Assembly (NCBI RefSeq): GCF_030316765.1
Contig: NZ_JASZYT010000015.1
Coordinates: 1-64,000, forward strand
Length of the DNA stretch: 64,000 bases
Direction: 5' to 3'
Source: Variovorax saccharolyticus
Lineage (GTDB): Bacteria > Pseudomonadota > Gammaproteobacteria > Burkholderiales > Burkholderiaceae_C
In this document: piece by piece, positions 1 through 64,000 of the stretch
How positions within the stretch are numbered: the first letter of the stretch is position 1
Layout: every line of letters starts with the position of its first letter
The notes under the pieces: generated by a model
Seen by the model: only the letters and a program-made list of their open reading frames with translations
Told to the model about the DNA's origin: nothing
The model's database searches: none
Translations under genes and position numbers: made by a program

Positions 1-274
1 GCGGCACTGGATTCGGCGCGTCGATGTCCGTGCCAATGTTCTTGGGCTCGTCGACAACACCGTCCGTCGGCCGCGCGATGGGTGGGTTTCCCACACCCGC
101 GGCTGGCGACGAGGAGGGCTGGGTTCCGAGAGCAAGCGGCGCTATGCCGCCGCCTGCCCCGGAGCCCGAACCACCGCCGCAGGCGCTCAGGGCCGCCACG
201 ATGACCAGCATGCCCACCAGGGCGATCGACATGCGCGAGTCCAGGCGCTCGGCGTCGACGTTCTTCTTGTTCAA
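1..274 (-). CDS. putative lipoprotein, 3' part beyond the left edge
   Basis: The reading frame stays open to the window edge. It begins with a charged stretch (LNKKNVDAERLDSR), then a hydrophobic segment ending in a lipobox-like LSAC and a glycine/serine-rich linker (CGGGSGSGAGGG), as expected for a signal peptidase II substrate. The chosen start is a TTG at 274 because AAGGAA lies six bases upstream. The ATG at 232 has no ribosome binding site and would leave only a short hydrophobic leader. The mature part visible is proline/serine-rich with no recognisable domain. Function cannot be assigned. Confidence 0.5.
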   Translation of the reverse strand, partial: MNKKNVDAERLDSRMSIALVGMLVIVAALSACGGGSGSGAGGGIAPLALGTQPSSSPAAGVGNPPIARPTDGVVDEPKNIGTDIDAPNPVP

Positions 275-550
275 GATCGGTTCCTTGCGTTTCAATTTGC
301 GTGGGGAAAACCTCTGGTCATGAAGTCCGATGAACGGGGCATGGCCTCGAGATTTCGGCGGTCGACAGTGCAGTCTTCATGCCATATCGCAAAAGGCGGC
401 AAAGACCCAAAGGCGAGACACAATTTGTCACAAAGCCCGACGACAATGACAACCGTGCTCGCGAGCGCTTCACGTCCTGTCAATAAAGTCACTTGTGCAC
501 GGCGCCCGGTACTCCCGTCGCCAGACCAGCGTTGGCCGTGGACCAGCGAG

Positions 551-1429
551 TCAAAGCGCGCGCCCGCCCCCGTGGATGGCATCAAGGGCCAGCCGATCGG
601 CGTGGCAGTAGACGACGAGATCCTGCCTTCGCGCAAATCCCACCAGAGTCATCCGAGCCCGTTCCGCCGTGGCCACCGCGAAGGAGGTCGGCGCCGAAAC
701 AGCGGCCAGGAGCGATACGCCGGCCGTCGCCGATTTCTGCACCATTTCAAAGCTGGCGCGGCTCGTCACGGCGATGAATCCGGTCGAGGCGTCGACGCCG
801 TGCAGGGCCAACGCGCCGATCAACTTGTCGAGCGCGTTGTGGCGTCCGACGTCCTCGCGCAGCCACAGGACGTCGCCGTCGGCCGAGCACCAGGCGGCGG
901 CGTGCACGGCGCCGGTCGCCTGCTGAAGCGTTTGAAGTTCGCAGAACTGCGACATCGCCCGGCCGATGGCCTTGCGATTCCACGGCGGCCGCTCCCCCGA
1001 CACCGGCAGGATGCGCGCTACATGCTCAAGGCTTTCGGTTCCACACAGGCCGCAGCCGGTGCGGCCCGCCAGCGTGCGCCGCCGCGCTTTCAAGCGGGCA
1101 AACGGCCTGCTCGCAACCTGCAGATGAAGCGTGATGCCCATTTCGCAGCGCTCCTCTTCGACAGCAAAGAGCTCGTGGGGTGCGTCGAGAACTCCTTCGC
1201 TGAGAGAGAAGCCCAAGGCGAACTCCTCGAGATTGAGCGGCGTGGCGAGCATCACCGCGTGCGAGACGCCGTTGAACTCGAGGGCCACGGGGACTTCGTC
1301 CGCAACCCAGTCCTGGGCTGCGAACTCGCGCCCCTCCTTGACGCCGCGCACCGGTAGGGAAAGCGCGCCCTCACAAAAGCCGGATGGAGGATTGCCGACC
1401 TCGGCAGCAATGTCGTCAGTCAAAGGCAT
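551..1429 (-). CDS. fdhD: FdhD, formate dehydrogenase accessory sulfurtransferase
   Basis: The 292-residue product matches FdhD, the cytoplasmic sulfurtransferase that carries sulfur from a cysteine desulfurase to the molybdenum cofactor of formate dehydrogenases. The paired-cysteine motif GCGLCG is present, with Cys126 and Cys129, at the position of the catalytic loop of the family. The conserved segments LREDVGRHNALDK and TSRASFEMVQK are also intact. The start at 1429 (MPLTDD) gives the usual family length. The frame stays open further upstream, but that extension does not look like FdhD. It lies 1.2 kb from, and divergent to, a molybdopterin oxidoreductase that is its likely client. Confidence 0.93.
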   Translation of the reverse strand: MPLTDDIAAEVGNPPSGFCEGALSLPVRGVKEGREFAAQDWVADEVPVALEFNGVSHAVMLATPLNLEEFALGFSLSEGVLDAPHELFAVEEERCEMGITLHLQVASRPFARLKARRRTLAGRTGCGLCGTESLEHVARILPVSGERPPWNRKAIGRAMSQFCELQTLQQATGAVHAAAWCSADGDVLWLREDVGRHNALDKLIGALALHGVDASTGFIAVTSRASFEMVQKSATAGVSLLAAVSAPTSFAVATAERARMTLVGFARRQDLVVYCHADRLALDAIHGGGRAL

Positions 1430-1645
1430 CTTCGCCCCGATGGCTCGCGTCAGAACTGGATGCACGGAAAGAAAGTCCTCGCGGCTCGCACCGCGAGGAC
1501 CAAATCCACCAAGATGGGTGGAGGAGACAACCGACGTATCAATCCAAATAACATCCGAGGGGCGCTCGAAACTCGACGTGATCCTCGTGCCGCCGCATTC
1601 GCCCCGGTGGAGCCGGACATGGCGGCGACGCAATCCTACGGCTGT

Positions 1646-2320
1646 TCAGGTCGGGAGCGGCGTGCCCGCCTGCTCCGCAACGATGTACTCGGCGTACCAG
1701 TCCAGCCAATCGGGTTCTTCCAGACCGATCTGCTTATCCAGTTTGCCGTGCGCATCCCGCGCGCGGCGCAGCGCGCTCGCGAGCTCGACAGCCGCGCTGA
1801 ATGTCGTGTCGCCCTCGTTGCCGTGTCCGGGGAGGCGAACCGTGACTTCTTGCAACAGCCAGCCGTTGCCATCGGGATCACTGAACTCGGCGAACGAACC
1901 GTAGGAGCGGCGCGCAGGCGCCGGGCCATCCACGCGGCCTTCGGTGCCGGCATGGTGGAACACGCCACCGGCGTCGTGGAACGGCTCACCCACGGACGCA
2001 CCCCGGGCGAGGAGTTCGGAGCGCGCTGTATCGATGTCGGAAACCACAAGATAAAGATGTTGGGCCGAGCCCGGCTTGGCCGATGTGATGCCCTGGCCGA
2101 AGATGATCGAGGCGGGAGAGCCCGGAGGCGTGAACTGTATGACTCGAAAATCGTCACCTCTGACGAAATCCATATCGAGCTTCCAGCCCAAGCCGGCGTA
2201 GAAGCTCTTGGCGCAGTCGACGTCGGAGACGGGCAGGACGATGAATTCGAACCTCATGTCAACCGTCCGCGCCTTTGGACTCTGGATGACAGTTTCTTTT
2301 CGAAGCTGGCTTTCTTTCAT
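1646..2320 (-). CDS. VOC-family (glyoxalase/bleomycin resistance fold) protein
   Basis: The 224-residue product has a vicinal-oxygen-chelate domain: MRFEFIVLPVSDVDCAKSFYAGLGWKL opens the first beta-alpha-beta-beta-beta unit, and FAEFSDPDGNGWLLQEV closes the second. Proteins of this kind act as dioxygenases, isomerases or antibiotic-binding proteins, and the substrate cannot be read from the sequence. About 60 C-terminal residues beyond the fold (rich in Trp, Tyr and acidic residues) are unusual. The ATG at 2320 is preferred because AGGAG lies at 2331-2327. An internal ATG at 2257 lacks a ribosome binding site. A dyad operator-like element lies about 54 bases upstream. Confidence 0.82.
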   Translation of the reverse strand: MKESQLRKETVIQSPKARTVDMRFEFIVLPVSDVDCAKSFYAGLGWKLDMDFVRGDDFRVIQFTPPGSPASIIFGQGITSAKPGSAQHLYLVVSDIDTARSELLARGASVGEPFHDAGGVFHHAGTEGRVDGPAPARRSYGSFAEFSDPDGNGWLLQEVTVRLPGHGNEGDTTFSAAVELASALRRARDAHGKLDKQIGLEEPDWLDWYAEYIVAEQAGTPLPT

Positions 2321-2373
2321 ATCGGGCTCCTGTGGACTGGAGAGGCGATCAAACCAGCCGCATCAGGTCATGT

Positions 2374-2409
2374 CGATTGGACGATAGTATTTGCGATACC
2401 TTCGTAGGG
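2374..2409. promoter_or_regulatory. dispersed dyad element, copy A
   Basis: Copy A of a motif that recurs across this window. The half nearest the VOC gene is ATACTATCGTCCAATCG on the minus strand (2390-2374). After a 5-base spacer, the inverted distal half ATACCTTCGTAGGG lies at 2396-2409. It sits in the 351-base gap between the divergent VOC and molybdopterin oxidoreductase genes, with its conserved half pointing at the VOC gene. Function as an operator is inferred from recurrence and position. Confidence 0.6.
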
Positions 2410-2671
2410 TGTTCTTGTGCGGGCTCTGGATCGGCCGGCGGTCCCGCTTGCAGACGTCGCGGTGAGGTGGGCTTGGCCGCCCCTGGGGAAATTCAAGCCA
2501 GATCAGGGCCTTGACGCTTGGCGTCCTTGTGCAGCGCGTTCGCGTGCAGATCGCGTGCTGCCACCGCCGTTGCTTCTTTCGGCCGATACCGAGGCGACAC
2601 GTAAGGGAGGAGCCAACCCTGTGATTTCTCGCGAAGCTGAAGTCAGCGCAGCTTGAACAAGGAGACGCGAG

Positions 2672-5026
2672 ATGACCCAGGATCGCCCGGAAGGAATTCG
2701 AGACTACGATGCACCGGCGGGAGGCTGGGGGGCCGTCAAGGCCCTGGCCCAGACAATCAAGCGGCAGCAGATCCTGGTGCAGGGTCCATCGACACTGCTT
2801 CGAGCGAATCAACCGGAAGGCTTCGATTGTCCGGGCTGCGCATGGCCCGATCCGAAACATACCTCGTCATTTGAATTCTGCGAGAACGGAGCAAAGGCCA
2901 TCACGTGGGAATCGACTTCCAGGCGGGTTGGCCCTGAGTTCTTCGCGGAGCACACCGTGAGTTCGCTCTGGCTCCAATCGGATCACTGGCTGGAAGATCA
3001 GGGCCGGTTGACCCACCCTGTGCGCTACAACGCTGCACTCGACCGATTCGAACCGGTCGAATGGCAGGACGCCTTCGATGACATCGGCACGCGATTGGGT
3101 GCGCTGGACACGCCCGACGAGGCGGAGTTCTACACCTCGGGCCGAACCTCCAACGAGGCCGCGTTCCTCTACCAGCTGTTTGTCAGGAATTTTGGCACCA
3201 ACAATTTTCCCGACTGCTCGAACATGTGCCACGAGGCCACGTCGGTCGGGCTGCCGCAATCCATAGGAATCGGGAAGGCCACCGTCACGCTGGAGGATTT
3301 CGATCACACGGACCTCATCATCTCGATGGGTCACAACCCTGGTACCAACCACCCGCGGATGATGACGACGCTCCGTGAGGTGGCCAGGCGAGGGGCCAAG
3401 ATCATCGTCTTCAACCCGATGAAGGAACGTGCCTTGGAGCGCTTCGAGGCGCCGCAGTCCCCACTCGAGATGTTGGCGCTCACGTCCACCCCGATCGCCA
3501 CCACCTACCTCCAGGTCAAGGTGGGTGGCGACGCAGCGGCCCTGAGCGGAGTTTGCAAGGCCTTGCTGAGCCTGGAAGAGCGGGCCCGAGTCCTGGACTT
3601 GTCTCCCGTCCTTGACCACACCTTCATCGAGAGCCACACGACCGGGTACGCAGCGTTGGTCGCCGGCCTCGGCGCCTTGTCGTGGACCGAGATCGAGCGA
3701 GTATCCGGGCTCTCCAGACAAGCACTCGAGGAGGTCGCTGAGGTCTATGCGCAAGCCAAGGCCACCATTGTCTGCTACGGCATGGGCGTGACCCAGCACC
3801 GGACAGGAACCACGAACGTGCAGCAAATTGCCAATCTGCTGCTGCTCAGAGGAAACATGGGCCGGCTCGGCGCAGGCATCAGCCCGTTGCGGGGCCACTC
3901 CAATGTGCAGGGCGACCGCACAGTGGGCATTTCGGAGCGGCCAACGGAGGCCTTCCTCGATCGGCTTCGTGATGTCTTTGGCTTCGAGCCGCCACGCAGG
4001 CATGGCCACTCGGTCGTTGAAGCCATCGCAGCCATGCGGGACGGCCAATCGAAAGCCATCGTCTGTCTCGGCGGCAACCTGGCGATCGCAAGTTCCGATC
4101 CCCAGGCCTGTTTCGATGCTTTCGAGAAGGTAGGCCTGGCGGTCCACATTGCCACGAAACTCAATCGGACACACCTATTGACCAAGGGAACCTGCTACCT
4201 CCTGCCATGCCTGGGGCGGACCGATCTGGACGTTCAGGCGTCGGGCAAGCAGCGCGTCACGGTCGAGGATTCCATGTCCATGGTGCACGCGTCCAGCGGC
4301 TTCCTCACGCCGCCCAGCGACCAGTTGCGGTCCGAACCTGCGATCGTGGCGGGCATTGCCAAGGCCACACTCGGGCTCAGGTCCGTCGTGGACTGGGACG
4401 CGCTGGTGGAGGACTATGACCGCATCCGCGACCTGATCGAGGCAATCCTTCCGGACTTCGAAGACTTCAACGTGCGAGTTCGCCAGCCGGGTGGGTTCCA
4501 GCTCCCAAATTCCGCCCAGCAACGCATCTGGAAGACAGCCAGTGGCAAGGCTACATTTCATGCGTTGACACAATTGGAAGAGCGTGGTGCGACGGACGAC
4601 CCGCAGGTCTTGCGGCTGACAAGCGTTCGCTCGCACGATCAGTACAACACGACGATCTACGGCCTAGACGACCGATACCGGGGCGTCTTCGGGCGCCGGG
4701 ACGTCTTGTTCCTCAACGAGGCAGAACTGACACGGCTTGGCATGAAGGAAGGCGACGTCGTCGACGTCAGAACCGCATTGGCGAATTCGCGCGCCGATCG
4801 AGTCGTTCAAGGCCTGATGCTGGTGCGCCACGACCTTCCGGATGGGTGCTGCGCATCCTACTACCCGGAGAGCCAGCCCCTCATTGCGCTGGAACACCAC
4901 GACCCGCAAAGCAAGACGCCGGCGTACAAGTCGGTTCCCGTCCGGATCGTGGCCGCCGCCTCGGGCAGGGCTCTGCCGATCACAGTCGATCGCGCCGGAG
5001 TGATGGGCCGGACATCTGTCGGATGA
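2672..5026 (+). CDS. FdhF/YdeP-type molybdopterin oxidoreductase
   Basis: The 784-residue protein belongs to the bis-MGD oxidoreductase superfamily and most resembles the YdeP-like group rather than a classical formate dehydrogenase. The N-terminus carries a single CPGC pair (Cys53, Cys56) instead of a full four-cysteine ferredoxin-type cluster motif. The central part has SNMCHE (Cys186) and GHNPGTNHPRM. The segment GVTQHRTGTTNVQQIANLLLLRGNMGR is typical of the cofactor-binding domain, and the C-terminal molydop_binding domain includes RSHDQYNTTIYGLDDRYRG when read in pieces. AAGGAG upstream supports the start. Its stop overlaps the ATG of the next gene (ATGA at 5023-5026), a formate/nitrite channel, so formate is a plausible substrate, although YdeP proteins are linked mainly to acid resistance. 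Confidence 0.88.
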   Translation: MTQDRPEGIRDYDAPAGGWGAVKALAQTIKRQQILVQGPSTLLRANQPEGFDCPGCAWPDPKHTSSFEFCENGAKAITWESTSRRVGPEFFAEHTVSSLWLQSDHWLEDQGRLTHPVRYNAALDRFEPVEWQDAFDDIGTRLGALDTPDEAEFYTSGRTSNEAAFLYQLFVRNFGTNNFPDCSNMCHEATSVGLPQSIGIGKATVTLEDFDHTDLIISMGHNPGTNHPRMMTTLREVARRGAKIIVFNPMKERALERFEAPQSPLEMLALTSTPIATTYLQVKVGGDAAALSGVCKALLSLEERARVLDLSPVLDHTFIESHTTGYAALVAGLGALSWTEIERVSGLSRQALEEVAEVYAQAKATIVCYGMGVTQHRTGTTNVQQIANLLLLRGNMGRLGAGISPLRGHSNVQGDRTVGISERPTEAFLDRLRDVFGFEPPRRHGHSVVEAIAAMRDGQSKAIVCLGGNLAIASSDPQACFDAFEKVGLAVHIATKLNRTHLLTKGTCYLLPCLGRTDLDVQASGKQRVTVEDSMSMVHASSGFLTPPSDQLRSEPAIVAGIAKATLGLRSVVDWDALVEDYDRIRDLIEAILPDFEDFNVRVRQPGGFQLPNSAQQRIWKTASGKATFHALTQLEERGATDDPQVLRLTSVRSHDQYNTTIYGLDDRYRGVFGRRDVLFLNEAELTRLGMKEGDVVDVRTALANSRADRVVQGLMLVRHDLPDGCCASYYPESQPLIALEHHDPQSKTPAYKSVPVRIVAAASGRALPITVDRAGVMGRTSVG

Positions 5027-5923
5027 TGGCCATGTACGCAATCACGATAGACCAGTTTGCGGACGCCGCGCGCGACAAGGTCGCCGCAATGCAGCGCTCG
5101 CCGTTCGGCTTCCTCGTCGCCGCGATGCTCGCCGGCGGGTACATCGGCATTGCGAACATCCTGGCGATCAGTTGTGCGACAGGCCTCACGCCGGGTGCTC
5201 GGCCATCGGTGCTCGGAGCAACGTTCGGCGTCGGGCTCATCCTGATCGCATTTGCCGGTGCCGAACTATTCACAGGATGCGTCATGCTGGTGGGGTTCGG
5301 TCTGACGCGCCAGGCGCTCACAGTCTCACAGGCGGGGGGCATGCTGGTGCTGGTGTGGTTCGGCAATCTCGCAGGCGCCATCGTCCTGGCGGGCCTTTTC
5401 ATCGCACGGCGGCGGGTCCGTCCTGCCCGATGGCGGCGTCTACCTCAACGCACTCGCCCTGCACAAGGTCAACGCACCCGTCATCGCACTGACGGCCCGC
5501 GGAATCCTGTGCAACCGGCTGGTCTGCCTGGCTCTCTGGACCAGCGCGCGCATTGCGGGTGACGCGGCCAAATGCATCGTCCTCGCGTGGTTGTTGCTTG
5601 CTTTTGTGGCGGCAGGATTCGAGCATTCCGTCGCCAACATGACGTCGCTCGCGATCGACCTGCTGGGTCCGACACCAGCGATCTCGATGGCTGGAGCACT
5701 GCGGCACTTGTTCTGGGTGAGCACGGGCAACGTCGCTGGCGCTACATTGTTCGTGGTCGGCGGGTATCTGCTCGCCTCTCGCTCCGAAAGGCGGGAACCG
5801 GTCCCATCCAGGGATCGTCTACGCGCGCCGCTACGAACGCGGCCAGACGCGCATTTACTCGGAACGGGCGCAACAACAACCCGCTTGAACGCCGGCCGGT
5901 CATCGGCCTCGTTGAACCGCTGA
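5023..5923 (+). pseudogene. formate/nitrite transporter (FNT) family, frameshifted
   Basis: The gene starts at an ATG that overlaps the stop of the molybdopterin oxidoreductase, which suggests translational coupling. The first part (LAGGYIGIANILAISCATGL, then ELFTGCVML) is a clear FNT pentameric channel N-terminus. The frame is lost in the CGGCGGCGGG run near 5405-5413. The family continues one frame over with GGVYLNALALHK, RGILCNRLVCLALW and FVAAGFEHSVANM, reading to 5923. Joining the two frames gives a normal-length six-helix channel. Either the gene is inactivated by a one-base change or the assembly has an indel in this GC repeat. Confidence 0.85.
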
Positions 5924-5955
5924 GCCCCAACGGACAGATGCTGGCGGCGAACCAT

Positions 5956-6300
5956 TCAGTTTCGGGCGCTCGTGGAGACACCGACCAGCAAGTGCCCAGC
6001 CTCGTAGGCGCCTCTCGCCGAGAGCTTCAGCTTCTCGATCATGGCCTTGGATCGAAGCACGAGATCTCTGCCGGACAGATCTCCGGGCGGCTCCATCAGC
6101 CGATGAGCGACGGTCAGAAGATTCGCGGCCGCCAACAGGCTTTTACGCAGGGCAAGCCGCTGTTGGGCATCGGAGCGGTCGCCCCCGGCTGTTGAAGTTG
6201 AAGCAGCCACCAGATGTTCGCCGTTGTCACCGCCCCGGACAAGCACGTGTTCGATCAACATCAAGGCTTGCTCAACATCCAGTATTTCCGTGGTCTTCAT
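5956..6300 (-). CDS. hypothetical protein
   Basis: The open frame encodes about 114 residues beginning MKTTEILDVEQALMLIEHVLV and containing SDAQQRLALRKSLLAAANLLTVAHRLME. It looks like a small helical soluble protein with no signal peptide. The composition is more protein-like than the competing frames on the opposite strand. An alternative ATG at 6315 exists, and neither start has a strong ribosome binding site. No family is recognised. It is convergent with the broken FNT gene. Treat as weakly supported. Confidence 0.35.
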   Translation of the reverse strand: MKTTEILDVEQALMLIEHVLVRGGDNGEHLVAASTSTAGGDRSDAQQRLALRKSLLAAANLLTVAHRLMEPPGDLSGRDLVLRSKAMIEKLKLSARGAYEAGHLLVGVSTSARN

Positions 6301-6315
6301 CACATCCGAATCCAT

Positions 6316-6703
6316 ACACGTGCCATCGTTGGGTGGATGACCTCCGGTGATCGACAGGCACCCTTGCTCTCGTTTCAAGAACTGTACGTTCGCGGCATGC
6401 AACCATTTGTCCTTCCAGCGGTCGTGATTGTCCGGGAGGAGCATTTCGAGCCACGGCACCCGCCTCTATCGCACGCCCAGGCCACACGGCGTTACCATCT
6501 GGCCCCGAACTTCCCCGCGACGCGGTCCGTTCGATGAACTCGCCACGCGACGCTCTTACCCTTGATAGCGAAGCAGATCCCTGCCTGGTCCAAAGTTATC
6601 TCGACCTCCCTGGACGCAGGCACTGCAACCTCCGCGCGACGCGAGGCTGCGCTAGACCCTGGTCTGTCGATCCTGCCTCATCTTGTGTGGGCGCCCCTCA
6701 TCC
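6316..6703. other. 388-base gap without a recognised gene
   Basis: Short frames here on both strands show no domain or biased codon use. The stretch separates the hypothetical gene from the AraC-type gene and presumably holds their promoters. No clear repeat or operator was found. Confidence 0.4.
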
Positions 6704-7666
6704 ATGAAATTCAAGACCCATTCACTTCGCTTCGGCAATGGTCGCGAAGCCGCAGCAGCCTGGTCCGAGGTGATGTATCTTGGTCATGGCTTGAACTGCA
6801 AGTTCGATGACATCAGGTCACGAGGATCGAACGTCAGGGGGTGGTTGCTAGGCGACATAGGAATCACCCGAGGTGAACTGGCCGCATTGCAACTGTCACC
6901 GGCCGACGAGAGCTCTCCCGCCTGGCAGGGCGAGTGGCTGTACTTCAAACTCATCACTTCGGGAGAAGTGATCGTTGAACATGGCCATCAGACTGAGCGC
7001 TTCGGCGTCGGGCAGATGCTGGCGGTGGATCCCAGCGCGGGTTTTACCGAAACGGTGCCCGAGGGTGCCTGCCTCACTGTCCTGAGGATTCCGAAGGCAA
7101 CCTTGCGAGACAGGGGCTGGAGGCAAACAGGCGCTGGATTGCTCATCGCGGACCCACGATCTCCCGACTACAAGGCGATAGGCGCTCTCATCCACTGCAT
7201 AGCCGATCAGGCAGACGCGCCAGGTCAAGTGATGCGCAGGCTGATGGCGCAGCAGTTGCTCGACGTGGTCGAGGTCGCCCTTGCCTCGGGAGGAGGATCG
7301 CGTCGGAGCTCCCAAGCCATCTTGTTCCGCGCGAAGGAATATGTCCGCACCCATCTCGCTTCGTCCGACCTCGACATCCACAGCGTTTCCTCTGCGGTCA
7401 ACGTCTCTGCCAAGCATCTCGAGCGGTTGTTCCGGCAGCAAGGGGAATCGCTGATGCGGCATGTCTGGGAAACGCGTCTCGATCGGGCCGAATCGCTCTT
7501 GCGAAGCGCAGGCCCGGGTGGCCCCTCGGTGCAGGAGATCGCTTCGCGAAGCGGTTTCGCGACCGCTGCGCATTTCAGCCGTTCCATCAAGCAACGCTAC
7601 GGCATGTCGCCGAAGGATCTGAAGAATCTCGGAAATCCATCCGCCGAAGAGACAGCCGACGGATGA
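6704..7666 (+). CDS. AraC-family transcriptional regulator
   Basis: The roughly 320-residue product has an N-terminal AraC_binding_2-like sensor region and a C-terminal pair of helix-turn-helix motifs (residues about 215-310). The first HTH holds DIHSVSSAVNVSAKHLERLFRQ. The second carries SVQEIASRSGFATAAHFSRSIKQRYGMSPK, the signature of the family. The ATG at 6704 was taken as start. The frame is open to 6683 and no convincing ribosome binding site settles it. The target is unknown; the DJ-1-like gene 340 bases downstream on the same strand is a candidate. A perfect GACCCGGCCGGGTC palindrome just after the stop could form a hairpin. Confidence 0.88.
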   Translation: MKFKTHSLRFGNGREAAAAWSEVMYLGHGLNCKFDDIRSRGSNVRGWLLGDIGITRGELAALQLSPADESSPAWQGEWLYFKLITSGEVIVEHGHQTERFGVGQMLAVDPSAGFTETVPEGACLTVLRIPKATLRDRGWRQTGAGLLIADPRSPDYKAIGALIHCIADQADAPGQVMRRLMAQQLLDVVEVALASGGGSRRSSQAILFRAKEYVRTHLASSDLDIHSVSSAVNVSAKHLERLFRQQGESLMRHVWETRLDRAESLLRSAGPGGPSVQEIASRSGFATAAHFSRSIKQRYGMSPKDLKNLGNPSAEETADG

Positions 7667-8004
7667 CCCGGCCGGGTCGGCAGGTCCGGATTCGAGCCAG
7701 GCGGTGACTTGATCCTCCCAGAGGCTCGACGCCATGCTGTCGCGTGGAAGATCTGCCTTCATCATCTTTGTCCCATCAGGAACCTGATGCAGGCGGCCCC
7801 TTGCCCGGGGTGAGGTTGCACCGGCACGCCTTACGGATGATGTGCGAGTGACACTTCATACGGATTCCCATTCGAGCGATGGGTTGAACAATCAGATCCT
7901 CACGGGATGGCAGAACGCATTCAGACAATGGCGCCAGAACCGTGTCGCAAGCACCCTGCTCGCTTTTCCGATGACGACCCGTTTCACTCTTTGAGGTAAA
8001 TCGC
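7667..8004. other. 338-base intergenic region, AraC to DJ-1 gene
   Basis: No credible coding frame. It holds the GC palindrome right after the AraC stop and must contain the promoter of the DJ-1/PfpI gene. GAGG near 7993 serves as that gene's ribosome binding site. Confidence 0.4.
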
Positions 8005-8703
8005 ATGCACAAGATACTGATGGTTCTTACTTCGCACAACATCCTTGGCAACACAGGCCGGCCGACCGGCTTCTGGCTCGAGGAATTCACGGCGCCCTAC
8101 TACGTCTTCCGGGACGCAGGCGATCATGTCACTGTCGCTTCCCCAAAGGGCGGTCAGCCCCCGATCGATCCCAAGAGCGACGATCCGGGCAACCAGACCG
8201 ACACCATGACTCGATTCAAGGGCGACCCGGCCACCCAGGGCGTGCTGGCCAACACCGTGAAGCTGGCCGACATGAAGGCCTCGGACTTCGACACTGTCTT
8301 CTATTCGGGCGGGCATGGCCCGATGTGGGACCTGGCCGAGGATCCTGTGTCGATCGCTTTGATTGAAAGCTTCTACAACAACGGCAAGCCTGTCGCAGCC
8401 GTCTGCCACGCACCCGGCGTGTTGCGGCACGTGAAATACAAGGGCGAATCCATCGTCCATGGCAAGCGTGTCACCGGCTTCACCAACACCGAAGAGGAAG
8501 AGGTTCAGCTGACGAACGTGGTGCCTTTCCTCGTCGAAGACGAACTGAGACGACTGGGCGGACTCTTCGAGAAAGTGGACAACTGGAAGGTTCTGGCCAT
8601 CACTGATGGCCGCCTGATCACCGGACAGAATCCCGCTTCCTCGAGCGACACGGCGCGCGCTCTTCGAAAGCTGTTGGATGAGGGTGTTCCCAAAGACCGC
8701 TGA
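8005..8703 (+). CDS. DJ-1/PfpI (Hsp31-like) class I glutamine amidotransferase-fold protein
   Basis: The 232-residue protein has the nucleophile elbow AAVCHAPGVL with Cys134, the preceding acid GFWLEE near residue 26, and SGGHGPMWDL. This layout fits Hsp31/YhbO-like enzymes reported as glyoxalase III, deglycase or chaperone-type stress proteins acting in the cytoplasm. The start has GAGG with good spacing. Nearby GFA-type, VOC-type and flavin oxidoreductase genes give an aldehyde/electrophile stress theme, but that link is an inference. The exact activity is not predictable from sequence. Confidence 0.9.
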   Translation: MHKILMVLTSHNILGNTGRPTGFWLEEFTAPYYVFRDAGDHVTVASPKGGQPPIDPKSDDPGNQTDTMTRFKGDPATQGVLANTVKLADMKASDFDTVFYSGGHGPMWDLAEDPVSIALIESFYNNGKPVAAVCHAPGVLRHVKYKGESIVHGKRVTGFTNTEEEEVQLTNVVPFLVEDELRRLGGLFEKVDNWKVLAITDGRLITGQNPASSSDTARALRKLLDEGVPKDR

Positions 8704-8925
8704 GCAGCAAGGCGAGTCCACGGCCCTCATTGATGCCTCGCCGGTCAGATGAGGAGCCGAGGGCGGAGCGCGCGATGGCATGCCGTTCGCTCGCTGCGCG
8801 TGGTGCGGCTCGAACGGTGGTCCACGCCGCGTTCCGGTGTTTTCCCTTGCCCCGTCCAATTCGACGCTCATCGGCACCGCACCCTGAAGCACTGGCTGCG
8901 AACGAACGCCGTTTGGGGCAGATGT

Positions 8926-9441
8926 TTAAAAGGCGCCATCCCGGCGATGGCGTCGTTCAGCGGGCGCCATGTCCAACCACCCGTGCCTGGTCTGCTCCCA
9001 CACGGACAGGTTTGGACAAGGAAATTGGGGGTCGGCGAACGCCCCCACCGACACGCCCACAAGTCCGGGCCTGCGGCTGCTTCTCCAGATGAGTGTGCTT
9101 CCGCACGACGGGCAGAACTGTGCAGTGACTGTGTGGCTCGTATCCAGGAAGCGGGTGAACTCGCGACAGTCACCCGTCAGAACGACCTGCTCATCAAGGC
9201 AATAGGCTCCCATGCCGAAGATCGAGCCCGTGCGGCGTTGACACTCGAGGCAATGGCATGCGACCACGGTCTGCGCTTCGCCTTCGACAAGGACTCGCAG
9301 CCCTGCGCAGGCGCACAGACCCTGCCGCCGGCTTCTGCTGTCGACGCTTTCCTGAGAAGCTCCGGGAGGCACGAGATGCGCACTTGCAGCGCTTGCACGC
9401 GGCGATTTCGCAGGGTTCGGATTCCAATCTTTGGCAAGCAT
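8926..9441 (-). CDS. GFA-family (CENP-V/GFA domain) zinc protein
   Basis: The 171-residue product shows the paired zinc motifs of the GFA family: CHCLECQRRTGS in the middle and FCPSCGSTL further on, with GAYCLDEQVVLTG between them. The family includes glutathione-dependent formaldehyde-activating enzyme and many uncharacterised zinc-thiol proteins. An unusual N-terminal tail of about 45 residues precedes the domain. The ATG at 9441 is used, and GGAAG lies upstream. It is followed closely by a divergently read neighbourhood of oxidative or electrophile-handling genes. True formaldehyde chemistry is not established for such single-domain members. Confidence 0.8.
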   Translation of the reverse strand: MLAKDWNPNPAKSPRASAASAHLVPPGASQESVDSRSRRQGLCACAGLRVLVEGEAQTVVACHCLECQRRTGSIFGMGAYCLDEQVVLTGDCREFTRFLDTSHTVTAQFCPSCGSTLIWRSSRRPGLVGVSVGAFADPQFPCPNLSVWEQTRHGWLDMAPAERRHRRDGAF

Positions 9442-9515
9442 AGGCTCATCTTCCTTGGGAGTTGCCACAGGCCGGCGACGAGACCTATCGGGTCTCGCGC
9501 CGATGGGCCGGGACC

Positions 9516-10592
9516 TCACGCGCTGCGCTCGAGCACGCCGTCGTCACGCAGGGCGGGATCCTCGCGAAGCGATGCCGAGGGGATCCCGTGAGAAGGGAAG
9601 CGACGCAGTACGCCATCTGCGATTTCATCCATGACGTCCTGGAAAGGTCGCCGGCTGACCCTCAGGTTCATCGCGAAATGCGCGATGCCGAACTCCTGGG
9701 CTTGCTCCAGGTAGTCCGACAAGGCAGAAATTCCGCACCGAACGCCCCCCTGGATTCGCTGCAACGGCGCCGTCGACTTGTCCACCAGATCAACGAATCC
9801 GCCGACTCCGAGCGGCTTCGAAAGCGCCGTCGTCTTGGCAAAACCGGCCCAATCCTGCGCCAGCTGCTCGATTCCGCTCGGGGGCGGAACGGACGCGATG
9901 AAGCCGTCCATGTGCTCGGCAATCCACGCAGTGCTCTGCTGACCTCGGCCGATGGCAATCGCCGGCGTCCTGCCTGCCGGCGGCTTGGGAACGAGGTCGA
10001 CCTCCCCCTCGGAATGGCCAAACCATCTCGAGTCGAAGGACGGGAACGAATGCTCCGTGACGCAGCGGTAAACCGCGTAGGCGTCGCGAAGCCGCTCTCC
10101 CCGCGTGGCCATGTCGATGCCATGGAGCGGATAGTCGGATGGCCGATCGCCAGACGAGAGGCCCAGCAGCATGCGGCCGACGCTGAGCTGGTCCAGCGTT
10201 GCCACTTGCTTGGCGAGTAAAAGCGGTTCCCGAATGGGCAGCACGATCCCTGCGGTTCCCAGTGCAATAGAGCTCGTTTGCGCGGCCAGGAAGGCAAGGT
10301 AGGTCAACGACTCGAAGATCTGGCCCACATCGCCATACTTCGGATCGAAGAAGGGGATGTCGCGCATCCAGAGGCATGCAAAACCCAACCGCTCCGCGCG
10401 CTGCGCCATCTCAACATGCCGGTACATCGAAGGCGCGGGCCTGTCAGGATGGGTTTCCAATGGCAGTATGAGCCCAACGCTGAGCCGGCTCGGTGCAAAC
10501 ACCCGGGCATAGCCGGCGTGTGTACGCAAGTCGATAGGTTCATGAGGCGGCGCGACAGGGAATACGCCAACGGTGGCATCAATGGACGGCAT
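9516..10592 (-). CDS. LLM-class (luciferase-like) flavin-dependent oxidoreductase
   Basis: The 358-residue protein has the bacterial luciferase-like TIM-barrel pattern: LSVGLILPLE at the first strand, MAQRAERLGFACLWMRDIPFFDP, the SIALGTAGIVLPIREPLLLAKQVATLDQLSVGR block and GLSSGDRPSDYPLHG. Family members use reduced FMN or F420 to oxidise small organics, often as monooxygenases. The start at 10592 (MPSIDAT) is the last sensible ATG before the fold, and no good ribosome binding site was seen. Its product and substrate are unknown. It is divergent from the degenerate alpha/beta hydrolase gene. Confidence 0.9.
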   Translation of the reverse strand: MPSIDATVGVFPVAPPHEPIDLRTHAGYARVFAPSRLSVGLILPLETHPDRPAPSMYRHVEMAQRAERLGFACLWMRDIPFFDPKYGDVGQIFESLTYLAFLAAQTSSIALGTAGIVLPIREPLLLAKQVATLDQLSVGRMLLGLSSGDRPSDYPLHGIDMATRGERLRDAYAVYRCVTEHSFPSFDSRWFGHSEGEVDLVPKPPAGRTPAIAIGRGQQSTAWIAEHMDGFIASVPPPSGIEQLAQDWAGFAKTTALSKPLGVGGFVDLVDKSTAPLQRIQGGVRCGISALSDYLEQAQEFGIAHFAMNLRVSRRPFQDVMDEIADGVLRRFPSHGIPSASLREDPALRDDGVLERSA

Positions 10593-10986
10593 GATCGACA
10601 GCTGCTTGGTGGTTGGACATGGGCAAGGGTCAGGGGCCCGAGGGGCCATCGGCACTCGGCTACGGAACCGGTCTGACGCGAATCTTGAATTGGATGCGAC
10701 CCCTTGGCATCTCTCCGAGGTCCAGGAAGAACGAAGGTCTTCAGTGTCAGAAGTCCGGGATGGAGGAAGACTCACCGTGCCCCTTTCTCGGATCCTCCAG
10801 CAGCTGAACCTCGATCGGTGATGCGGCCGTGCAGCCCCCAGCTCAGCCTGGTTGGACAGGCACCGCTTGCCCTCAAGTCATAGAAGCAGACAGCACCTCT
10901 CCGGATTGGTGGCCCAGCGCGCGTCAGCTTCTACGATCAATGCGCCAGAACCGAACCTCTCCCTGTTCCACAGCCCAAAGGAAAAA
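10593..10986. other. 394-base divergent intergenic region
   Basis: This gap separates the luciferase-like gene (left, minus) from the broken hydrolase (right, plus). No conserved frame is visible. The dispersed dyad element is not recognisable here, although the paralogous intact hydrolase has a copy. Confidence 0.4.
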
Positions 10987-11846
10987 ATGACGCACCACCG
11001 AACTGTCGAGATCGACGCGATCAAGGTGTTCTATCCCGAGGCGGGCGATCGTGCGAATCCTTCGCTGTTGCTGCTGCATGGGTTCCCGACCTTCTCTCAC
11101 GTGTTCAGGCACCTCTTGCCGATACTGGCAACCGACTTCCATGGGATCGCCCCCTATCTTCCCGGATTCGGCTTTTCGGACAGCCCGCCCCCAAACGGAG
11201 TTCAACTACACCTTCGGCAATCTCGCGAGAGTCATGGGGGCGTTCTTGCAAAAGGTCGTTCCCCACACGCTTTGGTCTCTACGTGTTCGACCACGGTGCA
11301 CCGGTGGGTCTCCGCCTGGCGCTTGCCAAGCCCGAGCGGGTGACGAGCTTGATCTCTCAAGAGCAACCTGTACGAGGAGGGATTGAGCGAACGCTGGGAT
11401 GTGATGGTCCACTGACGCCAGCCGTCGGACGAGGCCCGTGAAGGGGGCCGGCAGTCCATGCTCAGGTCGACACTGTGATCCGGCAGTACTCGAGCGGTGT
11501 CGGCGATGAGTCGCTGATCGCGCCTGAGGCGTATGCGCTCGATCCCTCGCTGCTGCGAAGGCCAGGGAACGAGGAAATCCAGTTGGACCTGTTGCTGAAC
11601 TGCTTCAGCAACCTGCTGATAGTCCGAAGGATTCACCGATACCTCCAGGATCAAAAGCCCCCCACGCTTGTCATCTGGGGGAAGCACGATCCCGTCTTTC
11701 GCACCGTTGGTGCAGAGGCGTTCCGGAGGGACAACGCGGCAGCGGAGGTGCACTTTCTGGACACCGGCCATTTCGCCCTCGAGACGCACCTCACGGAAGT
11801 CGCGGGCCGCGTCAAGGCGTTCTTGCGTGAGCGACTTCTCGGGTGA
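10987..11846 (+). pseudogene. alpha/beta hydrolase, multiply frameshifted remnant
   Basis: Translation starts well (AAAGGA before ATG, MTHHRTVEIDAIKVFY) and gives the oxyanion loop LLLLHGFPTFSHVF. The family sequence then jumps frame near 11190 (TEFNYTFGNLARVMGAF), jumps again near 11265 (FGLYVFDHGAPVGLRLAL) and meets an in-frame stop near 11440. The C-terminal part resumes at 11475 and keeps WGKHDPVF and DTGHFALE with the catalytic histidine. The intact paralogue at 60764-61675 has the same blocks in one frame. Several lesions make real decay more likely than a single sequencing error. Confidence 0.88.
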
Positions 11847-11852
11847 ATTCGG

Positions 11853-12593
11853 TCAGCCGGCGGCTGACCCGCTGGGGATGGCAGCCCGGCCGCTGGCGTC
11901 GAGGTGAGGAGCGTCCGCAGGCGTCAACGCGGGCAAGGCCATGTCGCACAGGCCCCGGCGCAGCGCCACCGCGGTCGCTTCGGTGCGCGTCCTCACTCCC
12001 AGTTTGTTCAGAATCGACTTGATGTGCGATTTGACGGTTCCCATCGCAATATCCAGATCCTCGGCGACCATCTTGTTGGCGTATCCGGCGACGACCAGGC
12101 GCAGCACGTCGGCTTCACGGCTGGTCAGCGCTTCATGGTCGAAGCTCTCGGCCACGCGCCTGGCAATCGACCGCTCAAGGTACCGCTGTCCGCCGTGCAA
12201 GGCAACCACGGCTTCCGCCATTTCCTCCATCCGGCAGCCGAACGGCAGGTAGCCGTGGATCCCCTGTGCAAGCGCATGAAGAATTTCAGACTCACCAACG
12301 CGATGCGAAATGATCATGACCTTGACCCGCGACATCCGACCGGAAGCTTCCTTCCTGAGCCATGCGCAGATGACCAGTGCACTGTTGTAGTCAGCGACGA
12401 CCACGTCAACCTCCGGAAGCGCCCGCCGCCAGCTCGCCTCGCAGCCGACCCCCGAGACGACCTGCTCGTTGATCAATGCAAATGCGGACTGCACGCCCAG
12501 GATGGCCGCGACACCGGCGCGAACCAGCGGATCGTCGAAGATGACAGAGACGACGATGCGGCCATTGACGTCGGATGTGCTGGTCGCCTGCAT
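11853..12593 (-). CDS. LuxR/NarL-type response-regulator-like transcription factor
   Basis: The 246-residue protein has a receiver-like N-terminal domain with IFDDP at the acidic pocket and a possible phospho-acceptor Asp68 in VVVADYN. A GerE-type HTH follows: LTSREADVLRLVVAGYANKMVAEDLDIAMGTVKSHIKSI in pieces. The usual TP/K switch residues of receivers are not obvious, so phosphorylation is uncertain. It is a paralogue of the regulator at 58638-59330, and both lie near an alpha/beta hydrolase gene of the same family. The start at 12593 (MQATSTS) precedes the domain directly. Confidence 0.88.
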   Translation of the reverse strand: MQATSTSDVNGRIVVSVIFDDPLVRAGVAAILGVQSAFALINEQVVSGVGCEASWRRALPEVDVVVADYNSALVICAWLRKEASGRMSRVKVMIISHRVGESEILHALAQGIHGYLPFGCRMEEMAEAVVALHGGQRYLERSIARRVAESFDHEALTSREADVLRLVVAGYANKMVAEDLDIAMGTVKSHIKSILNKLGVRTRTEATAVALRRGLCDMALPALTPADAPHLDASGRAAIPSGSAAG

Positions 12594-13768
12594 GAAGTGC
12601 TTTCGAAACGGAGCCGAATGAGAACGGGGAGGGTTGGTCGAACTCCGAGATCGACCTTCTGGTGAGTCAAGCATAGGAGCCGTGTGGTCATCAGGCTATT
12701 GACCTTTCGTATCGGTTTTTCTGGACATCAGGACCAGGGCCGGAACCTCCCTTCACAATCATCGGCGCAAGGTCTCGCGCCGGCCCTGGGTCCTGCCGTC
12801 GATGCAGCTCGGAAGAGGCGCGGGCGCGACGAACGGAATCTCTCTCAGCATGCCTGCGACGTGAAATCGAACACACCGGTCACCTGCCATGGCAATCAGG
12901 TGAAGAAGGATCCGACCGACTCGAAATCGAGCAAGAATCGTCATGTTGGCGGGGTGTGAAGAGGGTGCGCGCCGAGAGCCGAATGGGTTCGGCGGAAGAA
13001 GCGAATCACTTTCAGCGCAATACCCACGGTGCTGATGAGACCACGTGCGAGAAGTCGCATCAATTGTCTGAAGGTATCGATAGGCCGTTGAAGCCGACCT
13101 TGCCGGTCGCGTGGGTCGAAACCGACGAGGCGTCACCTTCCTGGTCCGAACCGACAACTGCAACCGACGATTCTCATGCCCGAGTCCCATCTCAGGCCGA
13201 TGCTCGCAATTTCTTCAACGTGGCGCGCACTGAGCGCATCGCACGGTTCTGCGCGGCGACGTGGCGGACGGCCCGCACTATCGGGGTGCTTGGCACCTGC
13301 AAGATTTCGCCGTGCCGTTGTGGCCTTAGGCGGCGGGTCGGATGGCAGTGTGGATTCGGCGGCAGTCACTTGGTGATTCGGGTCGTCTGCACCGCCTTCG
13401 CTTCAACACACTTCTGGCCTGCCGCCACGTTCACTATCCATGGGAAATCACGCAGACGAGTACCACGACGCGTTGCACCTGCGGCGCGTCGCTTGTCGGG
13501 CCGCTTGCGATGAAACGTTCCGTCGCGAACGAGGCACGCTGGTCATGCTTGACTCGCTGGCACGGAACCGGCTGGCGCCACTGTCGGTCCGTGGGGGTGC
13601 GAAAGAGTTTGGCGCTATGACATCCACATCGGCTTCCGCTTGCTCGCTGAAGGCAAGCCGCGCACGTGGCTACGCCGTCAGAGACGGTCGCCAAGGATCG
13701 GTGGTCTTGCTGGTCGGGCTGTCGACCAGGACCCGTTCAGGCCCGGTCAGGTGCAACACACTCCGGCG
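12594..13768. other. 1.2-kb stretch without a convincing gene
   Basis: Several frames of 60-185 codons overlap here on both strands, but none shows a domain, a good start or coding-type composition. The region may be decayed sequence. It contains a one-sided match to the dispersed dyad motif at 13061-13077 in an orientation pointing to the LuxR-type gene. Confidence 0.5.
13061..13077. promoter_or_regulatory. dispersed dyad element, degenerate half-site
   Basis: On the minus strand this reads ATACCTTCAGACAATTG, matching most positions of the gene-proximal consensus half AYACCWTCGTSCAATGG. No matching distal half is visible. It is about 470 bases upstream of the LuxR-type gene, much farther than in the other copies, so it may be vestigial. 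Confidence 0.3.
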
Positions 13769-14314
13769 TCAAGCATCTGCCCTGCCCTGGGAAGACTGCG
13801 GCAGAAGCCCTGGCTCCGACAGGCTGCGGTAAAAGCATGCCAACCCGGCGGCAGCGGCCTGCCCATCCTCTTCGGACCGCTCTCCACTGACGCCTACGGC
13901 ACCTACCAAGTGACCATCAGCAATGATGGGCATCCCTCCGTCCAGAGCGACCATGTGCGCCGCGGTGGCCATGTTCAGAGCGACGTCCTTCACCTGATCC
14001 TCGAAGAACTTGGTGCTTCGCCTGTAGATCGCCGCTGTGCGCGCCTTGTCCAACGCAAGCTGCGTCGAGCCGTATTGGGCATCATCGCCTTTCTCCATCA
14101 GCACGATGTCACCTGTGGGCTCGACCACTGCCACTGTCATCCGCCACCCGTGCTTGCCTGCTTCGTCTTGCACACCTCGAGCGATCAGGCGGGCCGCAGC
14201 CACGCCAATCGGCGGGCCGTACGGAGGAAAGGCCGCAGTGGAGCCGAGTGCGCGCGGCGTCTGCTTGCTTCGATCAAGCGTGGACACGCAAGACTTGAGG
14301 GGGATCGCTTCCAT
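13769..14314 (-). CDS. GlcG/HbpS-type heme-binding-like protein
   Basis: The 181-residue protein matches the GlcG/HbpS (DUF336) fold: ARLIARGVQDEAGKHGWRMTVAVVEPTGDIVLMEK, then ALDKARTAAIYRRST and a C-terminal GGMPII...LVGAVGVSG segment followed by EEDGQAAAAGL. Members bind heme or act as small accessory proteins near oxidoreductase genes. AGGAGA six bases before the ATG at 14314 fixes the start and removes the 54-codon upstream extension. It is divergent from the nitronate monooxygenase gene. No signal peptide is seen, so it is probably cytoplasmic. Confidence 0.85.
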   Translation of the reverse strand: MEAIPLKSCVSTLDRSKQTPRALGSTAAFPPYGPPIGVAAARLIARGVQDEAGKHGWRMTVAVVEPTGDIVLMEKGDDAQYGSTQLALDKARTAAIYRRSTKFFEDQVKDVALNMATAAHMVALDGGMPIIADGHLVGAVGVSGERSEEDGQAAAAGLACFYRSLSEPGLLPQSSQGRADA

Positions 14315-14577
14315 GAGATTTCTCCTGATGTCCTTGGGACGATGCGCATCGATGCGCGGACTCAGAGATGCTGCCATGGAGGCGCCCGATGTCATTCGGT
14401 CTGAAGCACATCGGCCACTAGCTCCAAAGTTCAAGGCCGGCAAGACGATTCCCGCTTCGTGCGAGGGCCCGTGCACTCGGGTCGGCGAGCGCTTGATGAA
14501 AGAGTCTTGGCAGGTGCAACCATCTTGTTCCTGCAGCTCTGACGTCGGGACATTTCACCCCTGATCGGAGAGAACCG

Positions 14578-15653
14578 ATGAATCGCACCAACGACCTGCT
14601 GCAACTGCTGAGTACTCAGCATCCTATTGTTCAGGCGCCCATGGTGGGCGTCTCTACGCCGCAACTTGCCGCGGCCGTTTCCAATGCGGGAGCCTTGGGC
14701 TCGATTGGCCAGATCGCCAGCGACGCATCCCAATCGCGAGCCATGATCCAGGCAACGCGCGCGCTGACGCGCAACCCTTTCGATGTCAACCTCTTCTGCC
14801 ACCGCCCGGCCGTTTCGGATTCGGCACGCGAGGCCGCTTGGCTTGCGCACCTGGCACCACGATTCGCCGAGTTCGGCGCGGGCCCGCGCCCTTTCCTCGC
14901 CGAGGTCTATCGCAGCTTTCTGAACAGCGAGGACATGTTGGAGATGCTGCTGCGCGAGCAGCCCGCCGTGGTCAGTTTTCATTTCGGTCTGCCGGATGCA
15001 TCGTGGATTCGCGCGCTGCGAGTGGCTGGTCTGGCGACGCTGGCCTGCGTAACAACCCCCGAGGAGGCGATGCAGGCCGCGCAGGCGGGCGTCGATGCGG
15101 TGATCGCACAAGGTTCCGAGGCAGGCGGGCACCGCGGTGTGTTCGACCTTCCCATGATCGGAACATCGGCACCTTCGCCCTGATACAGCTGGTGGCCCTC
15201 GCCTGCCCTGTGCCAGTCATCGCAGCCGGAGAGATCATGAATGGCAAGGGCATCGCCGCTGCGTTGCAACTGGGGGCCGCAGCCGTTCAACTTGGGACGG
15301 CATTCATCCTCTCCCCGGAGTCCGGCGCCAATGCCCGGTACAGAGCTGCCATGCAGAGCGAACGCACGCACAGCACGCAAATTTCGGCGGCGATCTCGGG
15401 CCGTCCGGCCCGAGGCCTGGCCAATCGGTTGATGACAGAAATCCGCGGCCCTTCAGCCCCTGACATACCAGACTATCCGATGGCGTACGACGCAGCCGAG
15501 GCGCTTTATGCGGCAGCGAGCAGTCGCTCCAATCACGACTTCGCAGTACAGTGGGCTGGGCAGGGCGCGCCGCTGGCGCGCGCCCTGCCCGCCGGGGACT
15601 TGGTGACGACCTTGATGCGCGAGTATCACGCAGTGGCATCCACAGACAGGTAG
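14578..15653 (+). pseudogene. nitronate monooxygenase-like (NPD) gene with a frameshift
   Basis: The first 195 codons encode a 2-nitropropane dioxygenase-type FMN TIM barrel: [30 protein letters not shown] and the [11 protein letters not shown] phosphate-binding turn. The frame ends at 15183, while the family continues one frame over from about 15160: [23 protein letters not shown], then GAAAVQLGTAFILSPE, to 15653. The switch lies between about 15140 and 15165. Corrected, the protein would be about 358 residues, normal for class II nitronate monooxygenases, which oxidise nitronates such as propionate-3-nitronate. It could be a true lesion or an assembly indel. Confidence 0.88.
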
Positions 15654-15664
15654 AGCAACGAGCA

Positions 15665-16265
15665 TCATTCCTCGAGGCATCCACCGGTCCGGCCCACCCA
15701 CCTCGCGAGCGATTGAGTTCGTGGCGCGAGGGTTGGCCTGCCTCGGTGAAACCCGACCGCTGTCGACTCGCGAGGTCGCTGCCCCGCGCCGGACGCCAGA
15801 AGTTTGCGCAAGCCGATGATGACCGGCAGGTCGTGCGCCGCGAAATGCTCAGGTAGAGGGACCGGCAACAATTCGGGTATGACGGCGAAACTGGATCCAG
15901 CAGCGACGCAGGCCAGGATCGCGTGGTACGAACCCGGCTCCACGACCCGCATGGTCGCCAGACGTTCGCCTCCGAGCCATTGCTCGAGCACGCGCCGGTA
16001 AGCGCACCCCTTGCGAAGTCCGATCAGTGGCGCTCCTTAGAGCCGCGCCCGTGACGAGTGCATGCCCCAGCGCAGCGACGAGCACTTTCCGCTTCTCGAA
16101 CGCGAAGGCGATCGAGAAACGCCCGGACTTTGCAGGCTCTGCGACGAATGCCGCGCCGATGCTGTGATCCACCAGTGCGGCAAGCAACGCGGCGTCCAGA
16201 CCGGACAAAGCCGCCCTGCTCTACGACGGCCTTGAAGATCTTGGAGGTCGGAAAGATCCACCGTC
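15665..16265 (-). pseudogene. LysR-family regulator remnant with internal deletion
   Basis: On the minus strand, VDLSDL is followed one frame over by KIFKAVVEQGG, the start of a LysR helix-turn-helix. The rest of the DNA-binding domain is missing. The sequence continues directly into the effector domain (LDAALLAALVDHSIGAAFVAEPAKSGRFSIAF), changes frame again near 16030 and continues with LIGLRKGCAYRRVLEQWLGGE and SYHAILACVAAGSSFAVIPE to 15665. About 100 codons are lost and at least two frameshifts are present, so no functional regulator can be made. It is divergent from nothing intact and convergent with the broken nitronate monooxygenase gene. Confidence 0.82.
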
Positions 16266-16357
16266 TGACGTGTCGCTCAACGACTGAATGGCGCAAGTGC
16301 GTCGGGCCGTTCACCCGATCGCCCTGCCCTCGTGCCTCAGGTGCCGCCAGCGCAGGA

Positions 16358-16861
16358 TCACTTCGCCCGCATGGGAAGCTTCCACTCGGGTCGTATGAAA
16401 TGGCACGTATAACCGTTCGGAATTCGCTCGAGGTAATCCTGGTGCTCGGGCTCGGCCTCCCAGAATGGTCCAGCGGCCGCAACTTCAGTGGTCGTCTTTC
16501 CCGGCCACACCCCGGACGCGTCGACGTCTGCGATCGTGTCCAGCGCCACCTGCTTTTGCTCGTCGTTCGTGTAGAAGATTGCGGAGCGATAGCTCAATCC
16601 ACGGTCGTTGCCTTGCCGGTTCGCTGTCGTGGGGTCGTGGATCTGAAAGAAGAACTCGAGAAGTTGTCGGTACGCGAGGCGGTCTGGATCGAAGACGATC
16701 TCGATCGCCTCGGCGTGGGTTCCGTGATGACGGTAAGTGGCATTCGGAACGTCGCCGCCGGAATAGCCCACACGGGTGGAAATCACGCCGTCGACGCGGC
16801 GAAGCAGATCCTGCATGCCCCAGAAGCACCCGCCGGCGAGAATGGCGCGCTGTTCTTTCAT
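16358..16861 (-). CDS. msrA: peptide-methionine (S)-S-oxide reductase MsrA
   Basis: The 167-residue product has the MsrA active-site motif GGCFWG with the nucleophilic Cys12, followed by [19 protein letters not shown] and [11 protein letters not shown]. It reduces methionine-S-sulfoxide in proteins and free methionine sulfoxide, repairing oxidative damage in the cytoplasm. The C-terminus ([18 protein letters not shown]) contains a possible resolving cysteine. Its ATG overlaps the stop of msrB (ATGA), so the two are translated as a coupled pair, a common arrangement for repairing both sulfoxide epimers. Confidence 0.95.
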
Positions 16862-17307
16862 TGGATGTCCTTCACTTGATCCAAGAGCGCGCCGTAGCCT
16901 TGGGCCTCCATGTCGTCCTTGTGGACGAAGCGCAGCGACGCCGAATTGATGCAATAGCGCAGCCCCCCCCGATCAGAGGGTCCGTCTTCGAATACATGTC
17001 CAAGGTGGCTGTCGCCATGGCTCGAGCGTACCTCGGTGCGGACCATGCCATGCGACTGGTCGATGAATTCGTTGACGTGGGTTGGCACGAGAGGCTTGGT
17101 GAAGCTCGGCCATCCACAGCCAGACTCGTATTTGTCGGTCGACGCGAAAAGCGGCTCGCCCGAGACGACGTCGACGTAGATTCCGGGTTCCTTGTTGGCG
17201 AGGTAGGCGCCAGTCCCGGGTCGTTCTGTCGCATCGAGCTGAGTCACCTGGAACTGTTCCGGCGTCAAAGCGTCGATGGCTTCTGTCGATCGTTGGTAAC
17301 TTTGCAT
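16858..17307 (-). CDS. msrB: peptide-methionine (R)-S-oxide reductase MsrB
   Basis: The 149-residue product has the MsrB segments [38 protein letters not shown] and [11 protein letters not shown] with the catalytic Cys119. The two CxxC zinc-binding pairs found in many MsrB proteins are absent, so this is the zinc-free type. AAGGAG six bases upstream fixes the ATG at 17307 and removes the long upstream open frame. It precedes msrA in a two-gene operon with a four-base overlap. Its role is reduction of methionine-R-sulfoxide residues. Confidence 0.95.
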
Positions 17308-17575
17308 TCTTGCTCCTTGAACGGTTTGCAATCGATTCATGCGGATCACGAATCGTCGACGGACCCGATGGCCCTGATCGATCACTGGCTTCCGCACTTT
17401 GGGCCTTTCAGGCTGTTCCCAAGGGGCCCGTGCTCGGGGGCGTTGACCTCGCCCCCGCACGACAATCCGCGCGACTTCGCGCCCGGCATGACCGCCGGTG
17501 GCCCATACAGCATCGCTTGCAATCAAGCTTCAGCAGGTGGACTTGAGCGCTTCATGTACCCAATCGGTGTCGCTT

Positions 17576-17908
17576 TCAGTGCCTTGGAAGCAAGTCAACC
17601 GTGGTCACCTGCGATCTGGTGTCGTTCTCGGCGAATTCGTCTTCCTGCAGCCACCGCGCCGACCCGGACGGTTCCAGGGCCGCCAAGCGCGTTGTTGCTC
17701 GGGCAGCGTCGGCGGGCGAGTTGGCGGCTTTGAGGCGCTGCATCGGAGCGCTTGCGTCGACCTCCAGGTGTCGAGCGATTGCATAGGCCTTCGCGTGGCG
17801 TTCGATCGCGGATGGTGGCCACTCGGCGATGGCAGACTGCGCCGAGGCGCTGGCCGCGAGCAACTGGGCGGCGACGACCGATGTCGTCAGGACAAATCGC
17901 TTCATCAT
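17576..17908 (-). CDS. small exported protein of unknown function
   Basis: The 110-residue product begins MMKRFVLTTSVVAAQLLAASASAQ, a clear Sec signal peptide with an ASA-Q cleavage site, so it is probably periplasmic. The mature part (about 86 residues) is helical and alanine-rich, with ARHLEVDASAPMQRLKAA and TTRLAALEPSGSARW. GGGAG five bases upstream supports the start at 17908. No family is recognised. An 18-bp inverted repeat lies about 140-210 bases upstream in the gap shared with the small membrane protein gene. Confidence 0.7.
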   Translation of the reverse strand: MMKRFVLTTSVVAAQLLAASASAQSAIAEWPPSAIERHAKAYAIARHLEVDASAPMQRLKAANSPADAARATTRLAALEPSGSARWLQEDEFAENDTRSQVTTVDLLPRH

Positions 17909-18043
17909 TCGTACTCCCGCCATCCTCGGCGTGCAGCACCGCCAGGGTCGAAGGACCCTCATCAAGCGGTGCGCAATCAGATGACGGGGGAAGTTTTCTG
18001 CCTGGACAGCCGATTGCCCACTTCCTTCGGCGCTATGACTTCG

Positions 18044-18119
18044 TCCGTCTTTGGCCGGACGCCGCGAGCATGTGTCGAGAGACCAAAAGGGCTGACGACG
18101 ACGTCCGACCAAAGACGGA
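18044..18119. repeat. 18-bp inverted repeat between divergent small genes
   Basis: TCCGTCTTTGGCCGGACG at 18044-18061 is repeated inverted at 18102-18119 (CGTCCGACCAAAGACGGA) with one mismatch, leaving a 40-base loop. Each arm also has partial internal symmetry around CCGTC and GGACG. It sits between the divergent exported-protein and membrane-protein genes, so it may be a paired operator with about 58 bases (5.5 turns) between arm centres. Confidence 0.6.
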
Positions 18120-18178
18120 TTGAGCACGCAGGGGGCCCAGTGCGAGGCTACGACACCCACTATTGACCAAGCTTCATC

Positions 18179-18463
18179 ATGAAATACGTCTTTCAATTGG
18201 CTCTCGACCTGGCTGGTTTGCTTGCCTGCCTGGTCGCCATGGCTTCCGCAGGGTCGTTGCTGCATGAAGCGCTGGCGGGTGAGCGCCAGGACTTCGGCGC
18301 CTGGGGCGTGCTGATGCTCGCACTGCTGATCGTGGGTCAGTGTCGGGCGCTCTGGGTATTGACCGTTGCCAGACAGGAGTACCGTCACAATGAGGAGGGT
18401 CAGGGCAGCGGGAGCGGCACTCCCTCCAACACGAGCGCCGCGAGCCAGATTCCGGAAGGCTGA
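18179..18463 (+). CDS. small membrane protein of unknown function
   Basis: The 94-residue product has two hydrophobic segments, FQLALDLAGLLACLVAMASAG (about 5-25) and GVLMLALLIVGQCRALWVLTV (about 43-63), separated by a short charged loop. A hydrophilic tail rich in Gly, Ser, Asn and Glu follows. It is predicted as a two-pass inner-membrane protein. The ATG at 18179 lacks a strong ribosome binding site. Its codon use looks natural. No family is recognised. Confidence 0.55.
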   Translation: MKYVFQLALDLAGLLACLVAMASAGSLLHEALAGERQDFGAWGVLMLALLIVGQCRALWVLTVARQEYRHNEEGQGSGSGTPSNTSAASQIPEG

Positions 18464-18591
18464 GCCGCGGCTTCGACCAGTGAGACACGCTGAACTGGCG
18501 GCTGACCTCGCGGCCGAATGTGATCGCGCATCTCTGGATGTCAAAGATAATCGTCACTGCGGGCACGTGCTCGAGCCATCGGCGACACGCA

Positions 18592-19203
18592 GTGGGACAT
18601 TCCAGAGAGAACAAGGCGACGACTCATGACCGTATCCTCGAGGTAGCGGCGGAACAGTTCAAGGCGCGCGGGCTCGACGGCATTGGGCTTGCTGAACTGA
18701 TGAAGGAAGCAGGCTTGACTCACGGCGGCTTCTACAAGCACTTCAAGTCGCGTGATGCGCTTGTTGCCGAGACTGTCTCGCACGCGTTCGACCAGGATGA
18801 GGCGCGGTTTGCTGCTGTGGCAGCGCATTCGCGCGGGGACCCCATTGGTAGCTTCATCGACGCCTACCTTAGCCTTGAGCATCGTGACCACACGGCGGCC
18901 GGGTGCTCGATGGCTGCACTGGGCGCGGAGTTCGGCCGCGCCAGCGCCGAGGTGAAGGCGGCATTCACGGTCCAGTATCAGAGGCGACGCGCGTGGGTTG
19001 CCACGAATCTCGGCGGTCCGGCCGTGCAAGCCGATCGTCATGCCGCCACGTTGATGAATGCGATGATCGGGGCACTGACGGTCGCTCGGGCTATCGACGA
19101 TCCGTCTCTGTCAAGGGATGTGCTGGACTCTTCGCGCCGGGACGTCAAGAGCATGGCCAAGTCGATGCAGGCGGCGCTGCGGGCTGTCGAGCAGGCGCGC
19201 TGA
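18592..19203 (+). CDS. TetR-family transcriptional repressor
   Basis: The roughly 203-residue product has an N-terminal TetR HTH: THDRILEVAAEQFKARGLDGIGLAELMKEAGLTHGGFYKHFKSRDAL in pieces. A helical ligand domain with AAGCSMAALGAEFGR follows. The GTG at 18592 (VGHSRENK) is chosen because related regulators start with MGHS before this helix. The open frame upstream is not conserved in type. The gene converges with an SDR gene whose promoter carries two 18-bp palindromes, a likely target of this repressor. Confidence 0.9.
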   Translation: MGHSRENKATTHDRILEVAAEQFKARGLDGIGLAELMKEAGLTHGGFYKHFKSRDALVAETVSHAFDQDEARFAAVAAHSRGDPIGSFIDAYLSLEHRDHTAAGCSMAALGAEFGRASAEVKAAFTVQYQRRRAWVATNLGGPAVQADRHAATLMNAMIGALTVARAIDDPSLSRDVLDSSRRDVKSMAKSMQAALRAVEQAR

Positions 19204-19275
19204 CACCGACTTCGCTCGACCATGCGTCCTCGCGTTCGGTTGCGCAGCCATGAGCCCTGCGCGCAGCCTGCGTTC

Positions 19276-20049
19276 TCAGCCTCGATAGATCGGTGATCCG
19301 GCCGGAGCACCGGTCGCCCCGCCATCCACCACGATCTCCGTGCCCGTGATGTGCGACGAATCATCCGACGCCAGGAAGAGAACGGCCTTGGCGGTGTCCT
19401 GTGGCTGGCCGATCCGACCCTGTGGAACCCGCTCCGCGATCCTCCTGTGCAGGGCGGCGAGCGCTTCGGCGCCCGGTGCCAGCTTGTCCCAGATGGGCGT
19501 ATCGGCGGCGCCGGGCGTGACGACGTTGACGCGGATCCCGCGCGGCGCCAATTCGGCAGCAAGCACGCGGCCCATGGACCTCACGCCTGCCTTGCTGGCT
19601 GCATAGGCAGAGTAGTGAGGTGCTCCAAGGACGGCATGAACGGAGCTGTTGAGGATCACCGACGCGCCCGAGGCGAGCAGGGACACGACGGACTGGACCG
19701 TGAAGAAGACGCCGGTCAGATTGGTTCGAATGATGCTTTCGAAATGATCCGGCGTCGTAGTGTCGACGGGCGTTGGGCCCCCTGTTCCGGCATTGGCGAA
19801 GAGGATGTCCAGGTGTCCGAATCTCTGCGCCACGGCGGCGGCCACTTCGGCCATGCCCGATGCGCTTCCGACGTCGGCCTGCAGGCCCATCGCATTCGGA
19901 CCGAGTTCGTTCACCGCCGCATCCAGCTTGACCTGGTCACGGCCCGTGATCGCGACGCGCGCACCCTCATGGATGAGGAGGCGCGCGGTCTCCAGTCCGA
20001 TGCCGCTGTTTCCGCCGGTGATCAGAGCAAACTTTCCTTCGAGTCTCAT
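19276..20049 (-). CDS. short-chain dehydrogenase/reductase (classical SDR)
   Basis: The 257-residue protein has the nucleotide-binding motif TGGNSGIG (11-18), NAG at 86-88, the catalytic Ser136, and YAASK with Tyr149 and Lys153, ending in a typical FLASDDSSHITGTEIVVDGG tail. It is a cytoplasmic NAD(P)(H)-dependent oxidoreductase of unknown substrate. GRDQV after the second strand suggests NADP preference, but weakly. Two tandem palindromes begin 33 bases upstream of its start. The neighbouring TetR gene is the likely regulator. Confidence 0.94.
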   Translation of the reverse strand: MRLEGKFALITGGNSGIGLETARLLIHEGARVAITGRDQVKLDAAVNELGPNAMGLQADVGSASGMAEVAAAVAQRFGHLDILFANAGTGGPTPVDTTTPDHFESIIRTNLTGVFFTVQSVVSLLASGASVILNSSVHAVLGAPHYSAYAASKAGVRSMGRVLAAELAPRGIRVNVVTPGAADTPIWDKLAPGAEALAALHRRIAERVPQGRIGQPQDTAKAVLFLASDDSSHITGTEIVVDGGATGAPAGSPIYRG

Positions 20050-20081
20050 GAGAGCGATTTCCCCGTGATTTCAGATGATCT

Positions 20082-20122
20082 GGATGTTAGATGACATCCT
20101 GAATGGATGTCAAACGACATCC
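20082..20122. promoter_or_regulatory. twin 18-bp palindromic operator
   Basis: Two copies of the pattern GGATGTYANAYGACATCC lie at 20082-20099 (GGATGTTAGATGACATCC) and 20105-20122 (GGATGTCAAACGACATCC), 23 bases apart, about two helical turns. Arms GGATGTC/GACATCC are typical in size for TetR-type dimers. They overlap the probable promoter of the SDR gene and lie upstream of the divergent LysR gene. Confidence 0.75.
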
Positions 20123-20244
20123 AGAACCGCATCGCTATCGCTGACAATCAGCCCGGTCTGGACGGCGCGTCTCGATCCTCACGACAATGCGGATCCGCCG
20201 TCTGTTCGGCGGACTGGCACGGTGAGAGGAAGAGAGGACTGACC

Positions 20245-21174
20245 ATGGACAAGTTCAGCGCGATGAGGGCCTTCGTGCGAGTCGTCGAAGCTGGCACCTT
20301 CACCAAGGCGGCGGATTCACTCGGTGTTCCCAAGGGCCAGATGAGTCGCCTGGTGCAACTCCTGGAGGAAGAACTCAAGACGCAGTTGCTCAACCGCACG
20401 ACGCGTCGGGTCACCGTCACGCCGGACGGTGCCGCCTACTATGACCGCGCGGTACGCCTACTCGACGACCTCGAGGAACTCGAATCGAGCATGTCGCAAG
20501 CCAAGGCGACCCCCCGCGGCATGCTGAGGGTCGACGCCCCGTCAGCGATTGCCAGCCTCATCCTGATACCAGCGCTCCCGGACTTCTGCGCGCGTTACCC
20601 CGACATTCATATCGATGTCGGAGTGAGCGACAAGCCCGTCGACCTGATCGGCGAGAACGTGGACTGCGTGCTTCGCGCGGGAGAGGTCACAGACCGGTCG
20701 CTCGTGGCACGGCGCATCGGCGAGATCGATCGCTTCGTGTGCGCGTCCCCTGCCTATCTGAAGCGACACGGCATGCCGCAACATCCGTCGGACCTCGAAG
20801 ACGGTCGTCACCATGTGATCAGCTACTTCGCGCACGGCACCGAGCGTTCGACGTATGTGCTGCAGCGGGGCGGCGAGCAATACGAGGTCCATTCGCGGTC
20901 GGCCGTCGCGGTGAACGACTCCGGCGCCATGCTGGCAGCCGGGCTGGCGGGCCTGGGCATCGCCCGCACCGCCCCGTTCATGGCTGCACCGCATCTGGCG
21001 GCGGGCACCCTGACCGCCGTCCTGCCGGAGTGGTCTGCCGGTGCGTGGCCGTTGTACGTCGTCTATCCGCCCAATCGACACGTGAGCGTCAAGCTGCGGG
21101 TATTCATCGACTGGGCAGCTGAGCTGTTCGCGCGGACGCTGGAGGCCCCGCCCCGCCACTGTGCTGCGGATTGA
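20245..21174 (+). CDS. LysR-family transcriptional regulator
   Basis: The 309-residue protein has the N-terminal winged helix (MDKFSAMRAFVRVVEAGTFTKAADSLGVPKGQMSRLV in pieces) and a CrgA-type effector domain with DVGVSDKPVDLIGENVDCVLRAGE. AGAGGA before the ATG at 20245 sets the start, so the 46 upstream codons are not part of the gene. It is divergent from the SDR gene, and the same-strand isochorismatase and MFS genes follow. Either group could be its target. Confidence 0.93.
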   Translation: MDKFSAMRAFVRVVEAGTFTKAADSLGVPKGQMSRLVQLLEEELKTQLLNRTTRRVTVTPDGAAYYDRAVRLLDDLEELESSMSQAKATPRGMLRVDAPSAIASLILIPALPDFCARYPDIHIDVGVSDKPVDLIGENVDCVLRAGEVTDRSLVARRIGEIDRFVCASPAYLKRHGMPQHPSDLEDGRHHVISYFAHGTERSTYVLQRGGEQYEVHSRSAVAVNDSGAMLAAGLAGLGIARTAPFMAAPHLAAGTLTAVLPEWSAGAWPLYVVYPPNRHVSVKLRVFIDWAAELFARTLEAPPRHCAAD

Positions 21175-21287
21175 GACACTGCGTCTTCGAGTACCCCATT
21201 TTTCTTCGCGGGCATGAGGCCTAAATTCCTGACACAGCCGGGCCAGGTGACTGGCCCTTATCCCACTGAAAAAATAGGAACTCCGCC

Positions 21288-21914
21288 ATGGATGCAACCC
21301 ACTACGACGCTCGCAAGACCGCCCTTCTCTTCGTCGACCCCTACAACGATTTTCTCTCCGAAGGCGGCAAGCTCTGGCCGGCCATCCAGCCGATCGCAGA
21401 GGAAGTGCATCTGCTGGCCAACCTGCGTGCGATCCAGAGCGCGGTACGCAACGCCGGCATTCAGAAGGTGATCGTCCCGCACCGCCGCTGGCAGCCCGGC
21501 GACTACGAGTGCTGGTGCCACCCCAGCCCGACACAGCGCCTGCTGATGACCCGCAAGACGTTCTCCAAGGGCAGCTGGGGCGGGGAGTGGCACCCCGACT
21601 TCGGGCCTCAAGGCAACGACATCGTCGTCCACGAGCATTGGGCCTCCAGCGGGTTCGCAAACACCGATCTGGACTTCCAGCTGAAGCAGCACGGCATCTC
21701 GCATGTCATCGTGGTGGGCCTGCTGGCCAACACATGCGTCGAGACCACTGCGCGCTACGCGCAGGAACTCGGCTATCACGTGACATTGGTGAAGGACGCC
21801 ACCGCCGCGTTCAAGCGCGAAATGATGCATGCCGCGCACGAGTTGAACGGCCCCACGTACGCACACAGCATCGTGAACACCCGCGAGCTCATCCAGACGC
21901 TGCAGCAAGGTTGA
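21288..21914 (+). CDS. isochorismatase-family cysteine hydrolase
   Basis: The 208-residue protein has the catalytic Asp17 in LLFVDPYNDF and the nucleophile Cys150 in GLLANTCVETTARYA. The lysine normally placed before the SxF motif is replaced by histidine (EHWASSGFANTDLDF, His117). A paralogue at 46193-46819 has the same length, cysteine position and histidine, so this is a defined subgroup rather than a mutation. The family hydrolyses amide-like or vinyl-ether bonds; the substrate here is unknown. An MFS transporter gene starts 12 bases later and probably shares the mRNA. Confidence 0.9.
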   Translation: MDATHYDARKTALLFVDPYNDFLSEGGKLWPAIQPIAEEVHLLANLRAIQSAVRNAGIQKVIVPHRRWQPGDYECWCHPSPTQRLLMTRKTFSKGSWGGEWHPDFGPQGNDIVVHEHWASSGFANTDLDFQLKQHGISHVIVVGLLANTCVETTARYAQELGYHVTLVKDATAAFKREMMHAAHELNGPTYAHSIVNTRELIQTLQQG

Positions 21915-21926
21915 ACGGACCGCGCC

Positions 21927-23135
21927 ATGTCAAGCACCTCTGAAGGTGCGACCGGGCTCTCCGGTCGCTTGGTCGCGCTGATGGCGGTGTGCTGCGCGCT
22001 TGCGGTCTCGACCATCTACTACCACCAGCCACTGCTGCCGCAGATTGCCTCCTCGTTCGGCGTGGCACCGACACACGCCAGCCTGATCGCCACGCTGACG
22101 CAGCTCGGCTATGCGGTCGGCTTGTTGCTCATCGTGCCGCTTGCCGACCGCCAGCAGCCGCGCAAGCTCGCAACGCTGGCCGTCGCCGCGAACGCCATCG
22201 CGCTGCTCGCCTGCGCAGCAGCGCCAAGCTTCGCGCTGCTGTGCGCGGCCAGCTTCGCAGTCGGGGTGACGGCGGTCACCGCGCAGATCATCATCCCTGC
22301 CATCTCGGGCCTGGCGCCGCCTGCGGCGCGCGGCCGCACCGCTGGCATCTTGCTCAGCGGCCTGTCCGCCGGATTGCTGCTGGCGCGCACAGCGAGCGGC
22401 TTCATCGGCGCGGCTACAGGCTGGCGGACCGTCTTCGTACTGGCTGCGCTTGTCGACGTGGCGCTCTTGGCCATCGTCGCCGGCAAGCTGCCGACGGTCA
22501 CGACCCTGGCGACGATCAGCTACGGCCGCCTGATTCGCTCGCTGGGCAGCCTGGTACGCGAGGAGCGCGTGCTGCGCATCTCGGCGGCAGCAGCCTTCAT
22601 GATGTTCGCAGCCTTCAGCGCGCTGTGGGCAACGCTCGCGGCGCTGCTGGCGCAAGCGCCTTACGAGTTCGGTCCCGCCGCCATCGGCGCGTTCGGGCTG
22701 GTCGCGTTGCTGGGCATTGCCGCATCGCCGCGGATCGGCGCACTGGTCGATCGCCTTGACGCGCGAAACATGCTTCTTGCAGGTGCGCTCGCCCTCGCCA
22801 TCGGCTTCGCTTTCATTGCCGCCAGCGGGCACGGCCTGGGCTGGCTGATCATCGGCATGGTGCTGCTCGACTTCGGCAACCGCGCCGGCCTCGTCGCGAA
22901 CCAGGCTCGGGTCTACGCGCTGCGCCCGGAGGCGCGCAGCCGACTCAACACGGTGTTCATGGGGTCCTACTTCCTCGGCGGTGCGGCCGGCGCCGCGCTG
23001 GGAAGTTATGGGGCGCACCGAGGGGCCTGGATCGGGCTCGCGGCAGTGGGGGCGTTGCTGGCGCTTACGGCTGCGGCCATCAATACGCTCTCGTCCCGCG
23101 CAGCGAGACCGGCGCTCGCGGACAGCCGTGCCTGA
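21927..23135 (+). CDS. MFS transporter (12-TM)
   Basis: The 402-residue protein is strongly hydrophobic with about twelve membrane segments and the MFS loop-2 pattern PLADRQQPRKLATL between helices 2 and 3. The N-terminal helix contains STIYYHQPLLPQIASSFGV, as in drug/aromatic-compound exporters of the YnfM/AraJ type. It follows the cysteine hydrolase by 12 bases, which suggests export or import of the hydrolase's substrate or product. The specific cargo cannot be told. Confidence 0.92.
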   Translation: MSSTSEGATGLSGRLVALMAVCCALAVSTIYYHQPLLPQIASSFGVAPTHASLIATLTQLGYAVGLLLIVPLADRQQPRKLATLAVAANAIALLACAAAPSFALLCAASFAVGVTAVTAQIIIPAISGLAPPAARGRTAGILLSGLSAGLLLARTASGFIGAATGWRTVFVLAALVDVALLAIVAGKLPTVTTLATISYGRLIRSLGSLVREERVLRISAAAAFMMFAAFSALWATLAALLAQAPYEFGPAAIGAFGLVALLGIAASPRIGALVDRLDARNMLLAGALALAIGFAFIAASGHGLGWLIIGMVLLDFGNRAGLVANQARVYALRPEARSRLNTVFMGSYFLGGAAGAALGSYGAHRGAWIGLAAVGALLALTAAAINTLSSRAARPALADSRA

Positions 23136-23239
23136 GAGGTCGCACCCGAGGGGGCGCGTCGCCTTCGGTCTGCGGTTGTTCCTGCCGCCCTGCCCTTCAA
23201 TGCAGGGAGAACGACGCTGCGCTCGCACTCAACCGCGCA

Positions 23240-24676
23240 TCAAGACCGCCGTGCCTCCGCGACCTTGAACATCGTCAGGTCCATCTCGGTGGGAGTCTTC
23301 CATCCGCTTCCGTAGGTGCCGATCGCAAAGGCGTCCAGAACCAAGTGGTTCACCAGAGGCGACACCCAGTCACGATTGTCGAGACGGCGCTTCACGGCCG
23401 GCGTGGTGAACCTGGTCGCCGTGGCGTCGATCCACCGCGCTCGCTCGTCCTCAGAGAGCTGACCGAACTCGGCATTGAGTTGCTTGAAGCGACCGGCAAC
23501 CCACTTCTTCACGAGATCTTCGCGACTGTCGCCGTCGATCGCCTGCTGCACCGGCGCGGCGGATGCGGCCTCTTGCGGCGTCAGAATCTCTGCCTGGTTG
23601 TCCGGATAGCGGTTGGCGAGAATCGTGCGGAGGTAGGCCGTCTTGTTGACGATCTTCGTCGCAGTGGGGTCGTTGACATACGACTCGAGTGCATCGAGTG
23701 CTTCGGCAACCTTGAACGCACCGTACTTGGTGATGAGCGCGTCGAAATCTGCCTCCCGGATCTCGAGCCTGGCCGCGCGCAGCACCTGCGCGACGTCCGT
23801 CGGGCCCTTCGCGCGATCGCGATCCCTCGGCTTCTTCGTGACTCTGAACTGAACGGCCACTACGGCGTTGCCTGGCCTGTGTTCGATGAGCTCGATGTTG
23901 ATCTCGCTCACCTCGTTGATCTCGGCGATCGCGGGGACCACGAGCTCGTTCTTGACCTTGCGCCATTCCCTCGGCTTGATGTCGCCTCCTTCACGGAGGA
24001 CGCGACACCAGAAATCAGGCGACGCGCGATTGGTCAGCGCACCCGGGCTGGTCTTGAATCGCGCGCAGATCTCGTAGAGCGCAACCGATGTGTAGGTCGT
24101 CAGCAGCGCGATCGATTGGAGTTCCACCTGGGCGTACCGATCCGGATGGATCAACTGCTCCTTGATGGACGGCGGATAGACCCATTTGACCCAGGCCTCT
24201 CCGTTGCGGCGAGAAAGCCGGGCTTCCGCAAGGAGTGGGAACGTCCTCGCCTCATCATCGTCGGCCAACCGAGTTCGAGCGTTGGCTGGCAGGGCGTCTG
24301 GCGCATCCGGGTCGATATCGCTGTCAGGGGCAAACAGCATCCCCTGCTCGCTCGCGGCCAATGGCCGCCATACAACCGCCGTCGTCACCATCTGTTCGAT
24401 ATAGCGCTGCAGCCGCTCGGACGCTTTCGTGGTCGAGCCGTAGCCCCTGAGGATTGCGCTGACCGGCGATGAGTACCAGCCCTCCGGGTCGGGACTCGAG
24501 TGCTGCGAGATGTACAGCATCACGTTGTACGCCTTGCGCCCGGTGACCGTCAGCGCCATGTTGAGTGGCTCGATGGCCAGCGCATGGACGGATTTGGTCA
24601 ATATCCTGGCTGCCGGCGAGACTGGATTCTCGTCGGCGGGGATGAAGGACACCTGGTGACCGGTGGGCATGTCCAT
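23240..24676 (-). CDS. Rep_3-family replication initiator
   Basis: The 478-residue protein resembles plasmid/chromid initiators of the Rep_3 (RepB/RepA) class with two winged-helix domains. AKILTKSV-like N-terminus, AWVKWVYPPSIKEQLI, and LQSIALLTTYTSVALYEICARFKTSPG in pieces form the typical WH1 core. DIKPREWRKVKNELVVPAIAEIN belongs to WH2. A long C-terminal extension of about 170 residues follows. It would bind the adjacent iterons to open the origin. It is divergent from parA-parB across the origin. The start at 24676 has no clear ribosome binding site; an in-frame ATG at 24670 is also possible. Confidence 0.88.
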   Translation of the reverse strand: MDMPTGHQVSFIPADENPVSPAARILTKSVHALAIEPLNMALTVTGRKAYNVMLYISQHSSPDPEGWYSSPVSAILRGYGSTTKASERLQRYIEQMVTTAVVWRPLAASEQGMLFAPDSDIDPDAPDALPANARTRLADDDEARTFPLLAEARLSRRNGEAWVKWVYPPSIKEQLIHPDRYAQVELQSIALLTTYTSVALYEICARFKTSPGALTNRASPDFWCRVLREGGDIKPREWRKVKNELVVPAIAEINEVSEINIELIEHRPGNAVVAVQFRVTKKPRDRDRAKGPTDVAQVLRAARLEIREADFDALITKYGAFKVAEALDALESYVNDPTATKIVNKTAYLRTILANRYPDNQAEILTPQEAASAAPVQQAIDGDSREDLVKKWVAGRFKQLNAEFGQLSEDERARWIDATATRFTTPAVKRRLDNRDWVSPLVNHLVLDAFAIGTYGSGWKTPTEMDLTMFKVAEARRS

Positions 24677-24684
24677 AGTCTAAC

Positions 24685-24701
24685 GTCCAAGTCGCTTGGA
24701 C
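24685..24701. promoter_or_regulatory. perfect inverted repeat just upstream of rep
   Basis: GTCCAAG-TCG-CTTGGAC is a perfect 7-bp-arm palindrome located nine bases before the rep start codon. The arm CTTGGAC resembles the core of the neighbouring iterons (CTTGGCGGAC). Rep_3 initiators often repress their own gene as dimers at such an inverted repeat, so autoregulation is the likely role. Confidence 0.65.
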
Positions 24702-24785
24702 AGGCGCATTTGGCCCGCACAAGGGCTGCGCCGAGATGCAATCTGCCGAGCACGGCAAGGGCGTCCACCGCCCAGTCGATGCAAA

Positions 24786-25084
24786 GCCACACTTGGCGGA
24801 CGGCTTCCGAACGCGTGAGTGCACCCCAGCTGTGCACAAGTGGGGCCACTTTTAACGGACGGGGGCCACAGTTGACGGACGGGTGAGCCACGCCACGCGG
24901 ACGCGCGGGCCACACTTGGCGGACGGGATCGCCACATATGCCGGACAGAATATCTCGTAAGTCATTGATTTTGTTGACTATTTTAGATCGCTAATCTTTG
25001 AATTTCTCGAAGGGGTTCTAAAAGATCCTGGCTGATGATCTGGGCTCCATCCAAGGGAAATCGGCAGTGTCCGCCATGTGTGGC
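24786..25084. other. replication origin: iteron array, AT-rich stretch, possible DnaA box
   Basis: Copies of an 18-bp iteron, consensus GCCACACTTGGCGGACGG, lie at 24786, 24845, 24865, 24887 (degenerate), 24909 and 24931, with 20-22 base spacing for the last five. One inverted copy is at 25067-25084. A DnaA-box-like TGTGCACAA is at 24831-24839. An AT-rich stretch at 24949-25020 is the probable unwinding element. This is a typical iteron-controlled oriV between rep and parA. Confidence 0.85.
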
Positions 25085-25174
25085 TTTGATTGGCGCTTCA
25101 AACTCGATTGTAGATTTGGCATCGAGAACCTCTTCAAACGTAGAATCACGCCAAACATCACATTGAGGATTAAC

Positions 25175-26383
25175 GTGGCAAATATTCTTGTAGAAGGTCG
25201 TGAGCGCGTCGAGCTTTCAGACATTGGGGATCAGGCGGCGCGAGCGCGGAAGATCCTCAGTCGGGTGCGCAAAGCCATGTTAGCGCCGAACGTTGCCAAG
25301 GAGGCGCCCCGCTTCTCTTCCGCGCAGGTGGGCACCTTGGTGGGGCTCGACACACGCCAGGTCGACTACCGCGCAAAAAAAGAAGGCGGGACGCTTCCCG
25401 CCGGAACCATGAATGCGGCCGGCAGCCGGCGTGAGTTCCTGCTTTCGGAAACGCGGCAGTGGGCCAGGGAACTGCGCGCTGGCCGGCTACGCCCCAACGG
25501 GTCCGAGGCGATCGTGATCGCGGTGGCGAACTTCAAGGGTGGGGTCACCAAGACCACGACCGCTGTGACCCTTGCACAAGGGCTGAGCCTGCGAGGACAC
25601 AAGGTCCTGGTGATCGATTGCGACCCTCAAGGGAGCATGACCACCCTTTTCGGGATCCTGCCGGATGCCGAGGTCGAGGGGAACGAGACCATCCTGCCGC
25701 TTTGCACGGGTGACGAGCAGAGCATCGAATACGCGATCCGACCGACTTACTGGGACGGCATCAGCCTTGTCCCGGCAACGTCGCAGCTCTTCGGCGCCGA
25801 GTTCACCTTGCCAAGTCGCCAGAAGGACGAGGCCTCGAAAGGCTTCCAGTTCTGGAACGTCATCCATTACGGCATTGAACAGGCGCGGCAAGACTACGAC
25901 GTGATCATCATGGATACGCCCCCTGCCCTGTCGTACGTGACGATCAACGCGATGATGGCAGCGGACGGGATCATCACTCCCCTGCCCCCGAATGCTCTGG
26001 ACTTCGCTTCGAGCGTCCAGTTCTGGGATCTCTTTCACGAAGTGACCAAGCAGCTGACCGAGCGCGGACGCACGAAGACCTTCGAGTTTGTCGACGTGCT
26101 GTTGTCCAAGGTCGACTCGAGTGACATCGCGACCAACGTGGTTCGTGAATGGATCAGTGCAGCGTACGGTTCCAAGGTCCTGCCGATCGAGATTCCCAAG
26201 ACAGCCACTGCGGCAACGGCCAGTGCGGAGTTCGGGTCAATCTATGACCTCAAGCCCGGCTCGGCGAGCTCGCGAACCATCAAGCGCGCAGTGGACGCAT
26301 ACGAGCAATTCGTTGAGACGGTGGAGTCGCAGATGGTCGGCGCCTGGTTGCGGCAGACCAGCGAGTCGGAGGTGGCAGCATGA
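25175..26383 (+). CDS. parA: ParA-family partition ATPase
   Basis: The 402-residue product has an N-terminal MerR/HTH-like region (FSSAQVGTLVGLDTRQVDYRAKKEG, about 48-71) and a C-terminal deviant Walker ATPase with KGGVTKTTT (121-129), VIDCDPQGS and IMDTPPALS. The normal glycine before the Walker lysine is threonine, as in some plasmid ParA proteins. The start is the GTG at 25175 because GAGGA precedes it and because an iteron occupies the region of the earlier ATG at 25067. The stop overlaps the parB start (ATGA). It drives active segregation of this replicon. Confidence 0.93.
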   Translation: MANILVEGRERVELSDIGDQAARARKILSRVRKAMLAPNVAKEAPRFSSAQVGTLVGLDTRQVDYRAKKEGGTLPAGTMNAAGSRREFLLSETRQWARELRAGRLRPNGSEAIVIAVANFKGGVTKTTTAVTLAQGLSLRGHKVLVIDCDPQGSMTTLFGILPDAEVEGNETILPLCTGDEQSIEYAIRPTYWDGISLVPATSQLFGAEFTLPSRQKDEASKGFQFWNVIHYGIEQARQDYDVIIMDTPPALSYVTINAMMAADGIITPLPPNALDFASSVQFWDLFHEVTKQLTERGRTKTFEFVDVLLSKVDSSDIATNVVREWISAAYGSKVLPIEIPKTATAATASAEFGSIYDLKPGSASSRTIKRAVDAYEQFVETVESQMVGAWLRQTSESEVAA

Positions 26384-27369
26384 GCAAGGTGACCAAGAAG
26401 GGCAGCGGGATCGACTTCGATAGCGTCGACGACGAAGAAACAGCGAAGCCGAAAGCCGATGACCGGCCGCGAACTGCCATCGGTGCGATTTCGGTCTCGC
26501 TGGCGATGGGGCGTGGCGTCGAAGAAGAGAACCGCGCGCTGAAGGACAAGGTTGCGGTATTGGAGAAACGTGAGTTTGTCGAACTGCTTGATCCGACGCG
26601 GATCCGTGCAAGCAAATATGCAAATCGACATCCGAGTTCGTTCTCGGACCCGGCGTTCGAATCCCTGCGCGAGGAGATTGCCCAGGCTGGCAGAAACGTA
26701 CAGCCTATAAAGGTCCGCCCGGTGACCGGAGATCCCGCCCATGACTACGAGATCGTGTTTGGGCATCGCCGCCACCGCGCATGCCTCGAACTCAAGACCG
26801 ATGTCGTTGCCACGGTCGCCGAGCTCGACGACCAGGAGCTCTTCTCGGAGATGGATCGTGAGAATCGGGACCGCGAAAGCCTTTCGCCTTGGGAGCAAGG
26901 CCGTATGTATCAGCGGGCCCTCGAGCTTGGCCTGTACCCGTCGGTTCGAAAGATGGCGCAGGAAATCGGGGCGAACACCAGCATGGTTGCGGTGGCAGTC
27001 CAGCTGGCAGCGCTCCCGGAAGAGGTTGTGGAAGCGTTTCCGCGCCCGCACAGCCTTCAGTATCGCTGGGCGCCTGAGCTGACCAACGCACTGGAAAAAG
27101 ATCGAGAGGTTGTGCTTGCACGCGCGAAGGAAATCATCGCGCTGGGCGATGCAAGCCGGACCCCCAAGGCCGTGTTGAGCCAGCTGCTCGCAGGGCCCAA
27201 TGCGGCCGCGGATGCCGAGGTGGTGCGTTTCAAGACTCGCGGAAAGGTGGCCGGAAGTTTCAGCCGCGATGGGAAGGGCGGGCTGACGCTGAAAGTCAAG
27301 GCGGGCGCGCTTTCTGGTGACGCAGAGGAAGAGTTGCTGAAGTTTGTTCAGGGGCTCTTCAAGGAGTGA
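26380..27369 (+). CDS. parB: ParB-family partition protein
   Basis: The 329-residue product has the ParB N-terminal nuclease-like domain with the CTP-binding motif GHRRHRAC (128-135) and the ENRDRESLSPWEQGRMYQRALEL segment. An HTH follows (VRKMAQEIGANTSMVAVAVQLAALPEEV in pieces), then a C-terminal dimerisation region. Its ATG overlaps the parA stop. Immediately downstream lie seven 15-bp palindromes that are the obvious parS candidates. The last codons of parB are repeated, in diverged form, about 490 bases later within a tandem duplication. Confidence 0.93.
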   Translation: MSKVTKKGSGIDFDSVDDEETAKPKADDRPRTAIGAISVSLAMGRGVEEENRALKDKVAVLEKREFVELLDPTRIRASKYANRHPSSFSDPAFESLREEIAQAGRNVQPIKVRPVTGDPAHDYEIVFGHRRHRACLELKTDVVATVAELDDQELFSEMDRENRDRESLSPWEQGRMYQRALELGLYPSVRKMAQEIGANTSMVAVAVQLAALPEEVVEAFPRPHSLQYRWAPELTNALEKDREVVLARAKEIIALGDASRTPKAVLSQLLAGPNAAADAEVVRFKTRGKVAGSFSRDGKGGLTLKVKAGALSGDAEEELLKFVQGLFKE

Positions 27370-28440
27370 GGGGGAGGGCGGCGCGGTGCCCGCACGCCCG
27401 CCTTTGCTCCTGGTGTCTGACCGTCAGACACCCTTGCGTTGCCTGATCAAGAGATTCCCAACCCCAAGGTGCAGATTGGGGTCTCGCAGCCCAGCGCTGC
27501 ATGAGGCGACCACCATCTGGCTGACCGTCCATGGAGGAAACCTCCGCCAGAGCGTCTGACCGTCAGACACCCGGTCCGCCCATAGCCCGCAGCGTGCTGG
27601 GTGAGAGGGACGAAGCCCCCGCCATCCTCCGTCCTGTCTGACCGTCAGACAGGAAAGAGATGGCGAATTCAGACACTCCTGGCTTCGACGCAGGAAACCT
27701 CAAGCGGTGATACCGCCAGAGGCAACAGGCTCCCGGTGCGTGGCCAGTACGCTTGGGTGACTCGTTGCGACTGCGCGTCGGACGACTTAGCGCTTGACCT
27801 ATCCGATTTCCCGCGCACATTCGATTCATGCTCGTTAGCAATCCAGGGGGCCCTTCAAGGGGTGAGGGGAGGGCGTCGCGGCGACCGCGCACCAGTCTTT
27901 GCTCCCGGTGTCTGACGGTCAGACGCCGCTGTGTTTGCTTCATCAATCGATCCTGCAACCCCAAGGTGTAGAAGGGGGTCTTGAGGCCTGCCGCTGCATG
28001 GGGCGCCCAGTTTGCTGAAAGCCAATGAAGGAAGACTGGCCCGCCAGAGCGTCTGACCGTCAGACACCGGCGCGGACCGCGGAGTGCTGGGTCGCGAGGA
28101 GACTAAGCTCACCGGCGTCGCCGTCCAGTCTGACCGTCAGACGTTCCGAATCACTCAAGGCAGGGCTCTCGGTGAACGCGCTGCGATGGAAGCGTGTCTG
28201 ACCGTCAGACACGTCAGCCACAGACACGTCTGAACCGGCTAAACCAATCGCACCTCGCTTTGCCCCGGGAAACTGAAGCGGCGGCCGTCGGGCCTCAGAA
28301 GCGCAGCCTTGCTCTGGTCAGACCGCCATCTTCCAGCCCTGGGGATGCGGGGGTTGGCACGCCGGGCGGCTCAGCGCCTGATCTGGCCCATTTTTCATAC
28401 AGACAACGATTCATGCTTGTCAGCAATCTGGCGCAAAGGG
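27356..28440 (+). repeat. diverged tandem duplication carrying the parS-like sites
   Basis: The sequence from the parB 3' end (CTTCAAGGAGTGAGGGG) recurs at 27855 as CTTCAAGGGGTGAGGGG. The three palindromes of unit 1 (27415, 27554, 27636) match those of unit 2 (27910, 28051, 28128) with offsets of 495, 497 and 492. Later matching text (GATTCATGCT...AGCAAT) is offset by 586, showing an insertion of about 90 bases in unit 2, where a seventh palindrome (28196) lies. No protein-coding gene is supported in this 1-kb stretch. Confidence 0.75.
27415..28210. promoter_or_regulatory. seven parS-like palindromes GTCTGAC(S)GTCAGAC
   Basis: Exact 7-bp arms around a single C or G occur at 27415-27429, 27554-27568, 27636-27650, 27910-27924 (G centre), 28051-28065, 28128-28142 and 28196-28210. 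Several have longer symmetry, for example GGTGTCTGAC/GTCAGACACC. They begin 46 bases after parB and were not noticed elsewhere in the window. The odd-length centre recalls KorB operators rather than the even 16-bp chromosomal parS. Confidence 0.8.
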
Positions 28441-28571
28441 CCGACGAGGCCGCAGTTCCTTGACATCTGCGCCGAGGGGAGAACAGAAGGAAAGCGGAGT
28501 TGTGGTGAAGGTCAATTTGCCCCTGGTCGAGACTGTCGCTCGCATCGCCGCCAGGCACGACCCCGGCCTTG

Positions 28572-28589
28572 GTGTCCGTCAAGTGTGGC
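28572..28589 (-). repeat. isolated inverted iteron
   Basis: GTGTCCGTCAAGTGTGGC is, on the minus strand, GCCACACTTGACGGACAC, matching the origin iterons at nearly every position. It lies about 3.5 kb from the array and just beyond the parS-like cluster. It could titrate Rep or support handcuffing, or be a relic of origin duplication. Confidence 0.65.
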
Positions 28590-28821
28590 CACAGCGCGCC
28601 CACCCGGCTGGTAGGCAGACCCGGGACTTCACTGCGGCGCCCAATCAACGCGGACCGGGCTGGCGCAGGATCGCCGAACAGCCGCGTCAGCAAACTGAAA
28701 ACCCTGCAAGGTGTGCAGCGTCCGACAGCGGAAGAGCTGACGCCTTCCCTCCGACCATTCAAGGGATCGGCGAACGCGGGAGCCTCGGCGCATCCATTGG
28801 GCTAGCCCCACGCCCATATAT

Positions 28822-28836
28822 GGTTACTTGGTAACC
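28822..28836. promoter_or_regulatory. 15-bp palindrome, possible operator
   Basis: GGTTAC-TTG-GTAACC is perfectly symmetric apart from its 3-base centre and lies in the only AT-rich part of the gap preceding the catabolic operon. Size and form suit a GntR or LacI-type dimer, but no such regulator is in the window and the operon start is about 570 bases away. Confidence 0.45.
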
Positions 28837-29401
28837 GAATTCCTTGTTTCACTTAGAACACATTCCTCGAAACTCCTTTCAGAAGCTGATTTCCGTGAAA
28901 CATTTTGCGATTAGCGGCTGGACAGTCGGCTAACCTGTTGTCGTGTAACGATAAAAGTTCGAGCCAACCGTTGAACCTAAATGAGGAAGTTGTTCCACGG
29001 GCTCCGGCCGGGGCGAACCCACGACTGTTGCGCGGACAGCAGCCGTCTCAGGTGTTGGTGTTGGGATGGCCCTTGCTTTCCTGCATGTGGATCTTCAAGG
29101 TCTCCTTTCCGTGTCCGGGTTGGGGACGAAAGCGTCACCGCCAGTAGTGACAAAACGATGCGAGGCGAGGCGAGGGGATGCGGGGTGGGGCGATGCCAGG
29201 GCGAGGGGCGGCAGGGCAGGGCGGCGCCGCGATGCCCGCGATGACGAGCCTGCCCGGCCTCCTGTCTTGCGGTGACGGGCCGCCACCGGCACCATGGCAT
29301 AGCCGACCATGTCCGGGTCCGTGATTCTTCCGCGGTGCGGAAGACTGAATGCCGCCCAGAATGGATTCTTCTGCAGCCGTGCAATTTGTAGGATGCCTCG
29401 C

Positions 29402-30511
29402 ATGAACACGAAGATCGAACACATCGAGGCCATCGCGCTGCGCATTCCGTTCACGGCGGGCGGAAAGTCGGACGTCGGCGCGTGGGGTGACGGCGATCTC
29501 AAGACGGTCGATTCGCTGGTGGTCAAGGTCACTACCGACAGCGGCTTGGTCGGCTGGGGCGAATCGTTTGGCTTCACGTCGATCCCCGCGGTGAAGGTGG
29601 CGATCGAGCAGATCATCGCGCCGCTGTGCATTGGACGCGACCCTTCGCAGATCGAAAAGCTGATGCTGGAGTTGCAAAGGAAGCTTCACATCTTCGGGCG
29701 CAGCGGCGCCATCATGTTCGGCCTGTCCGCCATCGACATCGCTCTTTGGGACATTGCCGGCAAGGCAGCGGGTCAGCCGGTGCATCAACTCCTGGGCGGC
29801 GCCGACGCCAAGGCGCTCGACTGCTACGCCAGCCTGATCCGCTATACCGATCCGGACACGGTGGCGGCGAACGTCGAACGTGCACTGGGGCAGGGTTACC
29901 GGCGTCTCAAGTTGCATGAGGTCGAGCTCCCTGCGGTCCAGGCCGCCCGGCAGCGAGCCGGCGATGACGTGGAGATCACCCTGGACGTGAACTGCCCTTG
30001 GACGGTGCGGCAGGCGCTCGACATGGCCGAGAAGCTGCGGCCCTACAAGCTCCGCTGGCTGGAGGAACCGGTGTGGCCACCGGAGAACTTCGAGGGCCTC
30101 GCGCGTCTGAGACGCGAGGCTGGCATTCCGATCGCGGCCGGGGAGAACGCATCGACGCTGATGGAATTCCAGCAACTGCTTCGCGCCGGTGCGGTCGACT
30201 TCGTGCAGCCGAGCCCGGCGAAGATGGGCGGCATCACCGAATTGCGGAAGGTGTTTGCGCTCGCGAATGCGCACAACACCAGCGTCATGGTGCACACCTT
30301 CTACGACGGTCCCGGCCTCCTCGCGAGCGTTCACGCCAGCGCTGCGCTCGGCGGCGCCGATGCGGTGGTGGAGTGGCGCTACTTCGACCAGGAGGCGTAC
30401 CTGTACGGCGACGCCATCGTTCCGAAGAACGGTGCCATCGCCGTCCCCCAGGGTCCAGGACTCGGCATCGAGCCGGACCCGGATGTCGTTCGCGACTATC
30501 GATTGCCGTGA
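29402..30511 (+). CDS. mandelate racemase/muconate lactonizing enzyme superfamily protein (first copy)
   Basis: The 369-residue protein has the enolase-superfamily capping domain and a TIM barrel with metal ligands in DVNCPW, EEPVWPP and GENAS. The barrel motif KLHE takes the place of the usual KxK, and MVHTFYDGPG lies near the end. Enzymes of this group dehydrate or epimerise acid sugars and related hydroxyacids. The ATG at 29402 (MNTKIEH) is preferred because it begins the capping domain; AGGA lies upstream. It is the first gene of a same-strand operon with a TRAP transporter and a second, different enolase-family enzyme. Confidence 0.9.
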   Translation: MNTKIEHIEAIALRIPFTAGGKSDVGAWGDGDLKTVDSLVVKVTTDSGLVGWGESFGFTSIPAVKVAIEQIIAPLCIGRDPSQIEKLMLELQRKLHIFGRSGAIMFGLSAIDIALWDIAGKAAGQPVHQLLGGADAKALDCYASLIRYTDPDTVAANVERALGQGYRRLKLHEVELPAVQAARQRAGDDVEITLDVNCPWTVRQALDMAEKLRPYKLRWLEEPVWPPENFEGLARLRREAGIPIAAGENASTLMEFQQLLRAGAVDFVQPSPAKMGGITELRKVFALANAHNTSVMVHTFYDGPGLLASVHASAALGGADAVVEWRYFDQEAYLYGDAIVPKNGAIAVPQGPGLGIEPDPDVVRDYRLP

Positions 30512-30681
30512 TGCGGCGCGAATCGATTGTCGGCGCGCGGCCTGGCTCATGAGCCGACCCGTCTGACTCGCGCGGCGGCGCTCGAAACGCCCCCCGGGTT
30601 CCCTGCAGATTTCTCTTGCACGTGGCCGGCTCCTCGCTGGTCACGAAGTTCCACGTTCGCTTTCCCAACGGAGTCATCGAC

Positions 30682-31701
30682 ATGAGCCACGTCACACGGC
30701 GCACATTCCTGAATACGGCCGCTGCGGCTTCGACGCTGCCGATCTTGTCCGGATTGCCCCTCTCGGCCCAGGCGGCCGAATTCAGCTTCAAGGTCGGGCA
30801 CGACCTGCCGGGCACGCATCCCGTGCACACGCGCTTGCAGGAGGCCGCTCAACGGATCAAGGCCGAGACGCAGGGCCGGTTCGATCTCCAGGTGTTCGGC
30901 AACAACCAACTGGGCGGTGACACCGACATGCTGGGGCAGACCCGCAGCGGCGCACTTGAAATGTGCCTGATGCCCGATGTGATCCTCGGCACGTTGATAC
31001 CGCTGGCGTCGATCAATGGCGTCGGGTTTGCCTTCGATGATGACAGGGCGGCGCATGCAGCGATGGACGGGGAACTCGGCGCGCATATTCGCGCCCGGAT
31101 CGCCAAGTCCGGCCTGGCGGTCATGGAGAACATCTGGGAGAACGGCTTTCGCCAGATGACCAGCAGCACGAAGCCCATCCGCACGCCGGCCGACCTGCAA
31201 GGCTTCAAGATCCGCGTGCCTGTCGCGCCTCTGTGGGTGTCCATGTACAAGGCGCTCGGCGCCGGGCCGACCGCGTTGAACCTGAGCGAGCTGTATTCGG
31301 CGCTGCAGACCCGCATCGTCGAAGGGCAGGAAAACCCGCTGGCGACGATCGATGCGGCGAAGTTCTTCGAAGTGCAGAAGTACGCGACGATCAGCAACCA
31401 TGTCTGGAACGGCTACTGGATGCTGATGAACCCGCGCCGCTGGGGGGCGGTGCCGGCAGATATCCAGGCGGTGGTCCGCAGCAACCTGAACCGATCCGCT
31501 GGTGATCTTCGCGAAGATGTCGCTCGCCTCAATCCGATTCTCGAAAAATCGCTGACGCAGAAGGGCTTGAGCTTCAATCGCACGGACCCGGCACCGTTCC
31601 GGGATGTGCTGCGCAAGTCCGGCCACTACGCCGAATGGCGCAAGAAGTTCGGCGATGAGAGCTGGGGCATCCTGGCGAAGTACGCGCCTCATCTGGCGTA
31701 G
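30682..31701 (+). CDS. TRAP transporter substrate-binding protein (DctP type)
   Basis: The 339-residue protein starts with a twin-arginine-like leader (TRRTFLNTAAAASTLPILSG) and a likely AQA cleavage site, then the DctP fold: FSFKVGHDLPGTHPVH, GNNQLGGDTDML, FKIRVPVAPLW with the carboxylate-binding arginine in that segment, and LQTRIVEGQENPL. It binds an organic or sugar acid in the periplasm and delivers it to the fused membrane subunit encoded next. The ATG at 30682 is chosen because it starts the signal peptide. Confidence 0.93.
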   Translation: MSHVTRRTFLNTAAAASTLPILSGLPLSAQAAEFSFKVGHDLPGTHPVHTRLQEAAQRIKAETQGRFDLQVFGNNQLGGDTDMLGQTRSGALEMCLMPDVILGTLIPLASINGVGFAFDDDRAAHAAMDGELGAHIRARIAKSGLAVMENIWENGFRQMTSSTKPIRTPADLQGFKIRVPVAPLWVSMYKALGAGPTALNLSELYSALQTRIVEGQENPLATIDAAKFFEVQKYATISNHVWNGYWMLMNPRRWGAVPADIQAVVRSNLNRSAGDLREDVARLNPILEKSLTQKGLSFNRTDPAPFRDVLRKSGHYAEWRKKFGDESWGILAKYAPHLA

Positions 31702-31728
31702 GCCCCCTTGGACGACAAAGGGGACACC

Positions 31729-33594
31729 ATGCAAGTGCAATCGATCGCGTTGGCCGGTGGCCGCACGAGCAGGGCGGGCAACGTTCTGGAAACAACGGTG
31801 AGATGGATCACCGAATGGCCGGCGGCGCTGCTGGTCGTCGTCGAAGTCGGCCTGCTGCTGGCGAACGTCACGTACCGCTATGTTCTGCACGACCCGCTGA
31901 CATGGGGTGACGAGTTGGCGTCGATGCTGTTCATCTGGCTGGCCATGCTGGGCTCGGTCATCGCGCTGCAGCGGGGCCAGCACATGCGGCTCACGACGAT
32001 GCTGGAGAAACTGACGCCGGCGCTGCGCCGGCCTGCCGAAGCCTTCGGCGACGCCTTGGTCGTCGTGTTCATGCTGCTGCTGATCCACCCCGCGTGGGAG
32101 TATGTGAGCGAAGAGTGGGCCATCACGACGCCCGCGCTCGAGATTCCGAATGGCGTCCGCGTTGCCGCTCTGGCCGTCGGCTTCACCTTGATGCTGGCCA
32201 TCGCGTTGTCGCGACTGGTGATGAGGGCGCGCCTCCGGGACGTCGTGGTGTCGGCCGTGGCGATCGGGGCGTTGGCCGGCCTGTTGCTCGCCTTCAAGCC
32301 GATGCTGACGGGGGCGGGACATGCCAACCTGTTCCTGTTCTTCGTCGTGGGTGTCAGCGGCATGGTGGTGATCGGGGTGCCGATCATGACTGCGTTCGGG
32401 TTGTCCACCATGGGCTTCTTGGCGTTCTCCACCGATCTTCCATCGATGGTCGTCGTCGGGCGGATCGACGAGGGCATGTCCGGCTTGATTCTGCTGTCGG
32501 TTCCGCTGTTCGTGTTCCTTGGCGCGTTGATCGAAGCCACGGGCATGGCGGCCGCCATGATCCGCGTGCTGGCATCGTTGATCGGACATGTGCGGGGGGG
32601 CTTGTCGTACGTCCTCATCGGAGCCATGTACCTCGTGTCCGGCATTTCGGGCTCGAAGGCGGCGGACATGGCGGCCGTCGCGCCGGCCCTCTTCCCGGAC
32701 ATGAAGCAGAGGGGTGAGGACGAGGGCGAACTGGTGGCGATGCTCAGCGCCTCCGGCGCGATGTCGGAAACGATCCCCCCAAGCCTGGTGTTGATCACGA
32801 TCGGTTCCGTCACCGGAATCTCGATCGCCGCACTGTTCACCGGCGGTTTCATGCCGGCCGTTGTCGGTGCCATCGCGATGGCGATCGTCGTATGGCTGAA
32901 GAATCGCAATCGCGCCGCGGCGGCCGAAGGGGCCAGGGCTTCCCGGCGCGAGGTGGCGCGGGCTTTCGTTTACGCGTTGCCAGCCATGGCCTTGCCATTC
33001 CTGATCCGCGCCGCGGTCGTCGAAGGGATCGCCACGGCGACCGAAGTGGCCACCCTCGGTGTGGTCTATACCTTCGTCGTCGGTCTTGCCGTGTATCGCC
33101 AGTTCGACTGGAAGCGCCTGTGGCCGATGCTGATCGACACCGCCTCGTTGTCGGGCGCGATCCTCATCATCATCGGCTGTGCCACGTCGATGGCATGGGC
33201 GTTGACGCAGTCGGGCTTCTCGCGCGATCTGGCCGCCGCGATGGCCTCGCTGCCGGGCGGTGCGCTGGGTTTCATGCTGGTTTCGGTGGTCGCGTTCGTG
33301 GTGCTGGGCAGCCTGCTCGAGGGCATTCCCGCGATCGTCCTCTTCGGACCGCTGCTGTTTCCGATCGCCCGCGCCGCCGGCATCCACGAAGTGCACTACG
33401 CCATGGTGGCCGTCTTTGCAATGGGCCTTGGACTGTTCGCGCCACCCTTCGGAGTGGGGTTCTATGCCGCCTGCGCGATCGGTAAGGTGTCGCCGATGGC
33501 TGCCATGTCACGCGTCTGGCCCTATCTGGGCGCCTTGTTCATCGCGCTGCTGGTGATCGCGGCGGTGCCCTGGATCTCGATCGGCGCCCTGTAG
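31729..33594 (+). CDS. fused TRAP transporter membrane subunits DctQ-DctM
   Basis: The 621-residue protein joins the four-helix small subunit (residues about 1-170, with VTYRYVLHDPLTWGDELASMLFIWLAMLGS in pieces) to the twelve-helix large subunit (from about 190, with GVPIMTAFGLSTMGFLA, SGISGSKAADMAAVAPALFPDM and FGPLLFPIARAAGIHEVHYAMV). It is the Na+-coupled permease partner of the preceding binding protein. AGGGGA before the ATG at 31729 decides against the TTG at 31708. It lies 27 bases after dctP. Confidence 0.94.
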   Translation: MQVQSIALAGGRTSRAGNVLETTVRWITEWPAALLVVVEVGLLLANVTYRYVLHDPLTWGDELASMLFIWLAMLGSVIALQRGQHMRLTTMLEKLTPALRRPAEAFGDALVVVFMLLLIHPAWEYVSEEWAITTPALEIPNGVRVAALAVGFTLMLAIALSRLVMRARLRDVVVSAVAIGALAGLLLAFKPMLTGAGHANLFLFFVVGVSGMVVIGVPIMTAFGLSTMGFLAFSTDLPSMVVVGRIDEGMSGLILLSVPLFVFLGALIEATGMAAAMIRVLASLIGHVRGGLSYVLIGAMYLVSGISGSKAADMAAVAPALFPDMKQRGEDEGELVAMLSASGAMSETIPPSLVLITIGSVTGISIAALFTGGFMPAVVGAIAMAIVVWLKNRNRAAAAEGARASRREVARAFVYALPAMALPFLIRAAVVEGIATATEVATLGVVYTFVVGLAVYRQFDWKRLWPMLIDTASLSGAILIIIGCATSMAWALTQSGFSRDLAAAMASLPGGALGFMLVSVVAFVVLGSLLEGIPAIVLFGPLLFPIARAAGIHEVHYAMVAVFAMGLGLFAPPFGVGFYAACAIGKVSPMAAMSRVWPYLGALFIALLVIAAVPWISIGAL

Positions 33595-33636
33595 AGCCGA
33601 TCAAACTCGTTGTCGATGAATTCACGGAGTATCCAA

Positions 33637-34185
33637 ATGCGATTCTTGACGAAGCTTGTTTCCAGCGCCGCCATCGCGGCATGCATCACCGGCGCCGGCG
33701 CTCAGACACTGGGCCCGGTGGCTTCAGGCGCGTCCGCAGGCGAATCGTCGGGCAACCCGGCCCAGAGCAGCCTGCCCGTCAAGCAGTTCGGCTCGGTGCT
33801 GTCCGAAAACGTCCGCTGGCAGGCGTTCCCGGCATTCCCGCCACAGGCGCGCCTGGCGGTCCTGGTCGGGGAGCCGGCCAAGCCGGGCCCGTACGTCGTG
33901 CGGGTGAAACTGCCCGGCGGGGTCAAGCTGATGCCGCACACCCACCCGGAAGACCGCATCTACACCGTGGTGTCCGGTGTGTTTTACATCGGCCTGGGCA
34001 CCACCTTCGACCCCGACAAGTTGCAGGCCTACGCGCCGGGCTCGGTCGTCGTCCTGCCGGCCAACACGCCGCACTTTCACTGGGCGAAGTCCGGCGACTA
34101 CATGACCCAGGTCGCCGGCAGCGGCCCGCTGGGCATCCAGTACGTGGATCCTCACGACGACCCGCGCAACCTCGCTGGGAAATGA
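33637..34185 (+). CDS. exported cupin-domain protein
   Basis: The 182-residue protein has a signal peptide (MRFLTKLVSSAAIAACITGAGA, cleaved before QTL) and one cupin barrel with the metal-site motif MPHTHPEDRIYTVVSG and the second motif NTPHFHWAKSG. GGAG seven bases before the ATG at 33637 fixes the start. Such periplasmic cupins are often found beside transporter operons and may bind or isomerise the transported acid, but no activity is proven. It lies between the TRAP genes and the second enolase-family gene, on the same strand. Confidence 0.88.
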   Translation: MRFLTKLVSSAAIAACITGAGAQTLGPVASGASAGESSGNPAQSSLPVKQFGSVLSENVRWQAFPAFPPQARLAVLVGEPAKPGPYVVRVKLPGGVKLMPHTHPEDRIYTVVSGVFYIGLGTTFDPDKLQAYAPGSVVVLPANTPHFHWAKSGDYMTQVAGSGPLGIQYVDPHDDPRNLAGK

Positions 34186-34198
34186 AGCGGGCGAATCG

Positions 34199-35317
34199 AT
34201 GGAATCCTCGAACTCCGCCGATGGTGCGTTGCGACCGGTCAAGCTTCGCTCCCTGAGCACGCGCGGCGTGCTCGTGCCGCTGAACTTCACGCTCGGAACC
34301 AGCGCCGCCATTGTCAGGAAAGTTCCTCTGCTGCTGGTCGATCTCACGACCGACGACGGCACGGTCGGGCATGCCTACGCGTTCTGCTACCGGCCCTCGG
34401 GCGCCCGCGCCGTCGCCGCGCACCTGGCGGAAGCCTTCGACCTGCTGGCGGGAATGCCGGTGACCCCCTATGGCTCGGCGCGGACACTGTCGCGCCAGTT
34501 CGCATTGCTCGGCGTCACGGGCGCGGTGCGCATGGCGCTTTCGCTGTTCGACATGGCGCTCTGGGATGCGCTCGCGCGGTCCAGGGGACTGCCGCTCGCG
34601 ACACTGCTGGGAAGCGGCCCGCGAGAACTCCAGGCCTATGACAGCCGCGGCCTCGGGTTGATGGACCCCGACCGTCTGTCGAAAGAGGCGGAGGCGCTGC
34701 TTGCCAAGGGGCTGAAGGCGGTCAAGCTCCGACTGGGATATCCGTCGGCGACGGAGGACATGGCGGCCTTGAAGGCGGTTCGCCGCGTGGTCGGCGACGC
34801 CATTGCCATCATGGTGGACTACAACCAGGCTCTGACGGCGGCAGAGGCGATCGCGCGGGGCCGTCAACTCGAAGAGGAAGGCATCTACTGGCTCGAGGAA
34901 CCCGTCCTTCATGAGGATTGCGAGGCGTATGCCCGCGTCACCAGCGCGCTCCGCGTGGCCATCCAGATCGGCGAGAACTTCAACGGGCCGGAAGGCATGC
35001 TGCACGCCCTGCGACGCGGAGCCTCCGACTACGTCATGCCCGACGTGGCGCGGATCGGCGGCGTCACCGGGTGGATGCAGGCCGCTGCGCTGGCGGCTGC
35101 GAGCGGCATCGAGATGTCTTCCCACCTGATGCCCGAGGTCAGCGCCCAGTTGCTCTGCGCCACGCCGACGGCCCACTGGCTCGAATATGTCGATTGGGCG
35201 GATGCCCTGTTGCAGGAGCCGTTGCGAGTGGTCGATGGAAAGGTGTCGGCATCGCAACGTCCCGGCAGCGGCATCGAATGGGACGAAGACAAGATCCGCA
35301 AACTCGAGGCGATCTGA
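34199..35317 (+). CDS. mandelate racemase/muconate lactonizing enzyme superfamily protein (second copy)
   Basis: The 372-residue protein has AVKLRLGYPS at the second barrel strand (KxR form of the catalytic KxK), metal ligands in MVDYNQ, EEPVLHED and GENFNGP, and SSHLMPEVSAQ holding the histidine base, a mandelate-racemase-like active site. It differs clearly from the first enolase-family enzyme of the operon, so the two probably act on different intermediates. It starts 13 bases after the cupin gene. Confidence 0.92.
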   Translation: MESSNSADGALRPVKLRSLSTRGVLVPLNFTLGTSAAIVRKVPLLLVDLTTDDGTVGHAYAFCYRPSGARAVAAHLAEAFDLLAGMPVTPYGSARTLSRQFALLGVTGAVRMALSLFDMALWDALARSRGLPLATLLGSGPRELQAYDSRGLGLMDPDRLSKEAEALLAKGLKAVKLRLGYPSATEDMAALKAVRRVVGDAIAIMVDYNQALTAAEAIARGRQLEEEGIYWLEEPVLHEDCEAYARVTSALRVAIQIGENFNGPEGMLHALRRGASDYVMPDVARIGGVTGWMQAAALAAASGIEMSSHLMPEVSAQLLCATPTAHWLEYVDWADALLQEPLRVVDGKVSASQRPGSGIEWDEDKIRKLEAI

Positions 35318-35345
35318 TCCCTCGGCAAGACAAGAAGGAACGACT

Positions 35346-36290
35346 GTGAACCCACTCAGGATTCTGGTGCTCGGAGCCGGCGGCACCGGCGGCTACTTTG
35401 GCGGCCGCCTCGCCGAAAGCGGGGCCGACGTGACCTTCGTCGTCCGGGAAGCCAGGCGAAAGACCCTCTCCGAGCAGGGCTTGCGGATCGAGAGCCCGTT
35501 CGGTGATGCCCAGCTGGCGGTCAAGACCGTCGTGGCGTCGGAACTGAGACCGGTCTATGACGCGGTGATCCTGACCTGCAAGGCCTATGACCTCGATGCG
35601 GCCATCGCCACCATCGCCCCGGCATTGGCGCCGGACGGCTATGTGCTCCCGTTTCTGAACGGCAAGGCGCATATGGACGTGCTGAACGAGAAGTTCGGCC
35701 CGCATCGCGTGCTCGGCGGTACCGCCAAGATCCAGGCGACGGTCACGCCGACCGGCGCGATCCGGCAGTTCAATGACTGGCGAACGCTTGTCTTCGGCGA
35801 GCAGTCCGGCGAGATCACCGGGCGCGTGAGGGCATTGGCGGCTCTGTTCGAAGCCGCGAAGGGCGTGGAGGTCTTCGCGGTCGCCGATATCGTCCAGCGC
35901 ATGTGGGAGAAGCTGGTTCACCTGTCGACCGCGGCGGCCATGACGTGCCTCATGCGGTCCAACGTCGGTGAAATCGTCCGTACCCCGCACGGCCGCGAGA
36001 TCTTTCTCGATCAACTCCGCTGCGGCGCCGCGATCGCAGCCGCCAACGGCTACGCGCCAAGCGCGGCCTTCATGAAGTCATGGGAGGAGACGTTCTCCCA
36101 GCAGGACTCGCAATACTCGACGTCGATGCTGCGCGACATCGAACGGGGCGGGCAGACGGAGGCGGAGCATATCCTCGGCTACATGCTGGACAAGGCCGTC
36201 AATTCCGCCATAGCGTGCAACACGCTGCTGCTCGCCTACACCCACGTCAAGGCCTACGAGCAGCGTCGGGCCGCGGGCCGCCTTCCCTGA
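35346..36290 (+). CDS. ketopantoate reductase-like (ApbA/PanE) oxidoreductase
   Basis: The 314-residue protein has the N-terminal NAD(P)-binding motif LGAGGTGGYFGGRLAESG, the LTCKAYDLDAA and VLPFLNGKAHMDVL segments and a helical C-terminal domain. The canonical catalytic lysine segment is recognisable as KLVHLSTAAAMTCLMR. The start is a GTG at 35346 with AAGGA upstream; the longer open frame is not real. In this catabolic operon it more likely reduces a 2-keto acid intermediate than makes pantoate. Confidence 0.9.
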   Translation: MNPLRILVLGAGGTGGYFGGRLAESGADVTFVVREARRKTLSEQGLRIESPFGDAQLAVKTVVASELRPVYDAVILTCKAYDLDAAIATIAPALAPDGYVLPFLNGKAHMDVLNEKFGPHRVLGGTAKIQATVTPTGAIRQFNDWRTLVFGEQSGEITGRVRALAALFEAAKGVEVFAVADIVQRMWEKLVHLSTAAAMTCLMRSNVGEIVRTPHGREIFLDQLRCGAAIAAANGYAPSAAFMKSWEETFSQQDSQYSTSMLRDIERGGQTEAEHILGYMLDKAVNSAIACNTLLLAYTHVKAYEQRRAAGRLP

Positions 36291-36386
36291 CTTGTCTTCC
36301 TTCGGATCGCGAGCGATGCTACAAAACGCCGCATCGCGAATGAATGCCCAGGCCCGGGCGTTTCGTGTTGCGCAACGAGGAACGAA

Positions 36387-37349
36387 GTGGATCGAATTGA
36401 CGCCATGAAAGTGTTCGTGGCCGCGCTCGACGAGGGCAGCCTCGCGGGCGCGGGACGCAAGCTGGGCAAGTCGCCAGCCGCGGTGAGCCGGGCAGTCGCC
36501 TTCCTCGAAGAGCACGTAGGCACGGAGCTGATGCATCGCACGACGCGCTCGATCAAGCTGAGCGAGGCGGGCGAACGCTATGCGGTGGCCTGCCGCCGCA
36601 TCCTCATCGACCTTGAAGAGGCCGAGATGACGGCTGCCGGCGAGCGCTCCGCGCCGCGCGGCACTCTTACGCTCACTGCGCCGGTGGCTGCGGGCGAATC
36701 CATTCTTCGCCCCGTGCTGGACGAGTTCATGGACCAGTATCCGGACGTCTCCGTGCGGCTGCACATGCTGGACCGTCCCGTCAATTTGATCGACGAGGGC
36801 ATCGACATCGCGCTGCGCATCGCGCACCTGGCCGACTCCACGCTGGTCGCGTTGCATGTGGGCCAGGTGCGCCGCGTGCTGGCCGCGTCCCCGCGTTACC
36901 TGGCACGGCACCCGCCCATCGCGCAACCCGCCGACCTGGTCCAGCACGAGATCATCGCGATGACGCACTTCGGCATCGACTCGTGGAGCTTTCCGCCAGC
37001 GGGCGAAGGCTCGGGCATGCCACGCACCGTGCAGTTCACCCCGCGGTTGGTCGTCAACAGCATCCGCGCCGCGGTGGCGTCGGCGGTGCAGGGACGCGGC
37101 GTCGTGCGCATGTTTTCGTACCACCTGGCCGCCGCCGTGGCCGACGGCACGCTGCGAATCATCCTGTGCGCGGACGAGCATCCGCCGTTGCCGGTGCATT
37201 TGGTGTCGCCGCAAGGCCGGCTGGCGATTCCCAAGGTGCGTGCCTTCGTCGACTTCGCCCGGCCGCGTCTGCGCAGCGCCTTCGAGGCGCTGGCCCGGGA
37301 CTGCGAGGACGATGACGCAGGTCGATCCGATCGATCTGCGCAAGAGTGA
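36387..37349 (+). CDS. LysR-family transcriptional regulator
   Basis: The 320-residue protein begins MDRIDAMKVFVAALDEGSLAGAGRKLGKSPAAVSRAV in pieces, the LysR winged helix, then a CrgA-like effector domain with RLHMLDRPVNLIDEGIDIALRIAHL. The start is a GTG at 36387 with GAGG correctly spaced. It follows the sugar-acid-type operon on the same strand, so it could regulate it, but the dispersed dyad element and the epoxide hydrolase gene downstream are also candidates. Confidence 0.93.
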   Translation: MDRIDAMKVFVAALDEGSLAGAGRKLGKSPAAVSRAVAFLEEHVGTELMHRTTRSIKLSEAGERYAVACRRILIDLEEAEMTAAGERSAPRGTLTLTAPVAAGESILRPVLDEFMDQYPDVSVRLHMLDRPVNLIDEGIDIALRIAHLADSTLVALHVGQVRRVLAASPRYLARHPPIAQPADLVQHEIIAMTHFGIDSWSFPPAGEGSGMPRTVQFTPRLVVNSIRAAVASAVQGRGVVRMFSYHLAAAVADGTLRIILCADEHPPLPVHLVSPQGRLAIPKVRAFVDFARPRLRSAFEALARDCEDDDAGRSDRSAQE

Positions 37350-37390
37350 TCGCCGCGCGCGGTCTCCATTCACTCGCTGACTGCGGAGTT

Positions 37391-37429
37391 CCATTGCACC
37401 AAGGTATAGCCGACACCTTCGTCCAATGG
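37391..37429. promoter_or_regulatory. dispersed dyad element, copy B
   Basis: One of the two most symmetric copies. The distal half CCATTGCACCAAGGTAT lies at 37391-37407, a 5-base spacer follows, and the gene-proximal half ACACCTTCGTCCAATGG lies at 37413-37429. It ends 52 bases before the epoxide hydrolase start and points towards it. Confidence 0.7.
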
Positions 37430-37481
37430 ACCGGCGCCTTCTCGTTTGGTCTGATTTCGTTCCCCAAACAAGGATTCGGCC

Positions 37482-38810
37482 ATGACCACTTCCTCATCCC
37501 TGACCCGGCGCGACTTTGTTGCTGGTTCGACCGCGGCGCTTTCCGCCGGCCCCCTCGTCCTCGCCTCGACGCTGCAACCTCATCCGGCCAACGCAGCCGC
37601 TGCGACCGAACGCAACAAGCAGGCATCCGGCTCGGATGCGATCCGACCGTTCCGTCCGAGCTTTTCGCAAGGCGAACTGACGGACCTGCGGCGGCGCATC
37701 AAGGCGACCAAATGGCCGTCACGCGAAACGGTCACCGATGCATCGCAGGGTGTGCAGTTGGCGACGACCCAGGCGCTCGCGCGCTATTGGGCGACCGCCT
37801 ATGACTGGCGCAAATGCGAGGCCAAGCTGAATGCGTGGCCGCAGTTCATGACCGAGATCGACGGGCTGGACATCCACTTCATCCATGTTCGGTCGACCCA
37901 TCGGAACGCGCTGCCGCTGATCATCACGCATGGGTGGCCCGGTTCGATCATCGAGCAGCTGAAGATCATCGGGCCATTGACGAATCCAACCGCCCACGGC
38001 GGCAACGCATCCGACGCTTTCGATGTCGTGATTCCGTCGCTTCCGGGCCATGGGTTCTCGGGCAAGCCAACCGCGACCGGTTGGGACCCGATCCGGATCG
38101 CGCGGGCGTGGACCGTGCTGATGAAGCGCCTGGGCTACAAGCAATTCGTGGCGCAAGGCGGTGATTGGGGCAATGCGGTCTCCGAGCAGATGGCCGTGCA
38201 GGCTCCCCCGGAATTGCTCGGCATTCACACGAACATGCCAGCCACCGTGCCAGACGACGTTGCCAAGGCGCTCCAGTTCGGCAACCCGCCGCCGGCGGGT
38301 CTCTCGGCGGACGAGAAGCACGCGTTCGATCAGCTCGATTTCTTCTACAAGCATGGTGTCGCCTACGCGCAGGAGATGGGAAACCGTCCGCAGACGCTGT
38401 ACGGCATCGAGGATTCGCCGATCGGGCTCGCCGCCTGGATGCTCGATCATGACGCGCGCAGCTACGCACTGATCGCGCGCGTCTTCAACGGCCAGTCGGA
38501 GGGTCTCACGCGAGACGACATCCTCGACAACATCACCCTCTACTGGTTGACGACGACGGGCGTCTCGTCGGCGCGCCTGTACTGGGAAAGCAAGCTGCCC
38601 TTCTTCGCTCCGAAGAACCTGTCGATTCCCGTTGCCGTCAGCGTATTTCCGGACGAGATCTATGCTGCCCCGCGCAGCTGGACGGAGCGGGCGTATCCCA
38701 AGCTCGTCTACTTCAACAAGGTCGACAAAGGTGGCCACTTCGCGGCGTGGGAGCAGCCTCAGCTCTTTGTGTCGGAGCTGCGTGCGGGCTTCAGGTCGCT
38801 GCGCGGCTGA
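37482..38810 (+). CDS. exported epoxide hydrolase (EHN-type alpha/beta hydrolase)
   Basis: The 442-residue protein has a twin-arginine leader ([18 protein letters not shown]), an EHN domain ([23 protein letters not shown]) and an alpha/beta hydrolase core. The core has oxyanion motif HGWPGS (His150), nucleophile Asp228 in GGDWG and catalytic His419 in [10 protein letters not shown]. These are the marks of microsomal-type epoxide hydrolases, which open epoxides to diols. The leader suggests a periplasmic location. A dyad element sits 52 bases upstream. Confidence 0.92.
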
Positions 38811-38850
38811 GCATGTGCGACGGGTTCTGGCAGAGGGTGCCCACGGGGCG

Positions 38851-39702
38851 TCAGCTTGCGCGCTGCTCCGGGCTCAGTCGCGCGCCGATGCGGCGAATCT
38901 CCGCCTCGCCCCGCTCGAGAGCTTCGGGGCTCGTATGGACCGAGTAGTACCCTGTGACGAGCGCATGGGGATGCTTCGCGGCCGAGCCCAGGACGAACGC
39001 CGTATCGCCATGAGCCTCGACGTCGATCGCGACACCGGATTCTTCGAACACCGCCAGTTCACCCGTGGCGACAGGGCCGCCGCTGCGGTCGCCCACGCCC
39101 AGGCCACCTTCGTTGACGGCAACCCAGGCCACCGTATGGCCAGCAGGCGGCGCGTAACGCCATCGCTGGCCGTCGGTCAGTCGCACGGCCAGGTAATTCA
39201 TCGGAGCCGGCGCCGGAATGTGACTTGTGGCAACTCCGTAGCTTCCGAGCAGCACGCGCACGGGCCCCACCTGCGGCACCTGGGAGGGCGCCAGGTAGAG
39301 GCTTTGGGCCGGAGCGTTTTCTTCCGCCGCGGGCAGCGCAACCCAGAGCTGGAAGCCGCCGACCGGCGAGCCGCCGAGGGGCGCGCCGGTGTGCCACACG
39401 CCATTGCCGGCGCGCATCCACTCCACGCCACCTTCGGGCAGGACTCCCTTCTCGCCGGTCGTGTCTTCATAGCGCACGCTTCCTTCGGCCATGTAGGTCA
39501 GCGTCGCGATCCCCGAGTGCGGGTGCATGCCGAAGCCTTTGTAGCCAGGGTCGGCTTCAAAGGCGAAGTGGTCGAGGAATACGAAGGGCTTCAACAATTC
39601 GCCCAGGTCACCGGGGCTGACAAGACGGGTGATCGGGCCCTGCCTGCTGCCCCGTGTCCGATGGACGATCGCGCGCCCTGTGGACGCCGTGGCGGCGGTC
39701 AT
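38851..39702 (-). CDS. pirin-family cupin protein
   Basis: The 283-residue protein has the pirin N-terminal metal motif FGMHPHSGIATLTYMAEGSVRYED in pieces, then EWMRAGNGVWHTG and the C-terminal pirin domain. Pirins are iron-binding bicupins; bacterial ones include quercetinases and redox-related regulators. Its ATG overlaps the stop of the FMN reductase gene (ATGA at 39702-39699), so the two are coupled. The long upstream open frame belongs to a shadow of that reductase. Confidence 0.93.
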   Translation of the reverse strand: MTAATASTGRAIVHRTRGSRQGPITRLVSPGDLGELLKPFVFLDHFAFEADPGYKGFGMHPHSGIATLTYMAEGSVRYEDTTGEKGVLPEGGVEWMRAGNGVWHTGAPLGGSPVGGFQLWVALPAAEENAPAQSLYLAPSQVPQVGPVRVLLGSYGVATSHIPAPAPMNYLAVRLTDGQRWRYAPPAGHTVAWVAVNEGGLGVGDRSGGPVATGELAVFEESGVAIDVEAHGDTAFVLGSAAKHPHALVTGYYSVHTSPEALERGEAEIRRIGARLSPEQRAS

Positions 39703-40286
39703 GACGCCTCCCTTTGGGCCTTGAGCGCCTTGGCCCACCAGGCCAGGTCGTCGAGCATTCCGGCGGCTGCTTGCGCCAGATGAGGGAAGTCCTCGAAGTT
39801 CTTGCCTTGTTGCCAGATACCCAGGAACTCCACCATGCCGACGTGGACCGCATTTCGAACCGGCGCCATCTGCAGTTCGATGGCCACCAGGCGAAGCTGC
39901 TCGATGGCGCGGGCCGCGCCGACGCCACCATAGCCGACGAAGCCGATCGGCTTGCGATTGAACTCCTGGCAGGCGTAGTCGAAGGCGTTCTTGAGAACCG
40001 CGCTCGGGCCGTGGTTGTACTCGGGGGTGACCACGATCAGTCCGTCGAGCGGGGCGAGCTTGCCGGCCCATCGCCGGGCCGCCTCGTTCTGCGCCGGAGC
40101 GTAGCTCAAGGGAATGGCCTCGTTGAAGAAGGGCAGGGGGTGATCGCGCAGGTCGATCATTTCGACGGCGGCGAGGTCGCTGCGCTGCTTGGCGATTTCG
40201 TGTATCCAGTGCGCGGGTTTCTCGGCGAAGCGCCCTTCGCGGGTGGAGCCGATGACGATGCCGATGCGTGGTTGCGGTGAGCTCAA
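39699..40286 (-). CDS. NADPH-dependent FMN reductase-family protein
   Basis: The 195-residue flavodoxin-like protein has the FMN-binding loop IGSTREGR, TPEYNHGPSAVLKNAFDYA and FVGYGGVGAARA, typical of chromate/quinone-type NADPH:FMN reductases. The start is a TTG at 40286 with AAGGA six bases upstream. It is translated ahead of and coupled to the pirin gene. It is divergent from a LysR gene that probably controls the pair. Likely role: quinone or xenobiotic reduction. Confidence 0.9.
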   Translation of the reverse strand: MSSPQPRIGIVIGSTREGRFAEKPAHWIHEIAKQRSDLAAVEMIDLRDHPLPFFNEAIPLSYAPAQNEAARRWAGKLAPLDGLIVVTPEYNHGPSAVLKNAFDYACQEFNRKPIGFVGYGGVGAARAIEQLRLVAIELQMAPVRNAVHVGMVEFLGIWQQGKNFEDFPHLAQAAAGMLDDLAWWAKALKAQREAS

Positions 40287-40411
40287 GTTGTTTCCTTGCG
40301 TATGCGCCGGAGGGGTCCGGCCCGATGCTCGAAGGTTAGGGCGACCAACGCCGGTCGACTAGCCGGCAGAATCGGATTGCACTCATCCATCGCTGAAAGG
40401 AATCGCGTCTC

Positions 40412-41323
40412 ATGTTCGACCTGAACGACATTGCCATGTTTGTGCAGGTGGTGCGCGCCGGCAGCTTTGCCGAAGCGGCGCGGCGGACCGGCGTTCCGCC
40501 CAATACCCTGAGCCGACGCATGCAGCAACTCGAGGCCCAACTGGGCACCCGACTGATGCAACGCTCGACGCGCAAACTCGCTCTCACCGACGCAGGCCGG
40601 GAGTTTCATGACCGCTGTGCAGGCGCAGTGGACGGGCTCTTCGAAGCCGGACAGGAGTTGAAGACCGGGAGCCAGGAGCCCAGTGGGTTGGTACGCGTTG
40701 CCGCGCCCGCAGATTTCTTCGACTTCTTCCCGATGACTTGGGTGGCGGACTTTCTTGCCGCGCATCCGCGGGTGCGGCTCGATTTCGTTCTCAGCGATGC
40801 CCCGGCAGATCTGATCGCCGAGCAGATCGACGTCGCATTTCGGGGCGGTGCGATGCGCGATTCCGGCTACGTCGGACGTCAACTTCTGGGCGTTCGCAGT
40901 GATGGCATGGTGGCCAGCCCCGCCTACCTTGCCGCGCGAGGTGTCCCTGGCGTGCTGCAAGAACTGGCAAATCATGACTGCGTCAACTCCGCGCACCCGA
41001 GCGGCCGCACCACCTGGCGCTTGTGCGGACCCGATGGGGAGGAAGAAGAAGTGCAGGTCACCGGCCGCATCAGCGGCAACACCGCGCAGGCGTTGCGCAA
41101 GGCGGCCCTGGCCGGACTCGGCGTCGCGCTGCTGCCGCAAGCGCTGGTCGGGCGCGACATTGACGCCGGCCTGCTGGTGCCGGTGATGCCGCAGTACCGA
41201 CGAACCGGCCGAGGGCTGAGCGTGCTGTATCCAAGCCGAAGGCACCTGCCGCTGGCGGTGTCGGCATTCATCAACCTGGTGCTGGAGAAGCTGAGCGCGG
41301 TGGAAGGATCCGACGCTGTTTGA
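40412..41323 (+). CDS. LysR-family transcriptional regulator
   Basis: The 303-residue protein has the LysR HTH (IAMFVQVVRAGSFAEAARRTGVPPNTLSRRM in pieces) and an effector domain with RLDFVLSDAPADLIAEQIDVAFRGG. It lies 125 bases from, and divergent to, the FMN reductase/pirin operon, the classic arrangement for a regulator of its neighbour. No ligand can be inferred. Confidence 0.94.
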   Translation: MFDLNDIAMFVQVVRAGSFAEAARRTGVPPNTLSRRMQQLEAQLGTRLMQRSTRKLALTDAGREFHDRCAGAVDGLFEAGQELKTGSQEPSGLVRVAAPADFFDFFPMTWVADFLAAHPRVRLDFVLSDAPADLIAEQIDVAFRGGAMRDSGYVGRQLLGVRSDGMVASPAYLAARGVPGVLQELANHDCVNSAHPSGRTTWRLCGPDGEEEEVQVTGRISGNTAQALRKAALAGLGVALLPQALVGRDIDAGLLVPVMPQYRRTGRGLSVLYPSRRHLPLAVSAFINLVLEKLSAVEGSDAV

Positions 41324-41615
41324 GCTGCACATCTCCTGAGACCTTGCCGTACCCGGCCCGCCGATGAAGGCGACATGCCAACATCGGCGCGAATGCGCCC
41401 GGCGGAGAAGTGGATGCGCCATCTGGACAGCATGTTCAGGCGCTGCGGGGCGAACCAACACCAAAGTATTGTTTACGTCCGTCCGGGAAGCGAGCATCCT
41501 ACGGGATGACGAACGAGCTTGGGTCGCCTGTTGCGTGTCTTGATCGGCAAGGCTATGGATTGCGGTTCAGAGGGCATCTGCATAAGATCATTCCGGAAGC
41601 CGTAAGGACGCCCGC

Positions 41616-41987
41616 ATGCATGCTCAGTTGGTAGTATCGGTAGTAGATGATGACGAGTCGGTTCGCGAGTCGCTGCCTCCTCTCGTGACCGCGTTTGGCT
41701 ACGCCGCGCGTTCGTTCTCGTCAGCGCTGGAGTTTCTTGCATCCGACGGCATCGAGGGGACCGACTGCCTGATCCTCGATATCGCGATGCCAGGCATGTC
41801 GGGCCCAGACCTTCATCTGGAACTGGGGCGACGTGGATGCCGTGTACCGGTCATCTTCATCACGGCCCACAGGGATGAGTCCCTTCGGCAGCGCCTGCTT
41901 CGACAAGGGGCTGTCGAGTGTCTGTTCAAGCCCTTCAGTGACGTCGATATGCTTCAGGCGTTGAAGGCTGCCACGACGGCACCCTGA
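41616..41987 (+). CDS. single-domain response regulator (FixJ-type receiver)
   Basis: The 123-residue protein is a stand-alone receiver with the acidic pocket VVDDDESVRESL, phospho-acceptor Asp55 in LILDIAMPGMSG, Thr in FITAH and Lys105 in FKPF. It has no output domain. It lies 32 bases before a full FixJ-like regulator, so the two may share a phosphorelay. No histidine kinase gene is adjacent; the only kinase in the window is at 51157-56793. Confidence 0.93.
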   Translation: MHAQLVVSVVDDDESVRESLPPLVTAFGYAARSFSSALEFLASDGIEGTDCLILDIAMPGMSGPDLHLELGRRGCRVPVIFITAHRDESLRQRLLRQGAVECLFKPFSDVDMLQALKAATTAP

Positions 41988-42019
41988 CCATCGCGCTTCT
42001 GAAGTCTTGAGGAATCGGT

Positions 42020-42688
42020 ATGCACACGAGGATCGAAAATGACAAACCGCAATCGCTGGCTGAGGCGCAGCCCACGCCCATCGTGTTTGTGGTCGACGAC
42101 GACATCTCGATTCGCGAATCGCTGGAGCTGTTGATCCGATGTGTGGGATGGGTGCCTGAGGGCTTTGCCTCCGCGAAGGAGTTTCTGGCCCGCCCCCGGA
42201 CGATTGCACCCAGCTGCCTGCTGCTTGATGTCAACCTTCCAGATCTCAACGGCCTGGATCTGCAAAAGCAAGTTGCCGCCGATCGCATGGACATGCCGAT
42301 CATCTTCATCACCGGCTACGGCGACATTCCGATGACTGTCCAGGCGATGAAGGCCGGCGCCTTCGAGTTTCTGACCAAGCCCTTTGACGACCAAGTACTC
42401 GTGAGCACGATCCAGAAAGCGATCGAGCGAAGTCGCGCTGCCCTCGACGACGAGGGGGAGATGCGGGCGCTCGCAGACCGCCATGCTTCGCTGAGCCGCC
42501 GCGAGCGGGAAGTGATGGGTCTGGTGATCACCGGGCTGTTGAACAAGCAGGTGGCGGGCGAACTCGGAATCAGCGAGATCACCGTGAAGGCCCATCGCGG
42601 CAGCATGATGCGCAAGATGAAGGCCGCGTCACTGCCGAACCTGGTGAACATGGCAGCGAGGCTGGGGCTCCCGGGTCCGGCCCGATAG
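42020..42688 (+). CDS. FixJ/NarL-type response regulator with LuxR HTH
   Basis: The 222-residue protein has a receiver with VVDDDISIRESL, Asp70 in LLLDVNLPDLNGLDL, FITGYGDIPM and TKPFDD. A GerE HTH follows: LSRREREVMGLVITGLLNKQVAGELGISEITVKAHRGSMM in pieces. It is probably activated by phosphorylation and binds DNA as a dimer. It is a candidate to bind the dispersed dyad elements, which is inference only. A short 8-bp repeat covers its stop codon and the following bases. Confidence 0.94.
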   Translation: MHTRIENDKPQSLAEAQPTPIVFVVDDDISIRESLELLIRCVGWVPEGFASAKEFLARPRTIAPSCLLLDVNLPDLNGLDLQKQVAADRMDMPIIFITGYGDIPMTVQAMKAGAFEFLTKPFDDQVLVSTIQKAIERSRAALDDEGEMRALADRHASLSRREREVMGLVITGLLNKQVAGELGISEITVKAHRGSMMRKMKAASLPNLVNMAARLGLPGPAR

Positions 42689-42707
42689 CCAGATAGCCAG
42701 ATAGCCA
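42684..42707 (+). repeat. 8-bp x 3 tandem repeat at the stop codon
   Basis: GATAGCCA occurs three times in a row, and the first copy contains the TAG stop of the response regulator. Changes in copy number would alter only the 3' untranslated part. Confidence 0.6.
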
Positions 42708-42943
42708 GGTGGCCCGGAGTGACGTCGCGTCGACCCGCGTGCAGCCTGCCTGGTGCCCGATTCGCTTTTCAATCGGCACGCCTCATGAGGGGCGTTGGAC
42801 TGGCGTCATGGGGGCGCTCTGTGTCCTGTATTGCCGGGTGAAGGTCGGTCGACAGCCGCCGAGCAACAAAGGGCATCGAGGACTCGCCCATCTCCCGGCG
42901 GCGCGGAGGAGGGCGAGTTGACCTGCCCAGACGCGCCGAGCCT

Positions 42944-43351
42944 TTACTTCCCGCCGTAGTTGTCGCTAAACGAAGGCAGCTGGCCGGCCTTGTTTTCCCT
43001 TGCTACTTCTGATCGGCTGGCCTTGCGGCCAGCGGAGCGTTCCTCGCGCGACAGCTTGGCGGTGGCAGCCGGAATCGGGTCCCCTTCGCCTGGCATGAAC
43101 TCTCGCGTAGCTTCGGCGCCCTCGGGGATGCGCGCCTTCCTCGCCGCGGCGCGATCGGACTTGGACACTTTGGCCCTGGGCTCAGGCTTCGGGTCTCCCT
43201 CGCCCGGCTTGAAAGCGCGCGAGGCTTCAGTGCCCTGCTCCTTGCGCTCCGCACGGGCCGCTGCCTTGTCTGTGGGTGGCGTCTGCGCATAGGCCGCGGA
43301 AGCCAGAACTTGGGTGCCGACGAGGGCGAGTGTCGAGAAAAGATGCTTCAT
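42944..43351 (-). CDS. small exported charged protein with internal repeats
   Basis: The 135-residue product has a signal peptide (MKHLFSTLALVGTQVLASAAYA, cleaved before QTP). Its mature part is made of about two and a half repeats of roughly 36 residues, each with DKAAARAER or DRAAARKAR, then EASRAFKPGEGDP or EATREFMPGEGDP. Such Lys/Arg/Ala/Glu-rich periplasmic proteins are frequent in Burkholderiales, and their function is unknown to me. AAGGAG fixes the start. A dyad element lies about 117 bases upstream and points at it. Confidence 0.78.
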   Translation of the reverse strand: MKHLFSTLALVGTQVLASAAYAQTPPTDKAAARAERKEQGTEASRAFKPGEGDPKPEPRAKVSKSDRAAARKARIPEGAEATREFMPGEGDPIPAATAKLSREERSAGRKASRSEVARENKAGQLPSFSDNYGGK

Positions 43352-43673
43352 TTCAAACTCCTTAGCTGGTGGTGGCCAGGCATCGAAAGATTTCGCCTGG
43401 AAGAAACCGGTCTTCGCGACGCGCAGTGAAGACGCAACGCCATGACAACAGAAACCGGGTGGCGCATCCATTGGACGATGGTGTTGCAGATACCTTGGTA
43501 TCGGCCGTCCCTCGCGTCGTGGTATGGCCAATCGATACGCGTTGCGGGGTGGACGCTTGGAAGAGTCTCGTGGTTGAAGGGGGCGAATGCGCTCGACGAA
43601 TTGCCATCCGCTGGTTGGGGCAATTCACGCGTGGAGACCGGGAAGCGATCCATGCGAGGCCGGCGTAAGAAAC
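43352..43673. other. 322-base gap holding dyad copy C
   Basis: No gene is supported. The dispersed dyad element occupies 43468-43506, and the rest contains only short unconvincing frames. Confidence 0.45.
43468..43506. promoter_or_regulatory. dispersed dyad element, copy C
   Basis: On the minus strand the gene-proximal half is ACACCATCGTCCAATGG (43484-43468). After a 5-base spacer, the distal inverted half lies at 43490-43506 (ATACCTTGGTATCGGCC on the plus strand). It points towards the repeat-containing exported protein gene. Confidence 0.65.
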
Positions 43674-44171
43674 CTAGCCGCGCAACAGATACCGCTCGGC
43701 ACGCGCCGCGTCGATCACCGCCGACGCGTTCTGATCCAATTCCTCAAAGGGCTTGGCCTCGGCCAGCCACGCGTTCGGCGTGACGAGCCAGAGGCATACC
43801 TCCCAATCGCTCAGCGCCGGGACCAGCTCGGAGATCACCGCCACGACGCGTGAACGAGGCACCATGCTGGGCAAGTCGAACTGGAACAGAGGCAGCTTCG
43901 TGCCAGAGCGCCACTGGAAGCTAAGCACGCGATGGTCGACGATCCAGCGTGCCAACTGTGAGATGGGCTGATCCGTATGGCGGTTCAACATGGAGACCAC
44001 TTCGTCGGCACTGACGATGCCCCCACTGGCACGGAAGGCAGCTTCCATCTGGCGATACTGCGTGACTTCTGCTGGCTGCAATAGCGCGGGAATGCAGGGA
44101 CTGGGTCGTGTCGAACGCTGAAAAGGTGGAATCGCGAAGGGTTGTGAATGGCGAGCGGCTTGGTCGATCAT
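43674..44171 (-). CDS. protein with MbcA/ParS/Xre-like C-terminal domain
   Basis: The 165-residue product ends with WLVTPNAWLAEAKPFEELD and VIDAARAERYLLRG, resembling the toxin-binding domain of Xre/MbcA/ParS antitoxins. Its middle part (EVVSMLNRHTDQPISQLARWIVDHRVLSFQW) could be a DNA-binding or linker region. No RES-type or other toxin gene is adjacent, so it is either a solo member or something else. AAGGAG before the ATG at 44171 rules out the longer frame. A dyad element lies about 92 bases upstream. Confidence 0.6.
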   Translation of the reverse strand: MIDQAARHSQPFAIPPFQRSTRPSPCIPALLQPAEVTQYRQMEAAFRASGGIVSADEVVSMLNRHTDQPISQLARWIVDHRVLSFQWRSGTKLPLFQFDLPSMVPRSRVVAVISELVPALSDWEVCLWLVTPNAWLAEAKPFEELDQNASAVIDAARAERYLLRG

Positions 44172-44698
44172 ATCGGCTCCTTGGTGGGTCTCATGCTCCT
44201 TCCAGGATGGACGAGAGCACTTCGATGCAGATAGGGATTCAATAGAAATGCCACCTGTGACGCCATTGCACGATGGTGTCAGTCTCCCACTTGGACGTCC
44301 GAAGGTAGAGGGTTTGATCCGCCATCGGTCCAACGAAAGAGAGAACTTGGGCCGAACGGTGCAAGTTCAGGTCGGCCACGCGTGGAGCCGCCGGAATTCG
44401 TCGGTGCAGGCGTGCAGAAACGCCGCTGCCGCGCGAGAGGGTCCGGTTCTCCCGCTGGAGCGATGGCCTCAATGTATTGAGGCCAGCATTCCCTCGCGGC
44501 TCGACAGTGCGAACTACGAATTCGAACGCATCCCGTGCCCAAGGGGGGTAGTGCCGCTGCCTGAGAAGGCCAGGATCTCGTGCTCGGCGGGTGGCTCGCG
44601 AGTTCAACTCCGTGCAGTCCGCCGTACGCTGCGTTACCGATCGCGCCCCGCACGGCGCCGACCTGGTGACGCTGGTTCAGACGCCCGATCAGGCACAC
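44172..44698. other. 527-base gap holding dyad copy D
   Basis: Overlapping frames on both strands lack starts, domains or natural composition. The only recognisable element is the dyad copy at 44263-44300. Confidence 0.45.
44263..44300. promoter_or_regulatory. dispersed dyad element, copy D (weak distal half)
   Basis: The gene-proximal half reads ACACCATCGTGCAATGG on the minus strand (44279-44263), one base from copy C. The distal half (44285-44300, TCCCACTTGGACGTCC) is poorly conserved. It points to the MbcA/ParS-like gene. Confidence 0.55.
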
Positions 44699-45271
44699 TC
44701 AGGCGACGTCTGCGCTTTCCTGCAAGCGGGCGAGCGTAGCCGCCACGCGTTGGCCGAACAGGTGCGCCGTTTCCAGATCCCCTCGGACCATTTCTTCGGG
44801 CGAGGCATCTGATGGCGTGGTGGTCGCAAGGCCGGTGAAGGACGCAACGAAATTGATGTCGTCTCGCTTGGCTGCCTTGGTCGTGCTCGGCAGCAGCCCG
44901 GTGCCCACCCACAGCATGCCGTGTTGCTGCGACATGGTGAACAGTGCGTAGAGCGTCGAAGCCTTGTCTCCATTCATTCCGGCGGAATTTGTGAATGCCG
45001 CGGCAAGCTTGTCCTTCCACCCCATGACAGAAAAGACCTTCGAAGATTCATCGATGAACTTCTTGAACTGCCAGCTGACACTGCCGATGTAGGTCGGCGT
45101 TCCGAACACGATGGCGTCAGCCGCAGCCAGTTGCTCCCAGCCGCCCGGCGGGAGATTGCCGGCTTCGTCGACTCTCAGCAATTGGGCCCCTGCAGCGGTG
45201 GCCACTGCTTGTGCGATCCGCTGGGTATGGCCGAAGCCGCTGAAGTAGACGACGATGATGGATTGGGACAT
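44699..45271 (-). CDS. flavodoxin-family NAD(P)H:quinone oxidoreductase-like protein
   Basis: The 190-residue protein has the FMN phosphate loop YFSGFGHTQRIAQAV, the FGTPTYIGSVSWQFKKF loop and AAAFTNSAGMNGDK, as in WrbA/flavodoxin-like oxidoreductases. A glycine replaces the more common Ser/Thr at one loop position. AAGGA six bases before the ATG at 45271 sets the start. Likely role: two-electron reduction of quinones or electron shuttling. It is divergent from the SRPBCC/isochorismatase pair. Confidence 0.88.
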   Translation of the reverse strand: MSQSIIVVYFSGFGHTQRIAQAVATAAGAQLLRVDEAGNLPPGGWEQLAAADAIVFGTPTYIGSVSWQFKKFIDESSKVFSVMGWKDKLAAAFTNSAGMNGDKASTLYALFTMSQQHGMLWVGTGLLPSTTKAAKRDDINFVASFTGLATTTPSDASPEEMVRGDLETAHLFGQRVAATLARLQESADVA

Positions 45272-45644
45272 GCTGATTCCTTGGTGAGTGGGTTGAATCG
45301 GATCCGACGCGCTACCGGGAGAGCGCGTCGCTTTCTGGGTGCTGACCAAGTGTCGGGAATCCCCAGCGCCGCGCCTACGCGCTTGAGACTTAGCTCTTCC
45401 TAGTCCAAACGATGCAGGGCTTGTTCGGACAGCGTCGCCAACGGCGGCTTGCTGCCAGCCCGGAGCTGACCGGCTGGGCGCAGGCCGATGTCCGGCATCA
45501 CGCGGACGCGAGGGGCGGTAGTAGGTCTTCGGACCGATCCATCGATATGACGTCAGCGTGATGGCGCCGAAGGGGCCGCTCTCTAACCTTTGCCGCATCG
45601 CATTGCACATCTCGTGCTGCGAATCAACCCGGAAGGAGATCCCA
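45272..45644. other. 373-base divergent intergenic region
   Basis: It separates the flavodoxin and SRPBCC genes and holds their promoters. No conserved operator or repeat was identified, and the dyad element is absent. Confidence 0.4.
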
Positions 45645-46178
45645 ATGGAAGAGAACACGCTCGTCGAATCAAGCTATTCAGCGACCATTCATGCACCGAT
45701 CGAGAAGGTCGATATCGCTGAATGGTGCTTCACCCTCCCCGAGTCGGAGTACCAGAAGGCCTCGCCTGCGCACAACGCCTGCGGCACGACCACGACGGAC
45801 GACGGACGCCGCATGTCGATCAACGTCGAGATCCTGGGCGGAAGCGTGATGGTCCAGCACTATGTGGAAGAGATCGGCAAACCCGATCACCTCAGGCTCG
45901 TCTCGAACTCCGACATCTTCACGCCGACCGGTCGAACCAAGGTCGGCGTGATCTGGGACCTGAGCGTCAAGAGAATTGACGATCAGACGTGCGAGTTCAG
46001 GAACACGGTGCGTAGCACCTTCACGCCCGAGCTTCTGACCATGATTGCGCAACAGGGGATTCCGCGAGAGGTGTTCCAGGCCACTCGTCGACCGATCTCG
46101 GAGGCTCACAACCGGCAGGAGACGCCATGCTTCGCCAAGAGCATCGAACGCCACGCCTTGGGCCGAGCCACGCCCTGA
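45645..46178 (+). CDS. SRPBCC/polyketide-cyclase-like protein
   Basis: The 177-residue protein has the pattern of a START/SRPBCC lipid-binding fold: SYSATIHAPIEKVDIAEW at the first strand and helix, a beta-sheet middle with HYVEEIGKPDHLRLVS and VIWDLSVKRIDDQTCEFRNTV, then a C-terminal helix. AAGGAG before the ATG is strong. An isochorismatase-family gene starts 15 bases later, so the two probably act together on a hydrophobic small molecule. The ligand is unknown. Confidence 0.75.
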   Translation: MEENTLVESSYSATIHAPIEKVDIAEWCFTLPESEYQKASPAHNACGTTTTDDGRRMSINVEILGGSVMVQHYVEEIGKPDHLRLVSNSDIFTPTGRTKVGVIWDLSVKRIDDQTCEFRNTVRSTFTPELLTMIAQQGIPREVFQATRRPISEAHNRQETPCFAKSIERHALGRATP

Positions 46179-46192
46179 CTGGAAGGCGAAGC

Positions 46193-46819
46193 ATGGAAAC
46201 CGTCACATACGACAAGAAAGTCACGGGACTTCTCGTGATCGATCCCTACAACGACTTCATTTCCGAGGGCGGCAAGATCTGGGATCGCCTGAAAGGCGTC
46301 GCGCAGGCGAATGGATGCATTCCCAACATGCTCCAGGTCCTTGAGGCAGCCCGGAAGGCGCAGCTTCGCGTCTTCTATGCGATGCATCACCGCTACCGGC
46401 CCGGCGACTACGAAACCTGGAAGTATGTCGCGCCGATCCAGAGGGCCGCTTGGGGCCGCAAGAGCTTTGAGTTCGGAACCTGGGGTGGCGAGATCCGAAG
46501 CGAGTTTGCTCCGCTGCCGGGCGAGATCGTGGCCCAGGAGCACTGGTGCTCGAGCGGCTTCGCCAATACCGATCTGGAACTGCAACTCAACAGGCACGGC
46601 ATTCACCAGCTCATCGTTGTCGGCCTGGTCGCCCACACCTGCGTGGAGGCCACGGTGCGCTACGCGGCGGAGATCGGCTACGAGGTGACGGTCGTCAGGG
46701 ATGCGACTGCGAGCTACACGGAGGAGCAGATGCACTCTGCGCTCGATGTCAACATGCCGAACTACGCCAATGCGATCGTGACGACAGAGCAGATCGTCGC
46801 ATCGATCTCTTCGCTCTAG
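46193..46819 (+). CDS. isochorismatase-family cysteine hydrolase (second copy)
   Basis: The 208-residue protein has Asp17 in LLVIDPYNDF and nucleophile Cys150 in GLVAHTCVEATVRYA, with His117 in EHWCSSGFANTDLEL where family members usually have lysine. It matches the product of 21288-21914 in length, in all three positions and in many blocks (ISEGGKIW, RPGDYETW, FGTWGGE). It follows the SRPBCC gene by 15 bases. Substrate unknown. Confidence 0.9.
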   Translation: METVTYDKKVTGLLVIDPYNDFISEGGKIWDRLKGVAQANGCIPNMLQVLEAARKAQLRVFYAMHHRYRPGDYETWKYVAPIQRAAWGRKSFEFGTWGGEIRSEFAPLPGEIVAQEHWCSSGFANTDLELQLNRHGIHQLIVVGLVAHTCVEATVRYAAEIGYEVTVVRDATASYTEEQMHSALDVNMPNYANAIVTTEQIVASISSL

Positions 46820-46952
46820 GCGGCTGCGCTCGCGAGTCTCATCACTGGACTCGCGTTTTCAATGGGCGATCGAAATCGGGGGTCGTCGGGCTTTCGATCG
46901 GGGTCCGGTCGCGGCGAACCATCACATCCATCCGTGGACAACGAGCAGGCGA

Positions 46953-48260
46953 ATGTCATCCCTACCGCACACCTCAAGCGCACCGTTCTCGCCGACGGAC
47001 GTACGCGGCAGCATCGCCACGTTGCCAGGAGGTCGCGCCTGGCGACATCCGCTTCGATTTGCCGGCCCAGGGCTGCTGGTGGCGGTAGGTTACATGGACC
47101 CCGGCAACTGGGCCACGGACATAGAGGCCGGTGCTCGCTATGGACCCACTTTGCTGTTCGTGGTGGCAATCGCGAGTTTGGCTGCCATGCTGCTGCAGAC
47201 GCTTGCACTCCGCCTTGGTCTGGTGGCACGGTTGGACTTGGCGCGCGCTTGCCGCGGGCACTATCGGCCGGCGACAAACCGTGTGCTTTGGCTGCTGGCC
47301 GAACTGTCCATTGTCGCGTGCGACGTCGCGGAGGTGTTGGGATGTGCGTTGGCGTTGCAGTTGCTGTTTGGTGTTTCGCTGCCCGTCGGGATTGCAATCA
47401 CCTCACTGGACACGCTCATCGTCCTGGGTCTTCGAGGAAAGGGATTTCGGCATGTCGAGGCAATCGTTCTTGCTCTCATCGCAACCATTGGGATCTGCTT
47501 CCTGGTGGAGCTGATTCTCGTGGGACCGCACTGGGTGGAAGTGGCCCGCGGCTTCGTGCCTCGGTTGGAGGCACTGCAGGAGCCGCGCGCCCTTTATCTT
47601 GCGGTGGGAATTCTGGGCGCTACCGTGATGCCGCATAACCTGTATTTGCACTCGTCCGTCGTCCAGACGCGACACGTGAACAATGATCCGGAGAGCCTTG
47701 CATCTGCAGTGCGCTTGTCCACCTTCGACACAGTCATCTCGTTGCTGCTCGCGCTGTTTGTGAACGCCGCGATCCTGACGCTGGCGGCCAGTGCCTTCCA
47801 CGCCACGGGCCATCACGACGTTTCGGAGATCCAGGATGCGTACCACCTGCTGGACCCCATCGTCGGCACGAGCCTGGCATCCGTGCTGTTCGGTATCGCA
47901 TTGCTCGCGTCCGGGCAAAGCTCCACGATCACCGGCACGATCGCGGGCCAAGTCATCATGGAAGGGTTCCTGGATCTGAAAATATCTTGCTGGCAGCGTC
48001 GTCTCATCACTCGCGGCTTGGCGCTGCTGCCCGCGCTGGGTGGCGTGCTCTGGTTGGGCGACGGCGGCGTCGGAAAGCTGCTGGTCGCCAGCCAGGTCGT
48101 TCTTAGCTTCCAGTTGCCTTTTGCAATCTGGCCCTTGCTGCGGTTCACCAGCGATCGATCGCTGATGGGACACTTCGTGAACGGGCCTTGGCTGAAAGCC
48201 GGGGGATGGACCATCTTCACGCTGATCGCGATGGCAAACCTCTGGCTCCTGTTGAGGTAG
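46953..48260 (+). CDS. NRAMP-family divalent metal transporter (MntH-like)
   Basis: The 435-residue membrane protein has the two NRAMP metal-site motifs, MDPGNWATD in helix 1 and VMPHNLYLHS in helix 6, and the segment SGQSSTITGTIAGQVIMEGFL. It is predicted to import Mn2+ or Fe2+ by proton symport across the inner membrane. A Dps-like gene lies close by on the other strand, consistent with metal and oxidative-stress handling. The start at 46953 gives a plausible N-terminus. Confidence 0.93.
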   Translation: MSSLPHTSSAPFSPTDVRGSIATLPGGRAWRHPLRFAGPGLLVAVGYMDPGNWATDIEAGARYGPTLLFVVAIASLAAMLLQTLALRLGLVARLDLARACRGHYRPATNRVLWLLAELSIVACDVAEVLGCALALQLLFGVSLPVGIAITSLDTLIVLGLRGKGFRHVEAIVLALIATIGICFLVELILVGPHWVEVARGFVPRLEALQEPRALYLAVGILGATVMPHNLYLHSSVVQTRHVNNDPESLASAVRLSTFDTVISLLLALFVNAAILTLAASAFHATGHHDVSEIQDAYHLLDPIVGTSLASVLFGIALLASGQSSTITGTIAGQVIMEGFLDLKISCWQRRLITRGLALLPALGGVLWLGDGGVGKLLVASQVVLSFQLPFAIWPLLRFTSDRSLMGHFVNGPWLKAGGWTIFTLIAMANLWLLLR

Positions 48261-48347
48261 GAAACGGTCTTCTTCATGCGGGTCGGTCGCCGACGGCGCT
48301 TTCGGCTTGGAGCGTTTGGCGGCCGAACGCGAATCAATGAGGCGCTG

Positions 48348-48575
48348 TCAGCGGCGGTGCTTCGGGCCACGATTCGTCGGACGCGCATTCCGAGGGGGAA
48401 GGGGTCCCCGTTGCTGCTTCAGGGCTTTCGCACTGAGTGCAGCGGTGGCACTCGTGACCGGAGTGCCATCGCCCCCTCTTGCGGGTGGTTTCCCGGCGGC
48501 GATTCCCCATGCAGGCGGATCGCTTGCCGGAAAGGACTCCAGCCCGGCCTCTTCGACCGCGTCACGCGGCGGCAT
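48348..48575 (-). CDS. small protein with ESFPASDPPAW motif
   Basis: The 75-residue frame starts MPPRDAVEEAGLESFPASDPPAW, a motif seen in many short uncharacterised proteobacterial proteins. It overlaps the 3' end of the dps-like gene by 14 bases, on the same strand, which suggests coupled translation. The rest is Pro/Arg-rich and low in complexity. Support rests mainly on the motif and the overlap. Confidence 0.5.
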   Translation of the reverse strand: MPPRDAVEEAGLESFPASDPPAWGIAAGKPPARGGDGTPVTSATAALSAKALKQQRGPLPPRNARPTNRGPKHRR

Positions 48576-49125
48576 GGGCAGCGCCCTGCGCGGTGAGATG
48601 CCGCAAGACGAACCAGCTTTGGAGTTCATTGCCCCGTACCACCTGGCCGACGATCAGGTCGTTTGTGCCTTCGTCGCCTGCCGATGCCGCCTCGCGGGAC
48701 AGGGGTCGTGCTTCGAGAAGGATGAACTCGTGCGCATCGACAAGCCGCCGCAGCTGGTCGATGGTGCTCTCGACGCCGCTGGGAGCGCGTGCCAGTCGGG
48801 TTTCCTCGACCACGTCGCGAGCCAGCGCGCGAGCCACGCCTCCGAGGGCCTGGATCCGCTCGGCCAACGCGTCCATGATGATGTCCTGCTCGGCATAGTG
48901 CTTGTCGAACAGCAGGTGCAGTTCGTAGAACGTTGGCCCCGATGCCTGCCAATGCGCTTTCTTGTACAGATCGCGAACGGCAATGGTGTGGGCCAGGAGA
49001 CGGTTCAAGGCGGCGACGCTGCGGTGGCGAACGTCGTCTGCGAGGCCCAGCCGGACCGGAACCAGACTTCCGAAGGATTGCAGGGTCGGGGAGTGCTCAG
49101 GCTGAATTTGAAGCTTGTTTTCCAT
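48562..49125 (-). CDS. Dps/ferritin-like DNA-protection protein
   Basis: The 187-residue protein has the Dps ferroxidase pattern KKAHWQASGPTFYELHLLFDKHY and AEQDIIMDALAERIQALGG, with His and Asp/Glu ligands at the dimer interface. It stores iron and protects DNA in stationary phase or under peroxide stress. The ATG at 49125 (MENKLQ) begins a normal-length Dps; the longer frame is spurious. The small ESFPASDPPAW protein gene overlaps its 3' end. Confidence 0.93.
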   Translation of the reverse strand: MENKLQIQPEHSPTLQSFGSLVPVRLGLADDVRHRSVAALNRLLAHTIAVRDLYKKAHWQASGPTFYELHLLFDKHYAEQDIIMDALAERIQALGGVARALARDVVEETRLARAPSGVESTIDQLRRLVDAHEFILLEARPLSREAASAGDEGTNDLIVGQVVRGNELQSWFVLRHLTAQGAAHAAA

Positions 49126-49377
49126 GCTGCGCCAATGTGGTTGAGGATCGATCACACATTGTTCGCCATCATTCTCGACCTTGTATCCGACCGATGGCCG
49201 TGATGCGACTCGCTCTCGCGGATGGGCAGTCATTCGGCCTTCAGAAGGGGACTCATGTCCGGCATGCAGAGGGTGTTCTTTGGGCGCGAGCCGCTCATTC
49301 TTTGGGCATGACTGCAAGGCACCAACTGCACGCTCAAACCGATCTCGCACCAGCGTCAAGTCGCTTCCGGGGCGTCA

Positions 49378-49872
49378 GTGCGAAGGTCGGGAGCCGCGAC
49401 GGATCCGGTCAACCTGTTTGCAACTCAGATCGTGAACCCCAGTGACGTGGCGCACGCGATTCAGCTGGCACTCGCACCTGTTTTCCTGCTGACCGGCATT
49501 GCGGGGCTTCTCAACGCCATGGCAGGGCGCCTTGCGCGCATCGTTGACCGCGGGCGGCAGCTGACCGAAGGTCCGATTCCGCGCGAACGCCAAATCGTGG
49601 CCGCAATCCAGGTTGAGCTGGACAGCCTGGAGCACAGGCGCTACTTGGCGGGTGCAGCGATAACGGCCAGCACGTTCTCCGCGCTGCTTGTCTGCACGGT
49701 GATAGCGGCGTTGTTCCTCGAAGTGATGTTGCAGATCAGGCTGAGTTGGCTTCTGGGGCTTCTGTTCACCGGCGTGACGTTGACCTTGGTGGTCGGCTTG
49801 GCTTACTTTCTTCGGGAAATCCAACTGGCCACCAGAACAGTGCGCATCCCGACTCCAAGTTGCTTGCGGTAG
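49378..49872 (+). CDS. DUF2721-type membrane protein
   Basis: The 164-residue protein has three hydrophobic segments: ALAPVFLLTGIAGLLNAMAG, TFSALLVCTVIAALFLEVML and LLGLLFTGVTLTLVVGLAYFL. Between the first and second is a conserved RLARIVDRGRQL stretch, the pattern of the DUF2721 family of unknown function. The start is a GTG at 49378, with a weak ribosome binding site. It is predicted in the inner membrane. Confidence 0.82.
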   Translation: MRRSGAATDPVNLFATQIVNPSDVAHAIQLALAPVFLLTGIAGLLNAMAGRLARIVDRGRQLTEGPIPRERQIVAAIQVELDSLEHRRYLAGAAITASTFSALLVCTVIAALFLEVMLQIRLSWLLGLLFTGVTLTLVVGLAYFLREIQLATRTVRIPTPSCLR

Positions 49873-49950
49873 GCTTTTGTCAATGGGCGCAGCTGCCCGG
49901 GGCTGCTGCGCAGCTTGGTCACGCCACCCGACGGCGTTCGATGCGGGCGG

Positions 49951-50985
49951 TCAGTCGAGACGAATGCCTGTAGCGACCACGATCCGGCGCCAGGCCGCGA
50001 TATCGAGCTGCCATTGACGCAGAAACACCTCGCGACCGAGAGGCTCCGACTCATATCCGAGGACCCTCAACGCCTGCTGCACCGACACCTCGGCCAGCGC
50101 CGCTCGAAGCGCCGATTCAAGGCGTGCCAGTACGGGCCCCGGCGTGCGTGCGGGCGCGAACAGTGCGCACCAGCTCTCAGTGGTGAACGGAACGCCTGAC
50201 TCAGCCAGCGTGGCGACCTGCGGCAACTGGGGGTACCGCGACGTGCCGGAAATGACCAGAGGGATCACTTTGCCCTCGCGAGCCAAGGCGAGGGCACCCG
50301 CCATGTCGCTGACCGCCAGCGGGATCTGCCCGCCCAGCAGGTCTTGCATCATCGGTCCGATGCCTTGATATGGTACGTGCGACAGATCGATGCCGCGATG
50401 CAGCCGGATCGCCTCGGCGACCAGATGTCCGCCTGAGCCGGTTCCCCACGAGCCGTAGAGCAGCGGCAGCGAGGCGGCCTGCGAGACGGCGATCAGACCC
50501 TCCAACGATCGGGCCTCGAAGGCCGGATTTGCCACCAGCAGCAGCCGCGTGCTGCAGACACTGCCCACGGCGGTGAAGTCTTGGTCGGGGCGGTAGGAGA
50601 GTCTTGGAAACACGCTCGGCGCGATGGCGTGGGTTGCGCTGGTTCCCATCAGCAGCGTGCGCCCGTCGGGCCGTGCATGCGCGACCTGTACCGCTGCGCG
50701 CCGGCCGGTGGCGCCAGCGACGTTGCTGACGATAACGGTTTCCTTCAAGTGGGCGCTCAGGGACCTCGCGAGGATCCTGCCGATCGCGTCCACCGGACCT
50801 CCTGCAGGAAACGGCACCACGAGATTCAAAGCCGGGTCCATCGCACGGGTTGGCGGGGGGATCCCATAGGCAAGCGCGGTCGCGAGCACGACGCGCCGCG
50901 TGACCCCGGGCAAGACCCGACGGTCTGGACCCGAGCTCGGATCGGGCCATGCTCGTCGAGCCCGATTGTCGAGCGTCGTCCGCAT
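49951..50985 (-). CDS. Bug-family (TctC-like) periplasmic binding protein
   Basis: The roughly 344-residue protein has a leader with TRRVVLATALAYG and the Bug fold: NLVVPFPAGGPVDAIGR, LLMGTSATHAIAPSVFP, HVPYQGIGPMMQDLLGGQIPLAV and PYQGIG carboxylate-binding loops, ending with LARLESALRAAL. Such receptors bind carboxylates for TTT transporters or signalling. No TctA/TctB permease is nearby, so it is an orphan. Start choice between 51006 and 50985 is uncertain. Confidence 0.9.
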   Translation of the reverse strand: MRTTLDNRARRAWPDPSSGPDRRVLPGVTRRVVLATALAYGIPPPTRAMDPALNLVVPFPAGGPVDAIGRILARSLSAHLKETVIVSNVAGATGRRAAVQVAHARPDGRTLLMGTSATHAIAPSVFPRLSYRPDQDFTAVGSVCSTRLLLVANPAFEARSLEGLIAVSQAASLPLLYGSWGTGSGGHLVAEAIRLHRGIDLSHVPYQGIGPMMQDLLGGQIPLAVSDMAGALALAREGKVIPLVISGTSRYPQLPQVATLAESGVPFTTESWCALFAPARTPGPVLARLESALRAALAEVSVQQALRVLGYESEPLGREVFLRQWQLDIAAWRRIVVATGIRLD

Positions 50986-51156
50986 TTCTGGAGGCTTTGC
51001 CGGCAAATCTGTCCTTGGTCATCGATGCCAGGCGATCGGTGACCCTCGCTGACACTCGGCTCTCGAAGCGAACGATACTACTCGTGTCCCGGATACCCCG
51101 CACGTCAGTGAGTCGAGGCGAAGCCTTGCAGGAGGACGCTGCGCCGTGGACAACAG

Positions 51157-54100
51157 GTGGTGGATGCCCATGGAGACGTCCCGCTGGCTCGTCGCAACAT
51201 GCTAGGAGAGACTCTGAACCTGTCAGGCTACACGCTGGAGTTGCTCCGCCGGGACAGCGAGTTCACGCTCCTCCGAGGCCGGGCCACGGCGAGCGCGACT
51301 ACCTCGCCGAACACAGTCCTGGTAGCGACACCGACGCCTGAGCAACCACGGACCGATCGCCTGCGCATGCTGGAGCACGAGTTCAACCTGCGGAGCGAGC
51401 TCGAATCGAGGTGGGCCATCAGACCGATCGCCATGACGCGTTGGCAGGGACGCACCGCCCTGGTGCTGGAGGACGTGCCGGGCGAGCCCCTTGATCGCCT
51501 GCTCGAAGCGGCGCCGACAGGAACTGCCTCGGTTTTGTCCCGCTCTGGCAAGGCCCCGATGGCGCTTGAGCTTTGTCTTCGCCTCGTGGCGGGGCTCGCA
51601 GGTGCCATCGGCGAAGTGCACCGTCGTGGCATCGTTCACAAGAACGTCAAACCGGCAAACGTCCTCGTCGACGTTTCGACGAGCCACGTCTGGTTGACCG
51701 GGTTCGGGATTGCTTCGAGGCTGCCGCGCCAACGTCAAGTGCCCGTGCCCCCGGAGACCATCGCGGGCACGCTCGCCTACATGGCGCCCGAGCAGACCGG
51801 GCGGATGAACCGTTCCATAGACGGCCGCAGCGACCTGTATGGGCTCGGAATCGTCATGTACGAGATGCTGACCGGCACGCTGCCGTTCGCCGCCAGAGAC
51901 CCGATGGAGTGGGTGCACTGCCACGTGGCCCGCCAGCCACCGCCGCCAGAGCTGAGGGCGGCCAATGTTCCTGCGCAGGTCTCCGCGATCGTCCTGAAGC
52001 TGCTCGCAAAGACGGCCGAGGATCGCTACCAGACGGCCGCGAGCCTCGAACGCGATCTTCGACGGTGCTTCGCGCAACTGGAGCGCGAAGGCCGCATCTC
52101 CAGTTTTCCATTGGGTGAGCACGATATCCCTGATCGCCTGCTGGTCCCGGAGAAGCTCTACGGCCGGAAGGTAGAAACAGCACATCTTCTGGCCGCCTTC
52201 GAGCGCAGCGTTCATGGCGGTGCGCCTGAATTCGTCTTGGTCTCCGGCTCCGCAGGTATGGGAAAGTCATCGCTGGTGAACGAACTCCACAAGGTGCTTG
52301 TGCCGTCGCGAGGGCTCTTCGCTGCGGGCAAGTTCGATCAGTTCAAGCGCGACATCCCGTATGCAACGGTGGCACAGGCTTTTCAAGGCCTGCTTCGCTC
52401 GTTGTTGACCAAGAGCGAGGACGAGTTTGTCCAATGGCGTGACGCGCTCCGCGAGGCGCTCGGACCGAATGGCCAACTCATGGTGGACCTGGTCCCTGAA
52501 CTCAAGCTGATCATTGGTGATCAGGCACCAGTGCCGGCGTTGTCGCACCAGGATGCGCAGCGCAGGTTCCAACTGGTCTTTCGACGCTTCCTGGCAGTGT
52601 TCGCCACGCCAGAGCATCCGCTGGCTCTGTTTCTCGACGACCTTCAATGGCTGGACTCGGCGACGCTTGATCTCCTCGAAGACCTCCTGGCGCATCCGGA
52701 CGCGCGTCACCTGCTCCTGGTTGGTGCCTATCGTGACAACGAGGTCACGTCGTCCCATCCGCTGCGACGCATGCTCGATGAAGTGCGCAAGGTGAATTCC
52801 TCCGTCCACGAGGTTGCCCTGGTGCCCCTGATTCGCGAGAGCGTGACCCAAATCGTTGCCGACTCGCTGCATTGCGGCCAGGAGCATGCCGTCGGACTCG
52901 CGGAGCTGGTACATGAGAAGACCGGCGGCAATCCATTCTTCGTGGTTCAGTTTCTTGGAGCGCTTGCCGAGGAGGGGATGGTCCGCTTCGATCCAGACAC
53001 CCCGCGCTGGATATGGGACCTCGACCGCATTCGCGCCAAGGGATACACGGACAACATCGCCGACCTCATGATTGGCAAGCTCCGCGGCCTCCCTCCGCGC
53101 TCCCTCGAGGTCCTGCAGTTGCTCGCCTGTCTCGGAAGCAGTGCCGAACTCGAACTGCTGTCGATGGTACGCGACGAGCCGGACGCCAAGCTTCTGGACG
53201 ATCTGCATGAAGCACTTCGAACCGACCTCATCCTGTATTCGGAGGGCTCCTACCGTTTTCTTCATGACCGCGTTCAAGAGGCGGCGTACTCACTGATTCC
53301 GCAGGCCATGCGTCCTGCCTTGCACTTGCAGATCGGCAGGCGATTGGCCCAGATGATCCCCCAGGAAAAGCGGGACGACGCGATCTTCGAGATCGTCAAT
53401 CAGTTGAACCGAGGCGCCTCGTTGATCGCGTCGCCAGCTGAAAGGGCGCACCTCGCGGAACTCAACCTGGTGGCCGGCAAGCGGGCGAAGGCCTCGACGG
53501 CATATGCATCGGCCCTGGGGTACCTCGTTGCCGGTGCCGAGGTGCTGTCCGACGCGGGCTGGGACCGGCGGCCCTACCTCAGGTTCGCACTGGAACTGCA
53601 CCGGGCAGAGTGCGAGTTCCTGACGGGCGAGCTGTCGGCAGCCGAGGGCCGCCTGACTGCACTCGTGTCTCGCGCCATCGAGCCCATGGACCAGGCCGCG
53701 GTGGCTTGCCTGCGCATCGATGTCTATACCACGCTGAACCACAGCCATCGAGCGATCGACATCTGCCTTGACTACCTTTGGCGTCGAGGCGTCGAGTGGT
53801 CACCGAATCCGACGCAGGAGGAGGCGCGTCGCGAGTACGAGCGAATGCTGGTTCTCCTCGACGGCCGCGAGATCGAGGAACTCATCGACCTGCCCCTGAT
53901 GAGCGATCCGCAATCCGTGGCCATGCTGGAGGTGCTGAACAGGGCTGTCACACCGGCCTCGTTGACGGACGAGAACCTTCTGTCCTTGCTCCTCTGGCGC
54001 ATGGTCAATCTCAGCCTCGAGCATGGCAATACCGACGCGTCGTGTCTGGCTTACGTCCACGCCGCCAGGATTGCCGGGGCCCGCTTCGGCAACGACAATG

Positions 54101-56793
54101 CCGGACTTCGCTTCGGGCGCCTCGGCTTCGACCTGGTCGAGCGGCGCGGCCTGCGGCGGTTCGAGGCCAGGACGCGGCTGAGTTACGCGGTCTCGGTGGC
54201 CACGCGTACGTCGCCATTGCGAGAAGTACGCAGCCTCATCCGCGACGCATTCGATGCCGCATGTGCCGCCGGTGACCTCACGTATGCGGCGATCTCGTTT
54301 CAACACCTCATCTCCAATCTACTGGCCGCCGGCGATCCGCTGACAGACGTGCAGCTCGAAGCCGAGCGCGGCCTCGCGTTCGCGCAGCGTGCCGGCTTTC
54401 GTCTGGTGGTCGATGTCATCGCCATTCAGCTGGCGTTGGTGCGCATGCTAAGAGGCCTGACACCCGCGTTCGGCCACCTCGATGACGCGCAATGCCATGA
54501 AGCTCAGATCGAGAAGCGTCTTTCGAGCAGTCCTGGGCAAGCCTTCGTCGAATTTCGATACTGGACCCGGAAGCTCCAGGCGCGCTTCGTCGGTGGAGAC
54601 CCTCGAGCCGCCCTTCAAGCCTCCTCGCAGGCGTGGCGGCTGATTTGGACATCGCCATCCTCCCTCGAAGCCGCCGAGGCTCACTTTTACGGGGCGCTGA
54701 GCCACGCCGCCGCCTGCCGCGACGCGTCGTCGGGCGGACGCCAGCAGCATGTTGGAGCGTTGCGCGAGCATCACACGCATCTCGTGGAGCTTTCCCGGAA
54801 CTGCTCCGAGAGCTTCCAGCATCGCGCCCTGCTGGTCGGCGCGGAACTCGCCCGCGTCGAGGGCCGCGAGAGGGAGGCCGAGCGCTTGTACGAGACCGCG
54901 ATTCGCTCGGCGCGCGAGAACGGATTTGTCCACAACGAAGCGCTCGCAAATGAATTGGCCGGACGCTTTCATGCGGCGCGCGATTTCCCGACCATCGCGC
55001 TGGCGTACTTGCGCAACGCGCGCTGGGGCTACGTTCGCTGGGGCGCCGGAGGAAAAGTGCGGCAGCTCGACCAGTTGTACCCGCAGTTGGGCACGGAGGA
55101 GTCCAGTGCTTTTGACGGCACGATCGCGGCACCGACCGAGCACCTTGACCTCACCACCTTGATCCGGGTGTCTCAGGCGATCTCTCGCGAGGTGCTGCCC
55201 GAGAATCTGATCGACACCTTGATGCGTTCGGCCATCGAGCACGCGGGTGCACAGGGTGCGCTGCTCATTCTCGCAAAGGGGGCACAGCTGCGGATCGCGG
55301 CTGAAGCGACCACACTGAGCGATGCGGTGAGCGTGCAGCTGGTCGATCAGCCGGCCGACGGCGAGAAGCTGCCACAGACTGTCTTGCGTTACGTGCTGCA
55401 TACGCAGGAAAGCGTCGTTCTGAACGACGCATCGGCCACTTCTCCTCATTCGTCAGACTCTTACGTGGCGCGCCGTCAGGTGCGCTCCGTGCTGTGCCTG
55501 CCTCTGGCGAATCAGTCGAAGCTCGTCGGCGTCCTCTACTTGGAGAACAATCTGGCGCCGAGCGTGTTTCTGCCGGCGCGCATCGCTGTGCTCAAGGTGC
55601 TGGTCTCGCAGGCCGCCATCTCGCTCGAGAATGCCCGTCTGTACCGCGATCTTGCAGAGCGCGAGGCCCGGATTCGTCGCCTGGTCGATGCCAACATCAT
55701 CGGCATCTTTATCTGGGAACTTGCGGGTCCCGTGCTCGAAGCCAATGACGCCTTCCTGGAAATGGTGGGCTACGAGCGCGAAGACATCTCCACGGGCAGG
55801 CTGCGATGGACCGACCTGATCCCACCGGAGTTTCGCGAGCTCGCCCGACAGACCTGGGCGCCGCAGCTTCTGACCAGCAAGACGCTGCAGCCCTTCGAGG
55901 CGGAGTATGTTCGCAAGGACGGCTCGCGCGTCCCGGTTCTCATCGGTGTCGCCATCTTCGAGGAGCCCGGCGAACGCGGGGTGGCCTATGTGCTGGATTT
56001 GACGGAGCGCAGGCGCGCGCACGATGCACTGTCCCAGGCGAGCACCAAGCTCGAACACATGTCCCGGGTCATGTCGATCAGTGCCCTTACCGCATCGATC
56101 GCCCACGAGATCAGCCAGCCCCTTTCGGGCATTCTCGTCAACGCCGCTACCGGCTTGCGTTTGCTGGACGGTGTACCGGTGGACACCGAAGGCGTGCGAA
56201 TGACGATTCAGCGTACGAAGCGCGACGCCGAACGAGTCTCCCATGTCGTAGATCGGCTCAGGGCACTCTTTAGCAAGAGGGATTTCGCGCCGGAACCCCT
56301 CGATCTGAACGAGGCGGCGAGGGAGGTTCTCGTCCTTTCCGCGAGCGACTTGCAAAGGCGACAGGTGGTCGTGCTCCAGGAACTCGATGAGGATCTTCCG
56401 CATGTCATGGGAGACCGCATCCAGTTGCAGCAGGTCATCCTGAACCTGGTTCGCAACGCCGCTGAAGCGATGGAGAGCGCAGTCGGTCGAGCGCGCCAGC
56501 TGTGGGTTCGGACCGCGCTCGATGCGAGTCGCAAACGCGTGACCTTGAGCGTCCGCGATGTCGGAGAGGGACTGCCGTCGCAACAACCGGAAGCCCGGTT
56601 CGAGGCCTTCCAATCAACCAAGGCGGGCGGTATGGGCATCGGGCTATTCGTCAGCCGCTCGATCGTCGAGCGGCACAGCGGCCGTCTTTGGGCTGAATCC
56701 AATCTCGATGCGCCCGGTGCCACCTTCTCTTTCACGGTACCGTGCGCCCCGAGCGCTGCCTGGAGCACGCCGCCTGAATCGGCCGCTCCGTAG
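51157..56793 (+). CDS. giant pseudokinase/AAA/GAF/PAS/histidine kinase hybrid
   Basis: The 1,878-residue protein combines a Ser/Thr-kinase-like domain (about 20-300), an AAA/predictor-type ATPase with Walker A GSAGMGKSS and Walker B LALFLDDLQW (about 330-650), a long helical repeat region (about 650-1320), a GAF domain (about 1332-1495), PAS (about 1509-1620) and a histidine kinase with His1650 in IAHEISQP, N-box QQVILNLVRNAAEAM and G-boxes DVGEGLP and GGMGIGLFVSR. In the kinase-like domain the usual lysine is Ala57, HRD is HKN (Asn163) and DFG is GFG (Gly182), so phosphotransfer there is unlikely. The start may be GTG 51157 or ATG 51199. Confidence 0.92.
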   Translation: MVDAHGDVPLARRNMLGETLNLSGYTLELLRRDSEFTLLRGRATASATTSPNTVLVATPTPEQPRTDRLRMLEHEFNLRSELESRWAIRPIAMTRWQGRTALVLEDVPGEPLDRLLEAAPTGTASVLSRSGKAPMALELCLRLVAGLAGAIGEVHRRGIVHKNVKPANVLVDVSTSHVWLTGFGIASRLPRQRQVPVPPETIAGTLAYMAPEQTGRMNRSIDGRSDLYGLGIVMYEMLTGTLPFAARDPMEWVHCHVARQPPPPELRAANVPAQVSAIVLKLLAKTAEDRYQTAASLERDLRRCFAQLEREGRISSFPLGEHDIPDRLLVPEKLYGRKVETAHLLAAFERSVHGGAPEFVLVSGSAGMGKSSLVNELHKVLVPSRGLFAAGKFDQFKRDIPYATVAQAFQGLLRSLLTKSEDEFVQWRDALREALGPNGQLMVDLVPELKLIIGDQAPVPALSHQDAQRRFQLVFRRFLAVFATPEHPLALFLDDLQWLDSATLDLLEDLLAHPDARHLLLVGAYRDNEVTSSHPLRRMLDEVRKVNSSVHEVALVPLIRESVTQIVADSLHCGQEHAVGLAELVHEKTGGNPFFVVQFLGALAEEGMVRFDPDTPRWIWDLDRIRAKGYTDNIADLMIGKLRGLPPRSLEVLQLLACLGSSAELELLSMVRDEPDAKLLDDLHEALRTDLILYSEGSYRFLHDRVQEAAYSLIPQAMRPALHLQIGRRLAQMIPQEKRDDAIFEIVNQLNRGASLIASPAERAHLAELNLVAGKRAKASTAYASALGYLVAGAEVLSDAGWDRRPYLRFALELHRAECEFLTGELSAAEGRLTALVSRAIEPMDQAAVACLRIDVYTTLNHSHRAIDICLDYLWRRGVEWSPNPTQEEARREYERMLVLLDGREIEELIDLPLMSDPQSVAMLEVLNRAVTPASLTDENLLSLLLWRMVNLSLEHGNTDASCLAYVHAARIAGARFGNDNAGLRFGRLGFDLVERRGLRRFEARTRLSYAVSVATRTSPLREVRSLIRDAFDAACAAGDLTYAAISFQHLISNLLAAGDPLTDVQLEAERGLAFAQRAGFRLVVDVIAIQLALVRMLRGLTPAFGHLDDAQCHEAQIEKRLSSSPGQAFVEFRYWTRKLQARFVGGDPRAALQASSQAWRLIWTSPSSLEAAEAHFYGALSHAAACRDASSGGRQQHVGALREHHTHLVELSRNCSESFQHRALLVGAELARVEGREREAERLYETAIRSARENGFVHNEALANELAGRFHAARDFPTIALAYLRNARWGYVRWGAGGKVRQLDQLYPQLGTEESSAFDGTIAAPTEHLDLTTLIRVSQAISREVLPENLIDTLMRSAIEHAGAQGALLILAKGAQLRIAAEATTLSDAVSVQLVDQPADGEKLPQTVLRYVLHTQESVVLNDASATSPHSSDSYVARRQVRSVLCLPLANQSKLVGVLYLENNLAPSVFLPARIAVLKVLVSQAAISLENARLYRDLAEREARIRRLVDANIIGIFIWELAGPVLEANDAFLEMVGYEREDISTGRLRWTDLIPPEFRELARQTWAPQLLTSKTLQPFEAEYVRKDGSRVPVLIGVAIFEEPGERGVAYVLDLTERRRAHDALSQASTKLEHMSRVMSISALTASIAHEISQPLSGILVNAATGLRLLDGVPVDTEGVRMTIQRTKRDAERVSHVVDRLRALFSKRDFAPEPLDLNEAAREVLVLSASDLQRRQVVVLQELDEDLPHVMGDRIQLQQVILNLVRNAAEAMESAVGRARQLWVRTALDASRKRVTLSVRDVGEGLPSQQPEARFEAFQSTKAGGMGIGLFVSRSIVERHSGRLWAESNLDAPGATFSFTVPCAPSAAWSTPPESAAP

Positions 56794-56919
56794 CGCATTG
56801 TCTCGACCCGACGGCGGCATCGGTTCTTGGCACCTTCTTCGGACCCTTGATCGGCCGATCGCAGTCGGGGCTGGCCTGGAAATCCGTTCGGACATGGCAC
56901 ACAGGCAACGGCCTGGGTT

Positions 56920-58506
56920 TCACGGGGAGTCGGGGCAGGCGCTTTCGCCGTCCACCAGCCGGGTCAGCTTGAGAGGGTTGTCCGCCCGAAGAGCCTCAGG
57001 CAGGAGCGCTTCCGGAAAGCCCTGATAGCAGACCGGTCGCAAGAACCGGTCGATGGACGTCATGCCGACGGACGTGAAGCGACTGTCCGTGGTGGCAGGA
57101 AATGGGCCCGTGTGAATGGCTGCATGGGAGACTTCCTGGGGATGCGAGAAGGCGTTGGCGATCAGACGGCCGGTGCGCCGCTCGAGGATCGGAATCAGGC
57201 GTGAAGCGGTCGGGGAGTCCGAGTTGTCCAGGTGAATGGTTGCCGTCAGCTGGCCGCGAAGCGATCGCGCCACCCGGACCATCTCATCGACGGACGCTAC
57301 GACGACCAGCAGGGCGGAGGGTCCGAAAACCTCCTCGGAGAGAGCGGGCTGGGTCAGGAACGTCGATCCGCTCGTTTCGAAAAGACAGGCCTGGCCGTGC
57401 CATTGGCCGGTCGGCGCCTTGCCTTCGGCGATCCGGCGCGCGCCATGGTCCCGCATTCTCGTCAGGCCGGCCGAGTAGGCGCGGAAGATGCCAGGTGTCA
57501 GCATCGTCCTGGCCTCCGTCGCAACGACCATTTTTGTCATGGCCGCGCGAAGGCCGGCGAGGCCCTGACCGTCTACGGCGATTGCGATAGCCGGTTTGAG
57601 ACAGGCTTGCCCGACGTTCACGAGCATTCGCTCGATGAACCCTGCGCCGATCTCTGCACCACGGCCGGCCACGGCGCCCGGCAGGAGGAAGGTGGGATTC
57701 ACGCTCGTCATCTCCGCAAACACCGGAATCGGCTCTTCGCGCGATTGCGCAGCGCGAAACAGCGCCATCCCGCCGCCTTGGGAACCTGTGAAGGTGACTG
57801 CCTTCACTAGCGGATGCGTGACCAGCGCCTCCCCGATCTCGTTGCCCGGCCCGCGCAAGAGCGAGAACACGCCCTCGTGAAACCCGCTTTCGCGGACCGC
57901 GTCCCGAACGGCTCTGGCCTCTAGTTCCGAGGCGCCCGGGTGCGCGTTGTGTGCCTTGAGGATCACGGGGCAACCTGCCGCCAGGGCGGAGGCCGTGTCA
58001 CCGCCGACCACTGAATAGAGGATGGGGAAATTGCTTGCCCCGAAGATGACCACGGGGCCCAGCGCCACCTTGTGCATGCGGTGATCCATGCGTGGACGGG
58101 GCAGACGCTCCGGTTGGGCCGGGTCGATGGCCACCCGCTGGAAGTCCCCGGATCTCACCACCTGCGCGAACTGGCGCAGCTGCGTTGCCGTCTTGAGCGC
58201 TTCCAATTCCAGCGATGCTGCGGGCAGGCCCGTCTCCATGGACGCGCGCAGCGCCAGTTCGCTGCGCAGAGCGTCAAGATTGGCTGCGATGCGCTCGAGG
58301 AACGCTGCGCGCAGTGACGGTGTGGTTTGGCTGTAGCTCTCGAAAGCCTCATCGGCCAGCCTTGCGGCGCGATCGACCTCTGCAATGCCTCCAAGCGAGA
58401 ACGGCGGGTCGATCTCATGGCCCGTGTCGGGATCAAGTGCACGCAGGCTGCCTTCGGTTCCTATGACATCGATGGCACCGATGATCAGTGTTCCAGTCAG
58501 ATTCAC
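56920..58506 (-). CDS. aldehyde dehydrogenase (2,5-dioxovalerate dehydrogenase-like)
   Basis: The 528-residue protein has the ALDH cofactor motif GASNFP (Asn159), VTFTGSQGGG, Glu265 in FAEM and the catalytic Cys302 in GQACLKPA. Overall it resembles alpha-ketoglutaric semialdehyde dehydrogenases, which oxidise 2,5-dioxovalerate to 2-oxoglutarate in sugar-acid breakdown; the usual GQFC is GQAC here. It starts with GTG at 58506 preceded by GGAG. Together with the sugar-acid-type operon elsewhere in the window it fits a pentonate/aldarate pathway, but linkage is loose. Confidence 0.9.
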   Translation of the reverse strand: MNLTGTLIIGAIDVIGTEGSLRALDPDTGHEIDPPFSLGGIAEVDRAARLADEAFESYSQTTPSLRAAFLERIAANLDALRSELALRASMETGLPAASLELEALKTATQLRQFAQVVRSGDFQRVAIDPAQPERLPRPRMDHRMHKVALGPVVIFGASNFPILYSVVGGDTASALAAGCPVILKAHNAHPGASELEARAVRDAVRESGFHEGVFSLLRGPGNEIGEALVTHPLVKAVTFTGSQGGGMALFRAAQSREEPIPVFAEMTSVNPTFLLPGAVAGRGAEIGAGFIERMLVNVGQACLKPAIAIAVDGQGLAGLRAAMTKMVVATEARTMLTPGIFRAYSAGLTRMRDHGARRIAEGKAPTGQWHGQACLFETSGSTFLTQPALSEEVFGPSALLVVVASVDEMVRVARSLRGQLTATIHLDNSDSPTASRLIPILERRTGRLIANAFSHPQEVSHAAIHTGPFPATTDSRFTSVGMTSIDRFLRPVCYQGFPEALLPEALRADNPLKLTRLVDGESACPDSP

Positions 58507-58637
58507 ATTGATCTCCAGGTTGAATTCGAGGCGGCGCTATCTCACCGAAGAGATCGTGTGAGTCAGCCGTTGAGCGGGATGGGAGGTGGACAGCTGAGTC
58601 ACGTGCCTTGCTGAGTTTCGCGGCATGCAGATGCGCC

Positions 58638-59330
58638 TCAGGCAAACTGCGGTCGCGCCTCGAGCATGCGCGCGCTCGGCCCAAAGCTGGCGAATGAAGT
58701 CGGCTTCTGCTCGTCGACCAGGCCGCGATTGACCGCGATGCTGGCGGCTTGCGTGCGGGAAATGGCACCGAGCTTGGTCATGATGGCGCTCACGTGCGAC
58801 TTCACCGTCCCCAGCTCGATGGCGAGGTGCCTGGCGATCTCCTTGTTGCAATGACCCGTCGCGACGAGCCTTAACACTTGGTTCTCGCGCAGGGTGAGGA
58901 CTGCCCCGGCGAGGCTGTCAGCCATGCGCTGCGCCGCGACGGGGCAGAGGTACCTTGCGCCGTTGCCCACTGCTCTGACAGCGTCGACGAGCTCAACCAG
59001 CGAGCCGCCCAGCAGCAGATACCCGTGAACGCCATGCTGGACGGCGCGCCGGATATCCGCCTCGCGGTCGTTGGCGGTGAGCGCCAGGATTCTCGGTCCA
59101 GCCGCTTTCCCGTGAGCCGATTGGCGACCCTCTTGAATGAGCCGTAACGCGTTTGGATAGTCTGCGATCACTATATCGATGTGGACCGGGCGGCACGTTG
59201 CGTCGTCACTGCCGTCGACGAAAATCTGAAGGTCTTCATGCTGGCGCAACGCCGTGACGAGACCGGTGCAAACGATAGGGTCAGGGTACGTGACCATGAC
59301 GTTCAATGGACGAATCGGAAGGCGGTTCAT
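58638..59330 (-). CDS. LuxR/NarL-type response-regulator-like transcription factor (second copy)
   Basis: The 230-residue protein has a receiver-like domain with TYPDPIV and a candidate Asp57 in IVIADYPN, and a GerE HTH, LRENQVLRLVATGHCNKEIARHLAIELGTVKSHVSAIM in pieces. It is a paralogue of the regulator at 11853-12593. GGAG before the ATG fixes the start. A copy of the dispersed dyad element lies about 98 bases upstream and points to it, so it may be part of, or may control, that regulon. Confidence 0.9.
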   Translation of the reverse strand: MNRLPIRPLNVMVTYPDPIVCTGLVTALRQHEDLQIFVDGSDDATCRPVHIDIVIADYPNALRLIQEGRQSAHGKAAGPRILALTANDREADIRRAVQHGVHGYLLLGGSLVELVDAVRAVGNGARYLCPVAAQRMADSLAGAVLTLRENQVLRLVATGHCNKEIARHLAIELGTVKSHVSAIMTKLGAISRTQAASIAVNRGLVDEQKPTSFASFGPSARMLEARPQFA

Positions 59331-59427
59331 TTGACTTCTCCTAAGATGATGGGGAATTGCCGCGTCGGCCCTGGGCAGAACCGGCGCGGCGCGATAACTG
59401 GCATATGACTACAAGGAAGAATGGAAG

Positions 59428-59466
59428 GCCATTGCACGTTGGTATTGCTGACACCTATGCATCGGC
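59428..59466. promoter_or_regulatory. dispersed dyad element, copy E
   Basis: On the minus strand the gene-proximal half is ATACCAACGTGCAATGG (59444-59428). After a 5-base spacer, the distal half lies at 59450-59466 (ACACCTATGCATCGGCC on the plus strand). It lies in the gap before the LuxR-type gene and points to it. Confidence 0.65.
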
Positions 59467-59504
59467 CACCTGGCGTTGAACGAGTCGAGCCATGGTCACA
59501 GGGG

Positions 59505-60737
59505 TCACTTTTGTGCGTCCTGCTGGGTGCGCCAGGCATCTGATGCAAGGTCGATGACCAGAGCCAGGGCAATCGCCGCTGCGCCCAGGTAAAACAGCAA
59601 TGCGTAGTCACCGCCACTGCGGTCCAACAAGAACGCCAAGGCATAGGCAGCGATGGCCTGAAGCGTTGCAAAGCCCGTTGTCGCACTGCCCCATGCAGCG
59701 CGTTGCGCCACAGCATGGTGCTGGAGCAGCTCCGCGACGCGGCCCAGGACGAGCGGCACGATGCCAGGCGTGAAGGCGCCGACAACGAAACTCGAAACGA
59801 TCAGCCAGACGGCGTCAGTGGCGAATGCGGGAATGACCACTGCTGCGGCTTGCATCACGTAAGCCACGCGGAGCGCCGTCCCGAAACCGATGCGATCGGC
59901 GAGGTGGCCGCTCAGGATCGGGCCGACCATGGCGCCCAAGCCGAACACGACCCAGTACTGCGCACCGGCTGCAAGGCCCCGGTCCAGGCCGCGGACCACA
60001 AAGTCGACAAGAAAGATCATGTGCGGCACCAGGCCGGCCGCGTTCAGCGCATATTGGGCGTAGAGCCCTTTCAGGCGATGCGTTGCCGCTAAGCGGGGAA
60101 CGACGTCATTGACCTTGGCGGTGTTCGGCGCCTGGGCGGGCCACCCCATCCATGCGAGGGCCGTGAGCGAGAGGGCAAGCACGCCGAGACCGAGCCAGGT
60201 CTCGCGAAGACCTTGATGAAGCAGCAGCGGCACGAGCGTTCCGGATGCGGCGATACCCAGGCCGATTCCGGTAAAGATGACGCCGCTCGCAAGGCCGCGG
60301 CGGTTCGCAGGAATGTGTGCGAGCACCGTCGGTGCCGCCAGCACCATCAACGTGCCGCCTGCTGCACCGGACAGCAAACGCCAGGCGAAGAACCAACTGA
60401 AGCTGACGGGCCACGCGCACGCAAGGATTGCCAGCGATGCCAGCAGCATGGCGCAGCGCAATACGGTACGCGGCCGCAGATGCGAGGCAAGGGGTGATGC
60501 AATCACGGCACCTAGCAGATACCCGGCGAGATTGGCCGCACCGAGGTAGGCGGCATCGCCGGCGCTGAACCAACGGGCCCCGACGATTGCGGGCAACAGC
60601 GGAGTGTAGGCAAACCGTGCAAGCCCCAAGCCGACGAGACTGGCGCAAAACCCCGCGAGGGTGGCGCGCCAGGGCAGCACGAGGTCAGGCGATGCGCTGC
60701 CGCGGTGATCCAGTGAACCTGCACGGTACTTTGTCAT
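59505..60737 (-). CDS. MFS transporter, YbfB/YjiJ-like
   Basis: The roughly 410-residue protein has twelve hydrophobic segments and the N-terminal signature GLGLARFAYTPLLPAIV, typical of the YbfB/YjiJ MFS subgroup, plus PANRRGLASGVIFTGIGLGI. Two starts are possible: ATG 60737, or a TTG at 60767 that overlaps the stop of the upstream hydrolase gene (TTGA) and would couple the two. Substrate unknown; co-transcription with the hydrolase suggests transport of its substrate. Confidence 0.9.
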   Translation of the reverse strand: MTKYRAGSLDHRGSASPDLVLPWRATLAGFCASLVGLGLARFAYTPLLPAIVGARWFSAGDAAYLGAANLAGYLLGAVIASPLASHLRPRTVLRCAMLLASLAILACAWPVSFSWFFAWRLLSGAAGGTLMVLAAPTVLAHIPANRRGLASGVIFTGIGLGIAASGTLVPLLLHQGLRETWLGLGVLALSLTALAWMGWPAQAPNTAKVNDVVPRLAATHRLKGLYAQYALNAAGLVPHMIFLVDFVVRGLDRGLAAGAQYWVVFGLGAMVGPILSGHLADRIGFGTALRVAYVMQAAAVVIPAFATDAVWLIVSSFVVGAFTPGIVPLVLGRVAELLQHHAVAQRAAWGSATTGFATLQAIAAYALAFLLDRSGGDYALLFYLGAAAIALALVIDLASDAWRTQQDAQK

Positions 60738-60763
60738 GGCTTCTGTTCCGAGGGTTGTTGCGT

Positions 60764-61675
60764 TCAATCACGCCTGATAGGTCCTGCAACTGCCGAAGCA
60801 TTGGAAAGAAACCTGCGTATGTGGGTCGCTGCGACGTCGACCGCCTCATCCAGTGCAAAGTGGCCGGCGTCCAGAAGATGAACTTCGGCATCCGGCAAAT
60901 CTCGCGCGTAGGCCCTTGCGCCGTCCACCGTGAACGATGGATCGTGCCTTCCCCAAAGCACCAGGGTCGGCGGGCGGTTGTCTCGCAGCCAGGCCTGCCA
61001 TTGCCCATAGGAAGCCACGTTGGTACGGTAGTCGTAGAACAGGTCTGATTGGATCTGATCCTGCCCTGGGCGGGAGAGCGCAGCGAACTCGTCGGTCCAG
61101 GTGTCGGGGTTGTAGCGATCTGGATGCGGACTCGTGCCCACGTGGCGAATCCTTGCGCCCTCCAATGAAGTGAAGGCAGAGAGAACGCTCGCTTCGTGCG
61201 CTTCGCGATCGGCCCAGTACGCGCGCCTTGCCTCCCACATCGGACCCAGTCCTTCCTCGTGCGCCACTGCGTTCTGGACAATCAAGCCGCGAATGCGCTC
61301 GGGTCGGCGCTGTGCATGGCGCAGGCCGATCGGACCTCCATAGTCTTGCATATAGAGAAAGTACCCTTTCAGATTCAACGCATCGGTGAATCCGTCGACG
61401 ATCCGTGCAAGGTGGTCGAAGGTATAGGCGAATTCAGTTGCGGCTGGCGCATCGCTGTGACCAAAGCCAGGATAGTCCGGTGCGATCAGGTGGTATTGAT
61501 CGGCCAGAAGAGGAATCAGCGTATCGAACATCCTGGAGGACGACGGGAATCCATGCAAAAGCATTAGCGTCGGAGCCTGCGCCGGGCCGGCCTCTCGATA
61601 GAAGATGTTCAGTCCCTCGACCTCGACGGTTCGATAGCGAGTGGTCGCATGGCTCACGGTGGCGTGCTTTGGCAT
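60764..61675 (-). CDS. alpha/beta hydrolase (dehalogenase/epoxide hydrolase-like)
   Basis: The 303-residue protein has the oxyanion motif LLHGFPSSSRMF, a nucleophile-type elbow YMQDYGG with Asp111, an acid in LWGRHDPSF and the catalytic histidine in DAGHFALDE. An Asp nucleophile indicates the haloalkane dehalogenase/epoxide hydrolase branch. GGAG six bases before the ATG at 61675 fixes the start. The gene at 10987-11846 is a broken paralogue. Dyad copy F lies upstream and points to it. Confidence 0.9.
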   Translation of the reverse strand: MPKHATVSHATTRYRTVEVEGLNIFYREAGPAQAPTLMLLHGFPSSSRMFDTLIPLLADQYHLIAPDYPGFGHSDAPAATEFAYTFDHLARIVDGFTDALNLKGYFLYMQDYGGPIGLRHAQRRPERIRGLIVQNAVAHEEGLGPMWEARRAYWADREAHEASVLSAFTSLEGARIRHVGTSPHPDRYNPDTWTDEFAALSRPGQDQIQSDLFYDYRTNVASYGQWQAWLRDNRPPTLVLWGRHDPSFTVDGARAYARDLPDAEVHLLDAGHFALDEAVDVAATHIRRFLSNASAVAGPIRRD

Positions 61676-61803
61676 GGGGGACTCCATTGGCGGTGCGGTA
61701 GATTCGCAGATCGAGGCTTCCGCTGATCGGTCCGATCGACAAGGTCGATTGACGACTCGATCTCTGGCGGCATGGCAATGACACCAGACGATTGACCTCA
61801 GGT

Positions 61804-61843
61804 CGATAAGACGATGGTGTCGATCAACACCTTCGAACTGGGC
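61804..61843. promoter_or_regulatory. dispersed dyad element, copy F
   Basis: On the minus strand the gene-proximal half is ACACCATCGTCTTATCG (61820-61804). A 6-base spacer (one longer than usual) separates it from the distal half ACACCTTCGAACTGGGC (61827-61843, plus strand). It points towards the alpha/beta hydrolase gene. Confidence 0.55.
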
Positions 61844-61894
61844 TTCACCGTGACACGGTATCTGAATTCGAGTGGAGCAATTGATCCCAGTCCT

Positions 61895-61933
61895 TCCGTG
61901 ATCTGAAGAATCCGCGATACCTTCGTGCAATGG
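61895..61933. promoter_or_regulatory. dispersed dyad element, copy G
   Basis: The gene-proximal half ATACCTTCGTGCAATGG lies at 61917-61933 on the plus strand, with a partly matching distal half at 61895-61911 (TCCGTGATCTGAAGAAT). It points towards the porin gene. It overlaps the earliest possible start codon at 61925, which argues for a later start. Confidence 0.6.
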
Positions 61934-62047
61934 AATCACCCGCAGAGTTCTGATTTGATCGGTCTCCATGCGCACCAGTCGCGCATTCACACGGAGACCG
62001 AGTTGTCAACACCAGCGTCAATCCCAGGAATTCGATTTTCAGAACGT

Positions 62048-63433
62048 GTGAAAAAGGGCGACGGAGAAAGGGATGCGGCCGACGAACTCGTGCACTCGGA
62101 CGATGCTCGGCGAGGATGCCGAACTGGAGTCGCGCGTGCGCGCCATTTCATTGGTGTCTTGGCAGCGCTCGGCCTTTCGATTGGCGCCAGCGGCGCACGT
62201 GCGGACCAGGTTGTCCCGGGCAGCTACCTGCTGGGCGACTGGGGCGGTCAGCGCACGCGGCTGGAAGATCAAGGCGTGCGCCTCAGTTTCGAATACGGCA
62301 GTCAGGTCGCGCATAACTTCAGTGGAGGCAGTGACCGGCTGACGCGATACGCCGACCAGTGGATGTTCCAGGCGACCGTCGACATGCAAAGGCGATGGGG
62401 GTGGAAAGGCGCGACTTTCCAGGGCACCATCACAGACCGCAATGGCCGCAACCTTGGCGCGGATGCAAAGATCGGCAACAGCATGCTGCTCCAGGAAATC
62501 TATGGCCGCGGCCAGACATGGCACCTCACCCAGTTCTGGGTCAACCAACGGCTACTGGATGATCGGCTTCAGGTGAAGTTTGGCCGCCTCACGGTGGGCG
62601 AGGACTTTGCGAGCTTCCTGTGTGACTTTCAAAATCTGACATTCTGCGGCTCGCAGCCCGGGAATCTGGTCAGCAACTACTGGGTGAACTGGCCCACCAG
62701 CCAATGGGCAGTGCGCGTCAAGGTTCAATCCTCCGAACGGACTTACCTTCAGTCCGGGGTGTACCAAGTCAATCCCCGCTATGTGGAGGACGACTATGCC
62801 CGTCGCAGCGGCTGGACGCTGGGCAATCCGAGCGGCACCACCGGTGCGTTGATTCCGCTGGAATTTGGATGGCAGGTCGTCCCCGGCGGCCGGAGCGGTT
62901 CATACAAGGTGGGCGCCTGGTACAACACGTCCGATGGGGCCGATCTGTACGACGACACCGCTCGCAACTCCCGCGGCCTCACCGGCCTGGATCCGCTTCA
63001 GCACAGCGGCCAGTACGGGGCTTATCTCAACTTCCAGCAGCAGATCACGGGTACCGAAGAAGGGCGCGGTGCATCCGTGTTTCTCAACATCACGCAGACC
63101 GACCGGCGTACGGCAGTCCTCGATCGGCAGATCGCCTTCGGCGTGGTGTATCAGGGGCCGTTCGGGCAGGTCCGCGATGCGATCGGCCTTGCGATGGGGA
63201 CGACCCACAACAACGCCCGGCATGCGAGCTACGTGCGCGACAGCAACGCGCGCACCGGCGAGGCCATCGCGGCCGGCGGCGGCAACGAATACGCAATCGA
63301 AGCGTATTACACGTGGGCACCGTTGCCCGGACTCTATGTGCGTCCCAACGTCCAGTACATCGTGCACCCCGGCGGAACCAGCGCAAACAGAAATGCCTTC
63401 GTGTTGGGGCTGAAGACCCAGGTCTCATTCTGA
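62048..63433 (+). CDS. OprB-like carbohydrate-selective porin
   Basis: The product has a signal-peptide-like segment (HFIGVLAALGLSIGASGARA, then DQV) and an outer-membrane beta-barrel: SYLLGDWGGQRTRLEDQGVRLSFEYG, GATFQGTITDRNGRNLG and VKFGRLTVGEDFA. It ends LGLKTQVSF with a C-terminal phenylalanine. These are OprB-family marks for sugar or small-molecule uptake. The true start is unclear: the frame is open from 61925, and GTG codons at 62048 and 62090 are candidates without strong ribosome binding sites. A dyad element lies upstream. Confidence 0.85.
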   Translation: MKKGDGERDAADELVHSDDARRGCRTGVARARHFIGVLAALGLSIGASGARADQVVPGSYLLGDWGGQRTRLEDQGVRLSFEYGSQVAHNFSGGSDRLTRYADQWMFQATVDMQRRWGWKGATFQGTITDRNGRNLGADAKIGNSMLLQEIYGRGQTWHLTQFWVNQRLLDDRLQVKFGRLTVGEDFASFLCDFQNLTFCGSQPGNLVSNYWVNWPTSQWAVRVKVQSSERTYLQSGVYQVNPRYVEDDYARRSGWTLGNPSGTTGALIPLEFGWQVVPGGRSGSYKVGAWYNTSDGADLYDDTARNSRGLTGLDPLQHSGQYGAYLNFQQQITGTEEGRGASVFLNITQTDRRTAVLDRQIAFGVVYQGPFGQVRDAIGLAMGTTHNNARHASYVRDSNARTGEAIAAGGGNEYAIEAYYTWAPLPGLYVRPNVQYIVHPGGTSANRNAFVLGLKTQVSF

Positions 63434-63478
63434 TCGCCCCTCGCAGGGGGGCCGGAGGCACCCCCTGCTTGCAGGGAC
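63434..63478. terminator. GC-rich hairpin between convergent genes
   Basis: GCCCCTCGCAGGGGGGC can form a short stem, followed by a second run (CCCCCTGCTTGCAGGG). It separates two convergent genes, so it may act as a terminator, but there is no T-run. Confidence 0.3.
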
Positions 63479-64000
63479 TCAAAGGCGGACCGAGTCCACG
63501 ACGGCGCTTGCAAACGCGTCAGGTGCCTCCTGAGGCAAGTTGTGCCCGATGCCGCCCTTGATGAGTCGATGGGCGTAGGGTCCCGAGAACCGCTTCGCGT
63601 AGGTGCTCGCATCGGGGTGAGGCGCTCCGTTGGCGTCGCCTTCAAGGGTAATGGTCGGTACAGTGATGGCTGGGCCACGCGCCAGGCGATCTTCGAGATC
63701 GAGATACTTCGCTTCGCCTTCCGCCAATCCCAGCCGCCAGCGGTAGTTGTGAATCACGATGTTGACGTGATCGGGATTGTCGAAGGCAAGCGCACTGCGT
63801 TCAAATGTGGCGGCATCGAAATCCCACTTCGGTGATGCAAGCTGCCAGATCAATTTTGCAAAATCCTTTCGATTCTTGTCGTAGCCTTCGCGGCCGCGCT
63901 CCGTAGCGAAGTAGTACTGGTACCACCACTGCAGCTCAGCTTGCGGCGGCAAGGGGATCTTTCCTGATGCCTGGCTGCCGATCAGGTATCCGCTGACCGA
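63479..64000 (-). CDS. alpha/beta hydrolase, 5' part beyond the right edge
   Basis: The frame is open to the window edge, so the catalytic nucleophile region is missing. Visible parts include LPPQAELQWWYQYYFATERGREGY in pieces, FAKLIWQLASPKWDFD, NPDHVNIVIHNYRWRLG and the catalytic histidine segment GGIGHNLPQEAP near the C-terminus. This resembles the cap and C-terminal part of epoxide hydrolase/dehalogenase-type enzymes. It converges with the porin gene. Confidence 0.88.
   Translation of the reverse strand, partial: SVSGYLIGSQASGKIPLPPQAELQWWYQYYFATERGREGYDKNRKDFAKLIWQLASPKWDFDAATFERSALAFDNPDHVNIVIHNYRWRLGLAEGEAKYLDLEDRLARGPAITVPTITLEGDANGAPHPDASTYAKRFSGPYAHRLIKGGIGHNLPQEAPDAFASAVVDSVRL

What the first reader, a model, noticed from the sequence alone, without database searches (positions are those of the whole stretch)
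2374..61933. Replicon-wide family of oriented 39-bp dyads: a possible undescribed regulon
Seven full or near-full copies (2374, 37391, 43468, 44263, 59428, 61804, 61895) and one half-site (13061) share the half AYACCWTCGTSCAATGG, a 5-6 base spacer and an inverted second half. All lie in intergenic gaps. In every full copy the better conserved half faces the nearby start codon, about 50-155 bases away. The genes are a VOC protein, an exported epoxide hydrolase, a repeat-rich exported protein, an MbcA/ParS-like protein, a LuxR-type regulator, an alpha/beta hydrolase and a porin. The consistent orientation argues for an operator with directional activation rather than a mobile repeat. The LuxR/FixJ-type regulators here are candidate binders (inference).
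Basis: partly seen in the sequence, partly recalled or inferred. Interest (0 to 1): 0.85.

Follow-up and report, generated by a model that had tools for sequence, protein, structure and literature searches.

The report
Shared switch of a FixJ-type regulon
The repeated DNA element is real: it is most likely the docking site, built into promoters, of a FixJ-type response regulator encoded in the same stretch, and the same regulator and element recur together in soil bacteria of several phyla in front of detoxification-type genes; I found no description of it in print.

Summary
The observation largely holds and goes further than stated. The 17-bp half occurs 8 times in the window (0.72 expected); 13 of 18 genome matches at up to 2 mismatches lie on contig C7. 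C7 has 13 oriented sites, all intergenic and all pointing at a downstream gene. They are followed at a fixed distance by an extended -10-like element, so the box is centred near -41, where class II activators sit. The weaker upstream half is a second box, AYACCnnGGTRT, 5-6 bp away. A model made only from Variovorax sites finds 94 sites in 56 of 78 loci fetched by FixJ homology from other genera and phyla (shuffled 0.4), but none in 13 Variovorax loci with FixJ paralogs of other recognition helices. The LuxR at 58638 is more likely a target. Recurrent targets are epoxide hydrolases, VOC proteins, SDRs and thioredoxin-like proteins. Binding, activation and signal are inferred. One Variovorax genome (G073) has sites but no recognisable regulator. 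Filed as a new subfamily and operator within NarL/FixJ.

The parts
2346..2407 (-). composite site: proximal 17-mer box 2374-2390, extended -10-like element 2348-2356, distal box 2396-2407 (10 of 12); upstream of VOC/glyoxalase gene 1646-2320
   Evidence: Pfam Glyoxalase
37391..37457 (+). composite site with full dyad: distal half 37391-37407, proximal box 37413-37429, -10-like element downstream; upstream of exported EHN-type epoxide hydrolase 37482-38810
   Evidence: Pfam EHN
43440..43501 (-). composite site: proximal box 43468-43484, distal box 43490-43501 (12 of 12); upstream of small protein 42944-43351 (no Pfam match)
44235..44281 (-). composite site: proximal box 44263-44279, no clear distal box; upstream of 43674-44048 (no Pfam match)
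59401..59462 (-). composite site: proximal box 59429-59445, distal box 59451-59462 (10 of 12); upstream of LuxR-type regulator 58638-59330
61776..61838 (-). composite site: proximal box 61804-61820 (3 mismatches), distal box 9 of 12 with 6-bp spacer; upstream of alpha/beta hydrolase 60764-61675
   Evidence: Pfam Abhydrolase_1
61915..61961 (+). composite site: proximal box 61917-61933, no clear distal box; upstream of OprB-type porin 62159-63433
   Evidence: Pfam OprB
13033..13079 (-). weak half-site (17-mer 13061-13077); doubtful member
   Evidence: 21.5 bits in the 47-nt matrix; no close downstream gene in my calls
42020..42688 (+). FixJ/StyR-type response regulator, recognition helix ISEITVKAHRG: proposed binder of the sites
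   Evidence: Pfam Response_reg + GerE; StyR best solved relative; linkage
41616..41987 (+). single-domain CheY-like receiver, directly upstream of the FixJ gene; conserved partner
   Evidence: Pfam Response_reg E 1e-22; a short receiver lies within 3 genes of FixJ in 60 of 75 other loci
51157..56793 (+). Pkinase-AAA_16-GAF-PAS-HisKA-HATPase giant kinase: one candidate sensor of the same system (inference)
   Evidence: same kind of gene beside FixJ in Variovorax G038 and M. ciceri
58638..59330 (-). LuxR-type regulator without a recognised receiver domain: probable regulon member rather than the binder
37482..38810 (+). target: EHN epoxide hydrolase; its orthologs are targets in other phyla
1646..2320 (-). 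target: VOC/glyoxalase-fold protein

Best explanation
The sites are activator-dependent promoters of one regulon controlled by the FixJ/StyR-type response regulator at 42020-42688 and its orthologs (subfamily with recognition helix ISEITVKAHRG). A sensor kinase, with the CheY-like receiver 41616-41987 as partner, phosphorylates the regulator; its dimers bind the proximal 17-bp box AYACCWTCGTSCAATGG (about -49 to -33, centre about -41, overlapping a poor -35) and, where present, the distal box AYACCnnGGTRT 5-6 bp upstream, and recruit RNA polymerase to the extended -10 TG-N-TKTGAT. This switches on detoxification-type genes (epoxide hydrolases, VOC proteins, SDR, thioredoxin-like, hydrolases, and here a LuxR regulator and a porin). 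Shown by computation: the composite site, its fixed geometry, orientation, intergenic placement, and its linkage to this FixJ subfamily across phyla. Inferred: binding, phosphorylation, activation rather than repression, which kinase, and the signal.
For: Fixed geometry: in 73 sites picked by the 17-mer alone (up to 1 mismatch), strict TGNTNNNAT starts at offset 17 in 23, at 18 in 1 and at 36 in 1, at no other offset from 0 to 49. Regulator link: a 47-nt matrix from Variovorax sites finds 94 sites (>=14 bits) in 56 of 78 non-Variovorax loci fetched only by FixJ homology; shuffles 0.4, reversed and column-shuffled matrices 0; 17-mer matrix alone (>=16 bits) 65 of 78 loci against 1.9; 0 of 13 loci with Variovorax FixJ paralogs of other helices. 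Of 22 plasmid records found by FixJ homology after the matrix was made I scanned 7: 5 of 7 have 17-mer sites >=16 bits. Genus: 8 of 8 genomes with a KAHRG-helix FixJ seen in these calls have the motif at E<=1e-3, 2 of the 93 others do. Distal box (>=10/12) at spacer 4-6 in 61 of 94 sites against 2.2 of 141 shuffled at any spacer. StyR, the best solved relative, activates from STY2 at about -40 (PMC2442086, abstract and passages).
Against: G073 has 6 motif hits at E<=0.05 (5 at 1e-3 or better) but no FixJ of this subfamily: its four matches at E<=1e-40 are 36-42% identical with other helices. G011 and G007 have weaker sites with only a 45% identical FixJ (KIHRG helix) on the same contig. G262 has a strong site (E 2e-9) and no such FixJ, in an 84% complete assembly. 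22 of 78 loci have no 47-nt site, 13 of 78 no 17-mer site at 16 bits; two of seven plasmid loci none. At least 48 of the 73 17-mer-only sites lack the strict -10 pattern. The LuxR gene is also correlated with the motif inside the genus (8 of 12 genomes; Fisher p 1e-7). The 78 loci were chosen by FixJ, so only the controls, not FixJ presence, carry weight there. No binding or expression data.
Confidence: 0.77

Rival explanations
1. The binder is the LuxR-type regulator at 58638 (or its paralog at 11853); 58638 has its own site upstream.
For: LuxR orthologs at 53% identity or more occur in 8 of the 10 Variovorax genomes with the motif at E<=1e-3, including G073, which has sites but no subfamily FixJ; a site precedes it here and in G004 and G073.
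Against: 4 of 12 genomes with such a LuxR have no motif hit at E<=0.05 (G043, G002, G054, G091); G062 and G011 have the motif without it; 58638 is the best C7 match of no gene called in the 78 non-Variovorax loci, 11853 of three genes in two loci at 33-35% identity, while 56 of 78 carry sites.
Confidence: 0.08
2. The same FixJ-type regulator binds but represses: a box overlapping -35 would block RNA polymerase until it is released.
For: The box covers the -35 position; StyR also represses in some arrangements of its sites (PMC2442086 abstract).
Against: The -35 under the box is poor while the extended -10 is conserved at fixed spacing, the usual layout of activator-dependent promoters (general knowledge); StyR at about -40 activates.
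Confidence: 0.1
3. The element is the -35/-10 promoter of an alternative sigma factor, not an activator operator.
For: Strict spacing between the 17-mer and the -10.
Against: 17 conserved bases plus an inverted distal box are too much for a -35; rhizobial loci keep the box with a different downstream sequence (by eye); presence follows a FixJ subfamily and its recognition helix.
Confidence: 0.04
4. A mobile or structural repeat family scattered over the island.
For: Clustering in about 90 kb of one contig; regulator relatives on plasmids.
Against: Only box, distal box and -10 positions are conserved; the bases between them are not; orientation toward starts and intergenic placement; same element before orthologous genes in other phyla.
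Confidence: 0.02

Closest known systems
StyS/StyR and TodS/TodT (styrene/toluene two-component systems; NarL/FixJ response regulators)
   Same: Best solved relative of 42020 is StyR (1yio, E 5.6e-53). Receiver + GerE domains; main site near -40; cooperative binding to two sites (PMC2442086 abstract and passages).
   Different: StyR contacts Lys175, Val176, His179 and the operator ATAAACN4GTTTAT (PMC5874301 passages) become Lys190, Ala191, Gly194 here, and the boxes are AYACCnnGGTRT / AYACCWTCGTSCAATGG. Regulon of many scattered promoters, not one catabolic operon; a CheY-like partner is added.
TdiS/TdiR (anaerobic toluene)
   Same: NarL/FixJ regulator with a palindrome just upstream of -35 (PMC5874301 passages).
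   Different: Proposed palindrome GGTGTTCGCACC; the StyR contact residues are not conserved there either (same passages).
FixL/FixJ (oxygen control of nitrogen fixation)
   Same: Second best solved relative (5xso, E 1.6e-42); NCBIfam FixJ model matches at 200 bits.
   Different: Below that model's 255-bit cut-off; no fixK/nifA-type targets among those I identified.

Membership tests
NarL/FixJ response regulators (protein 42020) | N-terminal receiver plus C-terminal GerE/LuxR HTH | tested here: met
   Response_reg 4.6e-25 and GerE 4.1e-21
NarL/FixJ response regulators (protein 42020) | Conserved receiver aspartate | tested here: met
   Asp70 invariant in 7 orthologs, aligned with the aspartate of the StyR LDM segment
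NarL/FixJ response regulators (protein 42020) | Phosphorylation-dependent DNA binding | not testable with these tools
   needs purified protein
StyR/TodT subgroup | Contact residues Lys175, Val176, His179 (PMC5874301) | tested here: not met
   aligned residues Lys190, Ala191, Gly194: one of three kept; KAHRG in 66 of 78 loci
StyR/TodT subgroup | Operator ATAAACN4GTTTAT | tested here: not met
   aligned sites show AYACCnnGGTRT and AYACCWTCGTSCAATGG
StyR-like class II promoters (works like) | Main box centred near -40 with a -10 at fixed distance | tested here: met
   strict TGNTNNNAT at offset 17 in 23 of 73 sites, 2 at all 49 other offsets together; transcription start not mapped
FixJ equivalog (NCBIfam NF006900) | Score at or above 255 bits | tested here: not met
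   200 bits

The most novel reading that the evidence does not exclude
The kinase / CheY / FixJ genes, the operator-promoters and a pool of detoxification genes form a portable regulon: regulator, box and targets have moved together between phyla (Pseudomonadota and Acidobacteriota, with single loci in Vulcanimicrobiota and Actinomycetota), the regulator-DNA code staying fixed while the -10 half was retuned to each host's RNA polymerase, all answering one shared, unknown soil signal such as reactive electrophiles.
Probability: 0.35. Interest if true: 0.78.

Novelty: new variant of a known kind. Interest (0 to 1): 0.62.

Why it matters
It gives a candidate regulator, a matrix for its operator and a target list for a two-component regulon found in soil and plant-associated bacteria of several phyla, where the annotated records I saw carry only 'response regulator' and 'epoxide hydrolase' labels. 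If right, one can predict regulon members in genomes that encode the KAHRG-helix FixJ, and the paired change of recognition helix and box is a natural data set for the NarL/FixJ DNA code. The signal is open and directly testable.

Tried and rejected
LuxR 58638/11853 as binder: rejected as general explanation though it remains open for G073. Mobile repeat: rejected. Sigma-factor promoter: rejected. Giant kinase as the universal partner: 5 of 78 loci have one over 1500 aa, whereas 57 of 75 have some related histidine kinase within 3 genes of FixJ. Nucleotide search of plasmids with window 1-24000 gave matches covering at most 8% of the query. The order-wide scan was meant as an unbiased 2x2 test but was too sparse (2 of 399 genomes on each side, G000 in both). 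The 17-mer alone is not specific: 53 of 198 relatives have a match at up to 1 mismatch, 5 of them three or more; of three loci around single matches in G023, G056 and G006 none has the composite site. Literature: searches listed no paper on this operator or regulon; the library holds open-licence PMC papers only, so this is not proof of absence. Papers seen: PMC2442086 (abstract and passages), PMC5874301 (passages); all others only as search listings with abstract starts.

Limits: gene calls are from a home-made codon-usage script. The 47 Variovorax sites were chosen with a matrix that included the -10 region, so their logo alone is partly circular; the 17-mer-only test is not, though it pools C7 and the 78 loci. 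Genome counts for the FixJ helix rest on matches shown at E<=1e-60 plus four genomes searched more loosely; weaker subfamily members elsewhere may be missed. Rows dropped: Variovorax loci L070 and L087 from the 78-locus tests; sites under 24 bits from the 47; G007 (E 0.0017) from the Fisher table, which used E<=1e-3.
Full report
What was claimed.

The observation. The half AYACCWTCGTSCAATGG with up to 3 mismatches occurs 8 times in the window against 0.72 expected. In the whole genome (7.40 Mb, 25 contigs; the window is contig C7:1-64000) there are 18 matches at up to 2 mismatches, 13 of them on C7 between 2.4 and 92.6 kb; the reversed control pattern gives 1. Leaving out 37391, which is the distal half of one dyad, and adding 61804, C7 has 13 oriented sites. 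All 13 are intergenic in my gene calls and each points at the start of a downstream gene, 52-261 nt away (52-225 in the window). The genes after the six sites beyond the window match Pfam pyridine nucleotide-disulphide oxidoreductase, EHN epoxide hydrolase, SDR, Thioredoxin_10/AhpC, YjgF-like and Hsp20.

Anatomy. Aligned by orientation, the C7 sites are followed at near-constant distance by T(C)TG-N-T(T/G)TGAT-like sequence, with departures at 44263 and 59429. In 47 Variovorax sites the 17-mer, then 15 mostly unconserved bases, then TCTGNTKTGAT stand out. Because those sites were chosen with a matrix that included this region, I repeated the test on sites chosen by the 17-mer alone: of 73 sites, strict TGNTNNNAT begins at offset 17 in 23, at offset 18 in 1, at 36 in 1 and at no other offset from 0 to 49; the rest lack the strict pattern. 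Reading TTTGAT as the -10, the 17-mer spans about -49 to -33, centre -41, and its last bases with the next ones (TSGA) form a poor -35. The upstream half is a second box, AYACCnnGGTRT: at least 10 of 12 positions in 6 of 13 C7 sites, 13 of 34 other Variovorax sites and 61 of 94 sites outside the genus, nearly always 5 or 6 bp from the 17-mer, against 2.2 per 141 in shuffled upstream sequence. So the dyad is two boxes of which the promoter-proximal one is the constant one; that explains the orientation.

Conservation in the genus. Among 198 relatives 53 have a 17-mer match at up to 1 mismatch, mostly one each; five genomes have three or more, all of one genus: G000, G004, G038, G065, G073. In the relatives with clusters the composite site stands before orthologs of C7 targets: EHN epoxide hydrolase, VOC proteins, thioredoxin-like protein, alpha/beta hydrolase, porin, the small proteins of 42944 and 43674 and the LuxR protein; in G004 also before the FixJ gene. 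Loci around single matches in G023, G056 and G006 have no composite site. Contig lengths tie G038 and G083 to V. paradoxus MEDvA23 and Variovorax sp. JS1663, so the genus is Variovorax. A profile of the 47-nt site gives E<=1e-3 hits in 10 of 101 Variovorax genomes and in 2 of 399 genomes of the order, one of them this genome, so the background is very low.

Which regulator. FixJ relatives of 42020 at E<=1e-60 occur in 16 of 101 genomes. Those with the KAHRG recognition helix are in G000, G038, G065, G004, G083, G015, G062 and G069, all eight with the motif; two of the other 93 have it (G011, G073); Fisher p 2e-10, not corrected for relatedness. The LuxR protein at 53% identity or more is in 12 genomes, 8 with the motif, Fisher p 1e-7, so within the genus alone the two candidates are not far apart; the evidence from other phyla separates them.

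Across phyla. A scan of species genomes with an alignment of seven Variovorax FixJ proteins kept the best 80 of 478 relatives, 78 of them outside Variovorax. The Variovorax-only 47-nt matrix finds 94 sites at 14 bits or more in 56 of these 78; shuffled loci average 0.4, reversed and column-shuffled matrices 0. Infernal agrees: 124 matches at E<=10, best 5e-9. The 17-mer matrix alone finds sites at 16 bits in 65 of 78, shuffled 1.9. Thirteen Variovorax loci around FixJ paralogs of 52-56% identity, whose helices read ATVKVHRGQ, DTVK.HRHN or TLQIHRG, have none. A tree (bootstrap not fully settled) puts the 59 site-linked proteins and the 13 paralogs on opposite sides of one branch (support 95/96), with 22 proteins without a site on the linked side. 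The 58638 LuxR is the best C7 match of no gene in the 78 loci. Of seven further loci taken from 22 plasmid records found by FixJ homology after the matrix was made (Cupriavidus, Mesorhizobium, Sinorhizobium, Rhizobium), five have 17-mer sites. In R. leguminosarum pR132502 one site lies 131 nt before the FixJ gene and one 66 nt before an annotated epoxide hydrolase. Rhizobial loci keep the box but show, by eye, another sequence at the -10, as expected if regulator and polymerase read separate parts. Most sites are in Pseudomonadota and Acidobacteriota; Vulcanimicrobiota (L128, 35.9 bits) and Actinomycetota (Kribbella L148, 14.3 bits) have one site-bearing locus each.

Module and targets. Directly before the FixJ gene the window has a CheY-like receiver, 41616-41987. 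In 75 other loci a short receiver lies within three genes of FixJ in 60 and a related histidine kinase in 57. M. ciceri shows PAS kinase, receiver, FixJ, trifunctional kinase and epoxide hydrolase in a row, though its locus has no site. In this window no kinase touches the pair; candidates on C7 are 51157-56793 and 86423-91966 and 72429-75491. Outside the genus 75 of 94 sites have a same-strand start within 200 nt (median 71), 27 of 94 in the opposite sense, and 2 of 94 lie inside a predicted gene. Of 80 sites with a gene start within 250 nt, 41 lead to a gene matching a C7 protein, chiefly EHN epoxide hydrolases (16), the SDR (8), the exported hydrolase (4), crotonase (3) and thioredoxin-like protein (3); 39 do not. 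Of 32 unmatched downstream genes listed I scanned 10: three cytochrome P460, and one each of DUF4331, DUF6582, OsmC, class II aldolase, carbonic anhydrase, a histidine kinase and a sigma-54 activator. Defence against reactive organic compounds or peroxides is an inference from this list.

Comparison with the known. StyR is the best solved relative and StyR-P activates from STY2 at about -40 (PMC2442086, abstract and passages), so it works like StyR. It is not a StyR/TodT member by the published contacts: Lys175, Val176, His179 and ATAAACN4GTTTAT (PMC5874301 passages) against Lys190, Ala191, Gly194 and AYACCnnGGTRT. Three papers hold one of six motif strings, none on this subject by title; further searches listed no description.

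Against. G073 carries six hits and no FixJ of this subfamily; G262 has a strong site without it in an incomplete assembly; G011 and G007 have weaker sites and a more distant FixJ; 13 of 78 loci lack even the 17-mer site, and Cupriavidus EM10 and M. ciceri lack it. The 78 loci were selected by FixJ, so FixJ presence there proves nothing; the weight lies on the contrast with shuffles and paralogs. Binding, phosphorylation and activation are untested.

Noticed in passing
window 25277-27369: Adjacent genes on one strand; the first matches ParA-type ATPases and the second reads like ParB (my reading, not searched); with GC3 of 0.772 for C7 1-95 kb against 0.848 for 95-132 kb the regulon region looks like a former plasmid or island.
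   Followed up: partly
window 58638-59330 and 11853-12593: Two related LuxR-type regulators with a GerE domain but no receiver recognised by Pfam; in some other Variovorax genomes two relatives lie side by side (G098, G007).
   Followed up: partly
L060/L061 (G073 C1 762-783 kb): Six motif sites but no FixJ of the linked subfamily found in a genome rated 100% complete; either an assembly gap or another regulator reads the same box.
   Followed up: partly
L079, L081, L085, L101 (Mesorhizobium): Same box and distal box, but a different recurrent sequence where the -10 lies in beta- and gammaproteobacteria; a possible lineage-specific -10.
   Followed up: no
L134, L138, L135, L118, L103, L146 (Paraburkholderia/Burkholderia): FixJ helices KVHRR/KMHRR/KVHRK with shifted box variants (CAATTGAG, AAACCATTGTGCAATGG): possible co-change of helix and operator.
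   Followed up: partly
window 51157-56793 and C7 86423-91966: Two Pkinase-AAA-GAF-PAS-HisKA proteins of 1878 and 1847 residues in one region.
   Followed up: no
single 17-mer matches in many Variovorax genomes, e.g. L028, L029, L030: The sequence ACGCCTTCGTGCAATGG recurs as a single match in many genomes of the genus; probably a conserved stretch unrelated to the regulon, not examined.
   Followed up: no
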